Below are positions 1 to 64,000 of a stretch of 64,000 nucleotides of DNA, one piece after another (position 1 is the first letter of the stretch; each line of letters begins with the position of its first letter). The DNA lies in contig NZ_JAHLZY020000001.1 in the NCBI RefSeq assembly GCF_018967865.2, forward strand, positions 2,914,001-2,978,000, written 5' to 3'. A model generated the notes under the pieces. The model saw only the letters and a list, made by a program, of their open reading frames with translations. It had not been told where the DNA came from and made no database searches. The position numbers and the translations under genes were made by a program. The DNA comes from Hymenobacter siberiensis. GTDB taxonomy: Bacteria; Bacteroidota; Bacteroidia; Cytophagales; Hymenobacteraceae.

Positions 1-869
1 GCCAGGGCGTGGTCCGCATCCTGCTGGAGCCGCTGGATTTTACTGCGCCCGACAACCCCGTGGAACTGCTGCGCGGGTTCGCCCAGCACCCCGAGCCGGC
101 GGTGCTGGCCACGGTGTTCGAAACTGATACTTCGGGCCTGAAGGCGGCGGTGGGGCAGCGGGTGCTGCTTTCGGCGGCCGGCGCGCTGCGCGGCAGCCCT
201 CTGCTGGCCGGCCCGCTGGCCGGGGCCGCCCGCGCCACGCTGGCGCAGGGCCTTTCGCAGGTACTTGATATTGAAACCGATGCCGGCCCGGTGCGGGCGC
301 TGCTGGAAGTGCTGGTGCCGCCGCTGCGCCTCGTAGTGTACGGCGCGGGCAACGACGCTCAGCCGCTGGTTCACCTGGCTGCCTCGCTCGGCTGGCACAT
401 AACGGTGGTGGATGGCCGCCCCAATCTGGCCACGGCCGCCCGTTTCCCGGAGGCGGCGGAGGTTCGCATTGTGCCCGTGCGCGAGCTGGAAACGCAGGTG
501 CCCGATGCGGGTGCTTACCACGTTCTGCTCAGCCACAACTACGCCTACGATTTGGCCGCGCTGCAAACCCTGCTGCCCACGGCCGCGCCCTACATCGGCC
601 TGCTGGGGCCCCGCGCCAAAGCCGGCCGGCTGCTGGAAGAGCTGGAATTGCCTGCAGCTGAAACCGCCGATTTGCTGCAAAACCGCCTGCACAGCCCCAT
701 CGGCCTCGATTTTGGCAGCGAAACGCCCGAAGAAATAGCCCTGGCCATCGTAGCCGAAATTCAGGCCCAACGCCACCAGCGCAACGGCCGGCCGCTGCGC
801 GAGCGGGTCGGTACGGTGCATGCCCCGCTGGTACCGCTGATGGCCTCGGCGGCCGGTGCGGCTGGTTAA
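1..869 (+). CDS. XdhC/CoxI family protein (5' end outside window)
   Basis: XdhC-type proteins bind molybdenum cofactor and assist its sulfuration and insertion into xanthine dehydrogenase-like enzymes in the cytoplasm. The frame is open to the left edge (first full codon at base 3), so the N-terminus is missing. An XdhC N-terminal segment (GVVRILLEPL) is followed by a Rossmann-like C-terminal domain with VYGAGNDAQPL and VVDGRP, then LSHNYAYDL and IGLLGPRAK, all characteristic of the family. The gene ends at TAA 867-869, just before a strong hairpin. The molybdoenzyme it serves is probably upstream, outside the window. Its position beside a pyrimidine-degradation cluster fits a nucleobase-catabolism neighbourhood, but that link is inferred. 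Family assignment is confident; the partner enzyme is unknown. Confidence 0.9.
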   Translation, partial: QGVVRILLEPLDFTAPDNPVELLRGFAQHPEPAVLATVFETDTSGLKAAVGQRVLLSAAGALRGSPLLAGPLAGAARATLAQGLSQVLDIETDAGPVRALLEVLVPPLRLVVYGAGNDAQPLVHLAASLGWHITVVDGRPNLATAARFPEAAEVRIVPVRELETQVPDAGAYHVLLSHNYAYDLAALQTLLPTAAPYIGLLGPRAKAGRLLEELELPAAETADLLQNRLHSPIGLDFGSETPEEIALAIVAEIQAQRHQRNGRPLRERVGTVHAPLVPLMASAAGAAG

Positions 870-900
870 CCTCGATTACCAGCATCGCCTATTCCACTAA

Positions 901-930
901 AAAGGCCCGCGTCGATGGACGCGGGCCTTT
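901..930. terminator. Bidirectional terminator hairpin
   Basis: A perfect 13-bp stem (AAAGGCCCGCGTC / GACGCGGGCCTTT) with a GATG loop lies between the convergent xdhC-like gene (+) and TonB receptor (-). A-runs and T-runs flank both sides, so it can serve both genes. Confidence 0.85.
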
Positions 931-955
931 CTGATTTCGACTCCGATTGGGGCGC

Positions 956-3760
956 TTACTTCACGTTGAACAGCAAGCCCACGTACACCAGCCGGCCAAT
1001 TTGCGGGCCGCCGATAATCTGGATGTTCGCGTCATCGAACAGGTTCGAGCCGCCGAGCTGCAGCGTGGTGGCGAGTTTGGGCAGCGTGTAGCCCAGGTAG
1101 GCATCGGCGGTGCGGTAAGTGTGCACCTGGCCGGCGGCGAAGGGCATTTCCTGGTAGTGGCCTTCAATCCAGCGGTAGTTCACCGAGTAGGTCAGGTTTT
1201 TCAGCACGGTACCGTTGGCTCCCACGTTGAACTTGTGTTTCGGCGTGTTGAAGAACGTGCGGAAACCATTGGGCAGGTTGCTGCGGTCCAGCACATTCAG
1301 CGAGTAGTTGCCGGTCAGGTTCAGGCCACGGTTCAGGTAGTAGGTCAGGGCGAAGGTGGCCCCCTGCGTCCGTACCTCCTGGGCGAAGTTGTAGGAAGCG
1401 AAAATGATACGGGCCGACGAGGCCTTGGAATCGGTGAAACCCGACTGCAGGCCGGCATTCACCTGCTGCTCGGTGGGGCGGGTGCCGTCCACGTTGCCCA
1501 CGAATGCCGTGCCGCCGATAAAGTCGTTGTAGCGGCTGTTGAAATAGCTGGCATCAACGTACACATTCGGCAGAATTGCGCCCTTGTAGCCCACTTCCAC
1601 CGTGTTCACGCGCTCCAGGCGCAGCTTGTCGAACGATACCTGGAAGCCGGCCAGCGGCGTCACGCCCGGCGTGTACGACTGCCCCTGGGCATTGGCGAAG
1701 CCGTAGCCCTGAAAGCCATTGCCCACGTTGCCCAACAGAATGAACGAGCGTTGGTCCGACAACAGGTACTGGTCGGTTTGCGAGGGGCTGCGGAAGGCCT
1801 GCCCGTAGCTGGCCCGGAAGTTATGCTGCTTGCGCTCGCCCACCGAGTACACGGCGGCCACGCGGGGCGAAAACGAAGGGTCGAAATTCTTGAACGCATC
1901 GACCCGGCCCGCGAAGGCCAGCTTCAAGCGGTCGTCGAGCAGCGTTTGGGTGAGCTGGGCGTAGCCACCAAACTCGTGGTTCAGAATGCGCTCCCCGTTC
2001 GTATCGGCAAAGAGCAAGCCATCCGACCCCAGCCGGTACTGGCGGTAGGCCCCGCCCACAATCAGACCGGTATTGTGGCCGAGCACGAAGTTGTGCTGGG
2101 CGCTGGCATCATTCAGGTACGAGTTGAAATTTTGCTGGGCACCGTAGCCGGGGCGTTTATCATTCACCACCTGGTCGCGCAGCACCGTGTAGCGCGGGTC
2201 GGTGCTCTTGAGCTGGGTGGCATCGGCGGCCGTTTTGGCAATGGCCAGGGCTTCGACCGGGCTTTTGCCCAGGGCAGTGCGGGCCTGCGTGTACACCTGG
2301 TTGTAGGTGCCAAAATACTGCTGCGCGTAGTTCAGCGAGCTGCCTTCGGCGGTGGGCAGCGTCAGCATCCGGGCGCTAAGCTGGGTCAGCTCGTAGCTGC
2401 TGCCGGTGAAATCCTGGGTCGAGTACAGACGAATAAAGCCCTTCGAGCTCTTCAGCTCGGCCCAGTACTGGTTCGTACCCAAGCCCTTCACGCGAAATCG
2501 GCTCAGGTTTTGGTAAGTGGCAGTGCCTTCGCCGCGCTTGGCCTCCACGGTCAGCTTCAGGTTGCTGTTGAAGAGGTACGACACCGCGTCCTGCACCCGG
2601 TACGACTTCGTTTTCTGGTCGCCCGCAATCAGCTCCTGCTCCGTGAAGCCGGGCATGTACACAGTTTTGCCGTACAGCTCCGGATTCACGATGTAGCCGA
2701 CCGCCGGCTGGTTCTGGTAGGGCGTGTAGAGATTGCTGAGTTCACCGTAGCGGTTCACGGCATCATAGCCCAGGGGCGAATTCGCGGGGTTAAGCGACGT
2801 ATTATTGGCCTCGTAGTTGTTGGTAATCCAGTCGTTGGCCTGAAACACGCTACCGTTTATTTTGAAGGCCAGCTTTTCGCTCAGCTTCTTGGCGTAGCGT
2901 ACCTGCCCATCCAGTAGGTTGCGCTGGCCGCCCCGCAGGCGCAGGCTCAGGCCCTCGTATACAAACGGGTCTTTCGAATTGAAGAGCACCACGCCGCTCA
3001 GCGCGTTCGAACTGTACAGAGCCGACGCCGGACCGTGCACAATCTCAATGCTTTCCATGTCCAGCTCCGGGATGCCCACCAGGTTGCCGGGGCTCAGGTT
3101 GAGCGATGGCAGGGCCGTATCCATGTAATCCACCAGCTGAATCACGCGCTCCGATTTGGCCGTGTTGAAGCCGCGCGTGCTGATGCTGGTAAACAGCATC
3201 GAGGCCGAGCTCACATCGATACCCGCCAGGTTGCCCAGGCCCGAGAGCACCTCCGGCGTGCTGATGCGCTCTACCTGCTTGGCCGAAACCTTGTCGATGG
3301 TTACCGGGGCCCGCATGATATTTTCCTCGACCCGCGAGGCCGAAACCACCGTTTCGCTCAGCATGGTAGCACTCGGCACCATGGCCACATTTATCTGGTC
3401 TTCGGGCTTTTGCAGCAATATCGTCTGCGTTTCGTAGCCCACGTAGGCTACCACCAGTTCCACCGGCACGTTGGCAAACGAGCGGGTCAGGTCGAAATGC
3501 CCATCCTGATTGGTGCTCGTGCCAATGTACGTTCCTTTGATAAACACGGTAGCGCCGGGCAGCGGCTCGCCGGCGTTCGTAGTTATCGCCCCGCCAATGT
3601 GGCCTTCCACCGGCTCAGGCATCCGGCGTACTTTGGCAGCTTTGGTATTGGTATTGGGGTGATGTGGTAGTGGCCCGGGAGTGGGCCGAGCCAGCGCAGT
3701 AGCAGGTGCCAAGGCGGTCACCAATAATGCAGCGTATATCTTACTGATTCTGTTTATCAA
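956..3760 (-). CDS. TonB-dependent receptor with CarboxypepD_reg-like domain
   Basis: Outer-membrane, TonB-energised uptake receptor, 934 aa. It begins with a Sec signal (MINRISKIYAALLVTALAP...). A carboxypeptidase-regulatory-like domain follows at about residues 55-140 (GEPLPGATVFIKG, TSTNQDGHFDL). A plug domain spans about 150-270 (SETVVSASRVEENI, VEIVHGPASALYSSNALSGVV) and a long beta-barrel runs to the C-terminus (VYVGLLFNVK). No SusD partner is adjacent, so it resembles siderophore, vitamin or metal receptors more than SusC glycan receptors. The substrate cannot be read from the sequence. It is transcribed alone and ends at the shared hairpin at 901-930. A putative promoter lies about 60 bp upstream of the ATG. 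Length and domain order are normal and the gene looks intact. Confidence 0.92.
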   Translation of the reverse strand: MINRISKIYAALLVTALAPATALARPTPGPLPHHPNTNTKAAKVRRMPEPVEGHIGGAITTNAGEPLPGATVFIKGTYIGTSTNQDGHFDLTRSFANVPVELVVAYVGYETQTILLQKPEDQINVAMVPSATMLSETVVSASRVEENIMRAPVTIDKVSAKQVERISTPEVLSGLGNLAGIDVSSASMLFTSISTRGFNTAKSERVIQLVDYMDTALPSLNLSPGNLVGIPELDMESIEIVHGPASALYSSNALSGVVLFNSKDPFVYEGLSLRLRGGQRNLLDGQVRYAKKLSEKLAFKINGSVFQANDWITNNYEANNTSLNPANSPLGYDAVNRYGELSNLYTPYQNQPAVGYIVNPELYGKTVYMPGFTEQELIAGDQKTKSYRVQDAVSYLFNSNLKLTVEAKRGEGTATYQNLSRFRVKGLGTNQYWAELKSSKGFIRLYSTQDFTGSSYELTQLSARMLTLPTAEGSSLNYAQQYFGTYNQVYTQARTALGKSPVEALAIAKTAADATQLKSTDPRYTVLRDQVVNDKRPGYGAQQNFNSYLNDASAQHNFVLGHNTGLIVGGAYRQYRLGSDGLLFADTNGERILNHEFGGYAQLTQTLLDDRLKLAFAGRVDAFKNFDPSFSPRVAAVYSVGERKQHNFRASYGQAFRSPSQTDQYLLSDQRSFILLGNVGNGFQGYGFANAQGQSYTPGVTPLAGFQVSFDKLRLERVNTVEVGYKGAILPNVYVDASYFNSRYNDFIGGTAFVGNVDGTRPTEQQVNAGLQSGFTDSKASSARIIFASYNFAQEVRTQGATFALTYYLNRGLNLTGNYSLNVLDRSNLPNGFRTFFNTPKHKFNVGANGTVLKNLTYSVNYRWIEGHYQEMPFAAGQVHTYRTADAYLGYTLPKLATTLQLGGSNLFDDANIQIIGGPQIGRLVYVGLLFNVK

Positions 3761-3820
3761 TACTGTTTATTAGAAAAAATAAATTATGCCTGCCCCGCAG
3801 CATGCCCTTTCTATTTTCGC

Positions 3821-3856
3821 CAAAGTATAGTTATTAGCAGTTAAACAGCATCCAAA
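3821..3856 (-). promoter_or_regulatory. Putative Bacteroidota-type promoter for the TonB receptor
   Basis: Read on the minus strand, TTTG (3856-3853) is followed after 23 nt by TATACTTTG (3829-3821). This approximates the TTG / TAnnTTTG pattern of Bacteroidota primary-sigma promoters, with one extra base in the -7 box. It lies in the AT-rich gap before the receptor. Pattern-based only. Confidence 0.35.
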
Positions 3857-4140
3857 CGATGACTAACCTTTTTCGATATCCATAGCATATTTGAATACTT
3901 ACAAGCAAAAACACTTACAATCGCCTTTAAAAACAACTATTCAACCGCCCGAAGCTGTAAAATTTTGCAAATTCGTCATTTGGGCATTTATAACTAATCC
4001 CATGATATAGAATTCAAATAGCTAGCAAATCATATTAAAACGCTAAACATCAGCAAGTGCATCACTTGCTATAATGCAATTTGTATCCGCGATTTATCAC
4101 CCTCAACTACTTACTCGCAATCTCGTCATGGCAAGCTAAG
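3857..4140. other. AT-rich intergenic stretch without a recognised gene
   Basis: With the promoter segment this makes a gap of about 380 bp between the receptor start and the 3' end of the DUF6268-like pseudogene. It is much more AT-rich than its surroundings. I see no plausible ORF, tRNA or strong hairpin here. Confidence 0.6.
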
Positions 4141-5089
4141 CTACTGGTCATAAACCCGATAGCTCATCGTCAGACGCAACGTCGTTCCTTTTTCCAGGCG
4201 CGGGCTGAGCGAGGTTGGGGCCTGGCCGAGCCCGATGTAGTCGAGGGTAGCGGGCCATTGGTCATCTTTGGCATACACCTCCAGCCGCCGCGTTGCCGCA
4301 TAGGCAGCAGTGGCCCGCAGCGCCCAATGGGTACTCAAATACGCTTCGGCAAACAGCCCGTAATGCCCCTGCTGGTACTGGAAGTACTGGTCGTTGTTCA
4401 CCAGCCGGTAGGCCGTGTTGATGCCAATCAGGTTGAAGCCCACATTGACGCGGGACGTGGCGGCATAGCTGGCCGTGAAGGAGGTGGGCAAGTCGCCAAA
4501 AAGCCGCCAGCGCTGCCCCAGCCGCCAGTCGAGACCCAGCAGCAGCACGTACTGCGGCCCAAAGAACTACTGCCGGTAGCCCACCCACCGTGAGGCGATA
4601 GGCCCGGCGGGCATTGGCGCGGTAGGCGGCGCGCACCACGCCGCCCCAGGTCACGTCGGCCCCGCGCACCTCGCGCAGGTCGGAGTTGAGGGCGGGCAGC
4701 GCCAGGGCCGTGAGCTCGGTGCGGGGCGAAAGGCGCGGCCGGCAACCCAGCACCGGCGTGATGCCGTACACGTTATACACCTCAAAACCAGTATTTTTGC
4801 CACTAAAACGCAATGTTTCGAGATTGAGGCCGGCCAATACCGCGTGCGACGTATCGGCCGCCACGGCCATGGGCACAATGAGGCTGACCCGGAAAACATC
4901 GCCCCGGAACGTGTCTCCATTGCCGCTGGCCAGCTTCAGGGGCAGTACCTCATAGCTCAGGCCAATGCTCTCGGCGTAGCCCTGCGCCCGGCCGAGGACC
5001 GGAATAAGCAGGCAGGCACTGAGCAGCAGGACCAGCAGCCGCCGGACAGTAGTAGTAGTAGTGCAGACACGGAGTAATCTGGGTAGAAT
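4141..5089 (-). pseudogene. Broken DUF6268-like outer-membrane beta-barrel protein
   Basis: Joining two frames gives one outer-membrane protein. The N-terminal part has a hydrophobic signal (LLVLLLSACLLIPVLGRAQG) and then GLSYEVLPLKLASG, TLRFSGKNTGFEVYNVYG and LNSDLREVRGADVTWGG. The C-terminal part has FFGPQYVLLLGLDWRLGQ, RWRLFGDLPTSFTASYA and TTLRLTMSYRV. Two lesions separate them. One is an apparent 4-bp tandem duplication at 4581-4588 (GTGG repeated on the minus strand) that shifts the frame. The other is an in-frame TAG at 4569-4567 where a Gln codon would be expected. No ATG, GTG or TTG start is visible at the 5' end of the open frame (to 5089), so the start is also unclear. DUF6268 is a family of uncharacterised Bacteroidota outer-membrane barrels; this assignment is from memory of the family pattern. 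Confidence 0.75.
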
Positions 5090-5131
5090 TCAGCGACAAA
5101 TAAAAGCGCAATTATCCAATAGCCAGCGCTC

Positions 5132-5139
5132 TACTTTTG
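5132..5139 (+). promoter_or_regulatory. TAnnTTTG -7 element upstream of the purU remnant
   Basis: TACTTTTG matches the Bacteroidota -7 consensus exactly and lies 47 bp upstream of the ATG at 5186. No clear TTTG box is seen at the expected -33 spacing. The promoter seems to have outlived the gene it served. Confidence 0.45.
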
Positions 5140-5185
5140 CAGCCTGGCTTTTTGCCAGCCCAACCGACTATTCACGCTTTCCAGC

Positions 5186-5958
5186 ATGGCGCATCTGCTA
5201 CTCATTCATTGCCCCGACAAGCCGGGCCTGTTTATAACGTCACAGGCGTGCCGTTCAAGCACGGCCTCAACATTATCCGCAACGGCGAATTTGTGGAGCG
5301 CGACGGCAACCACTTTTCATGTGTACCGAGGTAGCCGGCGCGTTCGACCCGGAGGCACTCCAGGTCGATTTGCGCGCGGCGCTCCCGTCTTCGGCCGTAA
5401 TCCGCCTCACCACCAACCAGCCCAAAAACATTGTGCTAGCTGAATGTCCGCGTGCTGTCCGTTATCAGCAACTACGAGGTGCTCGGCGACCTCACCCGCA
5501 AGTTCAATATCCCTTTCCACTACCTGCCCCACGCCGACCGCTCCCGCGAAGCGCACGAGGCCGAAGCACTGGCCGTACTGGCCCAATACCAGCCCGATTT
5601 TGTGTTGCTGGCCAAGTATATGCGCATCCTGACTTCCAATTTTATGCCGCACTACTCCAACCGGCTTATCAACATTCACCACTCCTTTCTGCCGGCCTTT
5701 GTGGGGGCCAGCCCCTACGCGCAGGCCTACGCCCGGGGCGTGAAAATTATCGGGGCCACCGCCCATTTCGTCAACGAGCAGCTCGACCAAAGCCCCATCA
5801 TCGCCCAGAACGTCATTCCCATCGACCACACCCAGAGTGCCCACGAAATGGCCCAGGCCGGCCGCGACGTGGAGAAAATCGTGCTGGCCCGCTCCCTCAG
5901 AATGGTATTCGACGAGCAGGTATTTGTGCACGGCAACAAAACCGTGATTTTCGACTGA
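5186..5958 (+). pseudogene. purU: Formyltetrahydrofolate deformylase remnant
   Basis: PurU hydrolyses 10-formyl-THF to formate and THF, feeding one-carbon and purine balance. The pieces read in order across three frames: LLLIHCPDKPGL (ACT domain, from ATG 5186), VYNVTGVPFKHGLNIIRNGE, then MCTEVAGAFDPEALQ to TNQPKNIVL, then LNVRVLSVISNYEVLGDL to the end. Lesions are a 1-base deletion at about 5230, a 1-base deletion in a T-run at 5314-5317, and a deletion at about 5436-5441. The last removes roughly 20 residues, including the segment corresponding to TKEAHCLGDLL of E. coli PurU, and changes frame. The C-terminal formyltransferase domain from 5452 is otherwise intact (NIHHSFLPAF, KIIGATAHFVN, AGRDVEKIVLAR). 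Because of the internal deletion, re-initiated translation would be unlikely to give a normal enzyme. Confidence 0.88.
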
Positions 5959-5993
5959 AACCGGTAGCCGGCCCACAGCGCAGGTACTACACC

Positions 5994-6029
5994 AAACCGG
6001 GCTGCCCACTTTCGTGAGCAGCCCGGTTT
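5994..6029. terminator. Terminator between purU remnant and lipoprotein gene
   Basis: A 12-bp perfect stem (AAACCGGGCTGC / GCAGCCCGGTTT) with a 12-nt loop is followed by TTTATT on the plus side. It lies between convergent transcription units and can act in both directions. Confidence 0.8.
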
Positions 6030-6055
6030 CTTTATTCCGAATGCCTGACGCAGCG

Positions 6056-6364
6056 TTATTCGCCCCGGCTACGGCCACCGCCGCCATGGTTACCGCCGCC
6101 ATTGCCACCACCCCGGTTACCGCCGCCGTAGCTGCCGCCCCGACGGCCACCATCGTAATGGTAGCTGCCCCGGCCCGACCGGTAGTAAGGCTGGCGATAC
6201 ACCGGCCGCACCACCACCGGACGGGGAGCGTAGTACGGGCGGCCATAGCCGTAGTAGGCCGGGCCGGAAGGATAATAATCGTAGCCGGTACCAACCGAAG
6301 CCACGCAGCCACCCAACATGAGCAAACTTATACTGAGTGCGAAAATGATGGATTTAGCTTTCAT
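6056..6364 (-). CDS. Small Gly/Tyr-rich lipoprotein
   Basis: 102-aa predicted lipoprotein. I chose the ATG at 6364 because it gives a compact type II signal (MKAKSIIFALSISLLMLGGC) with lipobox LGGC at about residue 20. An upstream frame extension adds only a basic stretch of no clear meaning. The mature part has Tyr/Pro-rich repeats (YYGYGRPYYAPRP, VYRQPYYRSGRG) and ends in a Gly/Asn/Arg-rich tail with NRGGGNGGGNHGGGG. Such low-complexity lipoproteins are common in Bacteroidota envelopes but have no assigned function. It is monocistronic and bounded by hairpins at 5994-6029 and 6475-6500. Probably surface or periplasm facing and disordered; no enzymatic motif is seen. Confidence 0.7.
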   Translation of the reverse strand: MKAKSIIFALSISLLMLGGCVASVGTGYDYYPSGPAYYGYGRPYYAPRPVVVRPVYRQPYYRSGRGSYHYDGGRRGGSYGGGNRGGGNGGGNHGGGGRSRGE

Positions 6365-6474
6365 GGTATAGATACGTGCCGAAGCACGGCGATTGACGGT
6401 TAAACGATAAAAACGTATATGCAAAATGCAGGCCATGCTGACAGCCGTCGAGCCTGCTTATTAATAACGCAAAC

Positions 6475-6500
6475 AGCCGTCAATTAGTTAATTGACGGCT
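6475..6500 (-). terminator. Terminator downstream of preA
   Basis: Perfect 12-bp stem AGCCGTCAATTA / TAATTGACGGCT with a 2-nt centre, 22 bp beyond the preA stop codon. It closes the pyrimidine-degradation cluster on its 3' side. Confidence 0.7.
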
Positions 6501-6521
6501 GCTAACATGCTGTATAATTGC

Positions 6522-7913
6522 TTACTCAGCTTCCGCTGGCAATACCGTTTCGCCCGAATACAGGCGGGCTTTGCCGGGCAGCGTTTTGTGGCGCTCCTTG
6601 CCCAGGGCGGCGCTGGGCTCGGGCACCCAGTGGTGGCGGCCGCCGGCCTTTTCGTCCTCAAACACGGTGGGCGCGGTGCCGGCGGCGGTGCGCTCCTTCC
6701 AGGTGAGGTGCTGGGTGCCATCGTCGGTGCGCTCCATGGTAATGCACTGCTCAACGGGGCACACCAGCGAGCACAGGTTGCAGCCCACGCAGTTTTCCTC
6801 GATGATTTCGGGTACGCGGGTACCCGCATTGAGCTTAATAGCCTGATGGGCACCGTCTTCGCAGGCCGTGTAGCACAGCTGGCAGCCAATGCACTTATCC
6901 TCGTTGATGTTGGCCGTCACCTTGTACTTCATGTTCAGGTCTTCCCAGTGCAGCACGTTAGGCAGGGCCTTGCCCACCATATCGTAAATGGTATTGAAGC
7001 CCTTCTCCACCATGTACTGCTCCAGCCCCGAGGTCATTTCCCGAATGATGCCGAAGCCGTAGTGCATGGCCGCCGTGCATACCTGCACGCTGCTGGCGCC
7101 CAGCAGGATATGCTCTACCGCATCGCGCCAGGTTTCGATGCCGCCAATGCCCGAAATGGGCAGCTTGATATCGGGGTGCTGGGCGCAGTTTTTCACCATG
7201 TTCAGGGCAATGGGCTTCACGGCCGGGCCGCAGTAGCCGCCGTTGCTGCCCTTGCCGTCCACAATCGGGTACGGAGCAAACTGGTCAAGGTCAACGCCCA
7301 CAATGCTCTGAATGGTGTTGATGAGCGAAATGGCATCGGCCCCGCCGCGCCGGGCGGCCATGGCCGGCTCGGTGATGTCGGAGATATTTGGGGTGAGCTT
7401 CACGATGACGGGCTTAGTGGCCACTTCCATCACCCACTCCACAATCATCTGCAGAATCTTGGGCTCCTGCCCTACTGCCGAGCCCATGCCGCGCTCGCAC
7501 ATGCCGTGCGGGCAGCCAAAGTTCAGCTCGAAGCCGTCGGCGCCCGCGTCCTGGCTCTGGCGCACGATGTCGTGCCACTCCTGCCGCGTCTGCACCATGA
7601 GCGAGGCGATGACGGCGTGGTTGGGGAAGCGCTTTTTCACTTCCTCAATCTCGCGCAGGTTGTGCGAAAGCGGCCGGTCCGAAATCAGCTCGATGTTATT
7701 GAAGCCGATGAGGCGCTTGTCGCGGTAGTTCAGCCCGCCGTAGCGGCTCGAAACGTTCACGACGGGCACACCCAGCGTTTTCCAAACCGCACCGCCCCAG
7801 CCGGCATCAAACGCCTTCATGATTTGGTAGCCGGAATTGGTAGGCGGGGCCGAAGCCAGCCAGAAAGGATTCGGCGATTTAATGCCGGCGAAGTTTATGG
7901 AGAGGTCAGGCAT
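6522..7913 (-). CDS. preA: NAD-dependent dihydropyrimidine dehydrogenase, subunit PreA
   Basis: Catalytic FMN/Fe-S subunit that reduces uracil or thymine to the 5,6-dihydro form, working with PreT. 463 aa; E. coli PreA is about 411. It has a TIM-barrel dihydroorotate-dehydrogenase-like domain (NPFWLASAPPTNSGYQI, ELNFGCPHGMCERGMG, KLTPNISDITEPA, SGIGGIETWRDA). A C-terminal ferredoxin module follows, with two Cys clusters (CIGCQLCYTAC and CVGCNLCSLVCP) for [4Fe-4S] centres. The loop that carries the catalytic Cys in mammalian DPD reads GSAVGQ here; as far as I recall bacterial PreA proteins share this. A roughly 60-residue tail extends beyond the ferredoxin domain. It is last in the minus-strand series, 139 bp after preT, with a long inverted repeat between them. 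Confidence 0.93.
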   Translation of the reverse strand: MPDLSINFAGIKSPNPFWLASAPPTNSGYQIMKAFDAGWGGAVWKTLGVPVVNVSSRYGGLNYRDKRLIGFNNIELISDRPLSHNLREIEEVKKRFPNHAVIASLMVQTRQEWHDIVRQSQDAGADGFELNFGCPHGMCERGMGSAVGQEPKILQMIVEWVMEVATKPVIVKLTPNISDITEPAMAARRGGADAISLINTIQSIVGVDLDQFAPYPIVDGKGSNGGYCGPAVKPIALNMVKNCAQHPDIKLPISGIGGIETWRDAVEHILLGASSVQVCTAAMHYGFGIIREMTSGLEQYMVEKGFNTIYDMVGKALPNVLHWEDLNMKYKVTANINEDKCIGCQLCYTACEDGAHQAIKLNAGTRVPEIIEENCVGCNLCSLVCPVEQCITMERTDDGTQHLTWKERTAAGTAPTVFEDEKAGGRHHWVPEPSAALGKERHKTLPGKARLYSGETVLPAEAE

Positions 7914-7934
7914 GGATTGAATAGGCTAATAGAA

Positions 7935-8030
7935 CGTCATGCCGAGCGCAGCCGAGGCCTCTCGCGTGCTTCGTTGCAAGGACTTGATTACTGCTGCACG
8001 CGAGAGGCCTCGGCTGCGCTCGGCATGACG
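7935..8030. repeat. Family B inverted repeat (35-bp arms)
   Basis: Arms 7935-7969 and 7996-8030 are perfect 35-bp inverted copies beginning CGTCATGCCGAGCGCAGC, separated by 26 nt. The element lies between preT and preA and could form a very stable RNA hairpin that tunes downstream expression. Related copies recur through the window. Confidence 0.9.
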
Positions 8031-8052
8031 CCCTTTTATGTTCGAAGAAAAA

Positions 8053-9378
8053 TTACTTGCTCAGGTAAGCGTGAATACCCCGCGCCGTGAGCTTCGCCTC
8101 GGCCGCCGCGTTCACTACTTCGGCGCCGCCATTCCAGGCATCGCCGGAGGCGAAATACTTCGGGTTCGACGTCTGGCCGGTGTGGGCATTGGCGATGATG
8201 CGGCCCTTACCATCCAGTTTCAGGCCGGGAATCAGGCCCAAGAACTCCGTCTGCTTAGCCTGACCGGTGGCTTTAATCACCATGTCGCAGGGTTCCACAA
8301 ACTCAGAGCCGGCAATTTCCAACACCTTGCCATCACTGGTTTCGGTGCGAATAAATTTCACGCCCGCCACGTAGCCGTTGCCCGTAATTTCGATTGGAGC
8401 CACGTTGAACAAACCTTTCACCCCCACGCCTTTGGCCAGGTCGTACTCGAACTCGTAAGCCCCCATTTCCTCCTTGGCACGGCGGTAGGCCAGCAGCACC
8501 GTTTCTGCACCCAAACGCGACGATTCCGAAGCGGCATCCATGGCAGTGTTGCCGCCACCCAACACAATCACCTTGCGGCCCACCGCAACTTCGTGATGGT
8601 GCTGGCGCAATTCAGCGATAAATTCAACGGCACCCGTACAATTGATTTTATCCTCACCGGGCAAACCTAATTCGTTGGTTTTACCAAGGCCAATTCCGAG
8701 AAAAACAGCATCGTATTTCTGCTCCAGCTTCTCCAGCTCATCACGCGATTTTATCGGCGAATTAAAGTGGGTATTGTAGCCGAATTGCGCCTGCAAATAA
8801 GCCATTTCAGCCAGCGTTTCTTCGTTGGTAATTTTATAGGGTGCGACACCGTATACCGTCAGGCCCGAAGGCTGCGCTTTGGCTTCAAAAACATCGACCG
8901 TGTAGCCTAGTGAACGCAATTCGCAAGCGGCAGATATACCAGCCGGGCCAGCTCCAATCACGGCCACTTTCTTCCCATTATCCGCGCCGGGACCGAACAG
9001 CTTTTCGCCGCTCTTAATCACCTTGGTAGTAGCGTAGCTCTGGAGGCGGCCAATCTCAATCGGCTTCACTTCCTGCAGGTTGTATACGCAGGCACCTTCG
9101 CACAGCACTTCCGTCGGGCACACTTTGCCGCAGGCATTACCGAAGTAGTTAGCCTCGTAAATGGTGCGCGCTGCGCCGGTATCATTACCCGAATTTATCT
9201 GGCGAATAAACTGTGGAATATCAATTCCCGACGGGCACGCTTTAATGCACGGCGCATCGAAGCAAAACAGGCAGCGGGAGCTTTCGTAAAGCGCCTCAGT
9301 ACGGTTCATCACCGGCTTTAACTGCGCGAAATTTTCCGCGAATTCCTGCTCGGTGGTAGGGGTAAAAAATTCGGCCAT
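8053..9378 (-). CDS. preT: NAD-dependent dihydropyrimidine dehydrogenase, subunit PreT
   Basis: FAD/Fe-S subunit that passes electrons from NAD(P)H to PreA for uracil and thymine reduction. 441 aa. The N-terminal Fe-S region has CLFCFDAPCIKACP and NACGKVCPTEVLCEGAC, as in glutamate-synthase small-subunit-like proteins. Next comes the FAD Rossmann motif VAVIGAGPAGISAACEL, then a second nucleotide-binding motif VIVLGGGNTAMDAA, and a C-terminal GDAWNGGAEVVNA FAD-contact segment. Start ATG at 9378. Gene order places it directly before preA, the normal pairing. The reaction could run in either direction, but the full downstream pathway beside it argues for catabolism. Confidence 0.93.
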   Translation of the reverse strand: MAEFFTPTTEQEFAENFAQLKPVMNRTEALYESSRCLFCFDAPCIKACPSGIDIPQFIRQINSGNDTGAARTIYEANYFGNACGKVCPTEVLCEGACVYNLQEVKPIEIGRLQSYATTKVIKSGEKLFGPGADNGKKVAVIGAGPAGISAACELRSLGYTVDVFEAKAQPSGLTVYGVAPYKITNEETLAEMAYLQAQFGYNTHFNSPIKSRDELEKLEQKYDAVFLGIGLGKTNELGLPGEDKINCTGAVEFIAELRQHHHEVAVGRKVIVLGGGNTAMDAASESSRLGAETVLLAYRRAKEEMGAYEFEYDLAKGVGVKGLFNVAPIEITGNGYVAGVKFIRTETSDGKVLEIAGSEFVEPCDMVIKATGQAKQTEFLGLIPGLKLDGKGRIIANAHTGQTSNPKYFASGDAWNGGAEVVNAAAEAKLTARGIHAYLSK

Positions 9379-9412
9379 ATGGGCGGATAAATTCGAATAT
9401 GAAGAAAATGGA

Positions 9413-9547
9413 ACGTCATGCTGAGCGCAGTCGAAGCATCCCTACCGCTTCGTCCGGCTCCCCTCTCCTTTTCGGAGAGGGGCCGGGGGTGAGGCGAACT
9501 GTTGAACGATGCGAGCGAGGTGCTTCAACTGCGCTCAGCATGACGTT
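9413..9547. repeat. Composite inverted repeat: family B arms around a family D hairpin
   Basis: Outer arms start AACGTCATGCTGAGCGCAGT and end with its near-perfect reverse complement (one mismatch over the 20 bp checked). Nested inside, at about 9464-9494, is a CCCCTCTCC / GGAGAGGGG hairpin followed by GGGGGTGAGG. That inner element is also found at 51460-51564, so one repeat family appears to have inserted into another. Confidence 0.85.
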
Positions 9548-9565
9548 CTGGTATGCGGACGTAGC

Positions 9566-10432
9566 CTACAGCTCCACCAGTTTCTCGTAGGTTTCGGGGC
9601 GACGGTCGCGAAAAAACTGCCAGGTATTGCGCACTTCCTCAATCATATCGAGGTCGAATTCGGCGATGAGCAATTCGTCCTTGTACTCGTCGGCCTGCGC
9701 GATAATCTGGCCGCGCGGGTCCACGAAATAGCTGGTGCCGTAGAAGCGGCCCAGGTTCCAGGGCTTCTCCTCACCAACGCGGTTGATGCAGCCCATGAAA
9801 TAGCCGTTGGCGGCCGCGTGGGCGGGTTGCTCCAGCTTCCAGAGGTACTGCGAGAGGCCTGCCACGGTGGCCGAGGGGTTGTACACGATTTCGGCCCCGT
9901 TCAGGCCCAGGATGCGGGCACCGTCAGGGAAGTGCCGGTCATAGCAGATATACACGCCCACTTTAGCGTATTTGGTCTGGAAAACGGGGTAGCCCAGATT
10001 GCCGGGCTTGAAGAAGAATTTCTCCCAGAAGCCGGTGGTGTGGGGAATGTGGTTTTTGCGGTATTTGCCTAGGTAGGTGCCATCGGCATCAATCACGGCG
10101 GCGGTGTTGTAGAGAAAACCGGCCTGCTCGCGCTCATACACGGGCACAATCATCACCATGTTGTATTTCTTGGCGTACTCAGCCATGCGGTCCGTCGTCG
10201 GGCCGGGCACCGATTCGGCCGAGGCGTACCAGGCTTTATCCTGGCCGGGGCAGAAATACGGGGTATTGAAAATTTCCTGTAAGCAGAGAATCTGCACGCC
10301 CTGGCGGCCGGCTTCCTCAATGAGCGGAATGTGCTTGGCTTCCATGGCCTGCATGATTTCGGCAATCGTGCCTTCGCCTTCGGTCATCGGCAGGCTCATC
10401 TGGATGAGGCCGGATTTGATTATTCTGGGCAT
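9566..10432 (-). CDS. Beta-ureidopropionase (nitrilase superfamily)
   Basis: Carbon-nitrogen hydrolase, 288 aa, of the N-carbamoyl-beta-alanine/N-carbamoylputrescine amidase type. The nitrilase triad is visible: Glu53 (CLQEIF), Lys126 (YRKNHIP) and Cys163 (YICYDRHFPD). The HIPHTTGFWEKFFFKPGN stretch is typical of this branch. In this context it should hydrolyse N-carbamoyl-beta-alanine (or the beta-aminoisobutyrate analogue) to the beta-amino acid, CO2 and ammonia, the third step of reductive pyrimidine degradation. The substrate call rests on neighbours, a dihydropyrimidinase gene on one side and preT on the other. N-carbamoylputrescine amidase is the main alternative from sequence alone. 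Confidence 0.88.
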   Translation of the reverse strand: MPRIIKSGLIQMSLPMTEGEGTIAEIMQAMEAKHIPLIEEAGRQGVQILCLQEIFNTPYFCPGQDKAWYASAESVPGPTTDRMAEYAKKYNMVMIVPVYEREQAGFLYNTAAVIDADGTYLGKYRKNHIPHTTGFWEKFFFKPGNLGYPVFQTKYAKVGVYICYDRHFPDGARILGLNGAEIVYNPSATVAGLSQYLWKLEQPAHAAANGYFMGCINRVGEEKPWNLGRFYGTSYFVDPRGQIIAQADEYKDELLIAEFDLDMIEEVRNTWQFFRDRRPETYEKLVEL

Positions 10433-10471
10433 CTGTGGGAGGGTTGAGTTTTGAGTTTTGACTGTTGAATT

Positions 10472-10623
10472 AGCCCGTCATTCCGAGCATTCTGCGCATT
10501 AAGCAGAGTCCGAGGAATCTCGCGTGCTTACACTAATCCATGACGTTGCTACGATTTGATTACTACCACACGCGAGACTCCTCGGACTCTGCTTAATGCG
10601 CAGAATGCTCGGAATGACGGGCT
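10472..10623. repeat. Long inverted repeat, 55-bp arms (family B variant)
   Basis: Arms 10472-10526 and 10569-10623 match at 54 of 55 positions, beginning AGCCCGTCATTCCGAGCATT. The centre keeps the GATTTGATTACTACC-like spacer seen in other family B elements. It fills the gap between the dihydropyrimidinase and ureidopropionase genes. A separate TTGAGTTTTGAG-type A/T-rich stretch lies at 10441-10470. Confidence 0.9.
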
Positions 10624-10635
10624 GATTATTTCGTT

Positions 10636-12009
10636 CTAAATATTTGTTTTGCCACGCTTGATGAACTGCCCGTAGCCTTTCGAAACTTTCGTTTCGCCAG
10701 CATCAACGGCTACTTTGCCGCGCAGCAAAACCGTGTCTATTTTACCGGTCAGCTCCCAGCCTTCGTAGCCGGAATAGTCGCAATTCATGTGGTGCGTTTC
10801 AGCCGAGATTTTATGCTTTTTATCAGAGTCAAAAATCACCAAATCTGCATCGGCTCCGATACTGATGGTGCCTTTGCGGGGAAACATGCCGAATATTTTG
10901 GCAGCGTTGGTGGAGGTAATTTCCACGAATTTCTGCGGCGTAATCCGACCCTTATTCACGCCTTCGGAAAACAGCAATTCCATGCGGTGCTCAATGGCGG
11001 GGTGGCCGTTTGGTATTTTTGAAAAGTCGTCCTTACCCATCAGCTTCTGCTCCCACGTAAAAGGGCAGTGGTCGGTGCCCACCACGTTCACGAGGCCCTG
11101 GTTGATGCCGGCCCAGAGGGTGGCCTGGTCCTTTTTCTCGCGTAGCGGCGGCGACATCACCCACTTCGCCCCATTGGCCTCGTCCTCATACAGCGAGGCG
11201 TCGAGCAGCAGATATTGGATGCAGGTTTCGACCAGCACGCGCTGGTTGCGCTCGGTGGCGCGGCGTACCTGGTTGAGGGCACCCTCGCAGGTGAGGTGCA
11301 CGATATAGGCGTTCACGCCCGTGTAGTTGGCGATGTCGGCGAAGCGGCCCGATGCTTCGGCCTCCGTCACTTCGGGCTGCGAGAGGTAGTGGTAGAGCGG
11401 GGTGAGCTTGCCGGCCGCCCGGTGCTGGGCGATGAGCGTGTCAATCATGTCGCCGTTAGTGGCGTGGGCGGTCACGAGGCCGCCGTGCTTTTTCACTTCC
11501 TGCATCAGGCCCACCATCTGCGCGTCGTCAATCATGAGCGCGCCCTTGTAGGCCATGAAGGTCTTGAAAGAGGTGATGCCCTCGGCAATCATGTCCTTGA
11601 TTTCCTCCTTGGTATCGGGGTTGAAATCCGTCACGGCCATGTGGAAGCTGTAGTCGCCCACGGCGTTCCCGGTGGCGCGGCCGCTCCACTCCTCGAAGGC
11701 CGAGCGCAGCGAGCTGCCCTGCTTTTGCAGAATGAAGTCGATGACGGTGGTGGTGCCGCCGTGCAGGGCGGCGCGGGTGCCGGTTTCGTAGGTATCGGAC
11801 GAAAACGTGCCCATGAAGGGCATTTCCAGGTGCACGTGCGGGTCGATGCCGCCGGGCATGATGAGCTTGCCGGTGCAGTCAATCACCTCCGCCCCTTCAG
11901 CCGACAAATTGCGGCCAATGGAAACGATGATTTCGCCTTCAATCAGAATATCGCAGACGGCGTCCGAATCGGCGGTGACGACGCGGCCGTTTTTGAGGAG
12001 AATGGACAT
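10636..12009 (-). CDS. Dihydropyrimidinase (hydantoinase family)
   Basis: Cyclic amidohydrolase of 457 aa that opens dihydrouracil or dihydrothymine to the N-carbamoyl beta-amino acid, second step of the pathway. The binuclear metal site is visible: HVHLE (His58 and His60), the likely carboxylated lysine in FKTFMAYKG (about Lys155), AHATNGD, and the GTDHCPF aspartate. The C-terminus (SIGADADLVIFD) is the usual composite beta-sandwich of this superfamily. Length is normal for D-hydantoinase/dihydropyrimidinase. Allantoinase is less likely because of the FMGTFSSDTYETGTRAAL signature and the neighbouring genes. Flanked on both sides by long inverted repeats. Confidence 0.92.
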   Translation of the reverse strand: MSILLKNGRVVTADSDAVCDILIEGEIIVSIGRNLSAEGAEVIDCTGKLIMPGGIDPHVHLEMPFMGTFSSDTYETGTRAALHGGTTTVIDFILQKQGSSLRSAFEEWSGRATGNAVGDYSFHMAVTDFNPDTKEEIKDMIAEGITSFKTFMAYKGALMIDDAQMVGLMQEVKKHGGLVTAHATNGDMIDTLIAQHRAAGKLTPLYHYLSQPEVTEAEASGRFADIANYTGVNAYIVHLTCEGALNQVRRATERNQRVLVETCIQYLLLDASLYEDEANGAKWVMSPPLREKKDQATLWAGINQGLVNVVGTDHCPFTWEQKLMGKDDFSKIPNGHPAIEHRMELLFSEGVNKGRITPQKFVEITSTNAAKIFGMFPRKGTISIGADADLVIFDSDKKHKISAETHHMNCDYSGYEGWELTGKIDTVLLRGKVAVDAGETKVSKGYGQFIKRGKTNI

Positions 12010-12026
12010 TGACTTTTGAATGTATT

Positions 12027-12245
12027 ACTGGCGCGAGTTTAGCGAAGCGTAACTCGCGCCGATGATTCGGGCGAGGCTGTGCCTCGCATCAGAACGACGC
12101 TACCGGCGCGGTTCTGGATTATCAGTGTCGCGGCATCGGAACGACGCTACCGGCGCGGTTCCGAATTGCCGCTGGCGCGACAGTGGAGGCACAGCCTCCA
12201 CCTCATGGCTGGGCACGAGTTACGCTTCGCTAAACTCGCGCCAGT
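12027..12245. repeat. Family C inverted repeat with internal direct repeats
   Basis: Outer arms pair ACTGGCGCGAGTTTAGCGAA with its reverse complement ending at 12245. Inside are two direct copies of a GACGCTACCGGCGCGGTTC block and a GGAGGC/GCCTCC hairpin. The element fills almost the whole gap, ending one base from the stop codon of the aminotransferase gene (12247-12249). A related element is at 31390-31561. Confidence 0.85.
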
Positions 12246-12246
12246 G

Positions 12247-13599
12247 CTAATGCACGTACTTATCAGCGATGCTGAGGGCTTCCGAAATAATAGCCAACCC
12301 TTCGTCAATTTCCTCCTTGGTAATGGTGAGCGGGGGGCAGATAAAGATGTAGCTCCAGCGCACGAAGGTGTACATGCCCAGCTCGCGGATTTTGGCAGCT
12401 ATCTGGTTCATGATGTCCATTTGGGCGGGCGTGGCGTTCCAGGGGGCCATGGGCTCCTTGGTGTCGCGGTTTTTCACCAGCTCGAGGCAGCCGAAGAGGC
12501 CGGTGTTGCGCCAGTCGCCGATGCTGGGGTGATGGCGCTTGAGCTGGGCTACTTGCTGGTCCATGTATTCACCCATCTCAATGGTGTTTTCGATGAGGTT
12601 ATCCGACTCATAAATATCGAGCACGGCCACGGCGGCAGCGCAGGAAACCGGGTGCGCCGAATACGTGAGGCCCAGCGGCAGGGGCTTGTCGTCGAAAGAT
12701 TTGGCGATTTTCTCGTCCACCATCACCGCGCCCAGGGGCAGGTAGCCGGCGGTGATGCCCTTGGCCATGCACATCACATCGACTTTCACCCCGTGGTGGT
12801 CCGAGCCGAACCACTTGCCGGTGCGCCCGAAGCCCGACATCACTTCATCAGCAATGAGCAGGATGCCGTGCTGGTCGCAGATTTCGCGGATGCGCGTCCA
12901 GTAGCCGGGCGGGTACTTAATGCAGCCCGACGTGCCCGACTCGCCTTCCAGAATGACGGCCGCCACGCTGCCCGGGTTCTCGTAGCCGATGATGCGCTCC
13001 ATGGCATCGGCGGCGCGCTGGGCGCACTGCTCAGGCGAGTCGGAGTACCAGGGGCAGCGGTAGGAATACGGGTTTTCGACGTGCACTACGCCCGGCATGG
13101 CCTGGCTATCCACGGCAAATTTGCGCGGGTCGCCGCCGGCGCTCATGGCCCCGTAGCTGGCCCCGTGAAACGACTGATACAGCGTCACAATCTTGTGGCG
13201 GCCGGTGTACACCCGCGCCAGCTTGATGGCGTTTTCAATGGCCTCGGCCCCGCCCAGCGTGAAAAACGCTTTGGTGAGGTTGGGCGCGGTAATTTCGGCC
13301 AATTTCTTGCCCAAATCGCCGCGCGTTTTGGTAATCATGCCGGGATACACGTAGCTCAGCTCGCGCATCTGGGCGGCTACGGCTTCGGTCACGCGCTGGT
13401 CGCCGTGGCCGATGTTCACGTTCATGAGCTGGGCCGAGAAATCGATGTAGCGCTTGCCGTCGCGGTCGTACACGTACACGCCTTCGGCACGCTCGGCGTT
13501 GATGGGGTTCAGGCCCGTTTGCTTCGACCACGAGAAGAGCGTGTGGTCGAGGTTGTCGTGCAGGATTTGCGTGGGGTCGGGGGCGAGGATGGTTTCCAT
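12247..13599 (-). CDS. Class III aminotransferase, probable beta-alanine/beta-aminoisobutyrate transaminase
   Basis: PLP enzyme of 450 aa in the omega-aminotransferase family. Hallmarks are the PLP-ring aspartate in LLIADEVMSGFGRTGKWF (Asp251) and the Schiff-base lysine in CMAKGITAGYLPLGA (Lys280), with an N-terminal YIDFSAQLMNVNIGHG region. By context it converts beta-alanine to malonate semialdehyde (and beta-aminoisobutyrate to methylmalonate semialdehyde), giving the substrate of the neighbouring semialdehyde dehydrogenase. Taurine:pyruvate or 4-aminobutyrate transaminase are alternatives by sequence alone. Start ATG at 13599. The 3' end touches the inverted repeat at 12027-12245. Confidence 0.88.
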   Translation of the reverse strand: METILAPDPTQILHDNLDHTLFSWSKQTGLNPINAERAEGVYVYDRDGKRYIDFSAQLMNVNIGHGDQRVTEAVAAQMRELSYVYPGMITKTRGDLGKKLAEITAPNLTKAFFTLGGAEAIENAIKLARVYTGRHKIVTLYQSFHGASYGAMSAGGDPRKFAVDSQAMPGVVHVENPYSYRCPWYSDSPEQCAQRAADAMERIIGYENPGSVAAVILEGESGTSGCIKYPPGYWTRIREICDQHGILLIADEVMSGFGRTGKWFGSDHHGVKVDVMCMAKGITAGYLPLGAVMVDEKIAKSFDDKPLPLGLTYSAHPVSCAAAVAVLDIYESDNLIENTIEMGEYMDQQVAQLKRHHPSIGDWRNTGLFGCLELVKNRDTKEPMAPWNATPAQMDIMNQIAAKIRELGMYTFVRWSYIFICPPLTITKEEIDEGLAIISEALSIADKYVH

Positions 13600-13617
13600 T
13601 TTCGTTGGTTCTATTTG

Positions 13618-13655
13618 AACGTCATGCCGAGCGCAGCCGAGGCATCTCGCGTGCT
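13618..13655. repeat. Solo family B arm
   Basis: A single arm starting AACGTCATGCCGAGCGCAGC with no inverted partner nearby on its right. Its matching inverted copies lie beyond the GIY-YIG remnant, in the element at 13978-14075, so the remnant is bracketed by repeat arms. Confidence 0.8.
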
Positions 13656-13671
13656 GTCGTTGTGGGCAATA

Positions 13672-13968
13672 TCAGCCGCTCCAGGTTTGTAAATCTATCG
13701 GTTCCCAATTGGGATTAAGCGTATTGATTAGAAATTCCTTTTTGGCGCGGCTCCAGTTTTTGATTTGCTTTTCACGCGCAATTGCTTGGGTTGCATCAAG
13801 ACTTATTTCAAACTAGATGAGCAAATTACACTGGTAGCGTCCCGTGAATTTGCCCCACTCCCCTAAGCCCTCACCATGCTCGTAAAGGCGGCGCTCCAGG
13901 TTGTTGGTAACGCCGGTATAGAGCACCGTCCGGGCCGGGTTGATGAGGATGTAAACGTAGAAGCTCAT
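13672..13968 (-). pseudogene. GIY-YIG nuclease family remnant with amber codon
   Basis: Read from ATG 13968 to TGA 13674-13672 on the minus strand, this encodes about 98 codons of a UvrC/YhbQ-like GIY-YIG single-domain protein. The N-terminus has YVYILINPARTVLYTGVTNN (GIY-YIG core), LERRLYEHGEG supplies the conserved Arg and His, and a later EKQIKNWSRAKKEFLI is typical of the small Bacteroidota members. An in-frame TAG at 13815-13813 sits where the family has Tyr in a (V/I)YFE motif, so it appears to be a Tyr-to-stop change. There is no frameshift. The remnant lies entirely between repeat arms at 13618-13655 and 13978-14075. Confidence 0.82.
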
Positions 13969-13977
13969 CTCATCAGG

Positions 13978-14075
13978 ACGTCATGCCGAGCGCAGCCGAG
14001 GCATCTCGCTCGAAATCGTTGAACGATTGGTTTACTGCTGCACGCGAGATGCCTCGGCTGCGCTCGGCATGACGT
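13978..14075. repeat. Family B inverted repeat
   Basis: Left arm ACGTCATGCCGAGCGCAGCC (from 13978) pairs with the right arm ending 14075, around a spacer with TTGAACGATTGGTTTACTGC. It ends 7 bp before the stop of the semialdehyde dehydrogenase gene and could act as its 3' hairpin. Confidence 0.88.
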
Positions 14076-14081
14076 TGTTTT

Positions 14082-15554
14082 TTAGCTCATCCAGTTCACC
14101 CGCGACTCCGGGTTCCACTTCGTCGTGGTCTTCTTGAGCTGCGTCCAAAACTCAATCGAGCTCTTCCCGGTGATATCGCAAGCGCCAAATTTCGAGTCGC
14201 CCCAGCCCCCAAACGAAAACGGCTCCCTCGGCACGGGCACGCCGATGTTCACGCCAATCATGCCGGCCTGGGCGTGGTCCATTACGTAGCGGGCGCTGCT
14301 GCCGCTGCTGGTGAAAACGGCGGCGGCGTTGCCGTAGGGGTTGGCGTTTTCGATAGCCAGGGCCTCGTCCAACGTGTTGGTGCGCATGATGGCGAGCACC
14401 GGGCCGAATACTTCTTCTTGGGCGATGCGCATGTCGGGCGTCACATAGTCGATGACGGTGGCACCCACGTAGTAGCCGTCTTCGTGGCCGGGTACTACGG
14501 CGTTGCGGCCGTCGAGCAGGACTTTGGCGCCGGCGGCTTCGGCTTCGGCGATGTGCTGTTCGATGCGCTCCTTGGCTTCCTTGCTGATGACGGAGCCGAG
14601 GTTCTGGCCGGCCACAATCTTGCGGGCTTCTTCTACGATTTTGGCCACGATGCCATCAACCGCCCCCACGCCTACCATGGTGGAGCCGGCCATGCAGCGC
14701 TGGCCCGCGCAACCCGACATGCTGGCGGCCACGTTCGAGGCCGTCATCTCGGGGTGGGCGTCGGACAACACCATCAGGTGGTTTTTGGCGCCGCCTAGGG
14801 CTACGCAGCGCTTCAGGTTGCTGGTGGCGCGGATGTAGACGACTTTGGCGATTTTGGTGGAGCCTACGAAGCTCACGGCCTGGATATCGGGGTGGTCGCA
14901 GATGGCTTCCACGATTTCCCGGTCGCCGTTCACTACGTTCAGCACGCCGTCGGGCAGGCCGGCTTCTTTCAGCAGCTCGGCGATTTTTACGGCGCTCAGG
15001 GGCACTTGCTCCGAGGGCTTCAGAATCATGGTATTGCCGAGGACCAGGGCGTTCGGAATGGTCCAGTGGGGGACCATGTTGGGGAAATTGAACGGGGCGA
15101 TGCTGGCCACCACGCCCAGCGGCTTGCGCTCGGCGCGGGCTTCCACGCCCTTGCTCACTTCCAAGAATTCGCCCTGGATGAGCTGGGGCATGGAGCAGGC
15201 AAACTCAGTCAGTTCGATGGCTTTCTCGACTTCGGCGCGGGCCTCATCATAGGTCTTGCCGTTTTCCTCACGCACGAGGTCGGCCAGGGCTTTCATATCG
15301 CGCTCCAGCAGAGTTTTATAGCGATAAAAAATCTGAACCCGCTCCTTAATCGGGGTGGCCGACCACGAAGGAAAGGCGGCCTTGGCGGCCTGCACGGCGG
15401 CATCGAGCGCGGCGGCATTGCTGAGTGGCAACGTGGAAATCAACTGCCCGTTGAGGGGGCTGAATACGTCCATGGTGGGCGTAGAGGCACTTTCTACCGA
15501 CTGGCCCGCCACATAGTTGCGAATGGCCGGATACTTCAATGTTTGAACTTCCAT
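14082..15554 (-). CDS. mmsA: CoA-acylating (methyl)malonate-semialdehyde dehydrogenase
   Basis: 490-aa aldehyde dehydrogenase of the MmsA/IolA type. It oxidises malonate semialdehyde to acetyl-CoA + CO2, or methylmalonate semialdehyde to propionyl-CoA + CO2, using NAD+ and CoA. Evidence is the FNFPNMVPHWTIPNALVLGN cofactor segment, FVGSTKIAKVVY, the LGGAKNHLMVLSDAHPE region specific to this branch, and the catalytic cysteine Cys287 in GCAGQRCMAGS. The MmsA-specific CAGQRCMA replaces the GQxC of ordinary ALDHs. It is first in the minus-strand series and supplies the final step of uracil/thymine degradation; valine or inositol breakdown is another possible use. A weak TACTTTG box lies about 85 bp upstream (15646-15640). 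Confidence 0.92.
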   Translation of the reverse strand: MEVQTLKYPAIRNYVAGQSVESASTPTMDVFSPLNGQLISTLPLSNAAALDAAVQAAKAAFPSWSATPIKERVQIFYRYKTLLERDMKALADLVREENGKTYDEARAEVEKAIELTEFACSMPQLIQGEFLEVSKGVEARAERKPLGVVASIAPFNFPNMVPHWTIPNALVLGNTMILKPSEQVPLSAVKIAELLKEAGLPDGVLNVVNGDREIVEAICDHPDIQAVSFVGSTKIAKVVYIRATSNLKRCVALGGAKNHLMVLSDAHPEMTASNVAASMSGCAGQRCMAGSTMVGVGAVDGIVAKIVEEARKIVAGQNLGSVISKEAKERIEQHIAEAEAAGAKVLLDGRNAVVPGHEDGYYVGATVIDYVTPDMRIAQEEVFGPVLAIMRTNTLDEALAIENANPYGNAAAVFTSSGSSARYVMDHAQAGMIGVNIGVPVPREPFSFGGWGDSKFGACDITGKSSIEFWTQLKKTTTKWNPESRVNWMS

Positions 15555-15694
15555 GTTACCTTAATGTTAAGCGGGGTGCAAGCTAAGGGTTTTGTGGGAT
15601 ATGGAGTAATTCCGCAATCGTTTCCGAAGAAATTATTTTCAAAGTAGCTCACATTCAGCCACCTATTTAACCCGGAAAATCCGCCTAAAGTAAC

Positions 15695-15735
15695 CAGGCG
15701 CAGGAAGACCACCAATGGTAGCCTGCCTGCGCCTG
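15695..15735 (-). terminator. Hairpin downstream of the WG-repeat gene
   Basis: CAGGCGCAGG / CCTGCGCCTG, a 10-bp perfect stem, lies 31 bp past the stop of the WG-repeat gene. A short TTACTTT run follows on the minus strand. It probably separates that gene from mmsA. Confidence 0.5.
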
Positions 15736-15765
15736 AATATTTTAGCTGCTTCGGGAGTGATTATT

Positions 15766-17868
15766 TCACTTTATTTCCTCACCGTCCTTGTTGATAGTGA
15801 AGCTGCGGCCGGCTTGTTTCACGCGGGCCTGGCCGTTGGCAAAGTCAGTGGCCTGCTGATAGCGGCCGAAGGGTTTGGTGCCCTGGCCGGGGTCGGCGAG
15901 ATAATCGGCGGTGATAAAGGTGTAACCATCAGGCAGCTTCACGCGGGCCAGGCCTTCGGCAAATGAGTACGCTTCTTTTAAGGCGATGGGCGGCGTATCG
16001 GGCTCGGTGGGGCCGCTGATGTAGTGCCAGCCCCGGTGGTCGAGCACGGCGGCGCGGCCTTCGGCGAAGTCGAGGGCGTTAAAATAATAATGGTCGAATT
16101 CCTGGCCGTCTTCGTCGATGAAAGTGTAGGCATCGCCCACCCGGGCGCGGGCGTAGCCGCCGACGTAGGGATTGAGGGCGTCGTAGGCGGCGGGAATTAT
16201 CTCCTTGCCTTTTTCATCCACGAAGCCATACGCGCCGTCTTTCGCCACTACGGCCTGCCCTTTCTCAAATGGGCTGGCAGCCGTGAACTGGGCCGGAATT
16301 ACCGGCTGGCCGCTGGCGTCGGCGTAGCCCCAGCGGCCGTTTTCCTGGAAGGGCACGGGCGGCGCGCTGCCCGCATGGCTCAGGCCCCAGATGCCCAGGC
16401 CGAGCACGGCCACACCGGCCGCTGCCAACATGGCGCGGGGCTGGCTTTGCCCCCACTCCCACGCCTGCCGCAGCCGGGGCCGCAGTACTTCGGCGGCGGC
16501 ATGCGCCTGGGTGCGCAGGTGCGCAAGGCGATTGGCAAGGGAAACGGCTGGCTGCCCCTCGGCCAATGATGGCCGCACAGCAGTCGCAGTTGGCAGAGCT
16601 GCCACGGGGGCCGCACCAACCGAAACCGGAGCTGCTGAAATGCCCGACGGAGCCGCGGCAATCGCCGGGGCAACCGGGGCATTCCGGCTCTCTACAACGT
16701 TCTCAGCGGCGGGCAGCGCAGCGGTAACGGGGACCGCGGCAGCAGGCGCAGCAGCTGCAGAGGCGCTGGCAATCGGACTGGCGTTCAACTGGCCGATTAG
16801 CTGACTGAGCTGCTGAATCTTGACATCCAGCTCCTGGTTGCGGGCGGCCAGCTCGTCGCGGGATGCCTGCATTTCGGCTTCGAGGGCGGCTTTTTCACGG
16901 GTTTCGGCCCCGAGGCGTGACACAAGGGCCGTGGCCTTGGCCGCTACGGGAGGGGCCTGGGCCAGCTCGGTGCGAAGCTGGGCAATGCTGCGCTCGCGCT
17001 CGGCTTCGCGGGCTTCCAGGGCCTGAAGCTGGGTGCTGAGGTCGGCCTGCATTTGCTGGCGCAGCTGTTCGAGCTGCTGTTTTTCCTCGTTGCGGGCGCT
17101 CAGGGTGGCGGTATAGCCGTAGGGTAGGTCATCGTCGGGCACGTCATTGGCCCCGAGCCAGCCCCAGAGGGCGCGCGCCTTCTGGCCCAGAAAGGTGCTG
17201 CCGCTGGTGGCCATCTGGGCCAGGTCTTGTGCCTGGGTGGCGCTGGCCGGCTCGCTGGCCATGCCTGCACTTTCGGGGGCGGCGGGCTTGGCCACGAAGG
17301 CGGCCCATTCGGCGGCCCACTCGGTTATATCAGCGGCCGTTAGGTTGATTTCAGGCGTACCTAAGTCGCGTAAAAGAACGGATACGTCGGCCGGGCTAGT
17401 GGCGATGCGGAACCCGGCCGGGGCTTCAGAGAGAGCGGCTTCTACGTCGGGGCCGAATTCAACCAGCGCATCAAAGAGCACGAGGCCGGAAACGCCATTC
17501 AAATCGGCCTGCCCGGGGGTGAAACGCGGCTGGAGCCAACCGGCCAGCGCCGCTTTCTGCTCCCGAAACTGCTCGAAAGGATTGTCGAAATCATCGGGAC
17601 CGGAGAGGGCCACGCCATTGAGCTGCCAGCGGCCGTAGCCTAGCGCGGGAATGCTGAGCCGGCCGCCACGGGGCGCAAATACCAGCACGGTGATGCTGTG
17701 CGGGCGCACCACCACGGCATCGAGCGGGGCGGTGCCGTCGGCTAGCACCAGGTTGCCCAGCAGCAGGGTATCGGGGCCGGGGCTGGCTAGCAGCGTGGCT
17801 TGCAGGGCTGCAAACTGCCCGGCGCGGACCACATCAATAAAAGGAGAAGCGAGAAAACAATGAACCAT
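15766..17868 (-). CDS. Membrane-anchored WG-repeat protein with N-terminal NERD-like domain
   Basis: 700 aa. The first ~120 residues resemble a nuclease-related (NERD-like) fold (LLLGNLVLADGTAPLDAVVV, then DNPFEQFREQKAAL), but the nuclease core is not evident: VLVFAPRGG stands where an acidic E-x-K motif would be expected. A middle region of about 120 residues is a charged, Gln/Glu-rich predicted coiled coil (EEKQQLEQLRQQMQADL). An Ala/Pro-rich linker and one transmembrane segment (AAAGVAVLGLGIWGLSHAG) follow. The C-terminal ~180 residues hold WG-type repeats (NGRWGYADASGQPVIPAQF, GAYGFVDEKGKEIIPAAYD), which are widespread binding scaffolds. Function is unknown; a sensor or scaffold at the inner membrane is inferred. 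No operon partner is evident. Confidence 0.75.
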   Translation of the reverse strand: MVHCFLASPFIDVVRAGQFAALQATLLASPGPDTLLLGNLVLADGTAPLDAVVVRPHSITVLVFAPRGGRLSIPALGYGRWQLNGVALSGPDDFDNPFEQFREQKAALAGWLQPRFTPGQADLNGVSGLVLFDALVEFGPDVEAALSEAPAGFRIATSPADVSVLLRDLGTPEINLTAADITEWAAEWAAFVAKPAAPESAGMASEPASATQAQDLAQMATSGSTFLGQKARALWGWLGANDVPDDDLPYGYTATLSARNEEKQQLEQLRQQMQADLSTQLQALEAREAERERSIAQLRTELAQAPPVAAKATALVSRLGAETREKAALEAEMQASRDELAARNQELDVKIQQLSQLIGQLNASPIASASAAAAPAAAVPVTAALPAAENVVESRNAPVAPAIAAAPSGISAAPVSVGAAPVAALPTATAVRPSLAEGQPAVSLANRLAHLRTQAHAAAEVLRPRLRQAWEWGQSQPRAMLAAAGVAVLGLGIWGLSHAGSAPPVPFQENGRWGYADASGQPVIPAQFTAASPFEKGQAVVAKDGAYGFVDEKGKEIIPAAYDALNPYVGGYARARVGDAYTFIDEDGQEFDHYYFNALDFAEGRAAVLDHRGWHYISGPTEPDTPPIALKEAYSFAEGLARVKLPDGYTFITADYLADPGQGTKPFGRYQQATDFANGQARVKQAGRSFTINKDGEEIK

Positions 17869-17894
17869 GAAATACTGAAATGGGCGGCTGGCCG

Positions 17895-18377
17895 CTAGTC
17901 GTCGCCGTGGCCGTGGCCTTTGCCATGGTGCTTTTTGTGCTTCTTAAACTTTATTTTTCCGGAGCCTTCCTCGTTATCCGAGCCAAATAGCTGGTCTAAT
18001 AGCGAAGGAGCCGCTTCGGGCACCGCACGGGTGCTGCCAGCGGAGGCCGGAGCCGAGGCGGAGCCCAAAGACAGCGCGCCGTTGGCGGCGGTGCGCATGA
18101 CTACGGGGCGGCCGCGCAGGTCGCAGCCCTGGCCCTCGCGCAGCTCGGTGCGCTGGCCGGTGGGGCTCACCACGAAGCCGTCTTTGGTGACGGTAGCGCC
18201 GGTGGGCAGGTGGGCGTCGCGGGTCATGGGGCGGGGCTGGCCGTTGCGCACCACCTGCATCTGGCCGTTGCGGCGCTGGAAGCCGTCGTTGTTGGGCGTT
18301 TGCTGGGCGTGCGCCGGCCCGTGTAGTGCCAGCAGGCTGGTAGTGGCCCAGCAAAGCCGGAAGATGCGCGAAAACAT
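17895..18377 (-). CDS. DUF6799-like secreted protein with His/Lys-rich tail
   Basis: 160 aa from the ATG at 18377, chosen because it gives a Sec signal ending ALHGPAHAQQ; the longer frame upstream has no signal. The mature part has two similar short motifs (DGFQRRNGQMQVVRNGQPRP and DGFVVSPTGQRTELREGQGC), each describing a label/requirement hairpin as in the Hymenobacter DUF6799 pattern (assigned from memory). The C-terminus is very basic and histidine-rich (KIKFKKHKKHHGKGHGHGDD), which could bind metal ions or nucleic acid. It lies 26 bp upstream of the WG-repeat gene on the same strand, so co-transcription is possible. Function unknown. Confidence 0.6.
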   Translation of the reverse strand: MFSRIFRLCWATTSLLALHGPAHAQQTPNNDGFQRRNGQMQVVRNGQPRPMTRDAHLPTGATVTKDGFVVSPTGQRTELREGQGCDLRGRPVVMRTAANGALSLGSASAPASAGSTRAVPEAAPSLLDQLFGSDNEEGSGKIKFKKHKKHHGKGHGHGDD

Positions 18378-18526
18378 AAGCGAAGTACCCTGAATGGACG
18401 AAGCCGCACGGCCCGGAGGCCGGCGGCAGGCCGTATACGTCAAATACGAAGCCAGGCTGCTTCGGGCACCAATATTCTGCACGGGGCTACTGCCCTGGCG
18501 AAGCTAGCCGCACTGGTTTCGGGCTG

Positions 18527-19153
18527 TTACTGAGGGCGCAACAGCACGCGGGCGGGCGCGCCGTCGCTGTCCACAATTTTCAGCGGCAGGCACAGCATCT
18601 CGTAATCGCCAGGCGCGATGTGCTGCAAAGCCAACCCCTCAATCACGCAAATTCCGGCATCGAGCAGGGCGTGGTGGGCATCGGCTTTGCCTACGGACAG
18701 GTAGTCGACCCCCACGCAAACCACGCCCGCATCGCGCAGAAAAGCGGCCGCATCGCCGTCCAGCGCTACAAAATCGGGCTGAAAAGGCATGGCGTTCCAC
18801 TCCGAATCCGACATGCGGGTGCGGAACAGCAGGCGGGCTCCGGGCTCAATTTCCAAGTGCTGCACTTCGGCCAGGCTGATGCTTTTAGGGTTGGTGATGG
18901 CTACGACGCGGGCCGGGCCCATCAGGCGGGCCAGGTCCAGCGTGGTGCTGTCGCCGGCGTGGGCGGTGAAGTGCAGCGGCGCATCGACGTGGGTGCCAGT
19001 GTGGGCGCTCATCGACACTTCGGTGACGTTGGCCGCCGCGCCGGTGGCAATGCTGAGCGTTTTTTTGACGTGGACAGGGGCGTTATCGGGCCAGTGCACC
19101 ATGCCGTCGTGGATGGGCGTAGTGGCGTCGAGCCAGGGGAAAGGGATAGGCAT
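18527..19153 (-). CDS. Cyclase family protein (kynurenine formamidase-like hydrolase)
   Basis: 208 aa from the ATG at 19153, which begins MPIPFPWLDATTPI as in family members; an upstream in-frame start adds 15 unlike residues. It has the metal-binding HTGTHVDAPLHF motif characteristic of the cyclase/KynB family, and an early HDGMVHWPDNAPV segment. Family members are Mn/Zn-dependent cytoplasmic hydrolases acting on N-formylkynurenine, isatin or related amides. No tryptophan-degradation genes are adjacent, so the substrate is open. Separated from the upstream glucosidase gene by the hairpin at 19188-19226. Confidence 0.85.
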   Translation of the reverse strand: MPIPFPWLDATTPIHDGMVHWPDNAPVHVKKTLSIATGAAANVTEVSMSAHTGTHVDAPLHFTAHAGDSTTLDLARLMGPARVVAITNPKSISLAEVQHLEIEPGARLLFRTRMSDSEWNAMPFQPDFVALDGDAAAFLRDAGVVCVGVDYLSVGKADAHHALLDAGICVIEGLALQHIAPGDYEMLCLPLKIVDSDGAPARVLLRPQ

Positions 19154-19187
19154 AATTGGATGTGGAATTGTGTGAAAGTGAAGGAAC

Positions 19188-19226
19188 AAGACCGTCATGC
19201 TTCGCTGCGCTCTGCATGACGGTCTT
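19188..19226. terminator. Hairpin between glucosidase and cyclase genes
   Basis: Perfect 13-bp stem AAGACCGTCATGC / GCATGACGGTCTT with a 13-nt loop, 27 bp past the glucosidase stop. It carries the GTCATGC core of family B repeats, so it may be a short repeat copy that now serves as terminator. Confidence 0.6.
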
Positions 19227-19252
19227 TCTGTTTCGGCTCCCCCCTTCTTCGA

Positions 19253-21889
19253 CTACACCCCGCTTCTCGGCTGCAACAGCTTCGCAATCAGCCCAGTCCA
19301 GCCCGTTTGGTGGCTGGCTCCGAGGCCGTGGCCGTTCTCGCCGTTAAAGTATTCGTGAAACCAGAGGTAGTCGCGGAAATTCGGGTCGTTTTGCAGCTGC
19401 TTGTCGTCGCCGAAGCAGGTGCGGCGGCCGGTTTCGGGGTCGCGCAGGAAGAGCTGGGTGAGGCGCTGGGTGAGGGCGTCGGCTACTTCGAGCAGGGTAA
19501 CGGTCTGGCCGGAATTGGTGGGGTATTCCACCTTGAAATCATCGCCGTAGTAGTGGTGGAAGCGTTGCAGCGACTCGATGAGCAGGAAGTTCATGGGCAT
19601 CCACACGGGGCCGCGCCAGTTGCTGTTGCCCCCAAAGAGGCTGGTCTGCGACTCGGCCGGCTCGTAGTCGACGGTGAACCGGGTTTCGGTGCCCCGGAAG
19701 ATATACGGGTGGTCCAGGTGGTAGCGCGACAGGCTGCGGATGCCGTAGGGCGAGAGGAATTCGGCCTCATCCAACATTCTGGCTAATAACCGCTTCACGC
19801 GGTGGCCGCGCAACAGCGAAAGCAGGTGGCGGGCTCCCTTACCGGGCTCCTGCCAGCGCGACACCAGCGAAGCCAGCACGGGCCGGTTATCGAGAAACCA
19901 GTTCATGCGGGCCAGAAACTCCGGTGCGCCGGCCAGCAAATCCTCGTCAATCACCTCCACGGCAAAAAGCGGAATCAGGCCCACCAGGCTGCGCACTTTC
20001 AGTAGCTCATGGCCGCGGTCGGGCGTGTTCAAGGCATCGTAGTAAAACTCGTCTTCGTCGTCCCAGAGGTCCATATGCTCGTTGGCCACGTTGGTCATGG
20101 CCTCGGCGATGTACAGGAAATGCTCGAAGAACTTGCTGGCCAAGTCCTGGTACACCGGGTTGGTCTGGCTGAGCTGCAGGGCGATGCGCATCATATTGAG
20201 CGCGTACATGGCCACCCAGGCGGTGCCGTCGGCCTGCTCCAGGAAGCCGCCGAAGGGCAGCGGGGCCGAGCGGTCGAACACCCCAATATTATCCAGCCCC
20301 AGAAAGCCGCCCTCGAAAATATTGCGTCCGTCGCGGTCCTTGCGGTTCACCCACCAGGTAAAATTGATGAGCAGGCGGTGGAAGATGGTTTCCAGAAACT
20401 TCACGTCGCCGTGGCCGCCGTGGGCTTTCTGGTCCATTTTGAACACGCGCCAGGTGGCGTAGGCGTGCACGGGCGGGTTCACGTCACTCAGCTTCCACTC
20501 GTAGGCGGGCAGCTGGCCGTTGGGGTGCATGTACCAGTCGCGGCACAGCAGCAGCAGCTGGTCCTTGGCAAATTGCGCATCGAGCTGGGCCAGCGGCAGG
20601 CAGTGAAAGGCCAGGTCCCAGGCCGCGTACCAGGGGTATTCCCAGGTATCGGGCATCGAGATGACGTGCTGGTTGTTGAGGTGCGTCCAGCCGGTGCCGT
20701 TGCGGCCGTCGAGGCGCTCCGGCGGCGGGGGCGGCAGGGCGGGGTCGCCGGCCAGCCAGCGGGCCACGTCGTAATAATAGAACTGCTTGCTCCAGAGCAT
20801 GCCGGCGAAGGCCTGGCGCTGCACCAGGCGGGCATCGGCGCTGGCCAGGTCGCATTGCAGGGCCTGGTAAAACTGGTCGGCTTCGGCCAGGCGCAGCTTC
20901 AGGGTCTGGTCGAAATCGGCGAAGGGATTTTGCAGCTCCGGGGCGGCCAGGCGCAGGCGCACCAGGCGGGTAGCGCCCGGTGCTATGGCCAGCTCGTAGT
21001 GGGCGGCGGCTTTGGTGCCGGTGCGGGCGGGGTTCACGGCGTTGGTCTGGCCGTGGAGCAGGTAATCATTGATGCCATCCTTGAAAAAAAGCTCGTTGGA
21101 AGGCGCGTTGTAGAGGCGGCCGTTGTTGGTGGCATTTTCGCAGAAAAGCAGGCTGGGCGCTTCGTCGCAGTAAAGGATGAATGCGCCCAAATCGCGGTGC
21201 TCGGCGTGGATGTTGTTGTCGGGCGTGGCGGCCAGGTGGGGCCGGTAAGCGTCTTCACCCCAGGCCCATGTATTGCGAAACCAGAGCTGCGGCAGCAGGT
21301 GCAGCTTCGCCTCGGCCGGGCCGCGGTTGATGATGGTGAGCTGAATGAGCACGTCCTCGGCATCGGCCTTGGCGAATTCCACGAACACGTCGAAGTAGCA
21401 ATTTTCGAGGAAAATGGCGGTGTCCATCAGCTCGAATTCCGGCTTACTGCGGTCGCGGCGGGCGTTTTCCTGCACCAGCCACTCGTAGGGGAAAGCGTGC
21501 TGCGGGTACTTATACAGCATGCGCTGGTAGGAGTGCGTGGGCGTGGCATCGAGGTAGTAATAGACCTCTTTCACGTCTTCGCCGTGGTTGCCCTCCGGCC
21601 CGCTCAGCCCAAACAGGCGCTCTTTCAGTATCGCATCCTGCCCGTTCCAGAGGCCCAGGCCGAAGCAGAGGCGCTGCTCGTCGTCGCAGAAACCCGCCAG
21701 GGCCTCTTCGCCCCAGCGGTAGGCACGGCTGCGGGCCTGGTCGTGGGTGGTGAAGTCCCAGGCGTCGCCGTTGGCGCTGTAGTCTTCGCGCACGGTGCCC
21801 CACTGCCGGTCGGCCACGTAGGGGCCAAACCTGCGCCAGGGCTTGGTGCCGGCGTTGGCTTCGGCGAGGCGGGTTTGTTCGGGGTTCAT
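19253..21889 (-). CDS. GH63-like glucosidase (MGH1-type domain)
   Basis: 878 aa from the ATG at 21889 (MNPEQTRLAEANAG). The upstream extension is encoded by a TTGAGTTTTGAATG repeat and is unlikely to be translated. It has no signal peptide, so it is predicted cytoplasmic. The N-terminal beta-domain has GPYVADRQWGTVREDYSANG and YDLNATP-like DATPTHSYQRMLYKYPQ. The C-terminal (alpha/alpha)6 catalytic part has YPWYAAWDLAFHCLPLAQLD (probable catalytic acid region) and GPVWMPMNFLL. Family members hydrolyse alpha-glucosides such as mannosylglycerate, glucosylglycerate or trehalose-like compatible solutes. It sits with an SDR gene upstream on the same strand; a joint role in a solute pathway is possible but unproven. 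Confidence 0.85.
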   Translation of the reverse strand: MNPEQTRLAEANAGTKPWRRFGPYVADRQWGTVREDYSANGDAWDFTTHDQARSRAYRWGEEALAGFCDDEQRLCFGLGLWNGQDAILKERLFGLSGPEGNHGEDVKEVYYYLDATPTHSYQRMLYKYPQHAFPYEWLVQENARRDRSKPEFELMDTAIFLENCYFDVFVEFAKADAEDVLIQLTIINRGPAEAKLHLLPQLWFRNTWAWGEDAYRPHLAATPDNNIHAEHRDLGAFILYCDEAPSLLFCENATNNGRLYNAPSNELFFKDGINDYLLHGQTNAVNPARTGTKAAAHYELAIAPGATRLVRLRLAAPELQNPFADFDQTLKLRLAEADQFYQALQCDLASADARLVQRQAFAGMLWSKQFYYYDVARWLAGDPALPPPPPERLDGRNGTGWTHLNNQHVISMPDTWEYPWYAAWDLAFHCLPLAQLDAQFAKDQLLLLCRDWYMHPNGQLPAYEWKLSDVNPPVHAYATWRVFKMDQKAHGGHGDVKFLETIFHRLLINFTWWVNRKDRDGRNIFEGGFLGLDNIGVFDRSAPLPFGGFLEQADGTAWVAMYALNMMRIALQLSQTNPVYQDLASKFFEHFLYIAEAMTNVANEHMDLWDDEDEFYYDALNTPDRGHELLKVRSLVGLIPLFAVEVIDEDLLAGAPEFLARMNWFLDNRPVLASLVSRWQEPGKGARHLLSLLRGHRVKRLLARMLDEAEFLSPYGIRSLSRYHLDHPYIFRGTETRFTVDYEPAESQTSLFGGNSNWRGPVWMPMNFLLIESLQRFHHYYGDDFKVEYPTNSGQTVTLLEVADALTQRLTQLFLRDPETGRRTCFGDDKQLQNDPNFRDYLWFHEYFNGENGHGLGASHQTGWTGLIAKLLQPRSGV

Positions 21890-21892
21890 GTT

Positions 21893-21975
21893 TGAAGGGT
21901 TGAGTTTTGAATGTTGATGGTTGAATTGAGGTTTGAACGGTGCCTGAAGGCTCATTCAACCCTCAAAACTTCCTC
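21893..21975. repeat. A/T-rich imperfect inverted repeat (family F)
   Basis: GGGTTGAGTTTTGAATGTTG pairs imperfectly with TTCAACCCTCAAAACTTCCTC at the other end. It fills the gap between the SDR and glucosidase genes and overlaps the SDR stop codon. Related sequences occur at 10441-10470 and 55815-55910. Confidence 0.6.
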
Positions 21976-22789
21976 AACCGCCCTCCGTGAACCCCGGGTA
22001 CAGGGTCATGCCGCCGTCCATAAAAATGGTTTGGCCGGTGATGTAGTCGGCTTCGTCCGAAGCCAGCCAGGCGGCGAGGTTGCCCACGTCGTCGGGGTCG
22101 CCCACGCGGTTGTAGGGAATGAGGGTGAGCAGGGCTTTTTCCTCCTCGGGGGTATCGCGGGCCGTGAGGTTGATGGGCGTGGCAATGGCGCCCGGCCCGA
22201 TGCTGTTAGCCCGGATTTTATGCGGGGCCAGCTCCTGGGCCACGCTTTTCATGAGCTGCATAATGCCGCCCTTGCTGGCCGCGTAGTTCACGTGCCCGGC
22301 CCACGGAATGACTTCGTGCACCGAGCTCATGCAGATGATTTTGCCGGCCGCTTTCGAAATTTCGGGCTGCACGCCGCGCCGGATAAACTCGCGGGCGGCC
22401 TCGCGCAAGCACAGGAACTGGCCGGTCAGGTTCACGTCAATCACCTTCTGCCACTGGGCCAGGGTCATGTCGATGAAAGCCGAATCCTGCTGAATACCGG
22501 AATTGGCCACCACAATATGAATGGTGCCGAAGTGCTCGATGGCCTGCTTGAACATGGCCTGCACCTCGGCTTCCTGGCTCACGTCAGCCTTGATGGCCAG
22601 GGCCGTACCGCCGGCTGCCTCGATGGCGGCCACGGTAGAATTGGCCCCTTCCTGGTTGTGGGCATAGTTCACCACTACCTTGGCACCGTGGGCGGCCAGG
22701 CCCTTGGCCACGGCCACGCCAATGCCGGAGCTGGCCCCCGTGACGAGGGCAATTTGATTGGCGAGACGCCGGGGGTCGGGAGTGGCCAT
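21974..22789 (-). CDS. SDR family NAD(P)-dependent oxidoreductase
   Basis: 271-aa classical short-chain dehydrogenase, similar in type to glucose 1-dehydrogenases. The nucleotide motif is TGASSGIG (residues 17-24); NSG replaces the usual NNAG at about 96. The catalytic Ser is in CMSSVHE and the active-site Tyr169/Lys173 in NYAASKGG. The C-terminus has the usual YITGQTIFMDGGMTL. The NYAHNQEG stretch after beta2 suggests NADP preference, as it lacks an acidic residue there. The substrate is unknown; its location beside a glucosidase hints at sugar or sugar-derivative oxidation. Confidence 0.85.
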   Translation of the reverse strand: MATPDPRRLANQIALVTGASSGIGVAVAKGLAAHGAKVVVNYAHNQEGANSTVAAIEAAGGTALAIKADVSQEAEVQAMFKQAIEHFGTIHIVVANSGIQQDSAFIDMTLAQWQKVIDVNLTGQFLCLREAAREFIRRGVQPEISKAAGKIICMSSVHEVIPWAGHVNYAASKGGIMQLMKSVAQELAPHKIRANSIGPGAIATPINLTARDTPEEEKALLTLIPYNRVGDPDDVGNLAAWLASDEADYITGQTIFMDGGMTLYPGFTEGG

Positions 22790-22931
22790 GCGGAAAAAGG
22801 GGTTGGTGGGGAGAGGATTGAAAAGGCAATGCTACTGGCGCAACCTGTGCTTTCTATGAGGATAGCCGGGCTGCCGAAGAGTTCACCATTGGCATACGCG
22901 CCCCATCCGGCGGGGTTTATTCTGCATAAGA

Positions 22932-22964
22932 ACAGCCCGGCCGCCGCAAAGGCAACCGGGCTGT
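22932..22964 (-). terminator. Terminator downstream of the PepSY-like gene
   Basis: ACAGCCCGG / CCGGGCTGT, a 9-bp stem with a 15-nt loop, followed on the minus strand by TTCTTATG. It lies about 25 bp beyond the PepSY-like stop. A second partial copy of the right arm (GGCAACCGGGCT) lies at 22979-22990. Confidence 0.55.
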
Positions 22965-22989
22965 GGTGTGGCACTACTTGGCAACCGGG

Positions 22990-23427
22990 CTATTTCTTTA
23001 CCTCGGTGCCGTCGGCGTTGAAAAGCACGTCGCGGTGCTTGCCGTTCTGGGTCACTTCTGCTTCGTAGGTAGTGGTGCCGGTAGCGGCAGTCACGACTTT
23101 GGCGGCTTCCGTGATTTTGGCGGTTTTGTAGTTCATCGCCAGGGATTTTTGCACCGGGGCGGGCAATTGGGCCTCGGGCATTTCCGTCTCGGTTTCCATG
23201 AGCACGCCGGCGGCGGTGATGACGGCCGACATCTCGGCTTTGCCCATGTCGAAACCGGCTTCGTAGTCGGCTCCCTCCTTCTCCCACTTCACGGCTTTCA
23301 CGGTGGGGAAGACTTTTTTGAACGTGGCGGTGGCGGCGGCCGGCACCTGCGCGGCAGCCACTTTCTGGGCCTGGGCGGCACCGGCGGTAAGCACGGCCAT
23401 GGCAAGAGTTAAAAATCCATTTTTCAA
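22990..23427 (-). CDS. PepSY-like periplasmic protein
   Basis: 145 aa with a Sec signal (MKNGFLTLAMAVLTAGAAQA) and two tandem PepSY-like units: FKKVFPTVKAVKWEKEGADY with VITAAGVLMETETEM, then KITEAAKVVTAATGTTTYE with DVLFNADGTEVKK. This layout is common in small Bacteroidota envelope proteins formerly called DUF2874. They are thought to bind or inhibit, not catalyse. It lies 61 bp downstream of the histidine kinase gene on the same strand. PepSY-like proteins are often controlled by such two-component systems, so it may be a target or an auxiliary sensor part. Confidence 0.8.
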   Translation of the reverse strand: MKNGFLTLAMAVLTAGAAQAQKVAAAQVPAAATATFKKVFPTVKAVKWEKEGADYEAGFDMGKAEMSAVITAAGVLMETETEMPEAQLPAPVQKSLAMNYKTAKITEAAKVVTAATGTTTYEAEVTQNGKHRDVLFNADGTEVKK

Positions 23428-23488
23428 TGGTTTGCAGAAGGGTTTTGGTGAATAAGCTTCTATCCAAACTTACACAGCCATTCTGGGA

Positions 23489-24802
23489 CTATTCTGTAGC
23501 CACCAAACTGATTTCAGCATTTTGCGGCAGGGCTTCGGCGCCCGGTTTCAGCACCACGCGCAGGGTATGGCAGGTGCCTTCCTCCGCCACCGAATACGTA
23601 ACCCCAAAGCCGTAGTAGCCGCATATTTGCTGCACAATGCTCAGGCCCAGGCCCGGCGACTCAGAAGCAGCGTTGTGCTTGCGGAAACGCTCGAAGAACC
23701 GGGCCGGGTCGCCCTCCACGGTCGGGCCGGAGTTGGTCACTTTCAACTCAGTGTTCGACAGGTAAACGGCCAGCTGGCCGCCGCGCACGTTGTGCTTCAC
23801 GGCATTCTGCAACAGGTTTTGCAGCAGGGAATCGGCCAGGCCGGGGTGCATCTGCACCACCACGGGCACGCTGCTATCGAGGCCGTAGTGCAGCTTGCGG
23901 GCTTCAAAAAGGGGTTCGAGCTGGGCCATTTTCTCGGCCAGCAGCTGGTCGAGGCGCACGGGCTGAGCCTGGGCAAACTGCCGGTTTTCGATTTTACTGA
24001 GAAGGCTCAGGGCCTGGTGCAGGCGCGAGAGGCGCAGCGTAGCCCCGTAAAGGTCGGCCACGAGCGGCGCCACGGCGGGGTCTTCGGCCAGGGCGGGCAC
24101 TTGCAGCAGCTGCTCCAGCTGGGCCTGCATGATGGCCAGGGGCGTCTGGGTTTCGTGGGCGGCATTGGCCGTGAACTCCCGCAGGCTCTCATAATCAGCC
24201 ACCAGGCGCTGACTAAAGCCGTTCAACGCCTGGTTGAGCTCAGCAAATTCAGCCACCGGGGGCGCGGGCAGCGCCAGGGGCCGGTGCTGCTGCAAGTCGT
24301 ACTGGCGCAGGGCCGCCAGCGTATGCCGGAAGGGCGCCCAGAGCCGGGCCGACAGCCACCGGTTCAGCGCCACCATTCCGCCAAGCAGCAGGGCCAGCAC
24401 GCTCAGCATCAGGGCTGATACGACGCCCAGCAAGTCTTCGGCCTCCACCAGCGACTTGCGCAACGATACCCACACCGGCCCCTCGCCGCGCACCGTGAGC
24501 GGAAACGTGAGCTGCCGGTGCGGCACCAGCACATTCTCGGTCCGGTCGAGCAGTATCGTATCGCGGAAGCCCAGTGGGCGGGGCATGCGGCTGATGTCGA
24601 GCAGCACGGCCAGCTGGTCCACGGGCGGCAGCTCGTTGGCGCGGGCTTTGGCCAGCAGCTCCTGGCGGCGGTCGGCCAGCTGCTCGCCCACCTCCGTGCG
24701 CAGCGCCCAGTTGATGCCGTAGTACAGGCCCAGGCTGCCCCCCACAAACACAAGCAGAGCCAGTAACAAGTAGTAGCGCGTAGTGGCGTTGAGGAGATTC
24801 AT
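23489..24802 (-). CDS. Sensor histidine kinase
   Basis: 437 aa from the ATG at 24802, where the protein begins directly with TM1; an in-frame start at 24853 would add 17 basic residues. TM1 (YYLLLALLVFVGGSLGLYYG) and TM2 (VVSALMLSVLALLLGGMVAL) enclose a roughly 95-residue periplasmic sensor. A HAMP-like linker follows. The HisKA H-box is TANAAHETQTPLAIM (His216), with N-box LLQNAVKHN and G-box GLGLSIVQQICGYYGF. It is paired with the OmpR-type regulator immediately upstream. The pair is divergent from the RND efflux genes, so envelope-stress or drug/metal control of those pumps is a reasonable inference. Confidence 0.9.
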   Translation of the reverse strand: MNLLNATTRYYLLLALLVFVGGSLGLYYGINWALRTEVGEQLADRRQELLAKARANELPPVDQLAVLLDISRMPRPLGFRDTILLDRTENVLVPHRQLTFPLTVRGEGPVWVSLRKSLVEAEDLLGVVSALMLSVLALLLGGMVALNRWLSARLWAPFRHTLAALRQYDLQQHRPLALPAPPVAEFAELNQALNGFSQRLVADYESLREFTANAAHETQTPLAIMQAQLEQLLQVPALAEDPAVAPLVADLYGATLRLSRLHQALSLLSKIENRQFAQAQPVRLDQLLAEKMAQLEPLFEARKLHYGLDSSVPVVVQMHPGLADSLLQNLLQNAVKHNVRGGQLAVYLSNTELKVTNSGPTVEGDPARFFERFRKHNAASESPGLGLSIVQQICGYYGFGVTYSVAEEGTCHTLRVVLKPGAEALPQNAEISLVATE

Positions 24803-24876
24803 GCGGAGAAGCGAGGGAACGGGGGTAGAACGGGCCACTCTCCTCCTTACCAAGGAGGGAATATTTTCATCGTCGG

Positions 24877-25554
24877 CTACTCGTGGCTCAGCTTGTAGCC
24901 CACGCCGTACATGGTGCGGATATAATTGTCGGCCCCTTTTTCCTGGAGCTTTTTGCGCAGGTTTTTGAGGTGGGTGTAGATGAAGTCGAACGAGTCGGCC
25001 GCGTCCACGGCATCGCCGCAGAGGTGCTCGGCAATGGCTTCCTTAGTGAGCACCCGGCCGGGGTTGGCGAGCAGGTACAGCAGCAAGTCGTACTCCTTGC
25101 GGGTGAGGGTGATGAGCTCGCCGCGCACGTGCACTTCGGCCAGCTCGGGCAGCACCAGCAGGTCGCGGAACACGATTTGCTGCTGGCCGTTGAACTGGCG
25201 GCGACGGATAATAGCCCGCACCCGAGCATTGAGCTCGGAAAGGTGAAATGGCTTGATGAGGTAGTCGTCGGCCCCGAGGTCGAGGCCCGCGATTTTGTCG
25301 TCGAGCGCATCGCGGGCCGTGATGATGAGCACGCCGGTCGGCGAGCCCCCGGCTTTGAGGGCGCGGAGCAGGTCGAGCCCGGAGCCATCGGGCAGGGTCA
25401 GGTCGAGCAGGATGCAATCATACTGATAGAGCATGATTCTTTCGTGGGCCTGGGCGTAGTCGGCCGCGGCTTCGGCCAGGTAGCCCGCCTGCTTCAGCGA
25501 GGCCAGCAGGGCCGTGCGCAGGGCCGCTTCGTCTTCAACAAGGAGAATTTTCAT
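24877..25554 (-). CDS. OmpR-family response regulator
   Basis: 225 aa from the ATG at 25554 (MKILLVEDEAALRTALLASL); the longer frame adds 16 residues outside the receiver fold. The receiver domain has the acidic pocket VEDE, phospho-acceptor Asp51 (LLDLTLPDGSG), Thr in IITARDA and Lys in LIKPFH. The C-terminal winged helix has LTRKEYDLLLYLLANPGRVL and SFDFIYTHLKNLRKKLQ, ending YIRTMYGVGYKL. It is transcribed with the histidine kinase and divergent from the outer-membrane efflux gene that begins about 80 bp away. The shared intergenic region (25555-25632) is the obvious place for its operator, though I cannot identify repeats there with confidence. Confidence 0.92.
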   Translation of the reverse strand: MKILLVEDEAALRTALLASLKQAGYLAEAAADYAQAHERIMLYQYDCILLDLTLPDGSGLDLLRALKAGGSPTGVLIITARDALDDKIAGLDLGADDYLIKPFHLSELNARVRAIIRRRQFNGQQQIVFRDLLVLPELAEVHVRGELITLTRKEYDLLLYLLANPGRVLTKEAIAEHLCGDAVDAADSFDFIYTHLKNLRKKLQEKGADNYIRTMYGVGYKLSHE

Positions 25555-25632
25555 GAGCTGGGGGCCAAAGGAATGACGGCCTGGCCGCGAAGGAAGGGCC
25601 AAAGTTTGTATATCTTCTGTGAGGTTGTCCGT

Positions 25633-27057
25633 ATGAGGGGCTTTAGCCCGGCAAGTGGCCGATTTTCTTCAGAATTGCCCCGCAGCTTTGTGGCGCTTAT
25701 CATCCTCCCCCGTCTGTTGTTTGCTCGTTTTTCCTGCCTGATGTGGTGCCTGGCCCTGAGTGGCCTGCCAACGCTGTTTGCCGGCGCGGCCCGTGCCCAG
25801 ACCGGCCCGGCCGTGCTCGCCCCCCCGCCGGCCGTGCCCGCCGTGCCCGCCAGCCCCCGCCGCCTCGATGAGTTCCTGCTGGTGGCCCGCCAAAGCAGCC
25901 CGCTGTTGCACGAAACCGCCAACCAGGTGCGCCAGAACCGCCTCGACAGCCTCGTGCGGGCCCGCCAGAACGGCGTGCAGGTAGGCGGCATTGGCTCGGC
26001 GCTCTACTATCCTTCGATTACCAACAGCCAGGGCGAAAGCGTGCTGGGCTACGACAACGCCATTTCCAACGGCGGCAACTACGCGGCCTTCGCCCAAGCC
26101 GTCAAGCCCATCCTCAACCGCTTCCAGCTCCAGAACGACTACCAACTGATTGCCAACCAGGGCCAGTTGCTGCGCAATACCGGCCGCCTCTCGGCCCTGG
26201 ATTTGCGCCGCAACATCACCGACCAGTTCCTGACGGCCTACGCCGCCGAAACCCAGCTCCGCTTCAGTCGCACGCTGCTCACCCAGCTGCGCCGGCAGGA
26301 TGAGATGCTGCGCCAGCTGGTGAACGGCGGCATTTTCAAGCAGACGCAGTACCTGAGCTTCTACCTTTCGGTGCGCACCCAGGAGGTGACCGTGGAGCAG
26401 AACCTGCTGGCTTACCGCCGCGAGCTGGGCACCCTGCGCGCCCTGACCGGCGTGGCCGACACGGCTTTTGTCACCATTGAAGCGCCGAACCCACCCACCC
26501 ACCGCCCGCTGGCCGGCCTGCTGGCCCCTGCCCAGCGCCAATACACGCTCGATAGCCTGCGCCTGCTGCTCGACCGCCGCGCCGTGGATGCCAACTACCG
26601 CCCCAAAGTGAGTGCCGTGGTCGATGCGGGCCTGCAATCTTCGTCGTACCTGCCGGTGGCGCTGGCCCATAGCCTGGGCATCGGGGGTGGCCTGCAGCTG
26701 AGTGTGCCCATTTTCGATGGCCACCAGCGCCAGCTGCAATACCAGCGCATCGAGCTGAGCGAGCGCAGCCGCAGCGGCTATCGCCAGTTCATCACGGTGC
26801 AACGGCGGCAGCAGTACGAGCAGCTCGAAGGCCTGATTCGGGCGTCGGACGCGCTGCTGGGCCGCATTCGGGAGCAGCTGCGGGTGGCCGATGCGCTGGT
26901 GGGGGCCGCCCGCCAGCAGCTGGCCACGGGCGACGTGGCCATCCTGGACTACCTCAACCTAGTGACCAGCTACCGAACCTTACAGTTTAGCCTGACGCAG
27001 GCCCAGACCGACCAATTAAGGAGCCGGTTCGCGCTCGATTACCTGGCCGAGCAGTAG
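25633..27057 (+). CDS. TolC-type outer-membrane efflux protein, pump 1
   Basis: Outer-membrane channel of a tripartite pump. The start is uncertain. ATG 25633 gives 474 aa with a long signal, and ATG 25741 (MWCLALSGLPTLFAGAARAQ) gives a compact but uncharged signal; both end at the same ARAQ cleavage region. The open frame runs further upstream over the response-regulator gene, but that part is antisense coding shadow. The mature protein has the repeated alpha-helical/beta structure of OEPs (LLHETANQVRQNRLDSLV, LRRNITDQFLTAYAAETQL, ATGDVAILDYLNLVTSYRT). Its TAG stop overlaps the hairpin at 27057-27085, and the membrane-fusion gene follows 41 bp later. Confidence 0.85.
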   Translation: MRGFSPASGRFSSELPRSFVALIILPRLLFARFSCLMWCLALSGLPTLFAGAARAQTGPAVLAPPPAVPAVPASPRRLDEFLLVARQSSPLLHETANQVRQNRLDSLVRARQNGVQVGGIGSALYYPSITNSQGESVLGYDNAISNGGNYAAFAQAVKPILNRFQLQNDYQLIANQGQLLRNTGRLSALDLRRNITDQFLTAYAAETQLRFSRTLLTQLRRQDEMLRQLVNGGIFKQTQYLSFYLSVRTQEVTVEQNLLAYRRELGTLRALTGVADTAFVTIEAPNPPTHRPLAGLLAPAQRQYTLDSLRLLLDRRAVDANYRPKVSAVVDAGLQSSSYLPVALAHSLGIGGGLQLSVPIFDGHQRQLQYQRIELSERSRSGYRQFITVQRRQQYEQLEGLIRASDALLGRIREQLRVADALVGAARQQLATGDVAILDYLNLVTSYRTLQFSLTQAQTDQLRSRFALDYLAEQ

Positions 27058-27085
27058 TAGCGTGGACTCTGCGAGTCCACGCTAC
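27057..27085. repeat. Family A compact hairpin
   Basis: GTAGCGTGGACTC / GAGTCCACGCTAC, 13-bp perfect arms with a TGC loop. Its first base is the last base of the efflux-gene stop codon. It may attenuate transcription between the channel and adaptor genes. Confidence 0.85.
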
Positions 27086-27098
27086 ATTATTTTACTCC

Positions 27099-28064
27099 AT
27101 GAACCTTCTTCGATTTCTCCTGCTCCTCCCCTTCCTCGCGGCCTGCGGCTCGAAAGACCCGGCCGGCGCCGGCGACGCCCCACCCGCCGACGGTGGAGAT
27201 GAGCCCGCCGTGAAGCCCCGAGCGCTGGTTACCATTGGCACCATTCAGACGGATACGCTGACGGACGTGTTGCGCCTGAGCGCCGTATCGGCCTTTCCGG
27301 CCAAGGATGCGCTGCGGGCCACCACCACCGGCTACGTGCTACCGCCTACGCCCGTGGTGGGCCAGCTAGTGCGCGCCGGCCAAACGGTGTTCACCATCCA
27401 AACCAAGGAATCGCGAACCCTGCATCTGGATAAGCTTACTGGCGACCCGCGCCTGAAATTCAGTGGCATTATTCCGATAAAATCGGGGCGGGCGGGCATC
27501 CTGGCCACCGTGGATAAGCTGGCCGGCGACTACGTGCAGGACGGCGAGCAGCTCGGCCTCACGTACGACCGCAGTCGTTTCGGGTTTATTCTCGATGTGC
27601 CCGTTACCCAGCTGCGCTACGTGCATACCGGCCAGAGCTGCCGCATTTTCCTGCCCGATGGCCGCATCCTGAACGGCCGCGTGGCCGAGGTGCTGGCCAC
27701 CGCCGACGTGAGCATTCAGACCCAGCGCTACACCATTCGCCCGGTGGGCACCTTTCCGGATTTGCCCGAAAACCTGGCCGTGCAGGTTGAAATCGATAAG
27801 GCCGCGCCGCACCTGGCCAGCACCCTGCCGCGCGGTGCCGTACTCACCGACGAAACGCAAACCAAGTTTTGGGTGATGAGGCTACTCAATGATTCGACGG
27901 CCGTGAAAGTGCCAGTGAAAGTGGGCGCGCAGGAAAAAGACCACATCGAAATCAGGTCGCCTGCTTTTAATCCGAAGGACAAAATTCTGCTCAGCGGCAA
28001 CTTTGGGCTGGATGATACGGCGGCTGTGAAGGTGACGCGGCCAGTGGCGGCAGAGCAGGAGTAA
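27099..28064 (+). CDS. Efflux membrane-fusion lipoprotein, pump 1
   Basis: 321-aa periplasmic adaptor linking the RND pump to its outer-membrane channel. The type II signal MNLLRFLLLLPFLAAC has a lipobox (LAAC) at about residue 16. A lipoyl/barrel-sandwich half (ATTTGYVLPPTPVVGQLVRA) follows, and there is no long coiled-coil hairpin, so it is short for an MFP. The beta-barrel region (VPVTQLRYVHTGQSCRIFLP) and a membrane-proximal domain (FNPKDKILLSGNFGLDD) complete it. It lies between its channel and pump genes, with inverted repeats in both gaps. Confidence 0.85.
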   Translation: MNLLRFLLLLPFLAACGSKDPAGAGDAPPADGGDEPAVKPRALVTIGTIQTDTLTDVLRLSAVSAFPAKDALRATTTGYVLPPTPVVGQLVRAGQTVFTIQTKESRTLHLDKLTGDPRLKFSGIIPIKSGRAGILATVDKLAGDYVQDGEQLGLTYDRSRFGFILDVPVTQLRYVHTGQSCRIFLPDGRILNGRVAEVLATADVSIQTQRYTIRPVGTFPDLPENLAVQVEIDKAAPHLASTLPRGAVLTDETQTKFWVMRLLNDSTAVKVPVKVGAQEKDHIEIRSPAFNPKDKILLSGNFGLDDTAAVKVTRPVAAEQE

Positions 28065-28071
28065 GCAAAAG

Positions 28072-28181
28072 AACGTCATGCTGAGCGCAGTCGAAGCATC
28101 TCGCGTGCCGCCACTACTCCTTTTTCAACGATTTGATTACTACCCCACGCGAGATGTCTCGGCTACGCTCGACATGACGTT
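28072..28181. repeat. Family B inverted repeat between MFP and RND genes
   Basis: Left arm AACGTCATGCTGAGCGCAGT and right arm ending CATGACGTT at 28181 are imperfect inverted copies (CTCGGCTACGCTCGACATGA on the right). The spacer has CAACGATTTGATTACTACCC as in other members. It starts 8 bp after the MFP stop. Confidence 0.85.
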
Positions 28182-28208
28182 CTCTGGTTTTCGATAATAT
28201 CACAACCC

Positions 28209-31200
28209 ATGCCCAACCGCTCAATCTTTCAAGCCTACAAAGCCCCCATAGCGGTGCTGCTGGCGCTGGCCCTAGCCCTGGGCACGGTGGCTTACCGGCG
28301 CATCAACGTGGCGCTGTTTCCGGAGGTGACGTTTCCGAAGGTGAAGGTGATTGCCGAGAACGGCTTGGAGCCTGTGGACCGCATGATGGTGACCGTGACC
28401 AAGCCCATGGAAGACGCCATTAAGCGGGTGCCGGGGCTGAAGCTGCTGCGCAGCACCACCAGCCGGGGCAGCTGCGAAATCTCGGCGTTTCTGGACTGGG
28501 GCGTGGACGTGGCCAAGAGCCAGACGCTGATTGAGTCGCGCCTGAACCAGATTCGGGGCGACCTGCCGCCCAACGTCAACATCTCCGTAGAGCGCATGAA
28601 CCCGGCCATTCTACCGGTGATGGGCTACACGCTGGAAGCGCCGGGCCGCTCGGCGCTGGAGCTGCGCAAGCTGGCGCTCTATACCATTAAGCCGTTTTTG
28701 TCGCAGGTCGATGGCGTGTCGTCGGTGCAAATCCAGGGCGGACGCACCAAGGAATACCAGGTGCAGCTGCTGCCTGACCAGCTGGCCGCCCTCGGCCTGG
28801 GGCCCGACGACATAAACAAGTCATTGACGGCCACCAATTTCGTACAGAGCAACGGCTACCTGAGCGACTACCGTCGCCTCTACCTCACGGTGACAGACGC
28901 CACCATCATCCAGAAGGAAGACCTCGAAAACATCGTTCTCCGCAACGACGGCCGCCGCATTGTGCGCCTGGCCGACGTGGCCACCGTGGGCCTGGGCGAA
29001 CAGCCCGAATACACCCGCATCAACGCCAACGGCTCCGATGCCGTGCTCGTTTCCATCCTGCGCCAGCCCGATGCCAACGTGGTGCTCGTTTCCGATGGCG
29101 TGAAAGCCAAAGTAGCGGCCCTGAAATCGGGCCTGCCAAGTGGTGTTCGCATGGCACCGTACTATGACCAGGCCGATTTTGTGGCCGAAGTAGTGAAGTC
29201 GGTACAGGACGCGCTGTGGATTGGCCTGGCGCTGGCCCTCGTGGTTACGGCCCTGTTTCTGCGCTCCTTCCGGGCCACGATGACGATTCTGGGGGCCATT
29301 CCGGTGGCGCTGGCCCTCACCATCGCGGTGCTGTATTTCGGCCTGGGCTACTCGTTTAATATTATGACGCTGGGGGCCATCGCCGCTGCCATCGGCCTCA
29401 TGATTGACGATGCTGTGGTGATGGTGGAGCAGCTGCACCGCGTGGGCGAGGAGCACCCCGGCATTACACCCGGCGAGGTGGTGCGCAAGTCGGTAGACCA
29501 TCTTTTGCCGGCGCTTATTGGGTCGAGCCTGAGCACAATTGTGATTTTCCTGCCGTTTGCGCTGCTGGGCGGCGTGGCGGGGGCGTATTTTAAGGTACTG
29601 GCTACTACGATGGTAGTGGCGCTGGTGTGCTCGTTTCTGGTGGCCTGGCTGGGGCTGCCGGTGATTTATCTGCTGCTGAGCCGCAGCCGCAAGGCCGACG
29701 TAGTAACTGTTTCGCCCGGCTACCCGGCGGCGGACCAATCGCCTGAAAGCGACACCTACTTCGCCGACGAGACGCACGCTCTGGCCGCCACGCCTGCGGC
29801 TCCGGAAGTGACGAGCAAACCCGCTTCCACCCACCACGAAATCCCCTGGGTGAAGGCTGTTATCCGGCACCCGGCTTACTCCATCATCGGCATTCTGGTG
29901 CTCATTGGCAGCATGGTGCTCATTATTCCGCGCCTGGCCACCGGCTTCCTGCCCGATATGGACGAAGGCGCCATTGTGCTCGACTACAACTCGCCGCCCG
30001 GCACCAGCATCGAGGAAACCGACCGCATGCTGCGCCAGGCCGAAAAGCTCATTGTACGCGTCCCGGAAGTGGCCAGCTACTCGCGCCGCACCGGCACCCA
30101 GATGGGCTTTTTCATCACCGAGCCCAACCGGGGCGACTACCTCATCCGCCTGAAAACAAACCGTAAGCGCACCACCGAGGAAGTCATTTCCGACATCCGC
30201 ACCAAAATTGAGGCGACTCAGCCGGCCCTCACCATCGACTTCGGCCAGGTTATCGGCGACATGCTGGGCGACCTCATGAGCACCGTGCAGCCCATCGAAA
30301 TAAAGGTTTTCGGCCCCGATGCCACCAAGCGCTACGCCCTGGCCAACCAGGTAACCAAAGTGGTAGAAGGCGTGGCCGGCACCGCCGATGTGTTCGACGG
30401 CATCGTGCGGATGGGCCCGGCCATCGACGTGCGGCCCGACCCGCGTCGCCTGGCCCAGTATGGCCTCACGGCCACCGATTTCCAGACCCAGCTGCAAACC
30501 CACCTGGCCGGCACCGTAGCCGGCAACGTGCTCGAAGGCGAGCAATTGCTCAACATCCGGATGCGCTACCCCAACGCCACCCAGGCCACCCTGGCCCAGA
30601 TGCGCGCCGAGCCGGTGTTCCTGCCCAACGGCCAGCGCCACCGCCTCGACGAGCTGGCCACGGTGCGCGTGACGCCCGGCGACGCCGAGCTGGAACGCGA
30701 AAACCTCCAGGCCATGACCGCCGTTACGGCCCGCCTCGATGGCCGCGACCTGGGCGGGGCCATGGCCGAAATCCGCCAGAAGCTGGAGCGCGACGTGCCG
30801 CTGCCGCCCGGCTACTTCATCCAGTACGGCGGCTCGTATGCCGAGCAGCAGCAGTCGTTTCAGGAGCTGCTTACCATTCTGGGCACGGCGTGTTTGCTGG
30901 TATTTGCGGTGGCGCTGTTTCTGTTTCGGGATTTGAAAGCGGCGGGCCTGATTCTGCTTATTGCCATTCTGGGGCCGGCCGGCGGCTCGCTGGCGCTGTA
31001 CCTCACCAATACGCCGCTGAACGTGGGTTCCTACACCGGCCTGATTATGGTGGTGGGCATCATTGGCGAGAATGCTATTTTCACCTTCCAGCAGTTTTTC
31101 GAGGTGCTGGCCGAGGGCAACCCCGTGGAGCAGGCCGTGGGCTATGCCATCGCGGCCCGCCTGCGGCCCAAGCTGATGACGGCCCTCTCGGCCATCGCGG

Positions 31201-31367
31201 CGCTAGCCCCGCTGGCCCTCGGCATTGGGGCGGGCGCGCAGCTGCACCAGCCGCTGGCCATTGCCGTAATTGGTGGGTTGCTGCTGGCCTTGCCCCTGCT
31301 GCTGCTGGTGCTGCCCAGCCTGCTGCGGCTGAGCTACCAGCAGAAGGCCGCTCCCCTCGTAGCATAA
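28209..31367 (+). CDS. RND efflux permease, pump 1
   Basis: 1052-aa proton-driven inner-membrane exporter. Features are an N-terminal TM1 (IAVLLALALALGTVAYRRI), a first periplasmic loop with FPEVTFPKVKVIAENGLEP, and a TM2-TM6 block with the proton-relay region AIGLMIDDAVVMVEQLHRVG in TM4. A central cytoplasmic linker (about residues 490-545) is Ser/Ala/Pro-rich. A second duplicated half has GFLPDMDEGAIVLDYNSPPG and a C-terminal TM block (IMVVGIIGENAIFTFQQFFE). Length is normal. It mixes HAE-like and heavy-metal-like features, so the substrate class cannot be assigned. It is the third gene of OMF-MFP-RND and is followed by the inverted repeat at 31390-31561. Confidence 0.92.
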   Translation: MPNRSIFQAYKAPIAVLLALALALGTVAYRRINVALFPEVTFPKVKVIAENGLEPVDRMMVTVTKPMEDAIKRVPGLKLLRSTTSRGSCEISAFLDWGVDVAKSQTLIESRLNQIRGDLPPNVNISVERMNPAILPVMGYTLEAPGRSALELRKLALYTIKPFLSQVDGVSSVQIQGGRTKEYQVQLLPDQLAALGLGPDDINKSLTATNFVQSNGYLSDYRRLYLTVTDATIIQKEDLENIVLRNDGRRIVRLADVATVGLGEQPEYTRINANGSDAVLVSILRQPDANVVLVSDGVKAKVAALKSGLPSGVRMAPYYDQADFVAEVVKSVQDALWIGLALALVVTALFLRSFRATMTILGAIPVALALTIAVLYFGLGYSFNIMTLGAIAAAIGLMIDDAVVMVEQLHRVGEEHPGITPGEVVRKSVDHLLPALIGSSLSTIVIFLPFALLGGVAGAYFKVLATTMVVALVCSFLVAWLGLPVIYLLLSRSRKADVVTVSPGYPAADQSPESDTYFADETHALAATPAAPEVTSKPASTHHEIPWVKAVIRHPAYSIIGILVLIGSMVLIIPRLATGFLPDMDEGAIVLDYNSPPGTSIEETDRMLRQAEKLIVRVPEVASYSRRTGTQMGFFITEPNRGDYLIRLKTNRKRTTEEVISDIRTKIEATQPALTIDFGQVIGDMLGDLMSTVQPIEIKVFGPDATKRYALANQVTKVVEGVAGTADVFDGIVRMGPAIDVRPDPRRLAQYGLTATDFQTQLQTHLAGTVAGNVLEGEQLLNIRMRYPNATQATLAQMRAEPVFLPNGQRHRLDELATVRVTPGDAELERENLQAMTAVTARLDGRDLGGAMAEIRQKLERDVPLPPGYFIQYGGSYAEQQQSFQELLTILGTACLLVFAVALFLFRDLKAAGLILLIAILGPAGGSLALYLTNTPLNVGSYTGLIMVVGIIGENAIFTFQQFFEVLAEGNPVEQAVGYAIAARLRPKLMTALSAIAALAPLALGIGAGAQLHQPLAIAVIGGLLLALPLLLLVLPSLLRLSYQQKAAPLVA

Positions 31368-31389
31368 GCTTTAACTTATGACGAGCGCG

Positions 31390-31561
31390 CTGGCGCGAGA
31401 TTAGCGCAGCGTAACTCGTGACTTGCCATGATGGGGAGGCTGCGCCTCCCCGGCCGCGCCAGCGGCAAGCCGGTCGCACCGTTCCAACGGGCCGCTCTAT
31501 GGGAGGCGCAGCCTCCCCCACACAATAAGTCACGAGTTACGCTGCGCTAAACTCGCGCCAG
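31390..31561. repeat. Family C inverted repeat between the two pump operons
   Basis: CTGGCGCGAGATTAGCGCAG at the left pairs, with a few mismatches, with the reverse complement ending at 31561. An inner GGGGAGGC/GCCTCCCC hairpin pair lies within. It occupies much of the 377-bp gap after pump 1; in the remainder (31562-31744) I see no gene or clear promoter. Confidence 0.85.
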
Positions 31562-31744
31562 CAGTGATGCTTTTGGTACATCGACGGCCTCCGTCGATAA
31601 AACACCCCCTTCCCGTCGATGAAAGCGGCTTTGGCAGGAGGAAGAGGTTAATTTTGCGCCATCAACTCAACAAAGACCCGTGCGCAGGAGTTAAGAGCCC
31701 TTGCAGCCGATGCGGCGCACCGGCGGGCCTAGAAAACGGACGAT

Positions 31745-34700
31745 ATGTGGATAGTTAGACTGGCGCTGGCGCGTCCCTACACCTTTGTGGTGATGGCGCT
31801 GCTAATCCTGGTGGGCGGCGGGCTCACCATTCAGCGGATGGCAGTGGATATTTTTCCCGACATTCCGATTCCCGTGGTAGGTGTGGTATGGGGCTACTCC
31901 GGCATTTCGCCCGAGGAGATGAACCAGCGCATCGTGGTGCCGGTGGAGCGCGCCATTACGACGACCGTGAACAACGTGGAGCACCAGGAAAGCCAGAGCC
32001 TAAAGGGCGTGGGCTTGATTAAGGTGTTCTTCCAGCCCGGCTCCAACCCTGATGCCGGCGTGGCCCAGCTCACGGCCATCACCCAGACACTGCTGCGCAT
32101 TCTGCCGCCGGGCATTTCGCCGCCGCTCATCATCCGCTACTCGGCCTCCAACGTGCCAATTGCGCAGACGTCGCTCAGTAGCGAAACCTTGGGCGAGTCG
32201 GACCTCTTTGACGCGGCCAACGCCTTTATTCGGCCCGGCCTGGCGGTGGTGCAGGGGGCTTCGGTACTGCTGCCGAACGGCGGCAAGCCCAAGCAGATTA
32301 TGGTCGACCTTGACCCCGATAAGCTGGCCGGCAAAAACCTGAGCGGCAACGACGTAGTGTCGGCCCTGTTGGCCCAGAACCTTATCATTCCGGCCGGCTC
32401 GGCCAAAATCGGCGACCGGGAGTACGACGTGAAGCTGAACTCCAGCCCCGAGGCCATTGCCACGCTCAACGACCTGCCCATCAAGACGGTGGATGGCACC
32501 ACGGTGTACATCCGCGACGTGGCTTTCGTGCACGAGGGCGCGGCCGTGCAAACCAACATCGTGCGCCAGAACGGCCGCCGTACGGCCATCATCCCCATTC
32601 TGAAAAGCGGCGCGGCCAGCACGCTCGACATCATCGACAAAATCAAGAAGGCGCTGCCCAATATCCAGGCCAATGCGCCGCCGGCCCTGAACATCAAGCT
32701 GCTGTTTGACCAGTCCTTTTTCGTGCGGGCCAGCATCAAGGGCGTTATCATCGAAGCCTGCATTGCGGCGGCCCTCACGGCGCTAATGATTCTGCTGTTT
32801 CTGGGTTCGTGGCGCTCTACGCTGATTATCGCGACGAGTATTCCGCTCAGTATTCTGGTCAGCATCATTATGATGAATATTCTGGGGCAAACCCTGAATA
32901 TCATGACCTTGGGCGGCCTCTCGCTGGCCGTGGGCATTCTGGTGGATGACGCGACGGTGGAAATCGAGAACATCCACCGCAACATGGGCATGAAGAAGCT
33001 GCTGAAGCGCAGCATTCTCGATGGTGCCCAGCAAATTGCGACGCCGGCCCTGGTGGCCACGCTGGCCATCTGCATTGTGTTTGTGCCGGTGTTTTTCCTG
33101 GGCGGGGTGGCATCGGCCATCTTCGCGCCGCTGGCTACGGCCGTCATTTTCGCCATGCTGGCGTCTTATATTCTCAGCCGGACGCTGGTGCCCACGCTGG
33201 TGATGTACCTACTGCGCAAGGAGTTACCCATCTACCACGCGCAGGAAGAGCCCGACCTGCCCAGCCAGCACCAGCGCAACGGCCAGCCCGTGAGCCAGGT
33301 AGAGCGCGACCTGGAGCGCATCCGCCGCGAGCAGTACGAAAAAGCCCACCCCAGCGGCACGGCCGAGGAAGAAGCCGAAAACGAAATCACCGATTCGGAG
33401 CGTGAGGCCGGCTCGGCCATCACCCAAACCTGGGTCTGGAAGCTGCACAAGGGCTTCGAGCATCAGTTTGAGAAGTTCCGCGCCGGGTATGGTGGGGCAC
33501 TGGCATGGGCCTTGAGCAACCGTCCGAAGGTCATTGTGGCGTTCATGGTGCTGTTCATCGGCTCGCTGGGGCTGTTTCCGCTCATTGGCCAGAACTTCTT
33601 TCCGACGGTGGATGCCGGCCAGCTGCGCCTGCACGTGCGAACGCCCACCGGCACCCGCCTGGAGGAGACGGAGGTGCGCTTCCGACAGGTCGAAAACGTG
33701 ATTCGGCAGGTGATTCCGGCCAACGAGCTGGACCTGGTGCTAGCCAATATCGGCCTGCCGGTTATCCCCATCAACCTGCTGCTGAGCGACAACCCCACCA
33801 TCGGGGCCGGCGACGGCGAGATTCTGGTGAGTATGAAGGAGGAGCACGGCCCCACGGGCGACTACATCAACGAAATCCGCCGTCAGATTCACAAGCAATA
33901 CCCCGACCTAATCATCTTCTTCCAGCCGGCCGACATTGTGAACCAGACCCTGAACTTCGGCCTACCCGCCCCGATTGACATTCAGGTGATTGGCCGCGAC
34001 AAGGCTGCCAACCAACGCATTGTGGGCGAAATCAAGGAAAAAATCGTGAAGATTCCTGGCCTGGTCGATGCCTTTGTCTATCAGGCCTTCGACCAGCCCC
34101 AGCTGCGCCTCGACATCGACCGGGTACGGGCCCAAGAGGCCGGCCTCTCGCAGCGCGACATTGCCAACAACGTGCTCGTGAACCTGAGCAGCAGCACCCA
34201 AACCAACCCCAACCAGTGGCTGAACCCCGCCACCGGCGTGAGCTACACCGTGGCCGTGCAAACGCCTCCCCGCGCCCTCTCCACCCTCGATGAAATCGGC
34301 AATATCGGCGTGACCAGCGCCACCCAGAACCAGTCCCAGCTGCTGAGCAACTTCACTACCCTGCGCCGCAGCCAGACGCTGGCCGTGGTGTCGGACTACA
34401 ACATTCAGCGCACCGTGGACCTCTACGCCAGCGTGAGCGGCCGCGACCTGGGCGGCGTGAGTAAGGACATCCGCAAAATTCTGGCCGACACGGAGAAAAC
34501 CCTACCCAAAGGCACCACGCTGGCACTGCGCGGGCAGGCCGATTCCATGCGCACGTCCTTCGCCGGGCTAGGCCTGGGCCTGGCCGGAGCCATCATATTA
34601 GTGTACTTGCTGATGGTGGTCAATTTCCAGAGCTGGATGGACCCACTCATCATCATCACCGCCCTACCGGGCGCGCTGGCGGGCATTCTGTGGATGCTGT

Positions 34701-35077
34701 TTGTGACGCAGACTACGCTCAGCGTACCGGCCCTGATGGGGGCAATCATGTGCATCGGCGTGGCCACGGCCAACTCTATTCTGCTGGTCACCTTCGCCAA
34801 CGAGCGCCGCGAGGAAGAACCCGATTTGAGCCCCCGCGATGCGGCGCTGGATGCCGGCTTCACCCGCCTGCGCCCGGTGCTGATGACGGCCCTGGCCATG
34901 ATTATCGGCCTGCTGCCCATGTCGCTGGGCATGGGCGAGGGCGGCGAGCAAAATGCCCCGCTCGGCCGCGCCGTGATTGGCGGGCTGATGCTGGCCACGG
35001 TAACGACCTTGTTTTTTGTGCCGATTATGTTTTCCTATCTGAAAAAAGCAAAGCCCGTGGCTACGGCGCAGGCTTAG
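31745..35077 (+). CDS. RND efflux permease, pump 2 (HAE1-like)
   Basis: 1110-aa RND transporter with the sequence style of hydrophobe/amphiphile efflux pumps. TM1 is YTFVVMALLILVGGGLTIQR, followed by AVDIFPDIPIPVVGVVWGYS. The TM4 proton-relay segment is SLAVGILVDDATVEIENIHR. An extra acidic central loop of about 90 residues (EEPDLPSQHQRNGQP, TAEEEAENEITDSEREAGSA) makes it longer than AcrB. The second half begins GQNFFPTVDAGQLRLHVRTP, and the C-terminal TM block ends FFVPIMFSYLKKAKP. It opens the second operon in the order RND-MFP-OMF, opposite to pump 1, so the two systems are unlikely to be recent duplicates of one another. Confidence 0.92.
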   Translation: MWIVRLALARPYTFVVMALLILVGGGLTIQRMAVDIFPDIPIPVVGVVWGYSGISPEEMNQRIVVPVERAITTTVNNVEHQESQSLKGVGLIKVFFQPGSNPDAGVAQLTAITQTLLRILPPGISPPLIIRYSASNVPIAQTSLSSETLGESDLFDAANAFIRPGLAVVQGASVLLPNGGKPKQIMVDLDPDKLAGKNLSGNDVVSALLAQNLIIPAGSAKIGDREYDVKLNSSPEAIATLNDLPIKTVDGTTVYIRDVAFVHEGAAVQTNIVRQNGRRTAIIPILKSGAASTLDIIDKIKKALPNIQANAPPALNIKLLFDQSFFVRASIKGVIIEACIAAALTALMILLFLGSWRSTLIIATSIPLSILVSIIMMNILGQTLNIMTLGGLSLAVGILVDDATVEIENIHRNMGMKKLLKRSILDGAQQIATPALVATLAICIVFVPVFFLGGVASAIFAPLATAVIFAMLASYILSRTLVPTLVMYLLRKELPIYHAQEEPDLPSQHQRNGQPVSQVERDLERIRREQYEKAHPSGTAEEEAENEITDSEREAGSAITQTWVWKLHKGFEHQFEKFRAGYGGALAWALSNRPKVIVAFMVLFIGSLGLFPLIGQNFFPTVDAGQLRLHVRTPTGTRLEETEVRFRQVENVIRQVIPANELDLVLANIGLPVIPINLLLSDNPTIGAGDGEILVSMKEEHGPTGDYINEIRRQIHKQYPDLIIFFQPADIVNQTLNFGLPAPIDIQVIGRDKAANQRIVGEIKEKIVKIPGLVDAFVYQAFDQPQLRLDIDRVRAQEAGLSQRDIANNVLVNLSSSTQTNPNQWLNPATGVSYTVAVQTPPRALSTLDEIGNIGVTSATQNQSQLLSNFTTLRRSQTLAVVSDYNIQRTVDLYASVSGRDLGGVSKDIRKILADTEKTLPKGTTLALRGQADSMRTSFAGLGLGLAGAIILVYLLMVVNFQSWMDPLIIITALPGALAGILWMLFVTQTTLSVPALMGAIMCIGVATANSILLVTFANERREEEPDLSPRDAALDAGFTRLRPVLMTALAMIIGLLPMSLGMGEGGEQNAPLGRAVIGGLMLATVTTLFFVPIMFSYLKKAKPVATAQA

Positions 35078-35079
35078 AA

Positions 35080-35171
35080 TTTTAGCCCGCAGAAGTCGCA
35101 GAGGTTTACGCAGATGACGCTGAACGTTCTGCGACTTCTGCGTAAACCTCTGCGACTTCTGCGGGCTAAAA
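35080..35171. repeat. Perfect 35-bp inverted repeat between RND2 and MFP2
   Basis: Arms 35080-35114 and 35137-35171 are exact inverted copies, starting TTTTAGCCCGCAGAAGTCGC, with a 22-nt spacer. It begins 3 bp after the RND stop and ends 26 bp before the MFP start, leaving little room for anything else. Confidence 0.92.
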
Positions 35172-35196
35172 CCGTCAGAAATACTACCTAACGATA

Positions 35197-36381
35197 ATGT
35201 CCGATTCCAACTCCTCCGGCCGGTTCTGGCTGATAATTTTAATCGTCCTCGCTGTATTTGGCGGGCTTTTTCTGCTCGGCTACATGCCACGCCACAAGCA
35301 GGAGAAAGCCCGAAACGCCGAAGCCCAGCAAAAGACCGATGCCGTGCCAATGGTTACCGTAGCCAAGGCCAAGGCCGCGCCCGATACCACCACCGTCACG
35401 CTGCCCGCCGATACCAAGTCGCTGCGCGAAACCTTCGTATTTGCCCGGGCCAACGGCTTCGTGAAGTCGTGGAGCGCTGATATTGGCCAGAAAGTACGCG
35501 CCGGACAGGTGCTGGCCGAAGTAACCACGCCCGAGCTCGACCAGCAGGTAGCCCAGGCCCGCGCCAACCTCGGCCTGGCCAAAACCAGCTACAACCGCCT
35601 GGTGGGCGTGGCGCTGCCCGGGGCCATCTCGAAGCAGGAATTGGACGTGGCCAAATCGCAGTTTTCGGTGCAGCAGGCCGCTTTGCAGCAGCTGCTGGCA
35701 CAGCAGGATTTCCGGCGCATCACGGCCCCGTTCAGCGGCACTGTCACACAGCGGAATGTGGAAGTAGGCAGCCTCGTAAGCACCAGCAACGCGCCGGGCT
35801 CGCAGCTGTTTAAGATTGAGCAGACCGACAAGCTGCGCGCCTACGTGCAGGTACCGCAGAACTTCGCCCCGTCCATCAAAAGCGGGATGACAGCCGATTA
35901 CCTGGTGCCGGAGTTCGCGGGCAAGCCCTTCGCAGCCAAAGTGGTGCGCAATGCCGGGGCCCTCGACCCCAACACCCGCACCTTGCTCACCGAAGTACAG
36001 GTGCCAAACCCGCGCGGCGAGCTGCGCCCCGGCAGCTACGCCCAGGTGAAATTCTACCTGCCACGCACCGCGCCCGGCGTCATCATTCCGGCCAATGCCC
36101 TAGTGCCCGGCGGCACCGAAAGCCGCGTGGCTACTGTGCAGGACGGCAAAATCCACTACCAGCCCATCGTCACGGGCCGCGATTTCGGCAACCAGCTCGA
36201 AGTATCGCAGGGCCTGAAGGCAGGCGAGCTGCTGGTACTGAACCCCGCCGAAACCCTCACCGAGGGCCAGGCCGTGCAAACCCAAGCCTTCACCCCGCCC
36301 GCCAAGCCCGCTGGCCCCCCACCCGCCAGGCCCCGGCCCAATGACCCGGATGCCCCGCGCGTGTCGTCGCCGGTGAAATAG
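35197..36381 (+). CDS. Efflux membrane-fusion protein, pump 2
   Basis: 394-aa periplasmic adaptor (HlyD/AcrA family), anchored by an N-terminal TM (FWLIILIVLAVFGGLFLLGY). It shows the family order: biotinyl-lipoyl-like half (FARANGFVKSWSADIGQKVR, AGQVLAEVTTPELDQQVAQA), an alpha-helical hairpin about residues 110-150, the second lipoyl half (TAPFSGTVTQRNVEVGSLVS), then the beta-barrel and membrane-proximal domain (PGSYAQVKFYLP, VIIPANALVPGG). The Pro-rich tail (PAKPAGPPPARPRPNDPD) is probably disordered. It is bracketed by perfect inverted repeats on both sides. Confidence 0.92.
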   Translation: MSDSNSSGRFWLIILIVLAVFGGLFLLGYMPRHKQEKARNAEAQQKTDAVPMVTVAKAKAAPDTTTVTLPADTKSLRETFVFARANGFVKSWSADIGQKVRAGQVLAEVTTPELDQQVAQARANLGLAKTSYNRLVGVALPGAISKQELDVAKSQFSVQQAALQQLLAQQDFRRITAPFSGTVTQRNVEVGSLVSTSNAPGSQLFKIEQTDKLRAYVQVPQNFAPSIKSGMTADYLVPEFAGKPFAAKVVRNAGALDPNTRTLLTEVQVPNPRGELRPGSYAQVKFYLPRTAPGVIIPANALVPGGTESRVATVQDGKIHYQPIVTGRDFGNQLEVSQGLKAGELLVLNPAETLTEGQAVQTQAFTPPAKPAGPPPARPRPNDPDAPRVSSPVK

Positions 36382-36383
36382 GA

Positions 36384-36491
36384 AGTTGGCCCGGTCCGAC
36401 CGCCCTAGGCGGTCCGACCGGTTAAAGTAAGAACGATGCCGCCCCCACGGCAACCGGTCGGACCGCCTAGGGCGGTCGGACCGGGCCAACT
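36384..36491. repeat. Perfect 40-bp inverted repeat between MFP2 and OMF2
   Basis: Arms 36384-36423 and 36452-36491 are exact inverted copies around a 28-nt spacer. Each arm contains its own palindrome built on GGTCCGACCGCC / GGCGGTCCGACC. It begins 2 bp after the MFP stop and ends 11 bp before the next start. Confidence 0.92.
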
Positions 36492-36502
36492 GACAACTAA
36501 AA

Positions 36503-37969
36503 ATGACCTTCCGCCTCTCCCCTTTCTTCCTCATCCTGCTGCTGGCCAGCTGCGTGCGGCCGCCCAGCTACGCGCCACCCAGCCTGCCCACCCCCGCAGC
36601 CTGGAAAAACACAGCCGACAGCCCCACGGCCGCCACGCCGCCGGCCGCCGTGGCCAGCAGCACCCTACCAGGCACGGCCCCGCCCACCGTCAACAACCTG
36701 CCCGCGCCCGCCAGCTGGTGGATGCTCTTCAACGACCCCGGTCTCAATACGCTGGAGCAGCAGGCCACGGCGCAGAACTTCAGCCTGCAAGCCGCCCTGG
36801 CCCGCGTGGAAAGCGCCCGCGCCAACGTGCGGGTGGCCAACTCCTACCGCTCGCCCCTGGTGACGGTGGACCCGCAGGTGTACCGCTCGCGGCTCTCGGG
36901 GCTGCGGCCGGTGCCGTTTCCGGTGGCTACCAATAACCTAGGGGTGATTCAGACCCAATATTATATTCCCATCAATGCCAGCTATGAGTTCGACGTGTGG
37001 GGCCGCATCCGAAGCAGCATCCGCGCCGCCGAGGCCGATGCGCAGGTGCAGGAAGCCAACCGCCGCACCGTGCTCCTCTCCCTCACCGCCGATGCCGCGA
37101 CCTACTATTTCGGCCTTCGCGGGCTCGATGCGCAGCTGCTGGTGCTCGATACCGCCCGCCTCGACCGCCAGCACAGCCTGGACCTGACCCGCGCCCGCTA
37201 CCAGGCCGGCGTGGACAATGAGATTGCCGTGCACCGCGCCGAAACCGAGCTGGCCAACGTTGATGCCAGCGTTATCGAAACCCGCCGCCAGCGCCTGGGC
37301 CTCGAAGCCTCGCTGGCTACGGTGCTGGGCGTGCCCGCCAGTGGTTTCGCGGTGGCCCCGCAGGCCGGGCCGCTGGTGGCCCCGGCGGTGCCGGCTTCGC
37401 TGCCGGCGGCCCTGCTGGCCCGCCGGCCCGATTTGCAGCAGGCCGAGCGTCGCCTCGCCGCCGCCAGCGCCCGCGTGGATGTAGCCAAGCTCACGCGCCT
37501 GCCCACTGTGCGCCTCAATGGTTTTCTGGGCCCGCAGAGTGCCAAAATCGGCGACCTGGCCCGCGTGGCCGACAACTACACCTACTACGTGGGCGGCGGC
37601 GTGAGCATTCCCGTCTTCAACGGTGGCCGCAACCGCGCCAACGAGCAGGTGGCTCGCTCCGAAGCCGAAGCACTGGTGGCCGACTACCACCAGGCGGCCC
37701 TAGTAGCGTTTCAGGAAGCCGAAACCAGCCAGGCCGATGTGCGCCAGTACCAGGCCCAGGTGGCGGCCCGCCAGCGTGCCTACCGCGCCGCCCGCCTGGC
37801 CAGCGCCCTCACCAAGGAACGCTACCGGGCCGGCCTCACCAACTACTTTGAGGTGGTGGATGCCGACCGCCAGACCCTCGATGCGGCCACGCTGCTCACC
37901 CAGGCGCAAAGCAATTTATTGGGGGCCAGCGTGGCCTTGGTACGGGCCTTGGGCGGCGGCTGGGAATAG
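36503..37969 (+). CDS. TolC-type outer-membrane lipoprotein, pump 2 (NodT/OprM-like)
   Basis: 488-aa outer-membrane channel. The signal RLSPFFLILLLASCVRPP carries a lipobox (LASC), followed by PPSYAPPSLPTPAAW as in OprM/NodT-type lipoproteins. Two OEP repeats are seen: WWMLFNDPGLNTLEQQATAQ with VESARANVRVANSYRSPLVT, and LARRPDLQQAERRLAAASAR with FFEVVDADRQTLDAATLLTQ-like text near the end. It closes the second pump operon; 182 AT-rich bases follow before the next gene. The lipid anchor distinguishes it from the pump 1 channel. Confidence 0.92.
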   Translation: MTFRLSPFFLILLLASCVRPPSYAPPSLPTPAAWKNTADSPTAATPPAAVASSTLPGTAPPTVNNLPAPASWWMLFNDPGLNTLEQQATAQNFSLQAALARVESARANVRVANSYRSPLVTVDPQVYRSRLSGLRPVPFPVATNNLGVIQTQYYIPINASYEFDVWGRIRSSIRAAEADAQVQEANRRTVLLSLTADAATYYFGLRGLDAQLLVLDTARLDRQHSLDLTRARYQAGVDNEIAVHRAETELANVDASVIETRRQRLGLEASLATVLGVPASGFAVAPQAGPLVAPAVPASLPAALLARRPDLQQAERRLAAASARVDVAKLTRLPTVRLNGFLGPQSAKIGDLARVADNYTYYVGGGVSIPVFNGGRNRANEQVARSEAEALVADYHQAALVAFQEAETSQADVRQYQAQVAARQRAYRAARLASALTKERYRAGLTNYFEVVDADRQTLDAATLLTQAQSNLLGASVALVRALGGGWE

Positions 37970-38151
37970 GAGCTTATCCTAGAGATTTCATACCGATTTG
38001 AAAATCACTGTCAAGCCGATGAGGATTTTTTTACTTTATAATTAATCTGTAAATCAAACATTTGTATTTTTCAACATAAACTAATGCCACGTTTACGTTA
38101 AGAGGTCCGTAAGAACGAACCCGCAATTTATCTGACTCCAATTTCTTTTTC

Positions 38152-38958
38152 ATGCGCTCCTTTTTAATCACCCGCTTTGCCGCCATTATACTATTAATCG
38201 GGGCAATCCATCCGGTACAGGCCCAGGTAAATCCTACCCGAGCCGATACTACCGAAAAATATCAAAACCCCGGCGGTGTGTCTTCAGGGGTGAAGACTCC
38301 CTTTTTCAAAAGCAAGGTATTCAGAGCCCTGGCTATTCCGGCCGCGCTGATAACCTACGGCGCCATCACGGCGCAGGGCGATGCGGGCATCAACCGCAGT
38401 GCGCGGGAGTTCACGCAAAAGCAGTTTCGGCCGGTGAGCACGGGTTTTGATAACACGCTCATTATTGCCCCCTACTTCGAGCTGGCCGCCGTGGCCATTG
38501 CCGGCGTAGAGTCGCACAACGACCGCATCAACACCCTGCTTATCATTGCCAAGGGCGAGGCCATTATGCTGGCTTCCACGTTTGCCGTGAAGTACCTGGC
38601 CAATGAGACGCGGCCCAACGGCCAGGACAACCTCTCGTTTCCATCGGGCCACACAGCGCAGGCCTTCCTGGCGGCCAGTATCGTACACACCGAGTTTCGC
38701 GACAAGAGCCAGTGGTACGGTGTGGGCGCGTACACCATTGCCACCAGCGTGGCCGCCCTGCGCATGATTAACGACAAGCACTGGCAGAGCGACGTGGTGG
38801 CTGGCGCTGGCTTCGGCATCTTCTCCGCCCACTTGGCTTACCTGAGCCACCGCAACCGCTGGGGCCGCAAGTCCATTGGCCGCGATGTCGGAATGGTGCC
38901 GGCCTACTTCGGCAACGGTGCCACGGGCATTAGCATTTCGTGGCGGCCGAAAAAGTAG
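38152..38958 (+). CDS. PAP2-family phosphatase
   Basis: 268-aa membrane-associated phosphatase of the PAP2/undecaprenyl-pyrophosphate or lipid phosphatase type. It has a Sec-type N-terminus (ITRFAAIILLIGAIHPVQAQ). All three catalytic motifs are present: KYLANETRP (K-x6-RP), FPSGHTAQAF (PSGH) and RMINDKHWQSD (R-x5-H-x3-D). Likely roles are dephosphorylation of lipid carriers or lipid A precursors in the periplasm; sequence alone does not choose. The preceding 180 bp are AT-rich and should hold its promoter, although no clean TAnnTTTG box is seen. It converges with the molybdopterin oxidoreductase gene. Confidence 0.9.
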   Translation: MRSFLITRFAAIILLIGAIHPVQAQVNPTRADTTEKYQNPGGVSSGVKTPFFKSKVFRALAIPAALITYGAITAQGDAGINRSAREFTQKQFRPVSTGFDNTLIIAPYFELAAVAIAGVESHNDRINTLLIIAKGEAIMLASTFAVKYLANETRPNGQDNLSFPSGHTAQAFLAASIVHTEFRDKSQWYGVGAYTIATSVAALRMINDKHWQSDVVAGAGFGIFSAHLAYLSHRNRWGRKSIGRDVGMVPAYFGNGATGISISWRPKK

Positions 38959-38969
38959 CCGCTTTGCTC

Positions 38970-39016
38970 AATGAAGAATGAGAAATTGCCAGCCGGGTAA
39001 TTCTTCATTCCTCATT
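38970..39016. repeat. Imperfect inverted repeat overlapping a stop codon
   Basis: AATGAAGAATGAGAAATT pairs with AATTCTTCATTCCTCATT around a short GC spacer. The right arm encodes the last residues (LNEE) and stop of the molybdopterin oxidoreductase, so the repeat appears to have altered that gene's C-terminus or been captured by it. It may also act as a bidirectional terminator. Confidence 0.65.
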
Positions 39017-41131
39017 AAGCGCTGCCTCCACCCACACCGGCACGGCCGATAGCGCCGCATTGCCCGTCAGCTCATCGAGCCGAGCATCGTCCGTCAGGTC
39101 GTTGATGCTGGCTCCGGCGTGGGCCTGCGCCACGGCTAGCCGGGTACCGGGCCGGGTGTGGCCGTAGCCATGCGGCATGCTGGCCACGCCGGGCATGAGG
39201 CTGGACGTAATTTCGACGGGCAGCTCGATGGTACCCACCCGGGAACGCACACGCACCGGCTGACCATCGGTGAGCTGGCGGGCGGCGGCATCGGCGGGGT
39301 TCATTTGCAGGGTGCAGCGGTTGCGGCCTTTGATGAGGCGCGGCAGGTTGTGCATCCACGAGTTGTTGGAGCGCAACTCGCGGCGGCTGATGAGAAGTAG
39401 CTGGTCGGCGGTTGCGACGGGAGTGGCGGCCAGCACCCGCCGGGCGCGGTCCAGGTCGGCCAGGAAGAGCGGGGCGGCCAGGTTGATGCGCTGGTTTTCG
39501 GTGCGCAGTGCGGCCGGCAGGCGCGGCTGTAGCTCGCCGAGGTCGAGGCCGTGCGGGTTTTCGCGCAGCTTATCGAGCGAGAGGCCAGTGCGGCCGTAGG
39601 CACCGTAGCGCAGGCCAAGGTCGATTTTAGCTGCCGGATTTTCGGGGGCGGGCGCGGCAACGGCATCGAAAGCATCGCCGGCTTCGAGGCGCTGGCGCAG
39701 GCCCTCAAAAATCTCCCAGTCGTAGCGCGCGTCGGGGTCTTTGGCAAACAGCGGCTCGGAGTAGCGGCTGGTGTTGCGAATGGCCAGAGCGTGGAAGCTC
39801 ACATCGTAGTGCGCAGTTTCGAGGCCGGTGGCGGGCGGTAGGATGTAGTGGGCGTGGCGGGTGGTTTCGTTGAGGTAGATGTCGATGGACACCATGAACT
39901 CCAGCCCGGCCAAGGCGGTATCGAGCTGCCCGCCGTTGGGCGTGGACAGCACCGGGTTGCCGCAGCTCGTGACCAGCGCCCGCAGCTGGCCTTCGCCGGG
40001 CGTGAGCATGTCCTCGGCCAGGCAGGCCACCGGCAGCTCGCCCATGAACTCGGGGGCCTGGCGCACGCGGCTGCGGTACCGGTCGTAGCGGTTGTAGTGG
40101 CCCGGCTTGCCCAGCACGTCGAGCGCGGGCGTGGCAAACATGTAGCCGCCCGGCTCATCGAGGTGGCCGGTGAGCAGGTTCAGGGCATTTATCAGCCAGA
40201 GGCACAGCCCACCAAACTCCTGCACCGACACCCCTACCCGACCATAAACAACTCCGCGCTCAGCGGCTGCCAGCTCCCGCGCCAGCGTGCGGATTTCGGC
40301 CGGCGCAATGCCCGTTACGGCGCCGACGTGCTCAGGCGTAAACTCAGCCACGGCCGCGTTCAGGGCTTCGATACCATCCGTGATGTCGGCCAGCCGGCCG
40401 GGTTTCACCAGGTTTTCGGCAAATAAAACCTGCGTCATCGCCAGCAGTAAAAACACGTCGGTACCGGGGCGAATGAAGTGGTGAGCATCGGCTTTGGCGG
40501 CGGTTTCGGAACGGCGCGGGTCGATAACGACTACTTTGCCACCCCGGGCCTGAATGGCCTGCAGACGCTTGGCCACGTCGGGCGCAGTCATCAGGCTGCC
40601 GTTGCTCACCAGGGGATTGCCGCCAAGGATGAGCCAATGGTCGGTGCGGTCGAGGTCAGGCACCGGCAGCAGCAGCGGGTGGCCGTAGAGCTGCCAGGCG
40701 GCAAAGTGGTGCGGCAGCTGGTCGACCGACGAGGCTGAGAACAGGCTGCGCGAGCCCAGCGCCCGCAGAAAGCCGGGTGCCGCCAGCTGCGTGCCGGAGT
40801 TATGCACGCTGGGGTTGCCGGCGTACCAGGCGGTGGCGTGCAGACCGTGCGCCTCCCGCTGCTGGCGCAGTGCGGCGGCGACTTCATCGAGCGCGGTGTT
40901 CCAGTCGAGCTCCTGCCAGCCATCGGCGATGCGCTTGAGGGGGCGGCGCAGGCGGTCGGGGTCTTCGTAAATGTCCTTCAGGCCCACGGCCTTGGGGCAG
41001 ATGTGGCCCCGGCTAAAGGGGTCCTGCGCATCGCCGGCAATGCTGAGGACGCGGCCGTTTTCGTGGGTGATTTCGAGGCCGCAGATGGCTTCGCAGAGGT
41101 TGCAGGCGCGGTAGTGGGTTTCGATGGGCAT
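39005..41131 (-). CDS. Molybdopterin-dependent oxidoreductase with N-terminal [4Fe-4S] site
   Basis: 708-aa member of the DMSO-reductase superfamily. The Fe-S cysteines are Cys10, Cys13, Cys17 and Cys45 (CNLCEAIC, then GHICPKAVG). Mo-bis-MGD domains follow, with WLILGGNPLVSNGSLMTAPD, VVVIDPRRSETAAKADAHHF and a C-terminal MGD-binding beta-barrel domain (MNPADAAARQLTDGQPVRVR, GYGHTRPGTRL). There is no Tat signal, so it is predicted cytoplasmic. Close relatives are annotated variously as formate dehydrogenase, nitrate reductase or unassigned; the substrate cannot be determined here. No electron-transfer partner is adjacent. It needs Moco like the enzyme implied by the XdhC-type gene at the left edge. 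Confidence 0.9.
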   Translation of the reverse strand: MPIETHYRACNLCEAICGLEITHENGRVLSIAGDAQDPFSRGHICPKAVGLKDIYEDPDRLRRPLKRIADGWQELDWNTALDEVAAALRQQREAHGLHATAWYAGNPSVHNSGTQLAAPGFLRALGSRSLFSASSVDQLPHHFAAWQLYGHPLLLPVPDLDRTDHWLILGGNPLVSNGSLMTAPDVAKRLQAIQARGGKVVVIDPRRSETAAKADAHHFIRPGTDVFLLLAMTQVLFAENLVKPGRLADITDGIEALNAAVAEFTPEHVGAVTGIAPAEIRTLARELAAAERGVVYGRVGVSVQEFGGLCLWLINALNLLTGHLDEPGGYMFATPALDVLGKPGHYNRYDRYRSRVRQAPEFMGELPVACLAEDMLTPGEGQLRALVTSCGNPVLSTPNGGQLDTALAGLEFMVSIDIYLNETTRHAHYILPPATGLETAHYDVSFHALAIRNTSRYSEPLFAKDPDARYDWEIFEGLRQRLEAGDAFDAVAAPAPENPAAKIDLGLRYGAYGRTGLSLDKLRENPHGLDLGELQPRLPAALRTENQRINLAAPLFLADLDRARRVLAATPVATADQLLLISRRELRSNNSWMHNLPRLIKGRNRCTLQMNPADAAARQLTDGQPVRVRSRVGTIELPVEITSSLMPGVASMPHGYGHTRPGTRLAVAQAHAGASINDLTDDARLDELTGNAALSAVPVWVEAALNEE

Positions 41132-41145
41132 GAAGTGGGTGGGAA

Positions 41146-41178
41146 GTACCGTGGACTCTGCGAGTCCGCGCGTGAGCG
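41146..41178. repeat. Solo family A arm
   Basis: Sequence GTGGACTCTGCGAGTCCGCG with flanks is one arm of the element seen complete at 52941-53042. It carries the small inner palindrome GGACTC/GAGTCC. It lies just upstream of the molybdopterin oxidoreductase start. Confidence 0.75.
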
Positions 41179-41199
41179 GTAATGGGCAGCAAGGTAAAG

Positions 41200-41312
41200 A
41201 ACGTTATGCCGAGCGCAGCCGAGGCATAACGCGTGCAGCAGTAATCAAGACCGTTCTCCCGATTGAGTTACTATGGCACGCGAGATGCCTCGGCTGCGCT
41301 CGGCATGACGTT
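41200..41312. repeat. Family B inverted repeat upstream of tldD-1
   Basis: Left arm begins AACGTTATGCCGAGCGCAGC and the right arm ends CGGCATGACGTT at 41312, with one GTTATG/CATGAC mismatch. With the solo family A arm it fills most of the 296-bp divergent region; 41313-41427 has no further repeat and should contain the tldD-1 promoter. Confidence 0.85.
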
Positions 41313-41427
41313 CTATCTTTCCTTCGCCAGCAACGCAACGTTGCGCGCTCCTTCATGTCTATTTGATTAAGATTTCGTCCCATCTTTACGAATCTGCTTC
41401 CTGCATCACTAAAACGCTTACCCTCTT

Positions 41428-43077
41428 TTGAAACGACGCGACTTTGTAGGACTATCCGGCCTGGCTGCCGGGGCCCTCTTCCTCCCCGGCTTTCCCAGCT
41501 TCGGCGGCACCCTCGTTGACCCCGCCCACCTGCTGGAGCCCGGCCTCGACCTCACCCAGAAAAAACGCCTTGCTGATGCGGCCCTGAACGCCGCCAAAGC
41601 CGCCGGCGCCAGCTACGCCGATGTGCGCATCGGGCGCTACCTCAACCAAAGCATTTTCACCCGCGAAAAGCAGGTGCAGAACATCGCCAGCACTGAGAGC
41701 TACGGCGTGGGCATTCGCGTGATTGCCAACGGCACCTGGGGCTTCGCGGCCACCAACGTCGTGACCGAGGCCAGCCTGGCCAAAGCCGCCCAGCTGGCCG
41801 TAGCCATCGCCAAGGCCAACGCCAAGGTGCAGAAAGAGAAGGTGTTGCTGGCCCCGCAGCAAGGCTACGGCGAGGTGAGCTGGAAAACGCCCATCCAGCA
41901 AAACGCCTTCGAAGTGCCGGTGGCGCAGAAAGTTGAATTGCTGCTGGCCGCTAACGCCAAGGCCCTCGACAACGGCGCCAGCTTCGTCAACTCCTCCCTG
42001 TTTCAGATTAACGAGCAGAAGTATTTTGCCAGCACCGACGGCTCCTACATCGACCAAGACGTGCACCGCATCTGGCCCACGTTTTCGGTTTCGGGGGTAG
42101 ACCGGGCCAGTGGCAAGTTTCGCAGCCGCGATGCCCTGAGCTCGCCCATGGGCATGGGCTACGAGTACCTCACGCCCAAGGCCGCCGATAAGATTGCGGG
42201 CGCCAGCGGCACCGGCCTCATCGGCTACCGCAACAGCTACGACATGCTGGAAGATGCCGCCCTGGCCGCCCGGCAAGTGAAGCAGAAGCTGACCGCCAAG
42301 TCGGTAACGCCGGGCAAGTACGACCTCGTGCTCGACCCCAACCACCTGGGCCTCACCATCCACGAGAGCGTGGGCCACCCGCTGGAGCTCGACCGCGTGC
42401 TGGGTTACGAGGCCAACTACGCGGGCACCAGCTTCGCCACCCTCGACTGGAAGGCCAAGGGCATTCCCTACGGCTCGAAGCTGGTGAACATTGTGGCCGA
42501 TAAGCTGCAGCCCGGCTCGCTGGGCGCAGTGGGCTACGACGATGAAGGCGTGAAAACCAAGCGCTGGGACCTCATTAAAGAAGGTACGCTGGTAGACTAC
42601 GAGAAAATCCGGGACCAGGCGCACATCGTGGGCCAGAAGGAATCGGACGGCTGCTGCTACGCCGACTCCTGGGACTCGGTTCAGTTCCAGCGAATGCCCA
42701 ACGTGAGCCTGCAGCCCGGCAAAGCCAAAATGAGCGTCGACGAGTTGATTAAGGACGTAGACAAGGGCGTGTACATTGCCGGGCGCGGCTCCTACTCCAT
42801 CGACCAGCAGCGCTACAACTTCCAGTTCGGTGGGCAGGTGTTCTACGCCATCGAAAAAGGCAAAATCACCGAGATGCTCGAAGACGTGGCCTATCAGGCC
42901 AACACCCAGGAATTCTGGAACTCCTGCGCCGCCATTTGCGACGAAAGCGACTACCGGCTGTTCGGGTCTTTCTTTGATGGCAAGGGCCAGCCCAGCCAGG
43001 TGTCGGCCGTAAGCCACGGCTCGGCCACCACGCGGTTTAATGGCGTGAACGTGATTAATACGGCCCGCAAGATTTAA
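41428..43077 (+). CDS. TldD-like metallopeptidase, copy 1, with Tat-like signal
   Basis: 549-aa TldD/PmbA-family protein. TldD is the catalytic half of the TldD/TldE heterodimeric protease that in E. coli trims microcin B17 precursor and CcdA. The Zn motif HESVGH gives His312, Glu313 and His317, and the later conserved Cys lies in FWNSCAAIC. The N-terminus MKRRDFVGLSGLAAGALFLP looks like a twin-arginine signal (RRxF then a weakly hydrophobic stretch), unlike cytosolic E. coli TldD. The start is TTG at 41428, supported by exact alignment with the ATG starts of copies 2 and 3. It is followed after 322 bp by its TldE partner. Export through Tat is inferred from sequence only. Confidence 0.9.
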   Translation: MKRRDFVGLSGLAAGALFLPGFPSFGGTLVDPAHLLEPGLDLTQKKRLADAALNAAKAAGASYADVRIGRYLNQSIFTREKQVQNIASTESYGVGIRVIANGTWGFAATNVVTEASLAKAAQLAVAIAKANAKVQKEKVLLAPQQGYGEVSWKTPIQQNAFEVPVAQKVELLLAANAKALDNGASFVNSSLFQINEQKYFASTDGSYIDQDVHRIWPTFSVSGVDRASGKFRSRDALSSPMGMGYEYLTPKAADKIAGASGTGLIGYRNSYDMLEDAALAARQVKQKLTAKSVTPGKYDLVLDPNHLGLTIHESVGHPLELDRVLGYEANYAGTSFATLDWKAKGIPYGSKLVNIVADKLQPGSLGAVGYDDEGVKTKRWDLIKEGTLVDYEKIRDQAHIVGQKESDGCCYADSWDSVQFQRMPNVSLQPGKAKMSVDELIKDVDKGVYIAGRGSYSIDQQRYNFQFGGQVFYAIEKGKITEMLEDVAYQANTQEFWNSCAAICDESDYRLFGSFFDGKGQPSQVSAVSHGSATTRFNGVNVINTARKI

Positions 43078-43080
43078 TTA

Positions 43081-43393
43081 ATGTGGGGAATGTGTTGAAT
43101 GTGGGGAATGTGAAAATGGACCGCTCAGGACGCTACAAGTAAGCGGCCGTAGCCGCCACGCTTTGCTCCTATCTCATGCATCATTCTCAATTTCATCCCA
43201 CTGAAGCTGTTTAGAAAGTCCCCGAACGGTCATGCAGAGCGCAGCGCAGCATCTTGCTCGCATCGTCAGGCCCGTTCAACGATGCGAGTAAGATGCTGCG
43301 CTCTGCATGACCGTTTGAGGACCTTTTGTGACTTTCTGAATAACTCCACTATTCCATTTCCACATTTTCCACATTCAACACATTTTCACATCT
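43081..43393. repeat. Nested inverted repeats between tldD-1 and tldE-1
   Basis: Outer arms (family E) are GAATGTGTTGAATGTGGGGA-type on the left (43081-43122) and its CCACATT-rich complement on the right (43348-43393). Inside, at 43213-43337, is a long hairpin: AGAAAGTC at the left, then ACGGTCATGCAGAGCGCAGC and GCTCGCATCGT, all mirrored on the right with minor differences. The layering suggests one element inserted into another. The remainder, 43123-43212, holds nothing recognised. Confidence 0.82.
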
Positions 43394-43399
43394 GAAAAC

Positions 43400-44719
43400 A
43401 TGGCCCTGCTCTCCCAATCCGAAGCCCAGACCATCCTCAAAAAAGTCCTCAGCTTCAGCACCGCCGACGAGTGCGAGGCCACCCTCACGGGCACCAGCGG
43501 CGGCAACGTGCGCTCGGCCCGCAACTCCATCAGCACGGCGGGCGCAGCCGAGAACGTGGCGCTGGCGGTGCAGTCGCGCTTTGGCAAGCGCAGCGGCACC
43601 GCCACCTGCAACGAGTTTGATGAGGCCTCGCTGCGCCGCTGCGTGCAGCGGGCCGAGGAAATTGCCCGCCTCGCTCCCGAAAGCCCGGAGTACGTGCCGC
43701 TGCTCGGCCCGCAGACGTATCTGGCATCGCCAAACTCGTTTGCGGCGCGCACGGCTGCCATCACGCCCGACTACCGGGCCGAGCAGATTGGGGCCAGCAT
43801 GGCCCTGTGCGACCAGAAGAAACTTAGCTCAGCCGGCTTCTTTAATGACTCGTCGGGCTTCGTGGCCAAGCGCAACTCCAAGGGCCTGGAGGCTTACCAA
43901 CCGGTGAGCAGCGTCGACTTTTCGATTTCGGTGCGCACGCCCGATGGCACCGGCTCGGGCTACGCCATTGCCAACTACACCGATTTGGCCCGGTTCGACG
44001 CGGCCCGCCTCACGCGGGTGGCGGCCGACAAGGCGGCTTCGTCGGTGAATGCCAAGGCCATTGAGCCGGGCAAATACACCGTGATTCTGGAGCCGGCCGC
44101 GGCCATCGACCTGCTCAATAACATGATGGGGGCCATGGACGCCCGTAACGCCGACGAAGGCCGCAGCTTCCTGAGCAAGAAGGGCGGCGGCAATAAGAAG
44201 GGCGAAAAGGTCTTCGACGAGCGGGTGACCATCTACTCCGACCCTACCCACCCCGACGTGCCCGACCTGACCTTCAGCGACGACGGCCGCCCGCAGCAGA
44301 AAGTGACGTGGATAGACAAAGGCGTGGTGAAAAATCTCTACACCTCGCGCTTCTGGGCCCAGAAAGCCGGCATCCCCGACATTCCGCCCCCCGGCGGCTG
44401 GATTATGGAAGGCGGCACCCAAAGCACCGCCGACCTCATCAAAGGCACCGCCAAAGGCATTCTCGTCACGCGCCTCTACTACATCCGGGCCGTCGACCCG
44501 CAGACGCTGCTCTACACCGGCCTGACGCGCGACGGGACGTTCTACATCGAAAACGGGCAGATTAAATTCCCGGTGAAAAATTTCCGCTTCAACGAAAGCC
44601 CGGTGATTATGCTCAACAACCTGGAGGCGCTGGGCAAGCCCGTGCGCCTGAACGGCAGCCTGGTGCCACCCATGAAAATCCGCGACTTCACCTTCACCAG
44701 CCTGTCGGACGCGGTGTAG
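43400..44719 (+). CDS. TldE/PmbA-like partner, copy 1
   Basis: 439 aa, the non-metal-binding half expected to pair with TldD copy 1. It begins MALLSQSEAQTILKKVLSFS with no signal peptide or Tat motif. It lacks the HExxxH motif and instead reads GKYTVILEPAAAIDLL at the equivalent place. Family landmarks include RNSISTAGAAENVALAVQSR, FVAKRNSKGLEAYQ, EGRSFLSKKGGGNKKGEKVF and GWIMEGGTQSTADLIKGTAK. Length fits PmbA (about 450 aa). If TldD is exported by Tat, this subunit could only follow by co-export as a folded complex; otherwise the pair would be split between compartments. Confidence 0.9.
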   Translation: MALLSQSEAQTILKKVLSFSTADECEATLTGTSGGNVRSARNSISTAGAAENVALAVQSRFGKRSGTATCNEFDEASLRRCVQRAEEIARLAPESPEYVPLLGPQTYLASPNSFAARTAAITPDYRAEQIGASMALCDQKKLSSAGFFNDSSGFVAKRNSKGLEAYQPVSSVDFSISVRTPDGTGSGYAIANYTDLARFDAARLTRVAADKAASSVNAKAIEPGKYTVILEPAAAIDLLNNMMGAMDARNADEGRSFLSKKGGGNKKGEKVFDERVTIYSDPTHPDVPDLTFSDDGRPQQKVTWIDKGVVKNLYTSRFWAQKAGIPDIPPPGGWIMEGGTQSTADLIKGTAKGILVTRLYYIRAVDPQTLLYTGLTRDGTFYIENGQIKFPVKNFRFNESPVIMLNNLEALGKPVRLNGSLVPPMKIRDFTFTSLSDAV

Positions 44720-44723
44720 ACTT

Positions 44724-44801
44724 GTAGCGTGGACTTTTAGTCCGCGCATTAAACGTGACTTTTTCCATGCAAACCACTCGCGGACTAAAAGTCCGCGCTA
44801 C
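44724..44801. repeat. Family A inverted repeat just upstream of tldD-2
   Basis: GTAGCGTGGACTTTTAGTCC at the left pairs with GGACTAAAAGTCCGCGCTAC ending 44801, nine bases before the tldD-2 ATG. It starts 5 bp after the tldE-1 stop. A very similar element stands at the same place before tldD-3. Confidence 0.88.
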
Positions 44802-44810
44802 TCTCACCTT

Positions 44811-46460
44811 ATGAAAAGACGTGACTTTGTAGGACTAACCGGCCTGGCCGCCGGCGCCCTTTTCCTGCCCAGCCTGCCCGGCTTCGGCCATTCGCTGGTA
44901 GACCCCGCCCGCCTGCTGGAGCCCGGCGCCGATGTAGCCATGAAAAAGCGCCTCGCCGATGCCGGCCTGAACGCCGCCAAAGCCGCCGGCGCCAGCTACG
45001 CCGACGTACGCATTGGCCGCTACCTCAACCAAGGCATCTTCACCCGCGAAAAGCAGGTGCAGAACATTGCCAGCACCGAGAGCTACGGCGTGGGTATCCG
45101 CGTGATTGCCAACGGCACCTGGGGCTTCGCCTCCACCAACAACGTGACCGAGGCGGGCATTGCCAAAGCCGCCCAGCTGGCCGTGCAGATTGCCAAGGCC
45201 AACTCGAAGGTGCAGAAGGAAAAGGTGCAGCTGGCCCCGCAGCAGGGCTACGGCGAGGTGAGCTGGAAAGCGCCCATTCAGCAGAATGCGTTTGAGGTGC
45301 CCATCAAGGACAAGGTGGATTTGCTGCTGGGCGTGAACGCCAAAGCCCTGGATATGGGCGTGTCGTTCATCAACTCGGTGCTGTTTCAGGTGAACGAGCA
45401 GAAGTATTTTGCCAGCACCGACGGCTCCTACATCGACCAGGACATTCACCGGATTTACCCCACGTTCGGCGTCACGGCCATCGACCGGGCCAGCGGCAAG
45501 TTCCGCTCGCGCCAGGCCATGAGCTCGCCCGTGGGCATGGGTTACGAGTACCTCACGCCCAAAGCCGCCGATAAAATGGCCGGCCCCACCGGCTCCGACA
45601 TCATCGGCTACAAGTACAGCTACGACATGCTGGAAGACGTGGCCCTGGCCGCCAAGCAGGTGAAGCAGAAGCTGACCTGTAAGTCGGTGACGCCCGGCAA
45701 GTACGACCTCGTGCTCGACCCGCACCACCTGGGCCTCACCATCCACGAAAGCGTGGGCCACCCGCTGGAGCTCGACCGCGTGCTGGGCTACGAAGCTAAC
45801 TTCGCCGGAACCTCGTTTGCCACCCTGGAGTGGAAGGCCAAGGGCATTCCCTACGGCTCGAAAGTGGTGAACATTGTGGCCGATAAGGTGACGCCCAACA
45901 CCTTGGGCGCGGTGGGCTACGACGACGAAGGCGTGAAAACCAAGCGCTGGGACCTCATCAAGGACGGTACGCTGGTGGACTACGAGAAAATCCGGGACCA
46001 AGCGCACATGGTGGGCCAGAAGGAATCGGACGGCTGCTGCTACTCGCAGTCGTGGCAGGATGTGCAGTTCCAGCGCATGCCCAACGTGAGCCTGCAGCCC
46101 GGCAAAGCCAAAATGAGCGTGGATGAAATGGTGAGCAAGGTCGATAAGGGCATCTACATCGCCGGCAACGGCTCGTTCTCCATCGACCAGCAGCGCTACA
46201 ACTTCCAGTTCGGCGGGCAGGTGTTCTACGCCATCGAAAAAGGCAAAATCACCGAGATGCTCGAAGACGTGGCCTACCAGGCCAACACCCAGGAATTCTG
46301 GAACTCCTGCGCTGGCTCATGCGACGAAAGTGACTTCCGTTTCTTCGGCGCTTTCAACGACGGCAAGGGCCAGCCCTCGCAGAGCTCGGCCGTGAGCCAC
46401 GGCTCGGCCACCACGCGCTTCAATGGCGTGAACGTGATAAATACGGCGCGGAAAATCTAG
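44811..46460 (+). CDS. TldD-like metallopeptidase, copy 2, with Tat-like signal
   Basis: 549 aa, collinear with copy 1 without gaps and visibly its closest relative. It retains MKRRDFVGLTGLAAGALFLP, HESVGHPLELDR and the FWNSCAGSC cysteine. Differences cluster in variable surface-like stretches, for example FINSVLFQVNEQKYF and AGPTGSDIIGYKYSYDML, while the catalytic region is unchanged, suggesting retention under selection, not decay. It starts with ATG rather than the TTG of copy 1, and is preceded 9 bp upstream by a family A inverted repeat. The partner TldE copy 2 follows after a 506-bp gap that carries a broken four-helix-bundle gene. Confidence 0.9.
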   Translation: MKRRDFVGLTGLAAGALFLPSLPGFGHSLVDPARLLEPGADVAMKKRLADAGLNAAKAAGASYADVRIGRYLNQGIFTREKQVQNIASTESYGVGIRVIANGTWGFASTNNVTEAGIAKAAQLAVQIAKANSKVQKEKVQLAPQQGYGEVSWKAPIQQNAFEVPIKDKVDLLLGVNAKALDMGVSFINSVLFQVNEQKYFASTDGSYIDQDIHRIYPTFGVTAIDRASGKFRSRQAMSSPVGMGYEYLTPKAADKMAGPTGSDIIGYKYSYDMLEDVALAAKQVKQKLTCKSVTPGKYDLVLDPHHLGLTIHESVGHPLELDRVLGYEANFAGTSFATLEWKAKGIPYGSKVVNIVADKVTPNTLGAVGYDDEGVKTKRWDLIKDGTLVDYEKIRDQAHMVGQKESDGCCYSQSWQDVQFQRMPNVSLQPGKAKMSVDEMVSKVDKGIYIAGNGSFSIDQQRYNFQFGGQVFYAIEKGKITEMLEDVAYQANTQEFWNSCAGSCDESDFRFFGAFNDGKGQPSQSSAVSHGSATTRFNGVNVINTARKI

Positions 46461-46462
46461 AA

Positions 46463-46962
46463 AATGTGGGGAATGTGGTTGATGTGGGAAATGTGGGAAA
46501 TGTGGGAAATGTGATGGTAGCAGCAGATTCAGGTACGACTGGCAATGGTTCCAAGGCCGACAATCCGGTTGTGCGGCTCTCCTTTGAGTTGGTATTAGCA
46601 GTACTGGCTTATGTGGAAGAGTTGGAGGCAACTCGTCGCTACGTCGTGGCTCGCCAGCTGCTTCGGTGTGGCACTTCAGTCGGAAGCCAACGTGCGCGAA
46701 GCGCAACATACTGAAAGCCGTGCTGACTTTGTACACAAATGCAAGATTGCTGCGAAGGAAGCTGAAGAAACCGACTACTGGCTCCAGCTCTGCACGCACG
46801 CGCCCAATTACCCAACGCCTCCCATACCCTTGAACGACAAATTATTGAGCGTCCGACGTCTACTGGCCCGCATCATTATTTCCAGCAAAGCCAACGCTGC
46901 CTGAATTCCCACATTCCTTCATTTCCACATTCTCCCATTCTGCACATCTCCACATTTAAAAA
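46463..46962. repeat. Family E inverted arms bracketing a passenger gene
   Basis: Left arm (46463-46513) is a run of GGGAATGTGG / GGGAAATGTG units; the right arm (46903-46962) is rich in CCACATT and CCCACATTCC. The same arms stand in the paralogous tldD-1/tldE-1 gap. Between them here lies the S23-type pseudogene instead of a hairpin. Confidence 0.75.
46514..46904 (+). pseudogene. Frameshifted four-helix-bundle (S23/rRNA-intervening-sequence type) protein
   Basis: Joining two frames at one extra A (46684-46685, GGA-A-GCC) gives a typical S23-family four-helix-bundle protein of about 130 residues: RLSFELVLAVLAYVEELEAT, YVVARQLLRCGTSVG, then ANVREAQHTESRADFVHKCK, AAKEAEETDYWLQL and LLARIIISSKANAA. 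The family includes proteins encoded inside 23S rRNA intervening sequences and many free-standing copies; their role is unknown. The lesion lies exactly within the conserved TSVGANVREA helix junction. It sits inside the family E arms and between tldD-2 and tldE-2, an unusual place for an insertion in a two-subunit operon. Confidence 0.85.
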
Positions 46963-46966
46963 CATC

Positions 46967-48301
46967 ATGGCCATTCTCTCCAAAGACGAAGCCCAGACAA
47001 TCCTAAAAAAGGTCCTCAGTTTCAGCACCGCCGATGAGTGCGATGCCACGCTCAATGGCAACATTAGCGGCAACGTGCGCTCGGCCCGCAACTCCATCAG
47101 CACGGCCGGGGCCAGCGATAACGTGTCGCTGGCCGTGGAAAGCCGCTTTGGCAAGCGCGCCGGCGTAGCCACCTGCAACGAGTTCGACGAAGCCACCCTG
47201 CGCCGCTGCGTGCAGCGGGCCGAGGAAATTGCCCGCCTCGCCCCCGAGAGCCCGGAGTACATGCCGCTGCTGGGGCCGCAGACATACCTGGATGGCAACC
47301 GCTCCTACGCCGCCGCCACCGCCGCCATCGACCCCGACTACCGGGCCGCGCAAATCGGGGCCAGCATGGCGCTCTGCGACCAGAAAAAGCTGAGCTCGGC
47401 GGGCTTCCTCGACGATTCGCACGGCTTCGTGGCCAAGCGCAACTCCAAGGGCCTGGAGGCCTACCAGCGCACGTCCAACGTGACGTTTTCGGTGACGGTG
47501 CGCACGCCCGACGGCACCGGCTCGGGCTACGCCTCGGGCGATTACATCGACTCAAGCAAGATGGACGCGGCCCGCTTCACCAAAGTGGCCGCCGACAAAG
47601 CTGCTGCTTCCATGAAGGCACGGGCCATTGAGCCGGGCAAGTACACCGTGATTATGGAGCCCAATGCCCTGCTCTCGAACGTGGACACCTCGCTCATCGG
47701 CGCGCTCATGGGTGCCCTCGATGCCCGCAACGCCGACGAGGGCCGCAGCTTCCTCAGCAAGAAGGGCGGCGGCAACCGCAAGGGCGAAAAGCTGTTTGAT
47801 GAACGGGTTACCATCTACTCCGACCCGCTGAACCCGGAAATCAGCGACCTCACTTTCAGCGGCGACGGCCGCCCGCTGCAGCGCACCACCTGGATTGACA
47901 AGGGCGTGGTGAAAAACCTGTACGCCTCGCGCTACTGGGCCCAGAAAGCCGGCATCCCCGACCTGCCCCGCCCCAACGGCTGGATTATGGAAGGCGGCAC
48001 CCAAAGCACCGCCGACCTCATCAAAGGCACCGCCAAGGGCATTCTGGTGACGCGCCTGTGGTACATCCGCCCCGTCGACCCGCAGACGCTGCTCTTCACC
48101 GGCCTCACCCGCGACGGCACGTTCTACATCGAAAACGGCCAAATCAAGTTCCCCATCAAGAACTTCCGCTTCAACGAAAGCCCGGTCATCATGCTCAACA
48201 ACCTGGAAGCCATCGGTAAGCCGGTACGGTTAAACGGGAATTTGGTACCGCCGCTCAAGATTCGGGACTTCACGTTCACGAGCCTGTCGGACGCAGTATA
48301 A
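46967..48301 (+). CDS. TldE/PmbA-like partner, copy 2
   Basis: 444 aa, closely similar to copy 1 with a few extra residues in the region after GKYTVIMEPNALLSNVDTSL. It has no signal peptide (MAILSKDEAQTILKKVLSFS) and no HExxxH. Conserved blocks such as EGRSFLSKKGGGNRKGEKLF and GWIMEGGTQSTADL are intact. The gene is closed by a strong terminator at 48361-48398, the clearest transcription stop inside the 20-kb array. That separates the first two TldD/TldE pairs from the third and from the MoxR module. Confidence 0.9.
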   Translation: MAILSKDEAQTILKKVLSFSTADECDATLNGNISGNVRSARNSISTAGASDNVSLAVESRFGKRAGVATCNEFDEATLRRCVQRAEEIARLAPESPEYMPLLGPQTYLDGNRSYAAATAAIDPDYRAAQIGASMALCDQKKLSSAGFLDDSHGFVAKRNSKGLEAYQRTSNVTFSVTVRTPDGTGSGYASGDYIDSSKMDAARFTKVAADKAAASMKARAIEPGKYTVIMEPNALLSNVDTSLIGALMGALDARNADEGRSFLSKKGGGNRKGEKLFDERVTIYSDPLNPEISDLTFSGDGRPLQRTTWIDKGVVKNLYASRYWAQKAGIPDLPRPNGWIMEGGTQSTADLIKGTAKGILVTRLWYIRPVDPQTLLFTGLTRDGTFYIENGQIKFPIKNFRFNESPVIMLNNLEAIGKPVRLNGNLVPPLKIRDFTFTSLSDAV

Positions 48302-48304
48302 AAA

Positions 48305-48333
48305 GTATAGTGGACTCTGCGAGTCCGCGCGTG
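48305..48333. repeat. Solo family A arm after tldE-2
   Basis: TGGACTCTGCGAGTCCGCGC with short flanks, 4 bp beyond the tldE-2 stop. It matches the left arm of the element at 52941-53042; no inverted partner is nearby. Confidence 0.75.
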
Positions 48334-48360
48334 ATTGACGTAATAGAAGCACTTTTTTGA

Positions 48361-48398
48361 AAGCCACCAGTCAACCTCGACTGGTGGCTTTTTTATTT
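48361..48398 (+). terminator. Strong rho-independent terminator after tldE-2
   Basis: AAGCCACCAGTC / GACTGGTGGCTT, a perfect 12-bp stem with a 6-nt loop, followed by a TTTTATTT tract and preceded by TTTTTTGA. Classic intrinsic terminator form. Confidence 0.88.
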
Positions 48399-48446
48399 CC
48401 TGATAAGGCACGGACAACCGCCGCCCCGCCCGCCGCATCTGCTCAC

Positions 48447-48476
48447 TTGGGTACTTACCCCTTACGCCTATCTTGC
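48447..48476 (+). promoter_or_regulatory. Putative promoter for the CarboxypepD_reg-like gene
   Basis: TTG (48447-48449), a 19-nt spacer, then TATCTTGC (48469-48476), close to the Bacteroidota TTG / TAnnTTTG pattern. It lies after the terminator and 24 bp before the ATG at 48500. Confidence 0.45.
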
Positions 48477-48499
48477 GGCTTCATTTCCTACTTCCTGCA

Positions 48500-49699
48500 A
48501 TGAAGCTGACTTTATTAGCTGGCCTGCTACTGGCCGTTATCATTCGTCCGGCCGCCGCGCAATCGCGCCTCACCGGCAAAATTCTCGATGCCGCCACCGG
48601 CCAGCCCATACCCTACGCCAGCATTTCGGTGCTGAGCACTACGGCCGGCACCACCAGCAACGCGGAGGGCGAGTTTGAGCTGAAAGCCGCGCTACCGGGC
48701 CGGCTGGTGATATCGGAGCTGGGCCACCGGCGCGATACGGTGGCAGTAGCCGCCGCCACCGCACCGCTGCTGGTGCGGCTGCAACCGGCGTCGGTACTGC
48801 TGCCCGAGGTGCAAGTGGGCAGCTACCTCGGCGATTTGATTGCGCAAGCCTACCGCCAGTTGCGCCGCACCACCGCTAAAAAAATGTATGGCCAGGCCTT
48901 TTATCGGCAAATTACCCGCATTGCCAACGATGCCACCGAAGTGCAGGAAATGGTGTGGGACGCTGCCACTACCAATGCAGGCATGGATGGCAGCGCCATC
49001 GTTACTGGGCGCTTCGCGAAGAAGATGAAGGCGCAAATAAGCTTCAACAACTTCTCCGTTTTTACCAAAAGGTTTGGCTTTAATATGAAGGACGACAGCC
49101 TAACACAGCGCGGAATCCTGGGGCTGAATACTGCCAGGTTCTACACACTATCGCTACTGGGCGTGACGCAGAGTGAGGGTCAGCAACTGGTCGAAATCGG
49201 TTTTGAGAGCAAGCCGGGGCTGGCACCGCTTACCGCGAAAGGAACTTTGGTTATTAACGAAACTACCCGGCAAGTACTACACCTGCGGTTTGAAACGCCC
49301 GACCTGGTCAACGTCAAGACCAATAGCTTGGTTAGCTTGGTGGTGAAGCTCAAGGACCAGCACTCGGTGTTTGAAATGGATTTTCAGCCGGCTCCAAATG
49401 CAGCCGTCCTCACTTACATCAAGGTCGATTATCGAGCATCTTTGGCTGTACCACTGCAACGCAACGTCGCCATTCAGGCTTCTTCTTTCACGTACTTCTA
49501 CAACAGCCGCGCCACCCCCGATGCCAGCGTGACCTACGCCCCTGCCAAGGGCGGCGAAGTCGATTTGGCACTCATCAAGCAAACTACTTACGACCCCGCT
49601 TTCTGGCAAAACAACGCCGTGGTGAAACGCACCCCACTCGAAGAACAGGTGATGAAATCCTTCGAGCAGAAGGGCGCTTTCGGCACTATGTTGCCGTAG
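48500..49699 (+). CDS. Secreted CarboxypepD_reg-like domain protein
   Basis: 399 aa from the ATG at 48500, which starts the signal peptide MKLTLLAGLLLAVIIRPAAA; a longer frame begins 27 bp earlier. A carboxypeptidase-regulatory-like beta-sandwich follows at about residues 23-105 (LTGKILDAATGQPIPYASIS, GTTSNAEGEFELKA). A roughly 290-residue domain of mixed beta structure then runs to the C-terminus, as in many DUF5686-like or uncharacterised Bacteroidota envelope proteins. It lies between TldD/TldE pairs 2 and 3, behind its own putative promoter and after a terminator. It could be a periplasmic or outer-membrane substrate or adaptor of the peptidases, but nothing in the sequence proves this. 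Confidence 0.8.
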   Translation: MKLTLLAGLLLAVIIRPAAAQSRLTGKILDAATGQPIPYASISVLSTTAGTTSNAEGEFELKAALPGRLVISELGHRRDTVAVAAATAPLLVRLQPASVLLPEVQVGSYLGDLIAQAYRQLRRTTAKKMYGQAFYRQITRIANDATEVQEMVWDAATTNAGMDGSAIVTGRFAKKMKAQISFNNFSVFTKRFGFNMKDDSLTQRGILGLNTARFYTLSLLGVTQSEGQQLVEIGFESKPGLAPLTAKGTLVINETTRQVLHLRFETPDLVNVKTNSLVSLVVKLKDQHSVFEMDFQPAPNAAVLTYIKVDYRASLAVPLQRNVAIQASSFTYFYNSRATPDASVTYAPAKGGEVDLALIKQTTYDPAFWQNNAVVKRTPLEEQVMKSFEQKGAFGTMLP

Positions 49700-49702
49700 C
49701 TT

Positions 49703-49782
49703 GTAGCGCGGACTTTTAGTCCGCGAGTAAACTGCTGCCTAAATTCTATTTCATTCACTTGCGGACTGAAAGTCCGCGCTAC
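49703..49782. repeat. Family A inverted repeat upstream of tldD-3
   Basis: GTAGCGCGGACTTTTAGTCC pairs with GGACTGAAAGTCCGCGCTAC ending 49782, 19 bp before the tldD-3 ATG. It begins 3 bp after the preceding stop codon. The placement mirrors 44724-44801. Confidence 0.88.
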
Positions 49783-49801
49783 ATCTTTTTCTCTGCAACC
49801 T

Positions 49802-51451
49802 ATGAAAAGACGCGACTTTGTGGGCCTCACCGGCCTGGCCGCCGGGGCCCTGTTCCTCCCCAGCCTCCCCGGCTTCGGCCACACGCCCGTCGACCCCGCC
49901 CGCCTGCTGGAGCCGGGGGCCGACGTGGCCGTGAAAAAGCGCCTCGCCGACGCGGCCCTGAACGCCGCCAAAGCCGCCGGGGCCGACTACGCCGACGTGC
50001 GCATCGGCCGCTCGCTGAACCAGTACGTTTTCACCCGCGAGAAGCAGGTGCAGAACATCGTGAGCACCGAGAGCTACGGCGTGGGCATCCGGGTGCTGGT
50101 GGCCGGGTGCTGGGGCTTCGCCTCGACCAGCGTGGTGACGGAGGCCAACCTAGCCGCCACCGCCCGCGAGGCCGTGAACATTGCCAAGGCTAACCGCCTG
50201 GTGATGAAGGAGCCCGTGCAGCTGGCCGCCCAGCAGGGCTACGGCGAGGTAAGCTGGAAAACGCCCATTCAGCAAAGCGCATTCGAGGTGCCGATAAAGC
50301 AGAAGGTAGATTTGCTGCTGGCCGCCAACGCCGCCGCACTGGATGCGGGCGCCAGCTACATCAATTCGGCGCTGTTTCAGGTGAATGAGCAGAAGTATTT
50401 TGCCAGCACCGACGGCTCTTACATCGACCAGGACGTGCACCGGCTCTGGCCCACCTTCAACGCCACGGCGGTGGATACCAAGTCGGGCAAATTCCGCAGC
50501 CGCGAGGCACTGAGCTCGCCGGTGGGCCTGGGCTTCGAGTACCTCACGCCCAGCGCGGCCGAGCAGGTGCGCGGCCCGCAGGGCACCGACACCATCGGCT
50601 ACAAGCTGCGCTACGACATACTGGCCGATGCCGCGCTGGCCGGCAAGCAGGCCAAAGCCAAGCTGACGATGAAATCGGTGACGCCGGGCAAGTACGATTT
50701 GGTGCTCGACCCGGGCCACCTGGGTTTGACCATTCATGAAAGCGTGGGCCACCCTACGGAGCTCGACCGCGTGCTGGGCTACGAGGCCAACTACGCGGGC
50801 ACCTCGTTTGCCACGCTGGAATGGAAGGCCAAAAACCTGCCCTACGGCTCGAAGGAAGTGAACATTGTGGCCGACAAGCTACAGCCCGGCTCGGTGGGCA
50901 ACGTGGGCTACGACGACGAGGGCGTGAAAACCCGCGAGTGGGACCTCATCAAGGACGGCAAGCTGGTGAATTACCAGAAAATCAGGGACCAGGCCCACAT
51001 CGTGGGCCAGAAGGAATCGGATGGCTGCGCCTATGCGCAGAGCTGGGAAGACGTGCAGTTCCAGCGCATGCCCAACGTGAGCCTGCGCCCCGGTACCGCC
51101 AAAATGAGCCCCGATGAGATGGTGAAGGGCGTGGACAAAGGCATTTACATAGCCGGAGAAGGCTCGTTCAGCATCGACCAGCAGCGCTTCAACTTTCAGT
51201 TTGGCGGGCAGCTATTTTTTGCGATTGAGAAGGGCAAAATCACCGAGCAGTTGGAGGACGTGGCCTACCAGTCGAACACCCAGGAGTTCTGGGGGGCCTG
51301 CGCCGGCTCGTGCGACCAGTCGGACTACCGCCTGTTCGGCACTTTCTTCGACGGCAAGGGCCAACCGGCCCAGGTGTCGTCGGTGAGCCACGGCTCGGCC
51401 ACCACGCGCTTCAACGGCGTGAACGTGATTAACACGGCCCGGAAAGTGTAG
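49802..51451 (+). CDS. TldD-like metallopeptidase, copy 3, with Tat-like signal
   Basis: 549 aa, the most divergent of the three copies. It keeps the Tat-like MKRRDFVGLTGLAAGALFLP start and HESVGH, but has PTELDR in place of PLELDR after it, FWGACAGSC in place of FWNSCAGSC around the conserved cysteine, and an altered EAVNIAKANRLVMKEPVQLA helix region. GTDTIGYKLRYDILADAALA and REWDLIKDGKLVNYQK also differ from copies 1 and 2. The older divergence suggests this pair was the first split and that pairs 1 and 2 arose by later tandem duplication. No damage is visible. Confidence 0.9.
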   Translation: MKRRDFVGLTGLAAGALFLPSLPGFGHTPVDPARLLEPGADVAVKKRLADAALNAAKAAGADYADVRIGRSLNQYVFTREKQVQNIVSTESYGVGIRVLVAGCWGFASTSVVTEANLAATAREAVNIAKANRLVMKEPVQLAAQQGYGEVSWKTPIQQSAFEVPIKQKVDLLLAANAAALDAGASYINSALFQVNEQKYFASTDGSYIDQDVHRLWPTFNATAVDTKSGKFRSREALSSPVGLGFEYLTPSAAEQVRGPQGTDTIGYKLRYDILADAALAGKQAKAKLTMKSVTPGKYDLVLDPGHLGLTIHESVGHPTELDRVLGYEANYAGTSFATLEWKAKNLPYGSKEVNIVADKLQPGSVGNVGYDDEGVKTREWDLIKDGKLVNYQKIRDQAHIVGQKESDGCAYAQSWEDVQFQRMPNVSLRPGTAKMSPDEMVKGVDKGIYIAGEGSFSIDQQRFNFQFGGQLFFAIEKGKITEQLEDVAYQSNTQEFWGACAGSCDQSDYRLFGTFFDGKGQPAQVSSVSHGSATTRFNGVNVINTARKV

Positions 51452-51459
51452 CCGCCTAA

Positions 51460-51564
51460 CCTCACCCCCGGCCCCTCTCCTTGGGGAGAGGGGAGCCTGA
51501 CAATTTCCGTTAGTGGCAAAACCGGTATCCCCTCTCCCCAAGGAGAGGGGGTCAGGGGGTGAGG
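51460..51564. repeat. Family D inverted repeat between tldD-3 and tldE-3
   Basis: CCTCACCCCCGGCCCCTCTC at the left and GAGAGGGGGTCAGGGGGTGA at the right are inverted partners, and each arm can itself fold through CTCTCC / GGAGAG. The gap lacks the family E arms that mark the two other tldD/tldE gaps. Confidence 0.85.
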
Positions 51565-51610
51565 TGAACGCCAGAACGTCCCATCTCTAAACTATCTGCA
51601 AAATCATCCA

Positions 51611-52936
51611 ATGGCCATTCTCTCCAAAGACGACGCCCAGACGCTCCTCAAAAAAGTCCTAAGCTACAGCACCGCCGACGAGTGCGAAGCTTCCCTGAAC
51701 GGACGCACCACCGGCAACATCCGCTACGCCCGCAACAGCGTGAGCACGGCCGGCGCCCAGGATTCCGTATCGCTGGCTGTGGAAAGCCGGTTCGGCAAGC
51801 GCAGCGGCATTGCCACCTGCAACGAGTTCGACGACGCTACGCTGCGCCGCTGCGTGCAGCGGGCCGAGGAAATAGCCCGCCTCGCCCCCGAAAGCCCCGA
51901 ATACGTGCCCCTGCTCGGCCCGCAAACCTACCTGAGCCCGCCCTCCACCGCCACCACGCTACTCACGGCCACCACCCGCGCCCAGGCCGCAGCCGACAGC
52001 ATGGCCCTGTGCGCTGCCAATAACCTAACGTCGGCTGGCTTTCTCGATGGCGGCACCCGGTTTGTGGCCAAGCGCAACTCCAAGGGCCTGGAGGCTTACC
52101 AGCAGTCCACCAACACCAACTTTTCGGTAACGGTGCGCACCGCCGACGGCCGCGGCTCGGGCTACGCCATTGCCGACGTGACGGACCCCGCCAGGCTCAA
52201 CGCCAAAGCCCTCACCCAGCGCGCCGCCGATAAGGCCCTGGGCTCGGTGAATGCCAAGGCCATCGAGCCGGGCAAGTACACCGTCATTCTGGAGCCGGCC
52301 GCCCTCATGGCCGGCGACGACCTCTCGCTGCTGGGGGGAATGATATTCGGGATGGGCGCCCGCGAGGCCGACGAAGGCCGCAGCTTCCTAAGCAAAAAGG
52401 GCGGCGGCAACCGCAAGGGCGAAAAGCTGTTCGATGACCGGATAACCATCTACTCCGACCCGCTGAATGCCGAGGTGCCCGGCAATGCCTTCGACGGCGA
52501 TGGCCTGCCCACCAAACGCCAGACCTGGGTTGAGAAAGGCGTGGTAAAAAATCTGTTTTACAGCCGCTTCTGGGCCGAGAAAAACAAGGTCGCCGCCACG
52601 GCTTTCCCCAACGGCTTCATCATGGCGGGCGGCACCCAGAGCACCGCCGAGCTCATCAAAAGTACCGCTAAAGGCATTCTGGTCACGCGCTTGTGGTACA
52701 TCCGAGAAGTCGACCCGCAGACGCTGCTCTACACCGGCCTGACACGCGACGGAACGTTCTACATCGAAAACGGAAAGATAAAATTCCCCATCAAGAACCT
52801 ACGCTTCAATGAAAGCCCGATTATCATGCTCAATAATATTGAGGCCATCGGCCGGCCCCAGCGCCTGGCCGGCTGCCTCATTCCCCCGCTGAAAATTCGC
52901 GATTTCACGTTCACGAGCTTGTCGGACGCTATTTAG
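51611..52936 (+). CDS. TldE/PmbA-like partner, copy 3
   Basis: 441 aa, again without signal or HExxxH. It differs from copies 1 and 2 in PPSTATTLLTATTRAQAAAD after the conserved LLGPQTYL block, in AGDDLSLLGGMIFGMGAREA at the position equivalent to the metal site of TldD, and in FPNGFIMAGGTQSTAELIKS. All family blocks are present and the frame is intact. Its divergence parallels that of TldD-3, as expected if each pair has evolved as a unit. The DUF4159 gene follows after the family A repeat. Confidence 0.9.
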   Translation: MAILSKDDAQTLLKKVLSYSTADECEASLNGRTTGNIRYARNSVSTAGAQDSVSLAVESRFGKRSGIATCNEFDDATLRRCVQRAEEIARLAPESPEYVPLLGPQTYLSPPSTATTLLTATTRAQAAADSMALCAANNLTSAGFLDGGTRFVAKRNSKGLEAYQQSTNTNFSVTVRTADGRGSGYAIADVTDPARLNAKALTQRAADKALGSVNAKAIEPGKYTVILEPAALMAGDDLSLLGGMIFGMGAREADEGRSFLSKKGGGNRKGEKLFDDRITIYSDPLNAEVPGNAFDGDGLPTKRQTWVEKGVVKNLFYSRFWAEKNKVAATAFPNGFIMAGGTQSTAELIKSTAKGILVTRLWYIREVDPQTLLYTGLTRDGTFYIENGKIKFPIKNLRFNESPIIMLNNIEAIGRPQRLAGCLIPPLKIRDFTFTSLSDAI

Positions 52937-52940
52937 AATT

Positions 52941-53042
52941 GTAGCGTGGACTCTGCGAGTCCGCGCGTGAGCGTAGCGAGCATTGGACAAGGATTCCGGA
53001 TGCTCGCTACGCTCGCTCGCGGACTCGCAGAGTCCACGCTAC
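52941..53042. repeat. Family A inverted repeat with extended arms
   Basis: GTAGCGTGGACTCTGCGAGT at the left and ACTCGCAGAGTCCACGCTAC at the right (to 53042) with further pairing through GAGCGTAGCGAGCAT. It begins 5 bp after the tldE-3 stop and separates the TldD/TldE array from the DUF4159/MoxR module. Confidence 0.9.
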
Positions 53043-53123
53043 ATGAGGCCGGCGCAACGTTATGGCAGCTTTCCACGACTATAGCTGCGTATCTGCCGCA
53101 TCTACTATCACTATTTTCACCTA

Positions 53124-53747
53124 ATGCCCGCTGCCGCTTTCACTTTCGTGCGCCTGAAATACCACTCCGGCGACTGGGACGCGGTGGACGAGCGCATGCC
53201 CGCCAACCTGCTGCACTCGCTGGTGCAGTACACCAAAGTACCCGTCGACCCCAAGGAAAAAGTGGTGGCCCTGGACAGCCCCGAGCTGTTCAACTACCCC
53301 TTCTGCTACCTGAGCGGGCACCGGCTGGTGCAGTTTTCCAGCACGGAGAAAAAGAACTTTACGCAGTACGTCCGCAATGGCGGTTTTGTGTTCGTGGATG
53401 ATTGCAACCACGACATCGACGGCCTCTTCGCCCGTTCCTTTGAGGAGCAGATGCGCCAGTGCTTCGGCAGCAGCGCCCTGAAGAAAATCCCCAAAACGCA
53501 CCCTATCTATTCCCAGTTTTTCACCTTCAAAGACGGACCGCCCAATACTGGTTTTGAATTGAACGGCTGGGGCGACGACCTCGTGCACGACTACTTGAAG
53601 GCCATCGAAATAAAGGGCCGTATCGGCGTGCTTTACTCCAATAAAGACTATGGCTGCGAATGGGACTATGACTTCCGCAACAAGCGCTTCCTGGCTGAGG
53701 ACAACACGAAGTTTGGGGTAAATATTCTGCTTTATGCCTTGACTTAG
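53124..53747 (+). CDS. DUF4159 domain protein
   Basis: 207 aa. DUF4159 proteins have a glutamine-amidotransferase-like or flavodoxin-like fold of unknown activity and are often encoded beside MoxR ATPases. Here the fold markers are FTFVRLKYHSGDWDAVDERM, LFNYPFCYLSGHRLVQFSST, RNGGFVFVDDCNHDIDGLFA and RIGVLYSNKDYGCEWDYDFR. There is no signal peptide or TM segment, although many homologues are exported, so this short form may be cytoplasmic or use another start. It heads the module MoxR, DUF58, BatA-type, DUF4175-type, 604-aa membrane protein, all on the same strand. Confidence 0.88.
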   Translation: MPAAAFTFVRLKYHSGDWDAVDERMPANLLHSLVQYTKVPVDPKEKVVALDSPELFNYPFCYLSGHRLVQFSSTEKKNFTQYVRNGGFVFVDDCNHDIDGLFARSFEEQMRQCFGSSALKKIPKTHPIYSQFFTFKDGPPNTGFELNGWGDDLVHDYLKAIEIKGRIGVLYSNKDYGCEWDYDFRNKRFLAEDNTKFGVNILLYALT

Positions 53748-53864
53748 AACGTCATAAAGCACGTCATACTGAGCAAAGCCGAAGCATCTCTACCTCAATA
53801 CTAATTAATTACTTGCGCAGTAGAGAGGCTTCGGCTGCGCGGACGCCAGATGAAGCATGACGTT
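53748..53864. repeat. Degenerate family B inverted repeat
   Basis: AACGTCAT...ACTGAGCAAAGCCGAAGCAT at the left and GGCTTCGGCTGCGCGGACGC...CATGACGTT at the right. It starts directly after the DUF4159 stop. The arms have diverged more than in other copies. Confidence 0.75.
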
Positions 53865-53890
53865 TTTGATAAGACGACCTTAAACACCCA

Positions 53891-54864
<974 letters not shown>

Positions 54865-54868
<4 letters not shown>

Positions 54869-54938
54869 CGCGGGCTTTTAGTCCGCGAGTACCATAACTT
54901 TTTTATCGTTGAACTCGCGGACTAAAAGCCCGCGCTAC
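54865..54938. repeat. Family A perfect inverted repeat overlapping MoxR stop and abutting DUF58 start
   Basis: Arms 54865-54890 and 54913-54938 (26 bp) are exact inverted copies around a 22-nt A/T-rich spacer. The left arm contains the TAG stop of the MoxR gene and the right arm ends 3 bp before the ATG of the DUF58 gene. Any transcript through the operon must carry this hairpin. Confidence 0.92.
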
Positions 54939-54941
54939 TAC

Positions 54942-55814
54942 ATGCTCACTCCCGAACTCCTGCACGGCCTGCGCAACCTCTCCCTCGCCGCCCGGCAGGC
55001 GGCCGAGGGCTTCCTCAACGGCGCGCACGCCAGCCGGCGGCACGGCGCGGGCATGGAGTTCAACCAGTACCGCCCCTACCAGCCCGGCGACGACCTGCGC
55101 CGCCTCGACTGGCGCCTGGCCGCCCGCTCGGACCGCTACTACCTGCGCGAGTCGGAAATTGATACCAGCCTGACCGTACACCTGCTGCTCGACGCCAGTG
55201 CCAGCATGAACCACCGCGACGATAACGGCCTCAGCAAGCTCGACTACGCCCGGTTACTGCTCGGCGCGCTCGCTTACATCGCCACGCAGCAAGGCGATGC
55301 CGTGGGCCTGAGCATCCTCAGTCCCGCCGGCCTGCGCCACCTCGCGCCCCGCGCTGATGCCCGCCAACTGCCCCGCCTCTACCACGCCCTCGAAACGGCC
55401 GAAGCTGCCGGCCGCTTCCCCGCGCCCGAAACGCTGGCTCCTCTCACGGCCCGCCGCCAGCGCGCCCTCACGGTGTGCGTGAGCGACTTGTATGAGGAAG
55501 GCCAGGAAATCAATGCCTTGCTTACCCGCCTGCGCGCCACCAGCGGCGACGTACTATTACTGCACCTAATGGCGCACAACGAACTCAAATTCAACTACGA
55601 GGGCGCTGTCACTTTCCGCGACTTAGAAACCGGCCAAACCCTGCAAATCGACGCCGCTACCCAACGGACAGCCTACCAACAGCAGTTGCAAAACTGGCTG
55701 CGCGACACGGCCCAAAACGCCCGGCGGCAGGGCTTCGACTATCATTTACTGGATACTTCGCAGCCACTCGATGCGGCGATGCGGGAGTTTCTAAGGCGGC
55801 GCGGGAATAGTTAA
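54942..55814 (+). CDS. DUF58 domain protein with vWA-type MIDAS
   Basis: 290 aa from the ATG at 54942 (MLTPELLHGLRNLSLAARQA). The upstream frame is repeat DNA. The DUF58 signature GMEFNQYRPYQPGDDLRRLD with WRLAARSDRYYLRESE is followed by a von Willebrand factor A-like domain whose metal-ion site DASAS (DxSxS) is intact (LLLDASASMNHRDD). DUF58 proteins pair with MoxR ATPases in many phyla. No transmembrane segment is seen, so it is probably the cytoplasmic partner linking MoxR to the membrane proteins encoded next. Confidence 0.92.
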   Translation: MLTPELLHGLRNLSLAARQAAEGFLNGAHASRRHGAGMEFNQYRPYQPGDDLRRLDWRLAARSDRYYLRESEIDTSLTVHLLLDASASMNHRDDNGLSKLDYARLLLGALAYIATQQGDAVGLSILSPAGLRHLAPRADARQLPRLYHALETAEAAGRFPAPETLAPLTARRQRALTVCVSDLYEEGQEINALLTRLRATSGDVLLLHLMAHNELKFNYEGAVTFRDLETGQTLQIDAATQRTAYQQQLQNWLRDTAQNARRQGFDYHLLDTSQPLDAAMREFLRRRGNS

Positions 55815-55910
55815 AAATTGAGAGTTAAAAGTTAAAACCGCCTAGGTATCGGACCTTCCCTCAAAATTCTCAATTTTCAACTCTTAACTTTTAACTCTCA
55901 ACCTTTAACT
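55815..55910. repeat. A/T-rich imperfect inverted repeat (family F)
   Basis: AATTGAGAGTTAAAAGTTAA at the left pairs with TTAACTTTTAACTCTCAA near the right end, with a further AAAATTCTCAATTTTC palindrome inside. It begins immediately after the DUF58 stop and ends 5 bp before the BatA-type start. Confidence 0.7.
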
Positions 55911-55914
55911 CCTT

Positions 55915-57546
55915 TTGTTCGCCCTTCTTCACCCTGCCGCCCTGCTGGCCCTCACGGGCCTGCTGGTGCCGGTAGCCATTCATCTCTGGAACCGCCGGCC
56001 CGCCCGTGAAGTGGCGGTGGGCAGCCTGCGCTGGCTAGCCGCCGGTGCCAACCGCCGCCTGCGCAACCTGAAGCTGGAGCAGCTCTGGCTGCTGCTGTTG
56101 CGCGCGGCACTGTTGGCGGTGCTGGCCGTGGCGGTGGCCGGGCCGGTGTGGCGCACGGCCCGGCCCATCAGCCGGGGCGTGGTGCTGCTGAGCGCCGAGG
56201 CGGCCCGACTGCCAACGCTGGCCGGCATCAAGCTCACTATCGACTCGCTGCGCCGGAAGGGATATGCGCTGCGCTGGCTATCGGCGGGCTTCCCCCGGGT
56301 GCCGGGTGCGGCGTGGCGGGCGGTGGCTGCGGGTCGAGCCAGCGCCGCCGTCGATTCGGCAGCGGCACGGCAGCCCTCCGGCCCGGCCTGGGCGCGGGTG
56401 CAGCAGGCGGCGGCCACCTTTGCGGGCCAGCCGGTTTTTGTGGTCACCAGCGCGGCGCTGCGCGACTTTGGCGGCCGCCACGCGCCGTTGCCAGCCGCCG
56501 TGAGCTGGCAGGCCCTGCCCGATACCACTACCAGCGCGTGGCTGGCGGCCGCCGGGTTGGTGGGCGACAGCCTGCACCTGCTGGTTGGCCACAGCAACGA
56601 AGCCCGAACCACCTACCGCCCGCAACGCTCACTGCTGCCGCCCACCGGCCAGATAGTTCGGCTGGCTGGACTTGCCCCGTTGCGCCTGCAGCCGGATACA
56701 ACCGGCAGCGGAAGCCTGCGGCTGGTTCCGGCCAACGGCGCTACTTCTGCTTCCACCCCGGCCATTGAGGTAAGGAAATCGCCGCTTACCATTGACCTAT
56801 ACGCCACGCCGGAATACACCGCCGATGCCCGCTACTGGGAGGCGGCAGTACGCGCCGCCGCCGTAGGGCTGCCCGTGGCGCTGCAGCTACGCCGGGTTAC
56901 GGACCGGCCCCGGCAGCTGCAGGCCGACTGGACATGCTGGCTTTCCGACGAAGCATTGCCCCGAAACTGGCAACAAACAGTGCAGCAAGGAGCTACTATC
57001 TGGCAGGAGGCCGCCGGCCCGGGCGTGCCCGACACGGCGAGCTTCGCCGCGGCTGATGCCTCGGGCTCAGCCGGCCTGGTGTTTCGGCGCGGTGCCCGCC
57101 CACCGGCTTTGGGGAGCGCAACGGTGTGGGCCGATGGCCGGGGCCGCCCGGTGCTTTCGCGGCGGATGCTGGGCCGTGGGGCAACTTATCAGCTGCACAC
57201 ACGCCTCGCACCGCCTTGGAGTGAGCTGGCCGACGACCCGCAGATGCCGGCCCGGCTACTGAAGCTGCTGCAGCCCGCCGCCCCCGATGAAGCTGCGGCC
57301 GTCCTCTACCATCCCCGCAACCCGGGCCTGGAGCAGCAGCTGAGTCGTTTCGACCATCGTGCCCTCGACCCCGCCCAGCTGACCTCGGCCCCTCGTATGC
57401 AGCCCACCGCCGCTCCAATTCGGGCGGCAGGCGAGCGCACGACTGATTTGCGGCCCTGGCTGGTACTGGCGGCCGGGCTGTTGTTTTTGCTGGAGCGCTG
57501 GCTGGCAGGGCGGCGGGCCGGGAGCACATTGCCTACTTCAATATGA
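55915..57546 (+). CDS. BatA-type N-terminal domain membrane protein
   Basis: 543 aa, starting at TTG 55915 (read as MFALLHPAALLALTGLLVPV). The first ~80 residues form the BatA N-terminal membrane module: AALLALTGLLVPVAIHLWNR, then a second TM with LLLRAALLAVLAVAVAGPVW. A central region of about 400 residues is predicted to be exposed and contains no DxSxS metal site, so a vWA-like function is not evident. A C-terminal TM (WLVLAAGLLFLLERWLAGRR) ends it. The stop overlaps the next ATG (ATGA at 57543-57546), showing translational coupling to the DUF4175-type protein. By analogy with Bat proteins it probably works with MoxR and DUF58 at the inner membrane. Confidence 0.85.
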   Translation: MFALLHPAALLALTGLLVPVAIHLWNRRPAREVAVGSLRWLAAGANRRLRNLKLEQLWLLLLRAALLAVLAVAVAGPVWRTARPISRGVVLLSAEAARLPTLAGIKLTIDSLRRKGYALRWLSAGFPRVPGAAWRAVAAGRASAAVDSAAARQPSGPAWARVQQAAATFAGQPVFVVTSAALRDFGGRHAPLPAAVSWQALPDTTTSAWLAAAGLVGDSLHLLVGHSNEARTTYRPQRSLLPPTGQIVRLAGLAPLRLQPDTTGSGSLRLVPANGATSASTPAIEVRKSPLTIDLYATPEYTADARYWEAAVRAAAVGLPVALQLRRVTDRPRQLQADWTCWLSDEALPRNWQQTVQQGATIWQEAAGPGVPDTASFAAADASGSAGLVFRRGARPPALGSATVWADGRGRPVLSRRMLGRGATYQLHTRLAPPWSELADDPQMPARLLKLLQPAAPDEAAAVLYHPRNPGLEQQLSRFDHRALDPAQLTSAPRMQPTAAPIRAAGERTTDLRPWLVLAAGLLFLLERWLAGRRAGSTLPTSI

Positions 57547-59816
57547 CGCAGCCCACGGTTACTTCCATTGAAACAAGCCGGTTGCCGGAGCAGGGCAAGT
57601 CCCAGGCGCAGCTTCAGGCGGTCAGGAACAGCTATGCCGGCCGCTATGCCGGCGCAGGGCTACAAGTCCTGCTGGCCGCCGGTGTCCTGTTGGCTGGGTT
57701 AGTACATCACTGGCCAGCCGCGCAGCCACTTTGGATAGCGCTGGCGGTATTAGGCTTGCTGACGGCCTCGGCGTGGTGGGCGTGGCCTCTGCGTCAGCTG
57801 GACTGCGCAGTTATAGCGCAACGGCTCGACCGGCAATTTCCTGAACTACAGGACAGCACCGGCCTGCTGCTGCAGGACCCGGCTACCCTGACTTTTCTTG
57901 GCCAACTGCAATTCAAGCGGGTAGCCGGGCAGCTAGGGCAGCTAACTGCTGAAGGGCCGGGACTACTCCCATTTTCTTTTCGGAAGCCGTTGCTGCTGAG
58001 TGCTGGACTATTGCTGGGTGCGGCGTTATGCTACCTGCTGCCCATCAGCCAGCCGGCCCAACCCATACCGGCGGCAGTCAGCATGCGGTTTTCGCCCCCG
58101 GCTCCGGCAGCGGCCGGGCAGGCCGCACCGCCGCGTATCAGCGAAACAAAACTGCTGGTCACGCCCCCCGCATACACCCGACTGGCGGCTTTTGCGCCGA
58201 CGCAGCCTTCGTTTCAGTGCCCGCAGGAGGCGCGGGTGCGCTGGCAGGTGCGGGTGAGCGGCGATGGCAAATCGGCAGCGCCGATGCTGGAACTGGGGCG
58301 CCAGCGGATTCGCCTACAGCCGGTGGCCGGGCAGGCGGGCTGGTTTTTTACCGAGCAAACGCTGATGGCTTCCACGCTGTACCGGCTGCGCTACGCGGGC
58401 ACGTTGTCTGATGATTACGCCATTGATGTGCGGCCCGACCTCGCGCCCGTGCTGCGCATTCAAACCCCGAAATCCTACACGCTGGTGGCGGCCATCGGCC
58501 AGCGGCCGGAAGTCTCCATCCGCGCCACCGTGCGCGATGACTACGGTCTGAGCCGGGCCGAGCTGGTGATAACCGTGGCGCAGGGCCAGGGCGAGGCGGT
58601 GAAGTTCCACGAGGTGCGGCGCGATTTGAGCGCGGGCCTGGGCGGGCCGCAGGCCACGCTGGGCAGCCTGCTCAACCTGCCCAAACTGGGCCTGACTTAC
58701 GGCGACGAGCTCTACTTCTACCTCACGGCGCGCGACAACCACGGCCATACTACTCGTACTGATTCTTACCTCGTGCAGTGGCAGGATACCGCCGTGGCCG
58801 ATGGGGCACTCGACCTGGGCATGGGTGTAAAAGTGGCTCCCGCCTACTTCCGCAGCCAGCGTCAGATTATCATCGACACCGAAAAGCTGCTGGCCGAAAA
58901 GCCGAAGCTTGATGCCGCCACCGTGGCCAACCGGGCCAACAACCTCGGCTTCGACCAGCAGACGCTGCGCCTGCGCTACGGCAAGTTTCTGGGCGAAGAG
59001 TCGGAGGCCGGGATTGGGGTGGAAGCTGGCCCGCACGCACCCACGGCCGAAGACGAGGACGCACCCGCCTCCCCCACCGCAGAAGCCCCCGGGCACGACG
59101 ACCACGACCACGGCGGCGCGCCGGTTTCGCCCTCCAAAGCCTCGCCCACCGCCGAAACCGATGCCCTGATGGACCCCTACATCCACAAGCACGACGACTC
59201 CGAAACCGCCGACTTCCTGGAGCCCGCCGTGAAGGCCAAGCTCCACGCCGTGCTCGACCAGATGTGGGCCGCCGAGCTGCGCCTGCGCACCGGCCAGCTG
59301 GCGGCGGCCCGGCCCTTCGAATACCGCGCCCTGCGCCTGCTGAAGGAAGTGCAGCAGCAGACCCGGGCCTACGTAAAAAAAGCCGGCTTCACCCCGCCGC
59401 CCATGCCCGAAGCCACCCTGCGCCTCACCGGCGAGCTGGCCGGGGCCGCCGTGCCCCAGCGCCAGCAAACCTTGCCCGCCCCGGCTACTCAGCCGGCCAT
59501 CCGCGCCGCCCTGCGCTGGCTGGCCGCGGCCGACAACGACCAGCCCCCCCGCCCCGCCGATGCCGTGCTGCTTGACCAGGCCGGCACCGTACTATCCGGC
59601 GCGGCCCTCACCCGCCCGGGCTTCTACCTGCCGGCATTACGGGCCCTACGCGAGCTGGGAGCCGACGTGCGCGCCGGCCGCCCCACCCGTGCAGCCAGCC
59701 GCGCACCTGTAGCCCGCGCCCTCACCGACCTGCTGGCCGTGCCCACTCCCGCACCCGCCGCCCCGCCCGCTGCCGACCGGCTGGCGCGGCGTTATTTCCA
59801 GGACTTAAGCCGTTAG
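57543..59816 (+). CDS. DUF4175-like membrane protein
   Basis: 757 aa. Three TM segments lie near the N-terminus: LQVLLAAGVLLAGLVHHW, LWIALAVLGLLTASAWWAWP and PLLLSAGLLLGAALCYLLPI. A large exposed region follows, with Ig-like repeats (RVRWQVRVSGDGKSAAPMLE, SIRATVRDDYGLSRAELVIT), as in DUF4175 proteins. Further on is a His/Asp-rich stretch (GHDDHDHGGAPVSP, IHKHDDSE) and a long amphipathic helical region with RPFEYRALRLLKEVQQQTRA. The His-rich part might bind metal, in keeping with the MoxR/vWA theme, but that is speculative. It overlaps the previous gene by four bases and is followed four bases later by the 604-aa gene. Confidence 0.78.
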   Translation: MTQPTVTSIETSRLPEQGKSQAQLQAVRNSYAGRYAGAGLQVLLAAGVLLAGLVHHWPAAQPLWIALAVLGLLTASAWWAWPLRQLDCAVIAQRLDRQFPELQDSTGLLLQDPATLTFLGQLQFKRVAGQLGQLTAEGPGLLPFSFRKPLLLSAGLLLGAALCYLLPISQPAQPIPAAVSMRFSPPAPAAAGQAAPPRISETKLLVTPPAYTRLAAFAPTQPSFQCPQEARVRWQVRVSGDGKSAAPMLELGRQRIRLQPVAGQAGWFFTEQTLMASTLYRLRYAGTLSDDYAIDVRPDLAPVLRIQTPKSYTLVAAIGQRPEVSIRATVRDDYGLSRAELVITVAQGQGEAVKFHEVRRDLSAGLGGPQATLGSLLNLPKLGLTYGDELYFYLTARDNHGHTTRTDSYLVQWQDTAVADGALDLGMGVKVAPAYFRSQRQIIIDTEKLLAEKPKLDAATVANRANNLGFDQQTLRLRYGKFLGEESEAGIGVEAGPHAPTAEDEDAPASPTAEAPGHDDHDHGGAPVSPSKASPTAETDALMDPYIHKHDDSETADFLEPAVKAKLHAVLDQMWAAELRLRTGQLAAARPFEYRALRLLKEVQQQTRAYVKKAGFTPPPMPEATLRLTGELAGAAVPQRQQTLPAPATQPAIRAALRWLAAADNDQPPRPADAVLLDQAGTVLSGAALTRPGFYLPALRALRELGADVRAGRPTRAASRAPVARALTDLLAVPTPAPAAPPAADRLARRYFQDLSR

Positions 59817-59820
59817 CCCG

Positions 59821-61635
59821 TTGCCCATTTTAACTCCGAATCCGGTTCTTTACTTTGGCCTGCTGGCGGGCTGCCTGCTGCTGGTCTTCGGGCTGCTAGT
59901 GCTGGCCTGGCAGCGGCCCCGTCGGCGGCAGCGGATGGCCAGGGTGCTGGCCAGCCTGGCCGCCGTTGCAGCGCTGTGGCTCAGCGCTTTTCCGCCGCTG
60001 CGCCACCTGACCGCCATTCGTACCGAGGCCATTCTACTCACCCCCGGCTACTCGCCCGATACCCTGCGGCAGCTCCGCCGGCAGTTGGGTGCAGGCACAT
60101 CGGTCTGGACCTATGCCGACGCCGACCCGCCTGCCAACGCCCGGCCGCTGGCCAGCCTGCTCACGCTGGCCGAGCAACGGCCGGCGCTGCATCGGCTGCA
60201 CATTCTGGGCCACGGGCTACCGGCCGCTGAACTGGCGCTGCTGAATTCGCTGGCGGTACGGCTGCACCCAGGGGCACCGTTTGAGGGCTTCGCCACCGCT
60301 TTTTGGCCGGCAACATCATCATTGGGTGAAATGCTGCGGCTGGAAGGCACGGTGGTAGCACCCGGCCGGCCAGCCGCCGCGTGGGTGGTGCTGTACGCTG
60401 CTGGCACCGGGCGCGATTCGGTGCGGTTGCCAGCCGGTGGCGGGCCTTTCCGGCTGCGCTACCGGCCCAAAGCCGCCGGGCTGGCCACCTACGAATTGCA
60501 GCTACGCCGACCGGGCCAGCCGCTGCTGGCGGAGCCGGTGCCGGTCGAAATCACCACGCCCGCGCTGCCGGCCGTGCTGCTGCTCACCGCCACGCCTTCC
60601 TTCGAGTTCAAGTTTTTGAAGAACTACCTGGCCGAAGCCCATTACCCAGTGGCCCTACGCACGAGCGTAAGCCGGGGCCTGGTCCAGACTGATTTCGTGA
60701 ACCTGCCGGCCCAGTCGCTCGACCGCCTCACGCCCGCCCTGCTGGCCCGCTATGCCGTAGTGGTGGCCGATGCTGCCACGCTGGGCGCCCTTTCCGCCGC
60801 CGAAACCCAGGCCCTGCAAGCGGCCTTACGCGCCGGCCGGTTGGGCATCGTCACACTGGCTGAAGCCGCGCCCCTGCCCCGCACCGCGCCCGCCCGCGCC
60901 GATTTCACGGTGCAACCCCGGCCAGCGAATGTCGCCACCCAGCCCCTCACCTGGCCTGACGCGCCCGGCGAGGCCCGCGCCGCGCTGCCGGCCCAGTTGC
61001 AAGCCAACCCGACGCTGCGGGCACTCATCATCGGGCCGCGCCAGCTGCTGCTGGCTGCCAGCCGACGGGTGGGCATGGGCTTTGCGGTGGTGTCGGTAGT
61101 ACCCGAAACGTTTCACTGGGGCCTCCAGGGGCATACCGCCGTCTACGCCTCCTACTGGAACCAGCTGCTGACGGCCGCTGTGCCGCCGGCCCCGGCCGCC
61201 GCTACCTGGCATGCGGGCAGCCGTTGGCCCCGGCCGGCACAGCCCCTCACGCTGCATCTGGCAGCCGCTTTTCCCACTACCCTGCCCACGGCGGCAGCGC
61301 TGGCCGGCGGCCCGGCGGTGCGCCTGGCCCTGCGCCAAGACACCCGCCTGCCCGAGTGGAGCACAGCCCGGTTTTGGCCTGACACTGCGGGCTGGCACCA
61401 GGTGCGCGGGCCGGGCCGCATCATTCACAATTTTTACGTGTACCCGCCCACAACCTGGCTGGGGCCGGAGTACCAGGAGCGCCAGCAGGCCGTGGCGCAA
61501 CTGAGCAACGAAACCCAAGCTCCGAAAGCCGCTGAAACGACTCAGGCTACGGTGACGGAGCCGTGGCCGGCGGGGTGGTTCTTTGGGTTGTTTCTGCTGG
61601 CCGCCGGGTATCTGTGGCTGGAGGAGAAATTGTAG
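59821..61635 (+). CDS. 604-aa membrane protein of the MoxR/BatA module (GATase-like domain)
   Basis: Starts at TTG 59821, four bases after the preceding stop, so translation is probably coupled. Two N-terminal TM segments (VLYFGLLAGCLLLVFGLLVL and LASLAAVAALWLSAF) and one C-terminal TM (WFFGLFLLAAGYLWLEEKL) flank an exposed region. Residues about 250-370 look like the class I glutamine-amidotransferase-like fold seen in BatA-cluster proteins (LLLTATPSFEFKFLKNYLAE, VVVADAATLGALSAAETQAL), without a clear catalytic Cys. The C-terminal portion has an Ig-like segment. No function is known. It ends the co-oriented array; a gap of about 310 bp follows. Confidence 0.72.
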   Translation: MPILTPNPVLYFGLLAGCLLLVFGLLVLAWQRPRRRQRMARVLASLAAVAALWLSAFPPLRHLTAIRTEAILLTPGYSPDTLRQLRRQLGAGTSVWTYADADPPANARPLASLLTLAEQRPALHRLHILGHGLPAAELALLNSLAVRLHPGAPFEGFATAFWPATSSLGEMLRLEGTVVAPGRPAAAWVVLYAAGTGRDSVRLPAGGGPFRLRYRPKAAGLATYELQLRRPGQPLLAEPVPVEITTPALPAVLLLTATPSFEFKFLKNYLAEAHYPVALRTSVSRGLVQTDFVNLPAQSLDRLTPALLARYAVVVADAATLGALSAAETQALQAALRAGRLGIVTLAEAAPLPRTAPARADFTVQPRPANVATQPLTWPDAPGEARAALPAQLQANPTLRALIIGPRQLLLAASRRVGMGFAVVSVVPETFHWGLQGHTAVYASYWNQLLTAAVPPAPAAATWHAGSRWPRPAQPLTLHLAAAFPTTLPTAAALAGGPAVRLALRQDTRLPEWSTARFWPDTAGWHQVRGPGRIIHNFYVYPPTTWLGPEYQERQQAVAQLSNETQAPKAAETTQATVTEPWPAGWFFGLFLLAAGYLWLEEKL

Positions 61636-61945
61636 TATCATATTTTTGCACGGTTCAAAATATGCCGTCAAAACAGCATCATTATCTACTACTGCTGCCC
61701 ACGACACCCGTCCATTCGGCAGCCAATATATTGCTAATCAATAATTAGAGTAGAATCCAAGTCGTTCAACGAGGAGATGCGAAGTATCGCGTCTATACAT
61801 CCCGTACATGAATCTGAAAATAGCTCTGGAATAGCCCCAACGCGGCGACAGGAATGCAAGGCTTCTCTGTCACCGCTACGCGGCTCGCTCCTCCGGGTAA
61901 ACCCGATTACGACAAAACCTGCCGCCGCGCTGCGGCTAGTATGTG
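61636..61945. other. Intergenic region with a -7-like box and a 28-codon ORF
   Basis: TATTTTTG at 61641-61648 fits the Bacteroidota -7 consensus on the plus strand, but no matching -33 box is seen. An ATG at 61662 opens a 28-codon frame ending TAG 61746-61748 (MPSKQHHYLLLLPTTPVHSA...). I recognise no family and cannot say it is translated. The remainder to 61945 is GC-rich with no clear gene. Confidence 0.3.
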
Positions 61946-63242
61946 CTACTTCTTCGCGGCGGCGCCCACGCGCTTTCGCCAGGCGGGGCAGTCTTTGGCC
62001 AGTAACTCAGCGGGCCAGGTGCCGGCGTAGAGGTAGCCGGCGCGGCGCTCGTTTTCGATTTCGGTGAGCTGATAATGCACCTGGCTGTCGCGGCCCACAT
62101 AGATGGGCCGGTTGGTGCCCAGCTCGTAGAAACGGGCCCAGAGCACGGCCCCGGGCGCGGGCACGATGATGCGGTCGCGGCCTTTGGGCTCTTTTGGCGC
62201 AGCAATCTCCTTCAGCGCTACGTTGGGTATTTTCATTTTTTCGAACCATTTGGACTGCCCCCTCAATGGCGGCTTTTTCGGCAGCAGTGGGCTGCTCGAT
62301 GTCCATGAGAAAGCGGACGATACTGACCGGTTCCTCGCCGCTTAGGGAGGGCAGCTCGAAGGCACGGGCCTTGACCGGGAGCAGGCTCACGGGGTCGTAT
62401 TGGGCGGCCCAGGCGGTGGGCTGGCCGTGGCTTACATACTGCATGCGCAGGATACTGACAACGCCCCGGGCCACGGCCGCCTGAGCCAGCAACACCAGCT
62501 CGGGGTCGAGGGCGACGAAGGGGGCCTGCTGGCGGGCTACCTGGCGCAGCACGGTCAGGGCCCGAATCATAGCGTCGTCATTATAAATAATTTCGCCGTG
62601 GTAGCTGCTCAGGTCGGGGTAAAACTGTGGAAAGCCACCGTTGGCGTACTGCATTTTGAGCAGGTAGCGGATGCCGTTTTCAACGCCCTGGCGATAGGCA
62701 GGGTTGTGGGTTTTCTGGAAAGCTTCGGCCAGGTAATTGATTTCGCGGGTCGTCGCGTCGTTGTCGATGGTGGCATCGTTCTGGTGCTTGCTATCGAGCA
62801 GGCCGGCGCGGGCGGCGGCGTCGAAGCCGTAGCTATTAATGACGCTCAGGTTTTCGAGGGTGATATCGGGGCTGTTGCGCAGGTTAAGGGTGGCCACGCC
62901 CCAGTCGCCGGCGGTGGCGTTGGGGTCGCAGGTCCACAGGTCGCGGGCCTGCGCGTAGGTCAGCACCACGCCAGATTCGCTCTGGCCTTTCAGCACCAGT
63001 TTTTCCTTGCCGTCGAGGCAGATTTTCTCGTGGTAGGTGCCGTTTTTGATGAGCACCGTGCGCGGTTTGGCAGCTAAATCCGGCAGGCTATTGATGGCTT
63101 CCTGAATGGTGCGGTAGTCGGCGGAACCGTCTGGGGCTACGGTCACGGTCTGGGCTTGGGCCGGCTGTAAACCCAGGCTGAGCAGCAGCAGCAGCAGTGA
63201 CAGCAGGCCCGGCAGGCGTAGCGCGGTGGTTTTCATCAGCAA
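61946..63242 (-). pseudogene. Broken pectinesterase-like (CE8) / pectate lyase (PL10) fusion gene
   Basis: A secreted protein (signal LPGLLSLLLLLLSLGLQPAQ) in which the first ~130 mature residues are CE8 pectinesterase-like (VTVAPDGSADYRTIQEAINS, LENLSVINSYGFDA) and the rest is PL10 pectate lyase (TIDNDATTREINYLAEAF, GGFPQFYPDLSSYHGEIIYN, LSGEEPVSIVRFLMDIEQ, WARFYELGTNRPIYVG). The CE8 part stops before its catalytic region and the PL10 part lacks its N-terminus, so an in-frame internal deletion seems to have joined them near GFDAAARAGLLDS. In addition one extra base in an A-run (62249-62251) shifts the frame between AIEGAVQ and WFEKMKIPNVALKE. The intact C-terminal frame ends at 61946. It would not give a working enzyme. 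Both domain calls come from family patterns recalled, not searched. Confidence 0.8.
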
Positions 63243-63311
63243 AAAACAGGTGGGATAGCAGAAGCTTGTGGGGCAGTAGCGCCGTTATAGCATGACCCCA
63301 CGGCGCAGGGA

Positions 63312-63334
63312 CGCGGACTAAAAGTCCGCACTAC
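63312..63334. repeat. Solo family A arm at the end of the cupin remnant
   Basis: CGCGGACTAAAAGTCCGCAC plus CTAC; the right end supplies the TAG stop codon (minus strand 63333-63331) of the cupin frame. Same inner palindrome as the complete family A copies. Confidence 0.75.
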
Positions 63335-63694
63335 TGCTGACTCAGGAAATCGTCGCGGCGGGGCGTGAAGGCGTCGACCAGGATGCCGGCCGCCGTGCAC
63401 ACCACGCTGTGCCACGCCAGGGGCGGCACATAGCAGCTATCGCCCATGCCCAGGGTGCGCGTTGCTTCCCTAATGGTGTTCAAACGCGCCGCTTTCCACG
63501 TAGCTCAGTTGGGCGTGCGGGTGCTGGTGGCGGGCCCCAATGCTCCCGGTTTCGAAGGCTACGCGGGTGAGCATCAGGCCGGGGCCGTGGGCCAGCACTT
63601 TGCGGCGCACGCCGGGGCCGGTGGTTTCCCAGGCCGCCTGAGCATCAGTCACGAAAGCAGGTTGCGCCGTTTCGGCGGGAGGTAGTGGCGTCAT
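63331..63694 (-). pseudogene. Frameshifted small cupin-domain protein
   Basis: From ATG 63694 the first frame reads a one-domain cupin: RKVLAHGPGLMLTRVAFETG, ARHQHPHAQLSYVESGAFE (metal-binding His residues in HQHPHAQ). At about 63474-63481 the frame breaks, and the next frame continues the fold: TIREATRTLGMGDSCYVPPL, AWHSVVCTAAGILVDAFTPR, RDDFLSQQ. A one-base insertion or two-base loss after GAFE explains it. Such cupins next to pectate-degradation genes often relate to KdgF, which acts on unsaturated uronates; the neighbourhood (PL10 remnant, SusD) fits. The gene is inactive as read. Confidence 0.8.
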
Positions 63695-63711
63695 GGTATC
63701 GGGTGAAAAGA

Positions 63712-63740
63712 ACAGGTCGGACCTTAAAAGTCCGACCTGT
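63712..63740. terminator. Hairpin upstream of the cupin remnant
   Basis: ACAGGTCGGAC / GTCCGACCTGT, an 11-bp perfect stem with a 7-nt loop; a short T-run follows on the minus strand. It probably ends transcription coming from the SusD-type gene, about 100 bp upstream on the minus strand. Confidence 0.55.
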
Positions 63741-63806
63741 TTGGAATGTCGACAAGGCTGGCGGGGTTTTTAATTGCGCAATCGTTCCCGACAATGCCAG
63801 TAGTTG

Positions 63807-63844
63807 ACGAGTAGGGCGTGGGGGCAGGCCCCGCCCCTACTCGT
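63807..63844. repeat. GC-rich hairpin touching the SusD stop codon
   Basis: ACGAGTAGGG at the left pairs with CCCTACTCGT at the right around a GGGGGCAGGCCCCG-like centre. Its end shares one base with the stop codon of the SusD-type gene (63844-63846). Confidence 0.6.
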
Positions 63845-64000
63845 TAATAACCAGCATTTTGCTTAAATCCGGGATTCTTATTCGTATCGATGGTGCCCTG
63901 GGGGAAGGGCAGCAGCTCCTTGCCTTTGCCAGGCGCGTACTCTGAAGCGATATTGGCGATGAGGGCGGACGTCACGGCCGTGCGCCAGGCTACGGCAGTG
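63844..64000 (-). CDS. SusD/RagB-type protein, C-terminal end only
   Basis: The last 52 codons visible on the minus strand, ending TAA at 63846-63844. The sequence ends GKGKELLPFPQGTIDTNKNP with GFKQNAGY, the hallmark C-terminus of SusD-family outer-membrane glycan-binding lipoproteins (LLPIPQ...NP...QNPGY). The rest lies outside the window to the right. With the PL10 and cupin remnants on the same strand it marks one edge of a pectin-type polysaccharide utilisation locus. The function as a SusC/D partner is certain only at family level. Confidence 0.85.
   Translation of the reverse strand, partial: TAVAWRTAVTSALIANIASEYAPGKGKELLPFPQGTIDTNKNPGFKQNAGY

Follow-up and report, generated by a model that had tools for sequence, protein, structure and literature searches.

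What links three TldD/TldE protease pairs to a MoxR-type membrane module in the genome of Hymenobacter siberiensis? The question is raised by an array of co-oriented genes in the window, the whole stretch of 64,000 nucleotides that was analysed. Pfam searches and translations bore out the arrangement described in an earlier note on this DNA, three TldD/TldE pairs and a DUF4159–MoxR–DUF58–BatA–DUF4175–604-aa (GATase-like) module, all on one strand (Table 1). The strong terminator that the note had placed 3' of tldE-2 was also recovered, and given its position pairs 1 and 2 plausibly form a separate transcript in the window. The CarboxypepD_reg-like protein encoded between the second and third pairs is probably no regular part of the system, a homolog being found in 3 of 80 loci. 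RNA families (at the gathering threshold) and tRNAs were absent from the window. The array was also considered as a defence system and rejected, as a PADLOC search with eight array proteins returned a single match, a weak REase_II assignment of MoxR.

Table 1. Features of the array in the window, with positions counted from the first nucleotide of the window.
Feature	Positions	Strand	Characteristics	Basis
TldD-1	41428..43077	+	Tat-type N-terminal signal, HESVGH, Asp at third-ligand position; TTG start	Pfam PF19289/PF01523/PF19290, translation, motif columns
TldE-1	43400..44719	+	signal peptide absent, HExxxH absent	Pfam, translation, hydropathy, motif scan
TldD-2	44811..46460	+	Tat-type signal MKRRDFVGLTGLAAGALFLPSLPGFG	Pfam, translation, motif columns
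TldE-2	46967..48301	+	signal peptide absent, HExxxH absent	Pfam, translation, hydropathy, motif scan
Intrinsic terminator 3' of tldE-2	48359..48392	+	14-bp stem, T run; -24.4 kcal/mol, z -7.6	
Secreted CarboxypepD_reg-like protein	48473..49699	+		Pfam PF13715
TldD-3	49802..51451	+	Tat-type signal	Pfam, translation, motif columns
TldE-3	51611..52936	+	signal peptide absent, HExxxH absent	Pfam, translation, hydropathy, motif scan
Long hairpin, two REP-like palindromes, in the gap between tldE-3 and the DUF4159 gene	52948..53035	+	-97 kcal/mol for 52937-53060	
DUF4159 protein, 207 aa	53124..53747	+	signal and transmembrane segment absent	Pfam PF13709 E 1.4e-57
MoxR AAA+ ATPase	53891..54868	+		PF07726 E 5.7e-62, 207.8 bits; PF17863
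DUF58 vWA-like protein	54909..55814	+	MIDAS DASAS	PF01882
BatA-type membrane protein	55915..57546	+	large domain predicted periplasmic	PF07584, TIGR02226
DUF4175-type membrane protein	57543..59816	+	conserved His/Asp-rich stretch (HKHD)	PF13779 E 1.2e-12
604-aa membrane protein	59821..61635	+	GATase1/ThuA-like domain; large part predicted periplasmic	

The functional link proposed in the earlier note would be refuted if TldD/E and the MoxR module were rarely neighbours in related genomes. This is not what we observed, and neighbourhood, operon-like order and co-occurrence all lend the link good support. TldD was present in 73 of 80 loci that had been selected solely by DUF4159, in two gene orders. 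TldE lies upstream of the module on the same strand in 48 loci, and in 24 the DUF4159 gene is divergent and TldD, oriented like MoxR, lies past the module. The genes run with little gap in three of the loci, and in some relatives tldD, tldE, the DUF4159 gene and moxR follow each other closely or without any gap on one strand. Two loci contain the module and no TldD within the fetched stretch.

Genome samples gave a concordant picture. With the 604-aa protein as marker, all 18 marker-bearing genomes among 198 from the phylum encoded array-type TldD, while 2 had this TldD without the marker and 178 had neither (4 of these with weak, distant TldD matches). Among 247 genomes of the class, a sample that partly overlaps the first, the TldD-bearing and the marker-bearing genomes were the same 13, of which 11 also belong to the phylum sample. 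The Fisher value of 1.2e-23 overstates the association, related genomes not being independent. TldD/E adjoins the module in 14 of the 18 marker genomes, a count that includes one genome (G190) whose 604-aa match lies 70 kb from TldD but whose TldD/E stands beside DUF4159-MoxR-DUF58-BatA-DUF4175. One genome has TldD and TldE on separate contigs. G004 and G164 encode Asp-type TldD and TldE with Tat-like signals and lack the marker; the protease can therefore occur where the module is missing. Array-type TldD is present as one copy in 10 of 20 genomes of the phylum sample and as two or three in the other 10; with half of them single-copy, no particular number of pairs is required. Kinship of the copies by position was clean for TldE and mixed for TldD.

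Could such a neighbourhood be purely historical and devoid of functional meaning? Most loci come from related families and their order is partly inherited, as this explanation would have it, but it does not account for two distinct gene orders, for four genera that each include species with both sets and species with neither, or for four genomes of one family in which TldD/E and module are both retained without being adjacent. We consider it highly improbable. TldD/E and the module very probably constitute a functional unit.

The earlier note described the pairs correctly and overlooked a conserved Tat-type signal on TldD, which we judged by motif columns, hydropathy and cleavage-like residues in the 102 untruncated TldDs of the loci. 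R3 and F6 are kept in every copy, and position 4 is R, K or S in 85, 15 and 2 copies, respectively, so that the second Arg is present in 85; all three window TldDs read KRRDF. Small, cleavage-like residues occupy -3/-1 in 99 of the 102, a strongly hydrophobic segment was absent by hydropathy from 95 of 99, and TldD exceeds the E. coli-type profile by 28 residues. The RK (15/102) and RS (2/102) variants may be poorly exported. TatC gave one match in the genome of the window (2.4e-61) and is found in 197 of the 198 phylum genomes, a distribution that makes it non-discriminating.

The signal is confined to TldD. Hydropathy detected no hydrophobic segment in any of 87 untruncated locus copies of TldE, 12 further family copies lack a signal, and HExxxH is missing from all 104 locus TldEs and the three of the window. 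These counts exclude four TldD-like rows that are longer and secreted-looking, with HExxxH in the two inspected. The combination of a Tat-type signal on TldD with a signal-free TldE makes it probable that TldD/E is exported folded, TldE hitch-hiking on the signal of its partner, a mode of export with precedent in passages of PMC4273604. TldD might instead remain cytosolic and work alongside the MoxR engine, its N-terminus being vestigial or tethering it to the membrane. The uniform lack of a TldE signal and the second Arg missing from 17 of 102 TldD signals would suit this scenario, but the retention of R3, F6 and a signal-peptidase-like site across families and an h-region whose hydrophobicity falls short of that of a usual anchor render it quite unlikely.

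The active site of TldD appears intact. HExxxH is present in all 102 untruncated copies, and Asp517, the third ligand as judged by its position in the D/C-G-K motif, in 101, the remaining one having a gap. According to parts of the paper by Ghilarov et al. (PMC5810440) the third metal ligand is Cys, or Asp; motif columns compared with the same parts revealed conservation of the active-site Lys and Glu/Asp partners. Cys409 and Cys500 are likewise conserved and may form a disulfide. An oxidising periplasm was also considered as the reason for Asp in place of the Cys ligand, and rejected because three of three Cys-type TldDs inspected from module-less genomes have Tat-like signals. These signals also indicate that export is not special to the array system. 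A distant TldD-like protein in another genome lacks a Tat-like signal.

The module proteins suggest an engine coupled to the membrane. MoxR carries an AAA_3 domain, a Walker-A-like GVPGLAKT and LADE, and its neighbour DUF58 has a MIDAS, in agreement with the intact DxSxS noted earlier; D95 and S99 are invariant in 24 rows and S97 is kept in at least 90%. All 80 locus homologs of DUF4159 lack a hydrophobic segment, and MoxR, DUF58 and DUF4159 look cytosolic. A profile search (E 0.01) detected the BatA N-terminal domain and no Pfam vWA domain in 26 of 26 BatA-type proteins, and the BatA-type protein of the window has a positive loop between TM1 and TM2. The DUF4175-type protein has three TM segments, and its His/Asp-rich stretch, already pointed out in the earlier note, is conserved in the alignment. 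A DUF4175-domain protein of Acinetobacter, AdvA, is termed a cell-division protein in part of PMC7481262. Residues 247-459 of the 604-aa protein were assigned a GATase1/ThuA-like fold; whole-chain Foldseek matches of its model had TM-scores of ~0.1-0.2 over the query and were left unused, and its comparison with the CARDB domain 3idu gave TM 0.61 over the target. The large domains of BatA, DUF4175 and the 604-aa protein are predicted to lie in the compartment that exported TldD would occupy, with the topology of BatA and the 604-aa protein counted from two N-terminal segments only, since both window proteins fail the C-terminal segment rule of the count. With TldD/E probably periplasmic and MoxR, DUF58 and DUF4159 apparently cytosolic, any action on the protease would take place before export or across the membrane via BatA, DUF4175 and the 604-aa protein.

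We therefore favor, with a probability of roughly 0.45, a single conserved envelope system in which a MoxR engine assembles and activates, or feeds, Tat-exported TldD/E. TldD would fold around its metal (His312, His317 and the putative ligand Asp517) and pair with TldE in the cytosol, and the Tat translocase would export the folded heterodimer by means of the TldD signal, TldE riding along without its own. In the cytosol, MoxR, DUF58 (vWA) and DUF4159 would make up an engine powered by ATP, and BatA, DUF4175 and the 604-aa protein, their large domains facing the periplasm, would provide the coupling. The engine would be dedicated to assembling and activating the exported protease (or to feeding it substrates), and the protease would trim unfolded polypeptides. 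Direct action of the module on TldD/E is itself tentative, at a little under even odds. A stronger version, an energised periplasmic protease in which the motor gates or feeds TldD/E through the membrane proteins, BatA, DUF4175 and the GATase-like protein, seems unlikely.

An overlapping proposal, the odds of which are not exclusive of those just given, holds that MoxR, DUF58 and DUF4159 act as a cytosolic maturation chaperone that loads metal or assembles TldD/E before Tat export, the membrane proteins merely anchoring them. Tat exports folded proteins, and one genome (G133) keeps DUF4159 and MoxR beside TldD-TldE and has DUF58-BatA-DUF4175-604-aa on a separate contig. However, an anchor would hardly seem to call for three membrane proteins with sizeable domains predicted in the periplasm and a conserved His/Asp-rich stretch, and we know of no need for MoxR in E. 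coli TldD/E. Maturation of metalloenzymes by MoxR-vWA pairs, including methanol dehydrogenase and NO reductase, is described in portions of PMC3893208 and PMC12657314. On balance we regard this chaperone role as doubtful.

The coupling of the two sets consists of co-occurrence and gene order, and TldD/E pairs can stand alone (G004, G164); protease and membrane module might thus act one after the other on a shared exported peptide or envelope product without ever touching. Parts of PMC5810440 credit TldD/E with leader removal and peptide degradation, and envelope genes lie nearby in some lineages. When unassigned ORFs of at least 110 aa from the 80 loci were clustered, the largest groups covered 20, 11 and 11 loci, each from a single lineage, and no additional partner gene recurred across both architectures, which disfavors this possibility although a shorter precursor could escape. 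We hold it to be unlikely. The four scanned members of the 20-locus group were outer-membrane beta-barrel proteins; in Hymenobacter relatives the gene follows TldE on the other strand. This gene was rejected as a system part, being absent at the corresponding site of the window (a 187 bp gap) and unseen in the groups of other lineages. Among the other scanned groups, Pontibacter loci contributed a lytic-transglycosylase/SPOR gene and a methyltransferase, and the remaining groups had no Pfam family.

A search of the open-access literature retrieved no paper joining TldD with MoxR as a linked system, nothing on DUF4159, and nothing pairing TldD with 'Tat signal'; the words TldD and twin-arginine both occur in PMC11508158. 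The co-inheritance of a protease pair bearing a one-sided apparent export signal with an ATP-driven membrane set suggests an unstudied envelope machine in some Bacteroidota. Many MoxR modules lack an identified client, and TldD/E offers a concrete and testable candidate that also suggests where in the cell both would act. Should the engine operate across the membrane, it would provide a means of powering periplasmic proteolysis, and an energised protease, if true, would bring ATP-dependent peptide degradation to the ATP-free periplasm.

Knowledge of TldD/E comes mainly from E. coli, where these leader peptidases lack an export signal. The array proteins resemble E. coli TldD/TldE (PmbA) in their three PmbA_TldD domains, whose cut-offs are reached by all six window proteins (the weakest at 21 versus 20.9 bits), in the restriction of HExxxH to TldD, in the paired TldE, and in the match of a TldD model to 5njc (Foldseek E 8e-29), a model that is weak in its catalytic part (mean pLDDT 66). 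They differ in having Asp-Gly-Lys where E. coli has Cys454-Gly-Lys456, in the Tat-type signal of TldD, in up to three pairs, and in the link to the MoxR module. Identity in the structural alignment is ~21%, and scores fall far below NCBIfam equivalog cut-offs (87, 83 and 71 bits versus 513 for PRK10735, the E. coli-type TldD; 145 of 635 bits for TldD-1 with another equivalog). Passages of PMC5810440 on TldD/E mention neither periplasm nor signal peptide. The Bat (Bacteroides aerotolerance) operon shares MoxR, DUF58 and a BatA-type double-anchor protein with the array, in which the BatA-type protein has no Pfam vWA domain and DUF4159, DUF4175 and the 604-aa protein replace further Bat genes. 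MoxR/methanol dehydrogenase, NorQ/NorD, CbbQ/CbbO and RavA/ViaA similarly set an AAA+ MoxR and a vWA-type partner beside the gene of a client metalloenzyme, whereas the putative client here is a protease with an export signal accompanied by three extra membrane proteins. Finally, Tat hitch-hiker complexes such as HybO/HybC and PaoABC carry the signal on one subunit and leave the partner signal-free (parts of PMC4273604), as does the array, where the pair with predicted export is a protease instead of a redox enzyme.

The association of TldD/TldE with the MoxR module, which the earlier note had proposed, is real and conserved. In the best 80 of at least 596 confirmed stretches, selected on the DUF4159 protein alone and blind to TldD, the neighbourhood searched (up to 10 kb on each side of DUF4159, shorter at contig ends) held TldD in 73 loci, TldE in 68, MoxR in 77, DUF58 in 76, BatA-type genes in 73, DUF4175 in 73 and the 604-aa protein in 68. 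The DUF4159 relatives nearest to that of the window (97% identity) were, among the matches listed, from Hymenobacter. Two arrangements recurred. TldE precedes DUF4159 and MoxR on a common strand in 48 of the 80 loci (Hymenobacter, Pontibacter, Rufibacter, Adhaeribacter and the like), and DUF4159 is divergent from a MoxR-DUF58-BatA-DUF4175-604aa-TldD run in 24 (Pedobacter, Mucilaginibacter, Chitinophaga and the like), with TldE after TldD wherever the fetched stretch extends that far. Eight loci showed neither arrangement: TldD was not found in L026, L042, L064, L065, L071, L074 and L076, where L064, L074 and L076 have a contig edge on the side on which the divergent run would continue, and the remaining exception, L037, is without MoxR. 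In L093, L099 and L100 the genes are consecutive on one strand, and the spacing of their open frames, counted from stop to stop, is mostly below 100 bases; wider spacings of 183 and 261 bases occur in L099.

The association also holds across whole genomes. In 198 genomes of the phylum, the profile of the 604-aa protein (the marker) matched 18 and the TldD profile 24, 20 of them at more than 500 bits and four at 33-70 bits; all 18 marker genomes fall within the 20 with strong TldD, the two with TldD only being G004 and G164. Marker and TldD lie less than 20 kb apart in 13 of the 18, and in G190 TldD/E adjoins other module genes, bringing the linked total to 14. They are apart in four genomes of one family (f27): G133 keeps TldD-TldE-DUF4159-MoxR together with DUF58-BatA-DUF4175-604aa on another contig, and in G125 even TldD and TldE are on different contigs. 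Among 247 genomes of the class, 13 have the marker and the same 13 have strong TldD (11 are common to the 198-genome sample; the new ones, G356 and G408, are both linked), and three further genomes have weak, distant TldD matches only. Fisher's test on the 198 genomes gives 1.2e-23, a value overstated because the genomes are related. A better argument is provided by persistence without adjacency and by joint changes within genera, since four of these (g2, g3, g75 and g20) include species with both marker and TldD alongside species with neither.

The composition of the array agrees with the earlier description: three TldD/TldE pairs, a CarboxypepD_reg-like gene and the full module, all on the + strand. 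The 604-aa protein belongs to no Pfam family. TldD/E (PF19289) matches in the genome are confined to the array, and strong MoxR-type and BatA-type matches number four and two, array copies included. A second DUF4159 gene of this genome, in the stretch L102 (C1:2144000-2162000), adjoins a bacteriophytochrome-like histidine kinase, away from TldD/E. The strong terminator after tldE-2 was borne out (z -7.6). A second strong hairpin, formed by two REP-like palindromes, precedes DUF4159, so pair 3 and the module need not share a transcript in this genome. Ten such palindromes occur in the window, and the six that make up inverted pairs form very stable hairpins. In a group of 20 Hymenobacter loci (L010, L012, L013, L014, L015, L019 and others), an opposite-strand outer-membrane beta-barrel gene (OMP_b-brl_2 in 4 of 4 scanned) follows the TldE nearest DUF4159; it is absent from the corresponding 187-bp gap of the window. 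Intact TIGR02436 members sit between tldD and tldE in L027, L044 and L049, as though insertions of this gene at this place were frequent.

Coordinates of features in and beside the array (window positions)
Feature	Position	Strand	Remark
REP-like palindromes GGACT..AGTCC	44731/44782, 49710/49763, 52948/53021		three inverted pairs between array genes
REP-like palindromes GGACT..AGTCC	27064, 41153, 48312, 63315		further positions
Stretch with the second strong hairpin	52937-53060		tldE-3/DUF4159 interval; -97 kcal/mol
Apparent broken TIGR02436 four-helix-bundle family gene	46461-46966		tldD-2/tldE-2 gap; judged by eye
ORF fusing pectinesterase N-terminal piece and pectate lyase domain	62007-63242	-	looks chimeric, broken; family-like C-terminal reading in another frame

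Strong-TldD genomes carry one copy (10 of 20) or two or three (10 of 20). In FastTree topologies of the Hymenobacteraceae loci, TldE copies cluster largely by position relative to DUF4159, and for TldD the positional grouping holds for the close relatives of the window; the three window pairs are therefore not the product of a recent local event. The nearest TldD copies of L020, L029, L031, L032, L034 and L036 group with the middle copies, for which conversion is a possible cause. L015, L021, L022, L024, L030 and L037 carry an additional TldD that has no TldE partner.

The earlier interpretation, in which module and peptidases act together, stands as to the association and needs the addition of an export signal on TldD. 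The window TldDs start with (M/L)KRRDFVGL[ST]GLAAGALFLP, 28 residues ahead of the position aligned with E. coli-type TldD. Every one of 102 untruncated TldDs (99 locus copies and the three of the window) has R3 and F6. The fourth residue is R (85), K (15) or S (2), and in 99 of the 102 the -3 and -1 positions carry small residues of the kind accepted by signal peptidase I; 95 of 99 have no 19-residue stretch at the transmembrane threshold. A hydrophobic segment was found in none of 87 TldEs, and in 12 further TldEs of the family the family profile begins at the first Met. The host has TatC, but so do 197 of the 198 genomes of the phylum, and its presence is of little diagnostic value. Tat substrates cross folded, and partners without a signal (HybC, PaoB, PaoC) can ride along, as described in PMC4273604. 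Because E. coli TldD/E is reported to be active only as a heterodimer (PMC5810440), the simplest reading of these N-termini is predicted export of the folded TldD/TldE pair. With start positions picked by motif or alignment, 99 untruncated locus TldDs (L007-L086) begin with TTG (65), ATG (32) or GTG (2), whereas TldE begins with ATG in 87 of 87, a possible case of translational tuning.

HExxxH is invariant in the 102 TldDs and absent from all 104 locus and three window TldEs. In E. coli TldD the third ligand is Cys454, with Lys456 tied to Glu270 and Asp272, and Asp is named as a substitute in some relatives (PMC5810440). In 101 of the 102 TldDs the motif is Asp517-Gly-Lys519 (the other has a gap there); Glu320 and Asp322 do not vary, and the D/C-G-K alignment suggests Asp517 as the third metal ligand. 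The Asp ligand as a mark of export was refuted: Tat-like signals occur in all three Cys-type TldDs read from module-less genomes, and Tat-type TldD is thus wider than this array. Across the phylum Bacteroidota, export may be a general feature of TldD. Those Cys-type proteins (L111, L112, L113) are distant, and the TldEs of the same genomes have no signal by eye. G011 has one distant TldD-like protein (L106) without a Tat-like signal. G164 and G160 encode additional PF19289 proteins, each about 600 aa long (L114, L119; also L120, L121). An ordinary-looking secretion signal and HExxxH are present in the two that were read, L114 and L119, and these proteins are perhaps another exported TldD-like type.

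The reading that we favour, at a probability of roughly 0.45, is that the module is a dedicated assembly or activation machine of the exported protease. The client of the MoxR engine would here be the metalloprotease TldD/E, and the engine could act before the enzyme leaves the cytosol, in metal loading or assembly, or else work through the membrane via three proteins with predicted periplasmic domains. The boldest reading, in which the engine energises the protease from across the membrane, is considered less probable. Maturation or activation of client enzymes by MoxR-vWA pairs encoded beside them is reported in PMC3893208 and PMC12657314. The array is made of known parts, and it offers a MoxR module whose proposed client can be tested.
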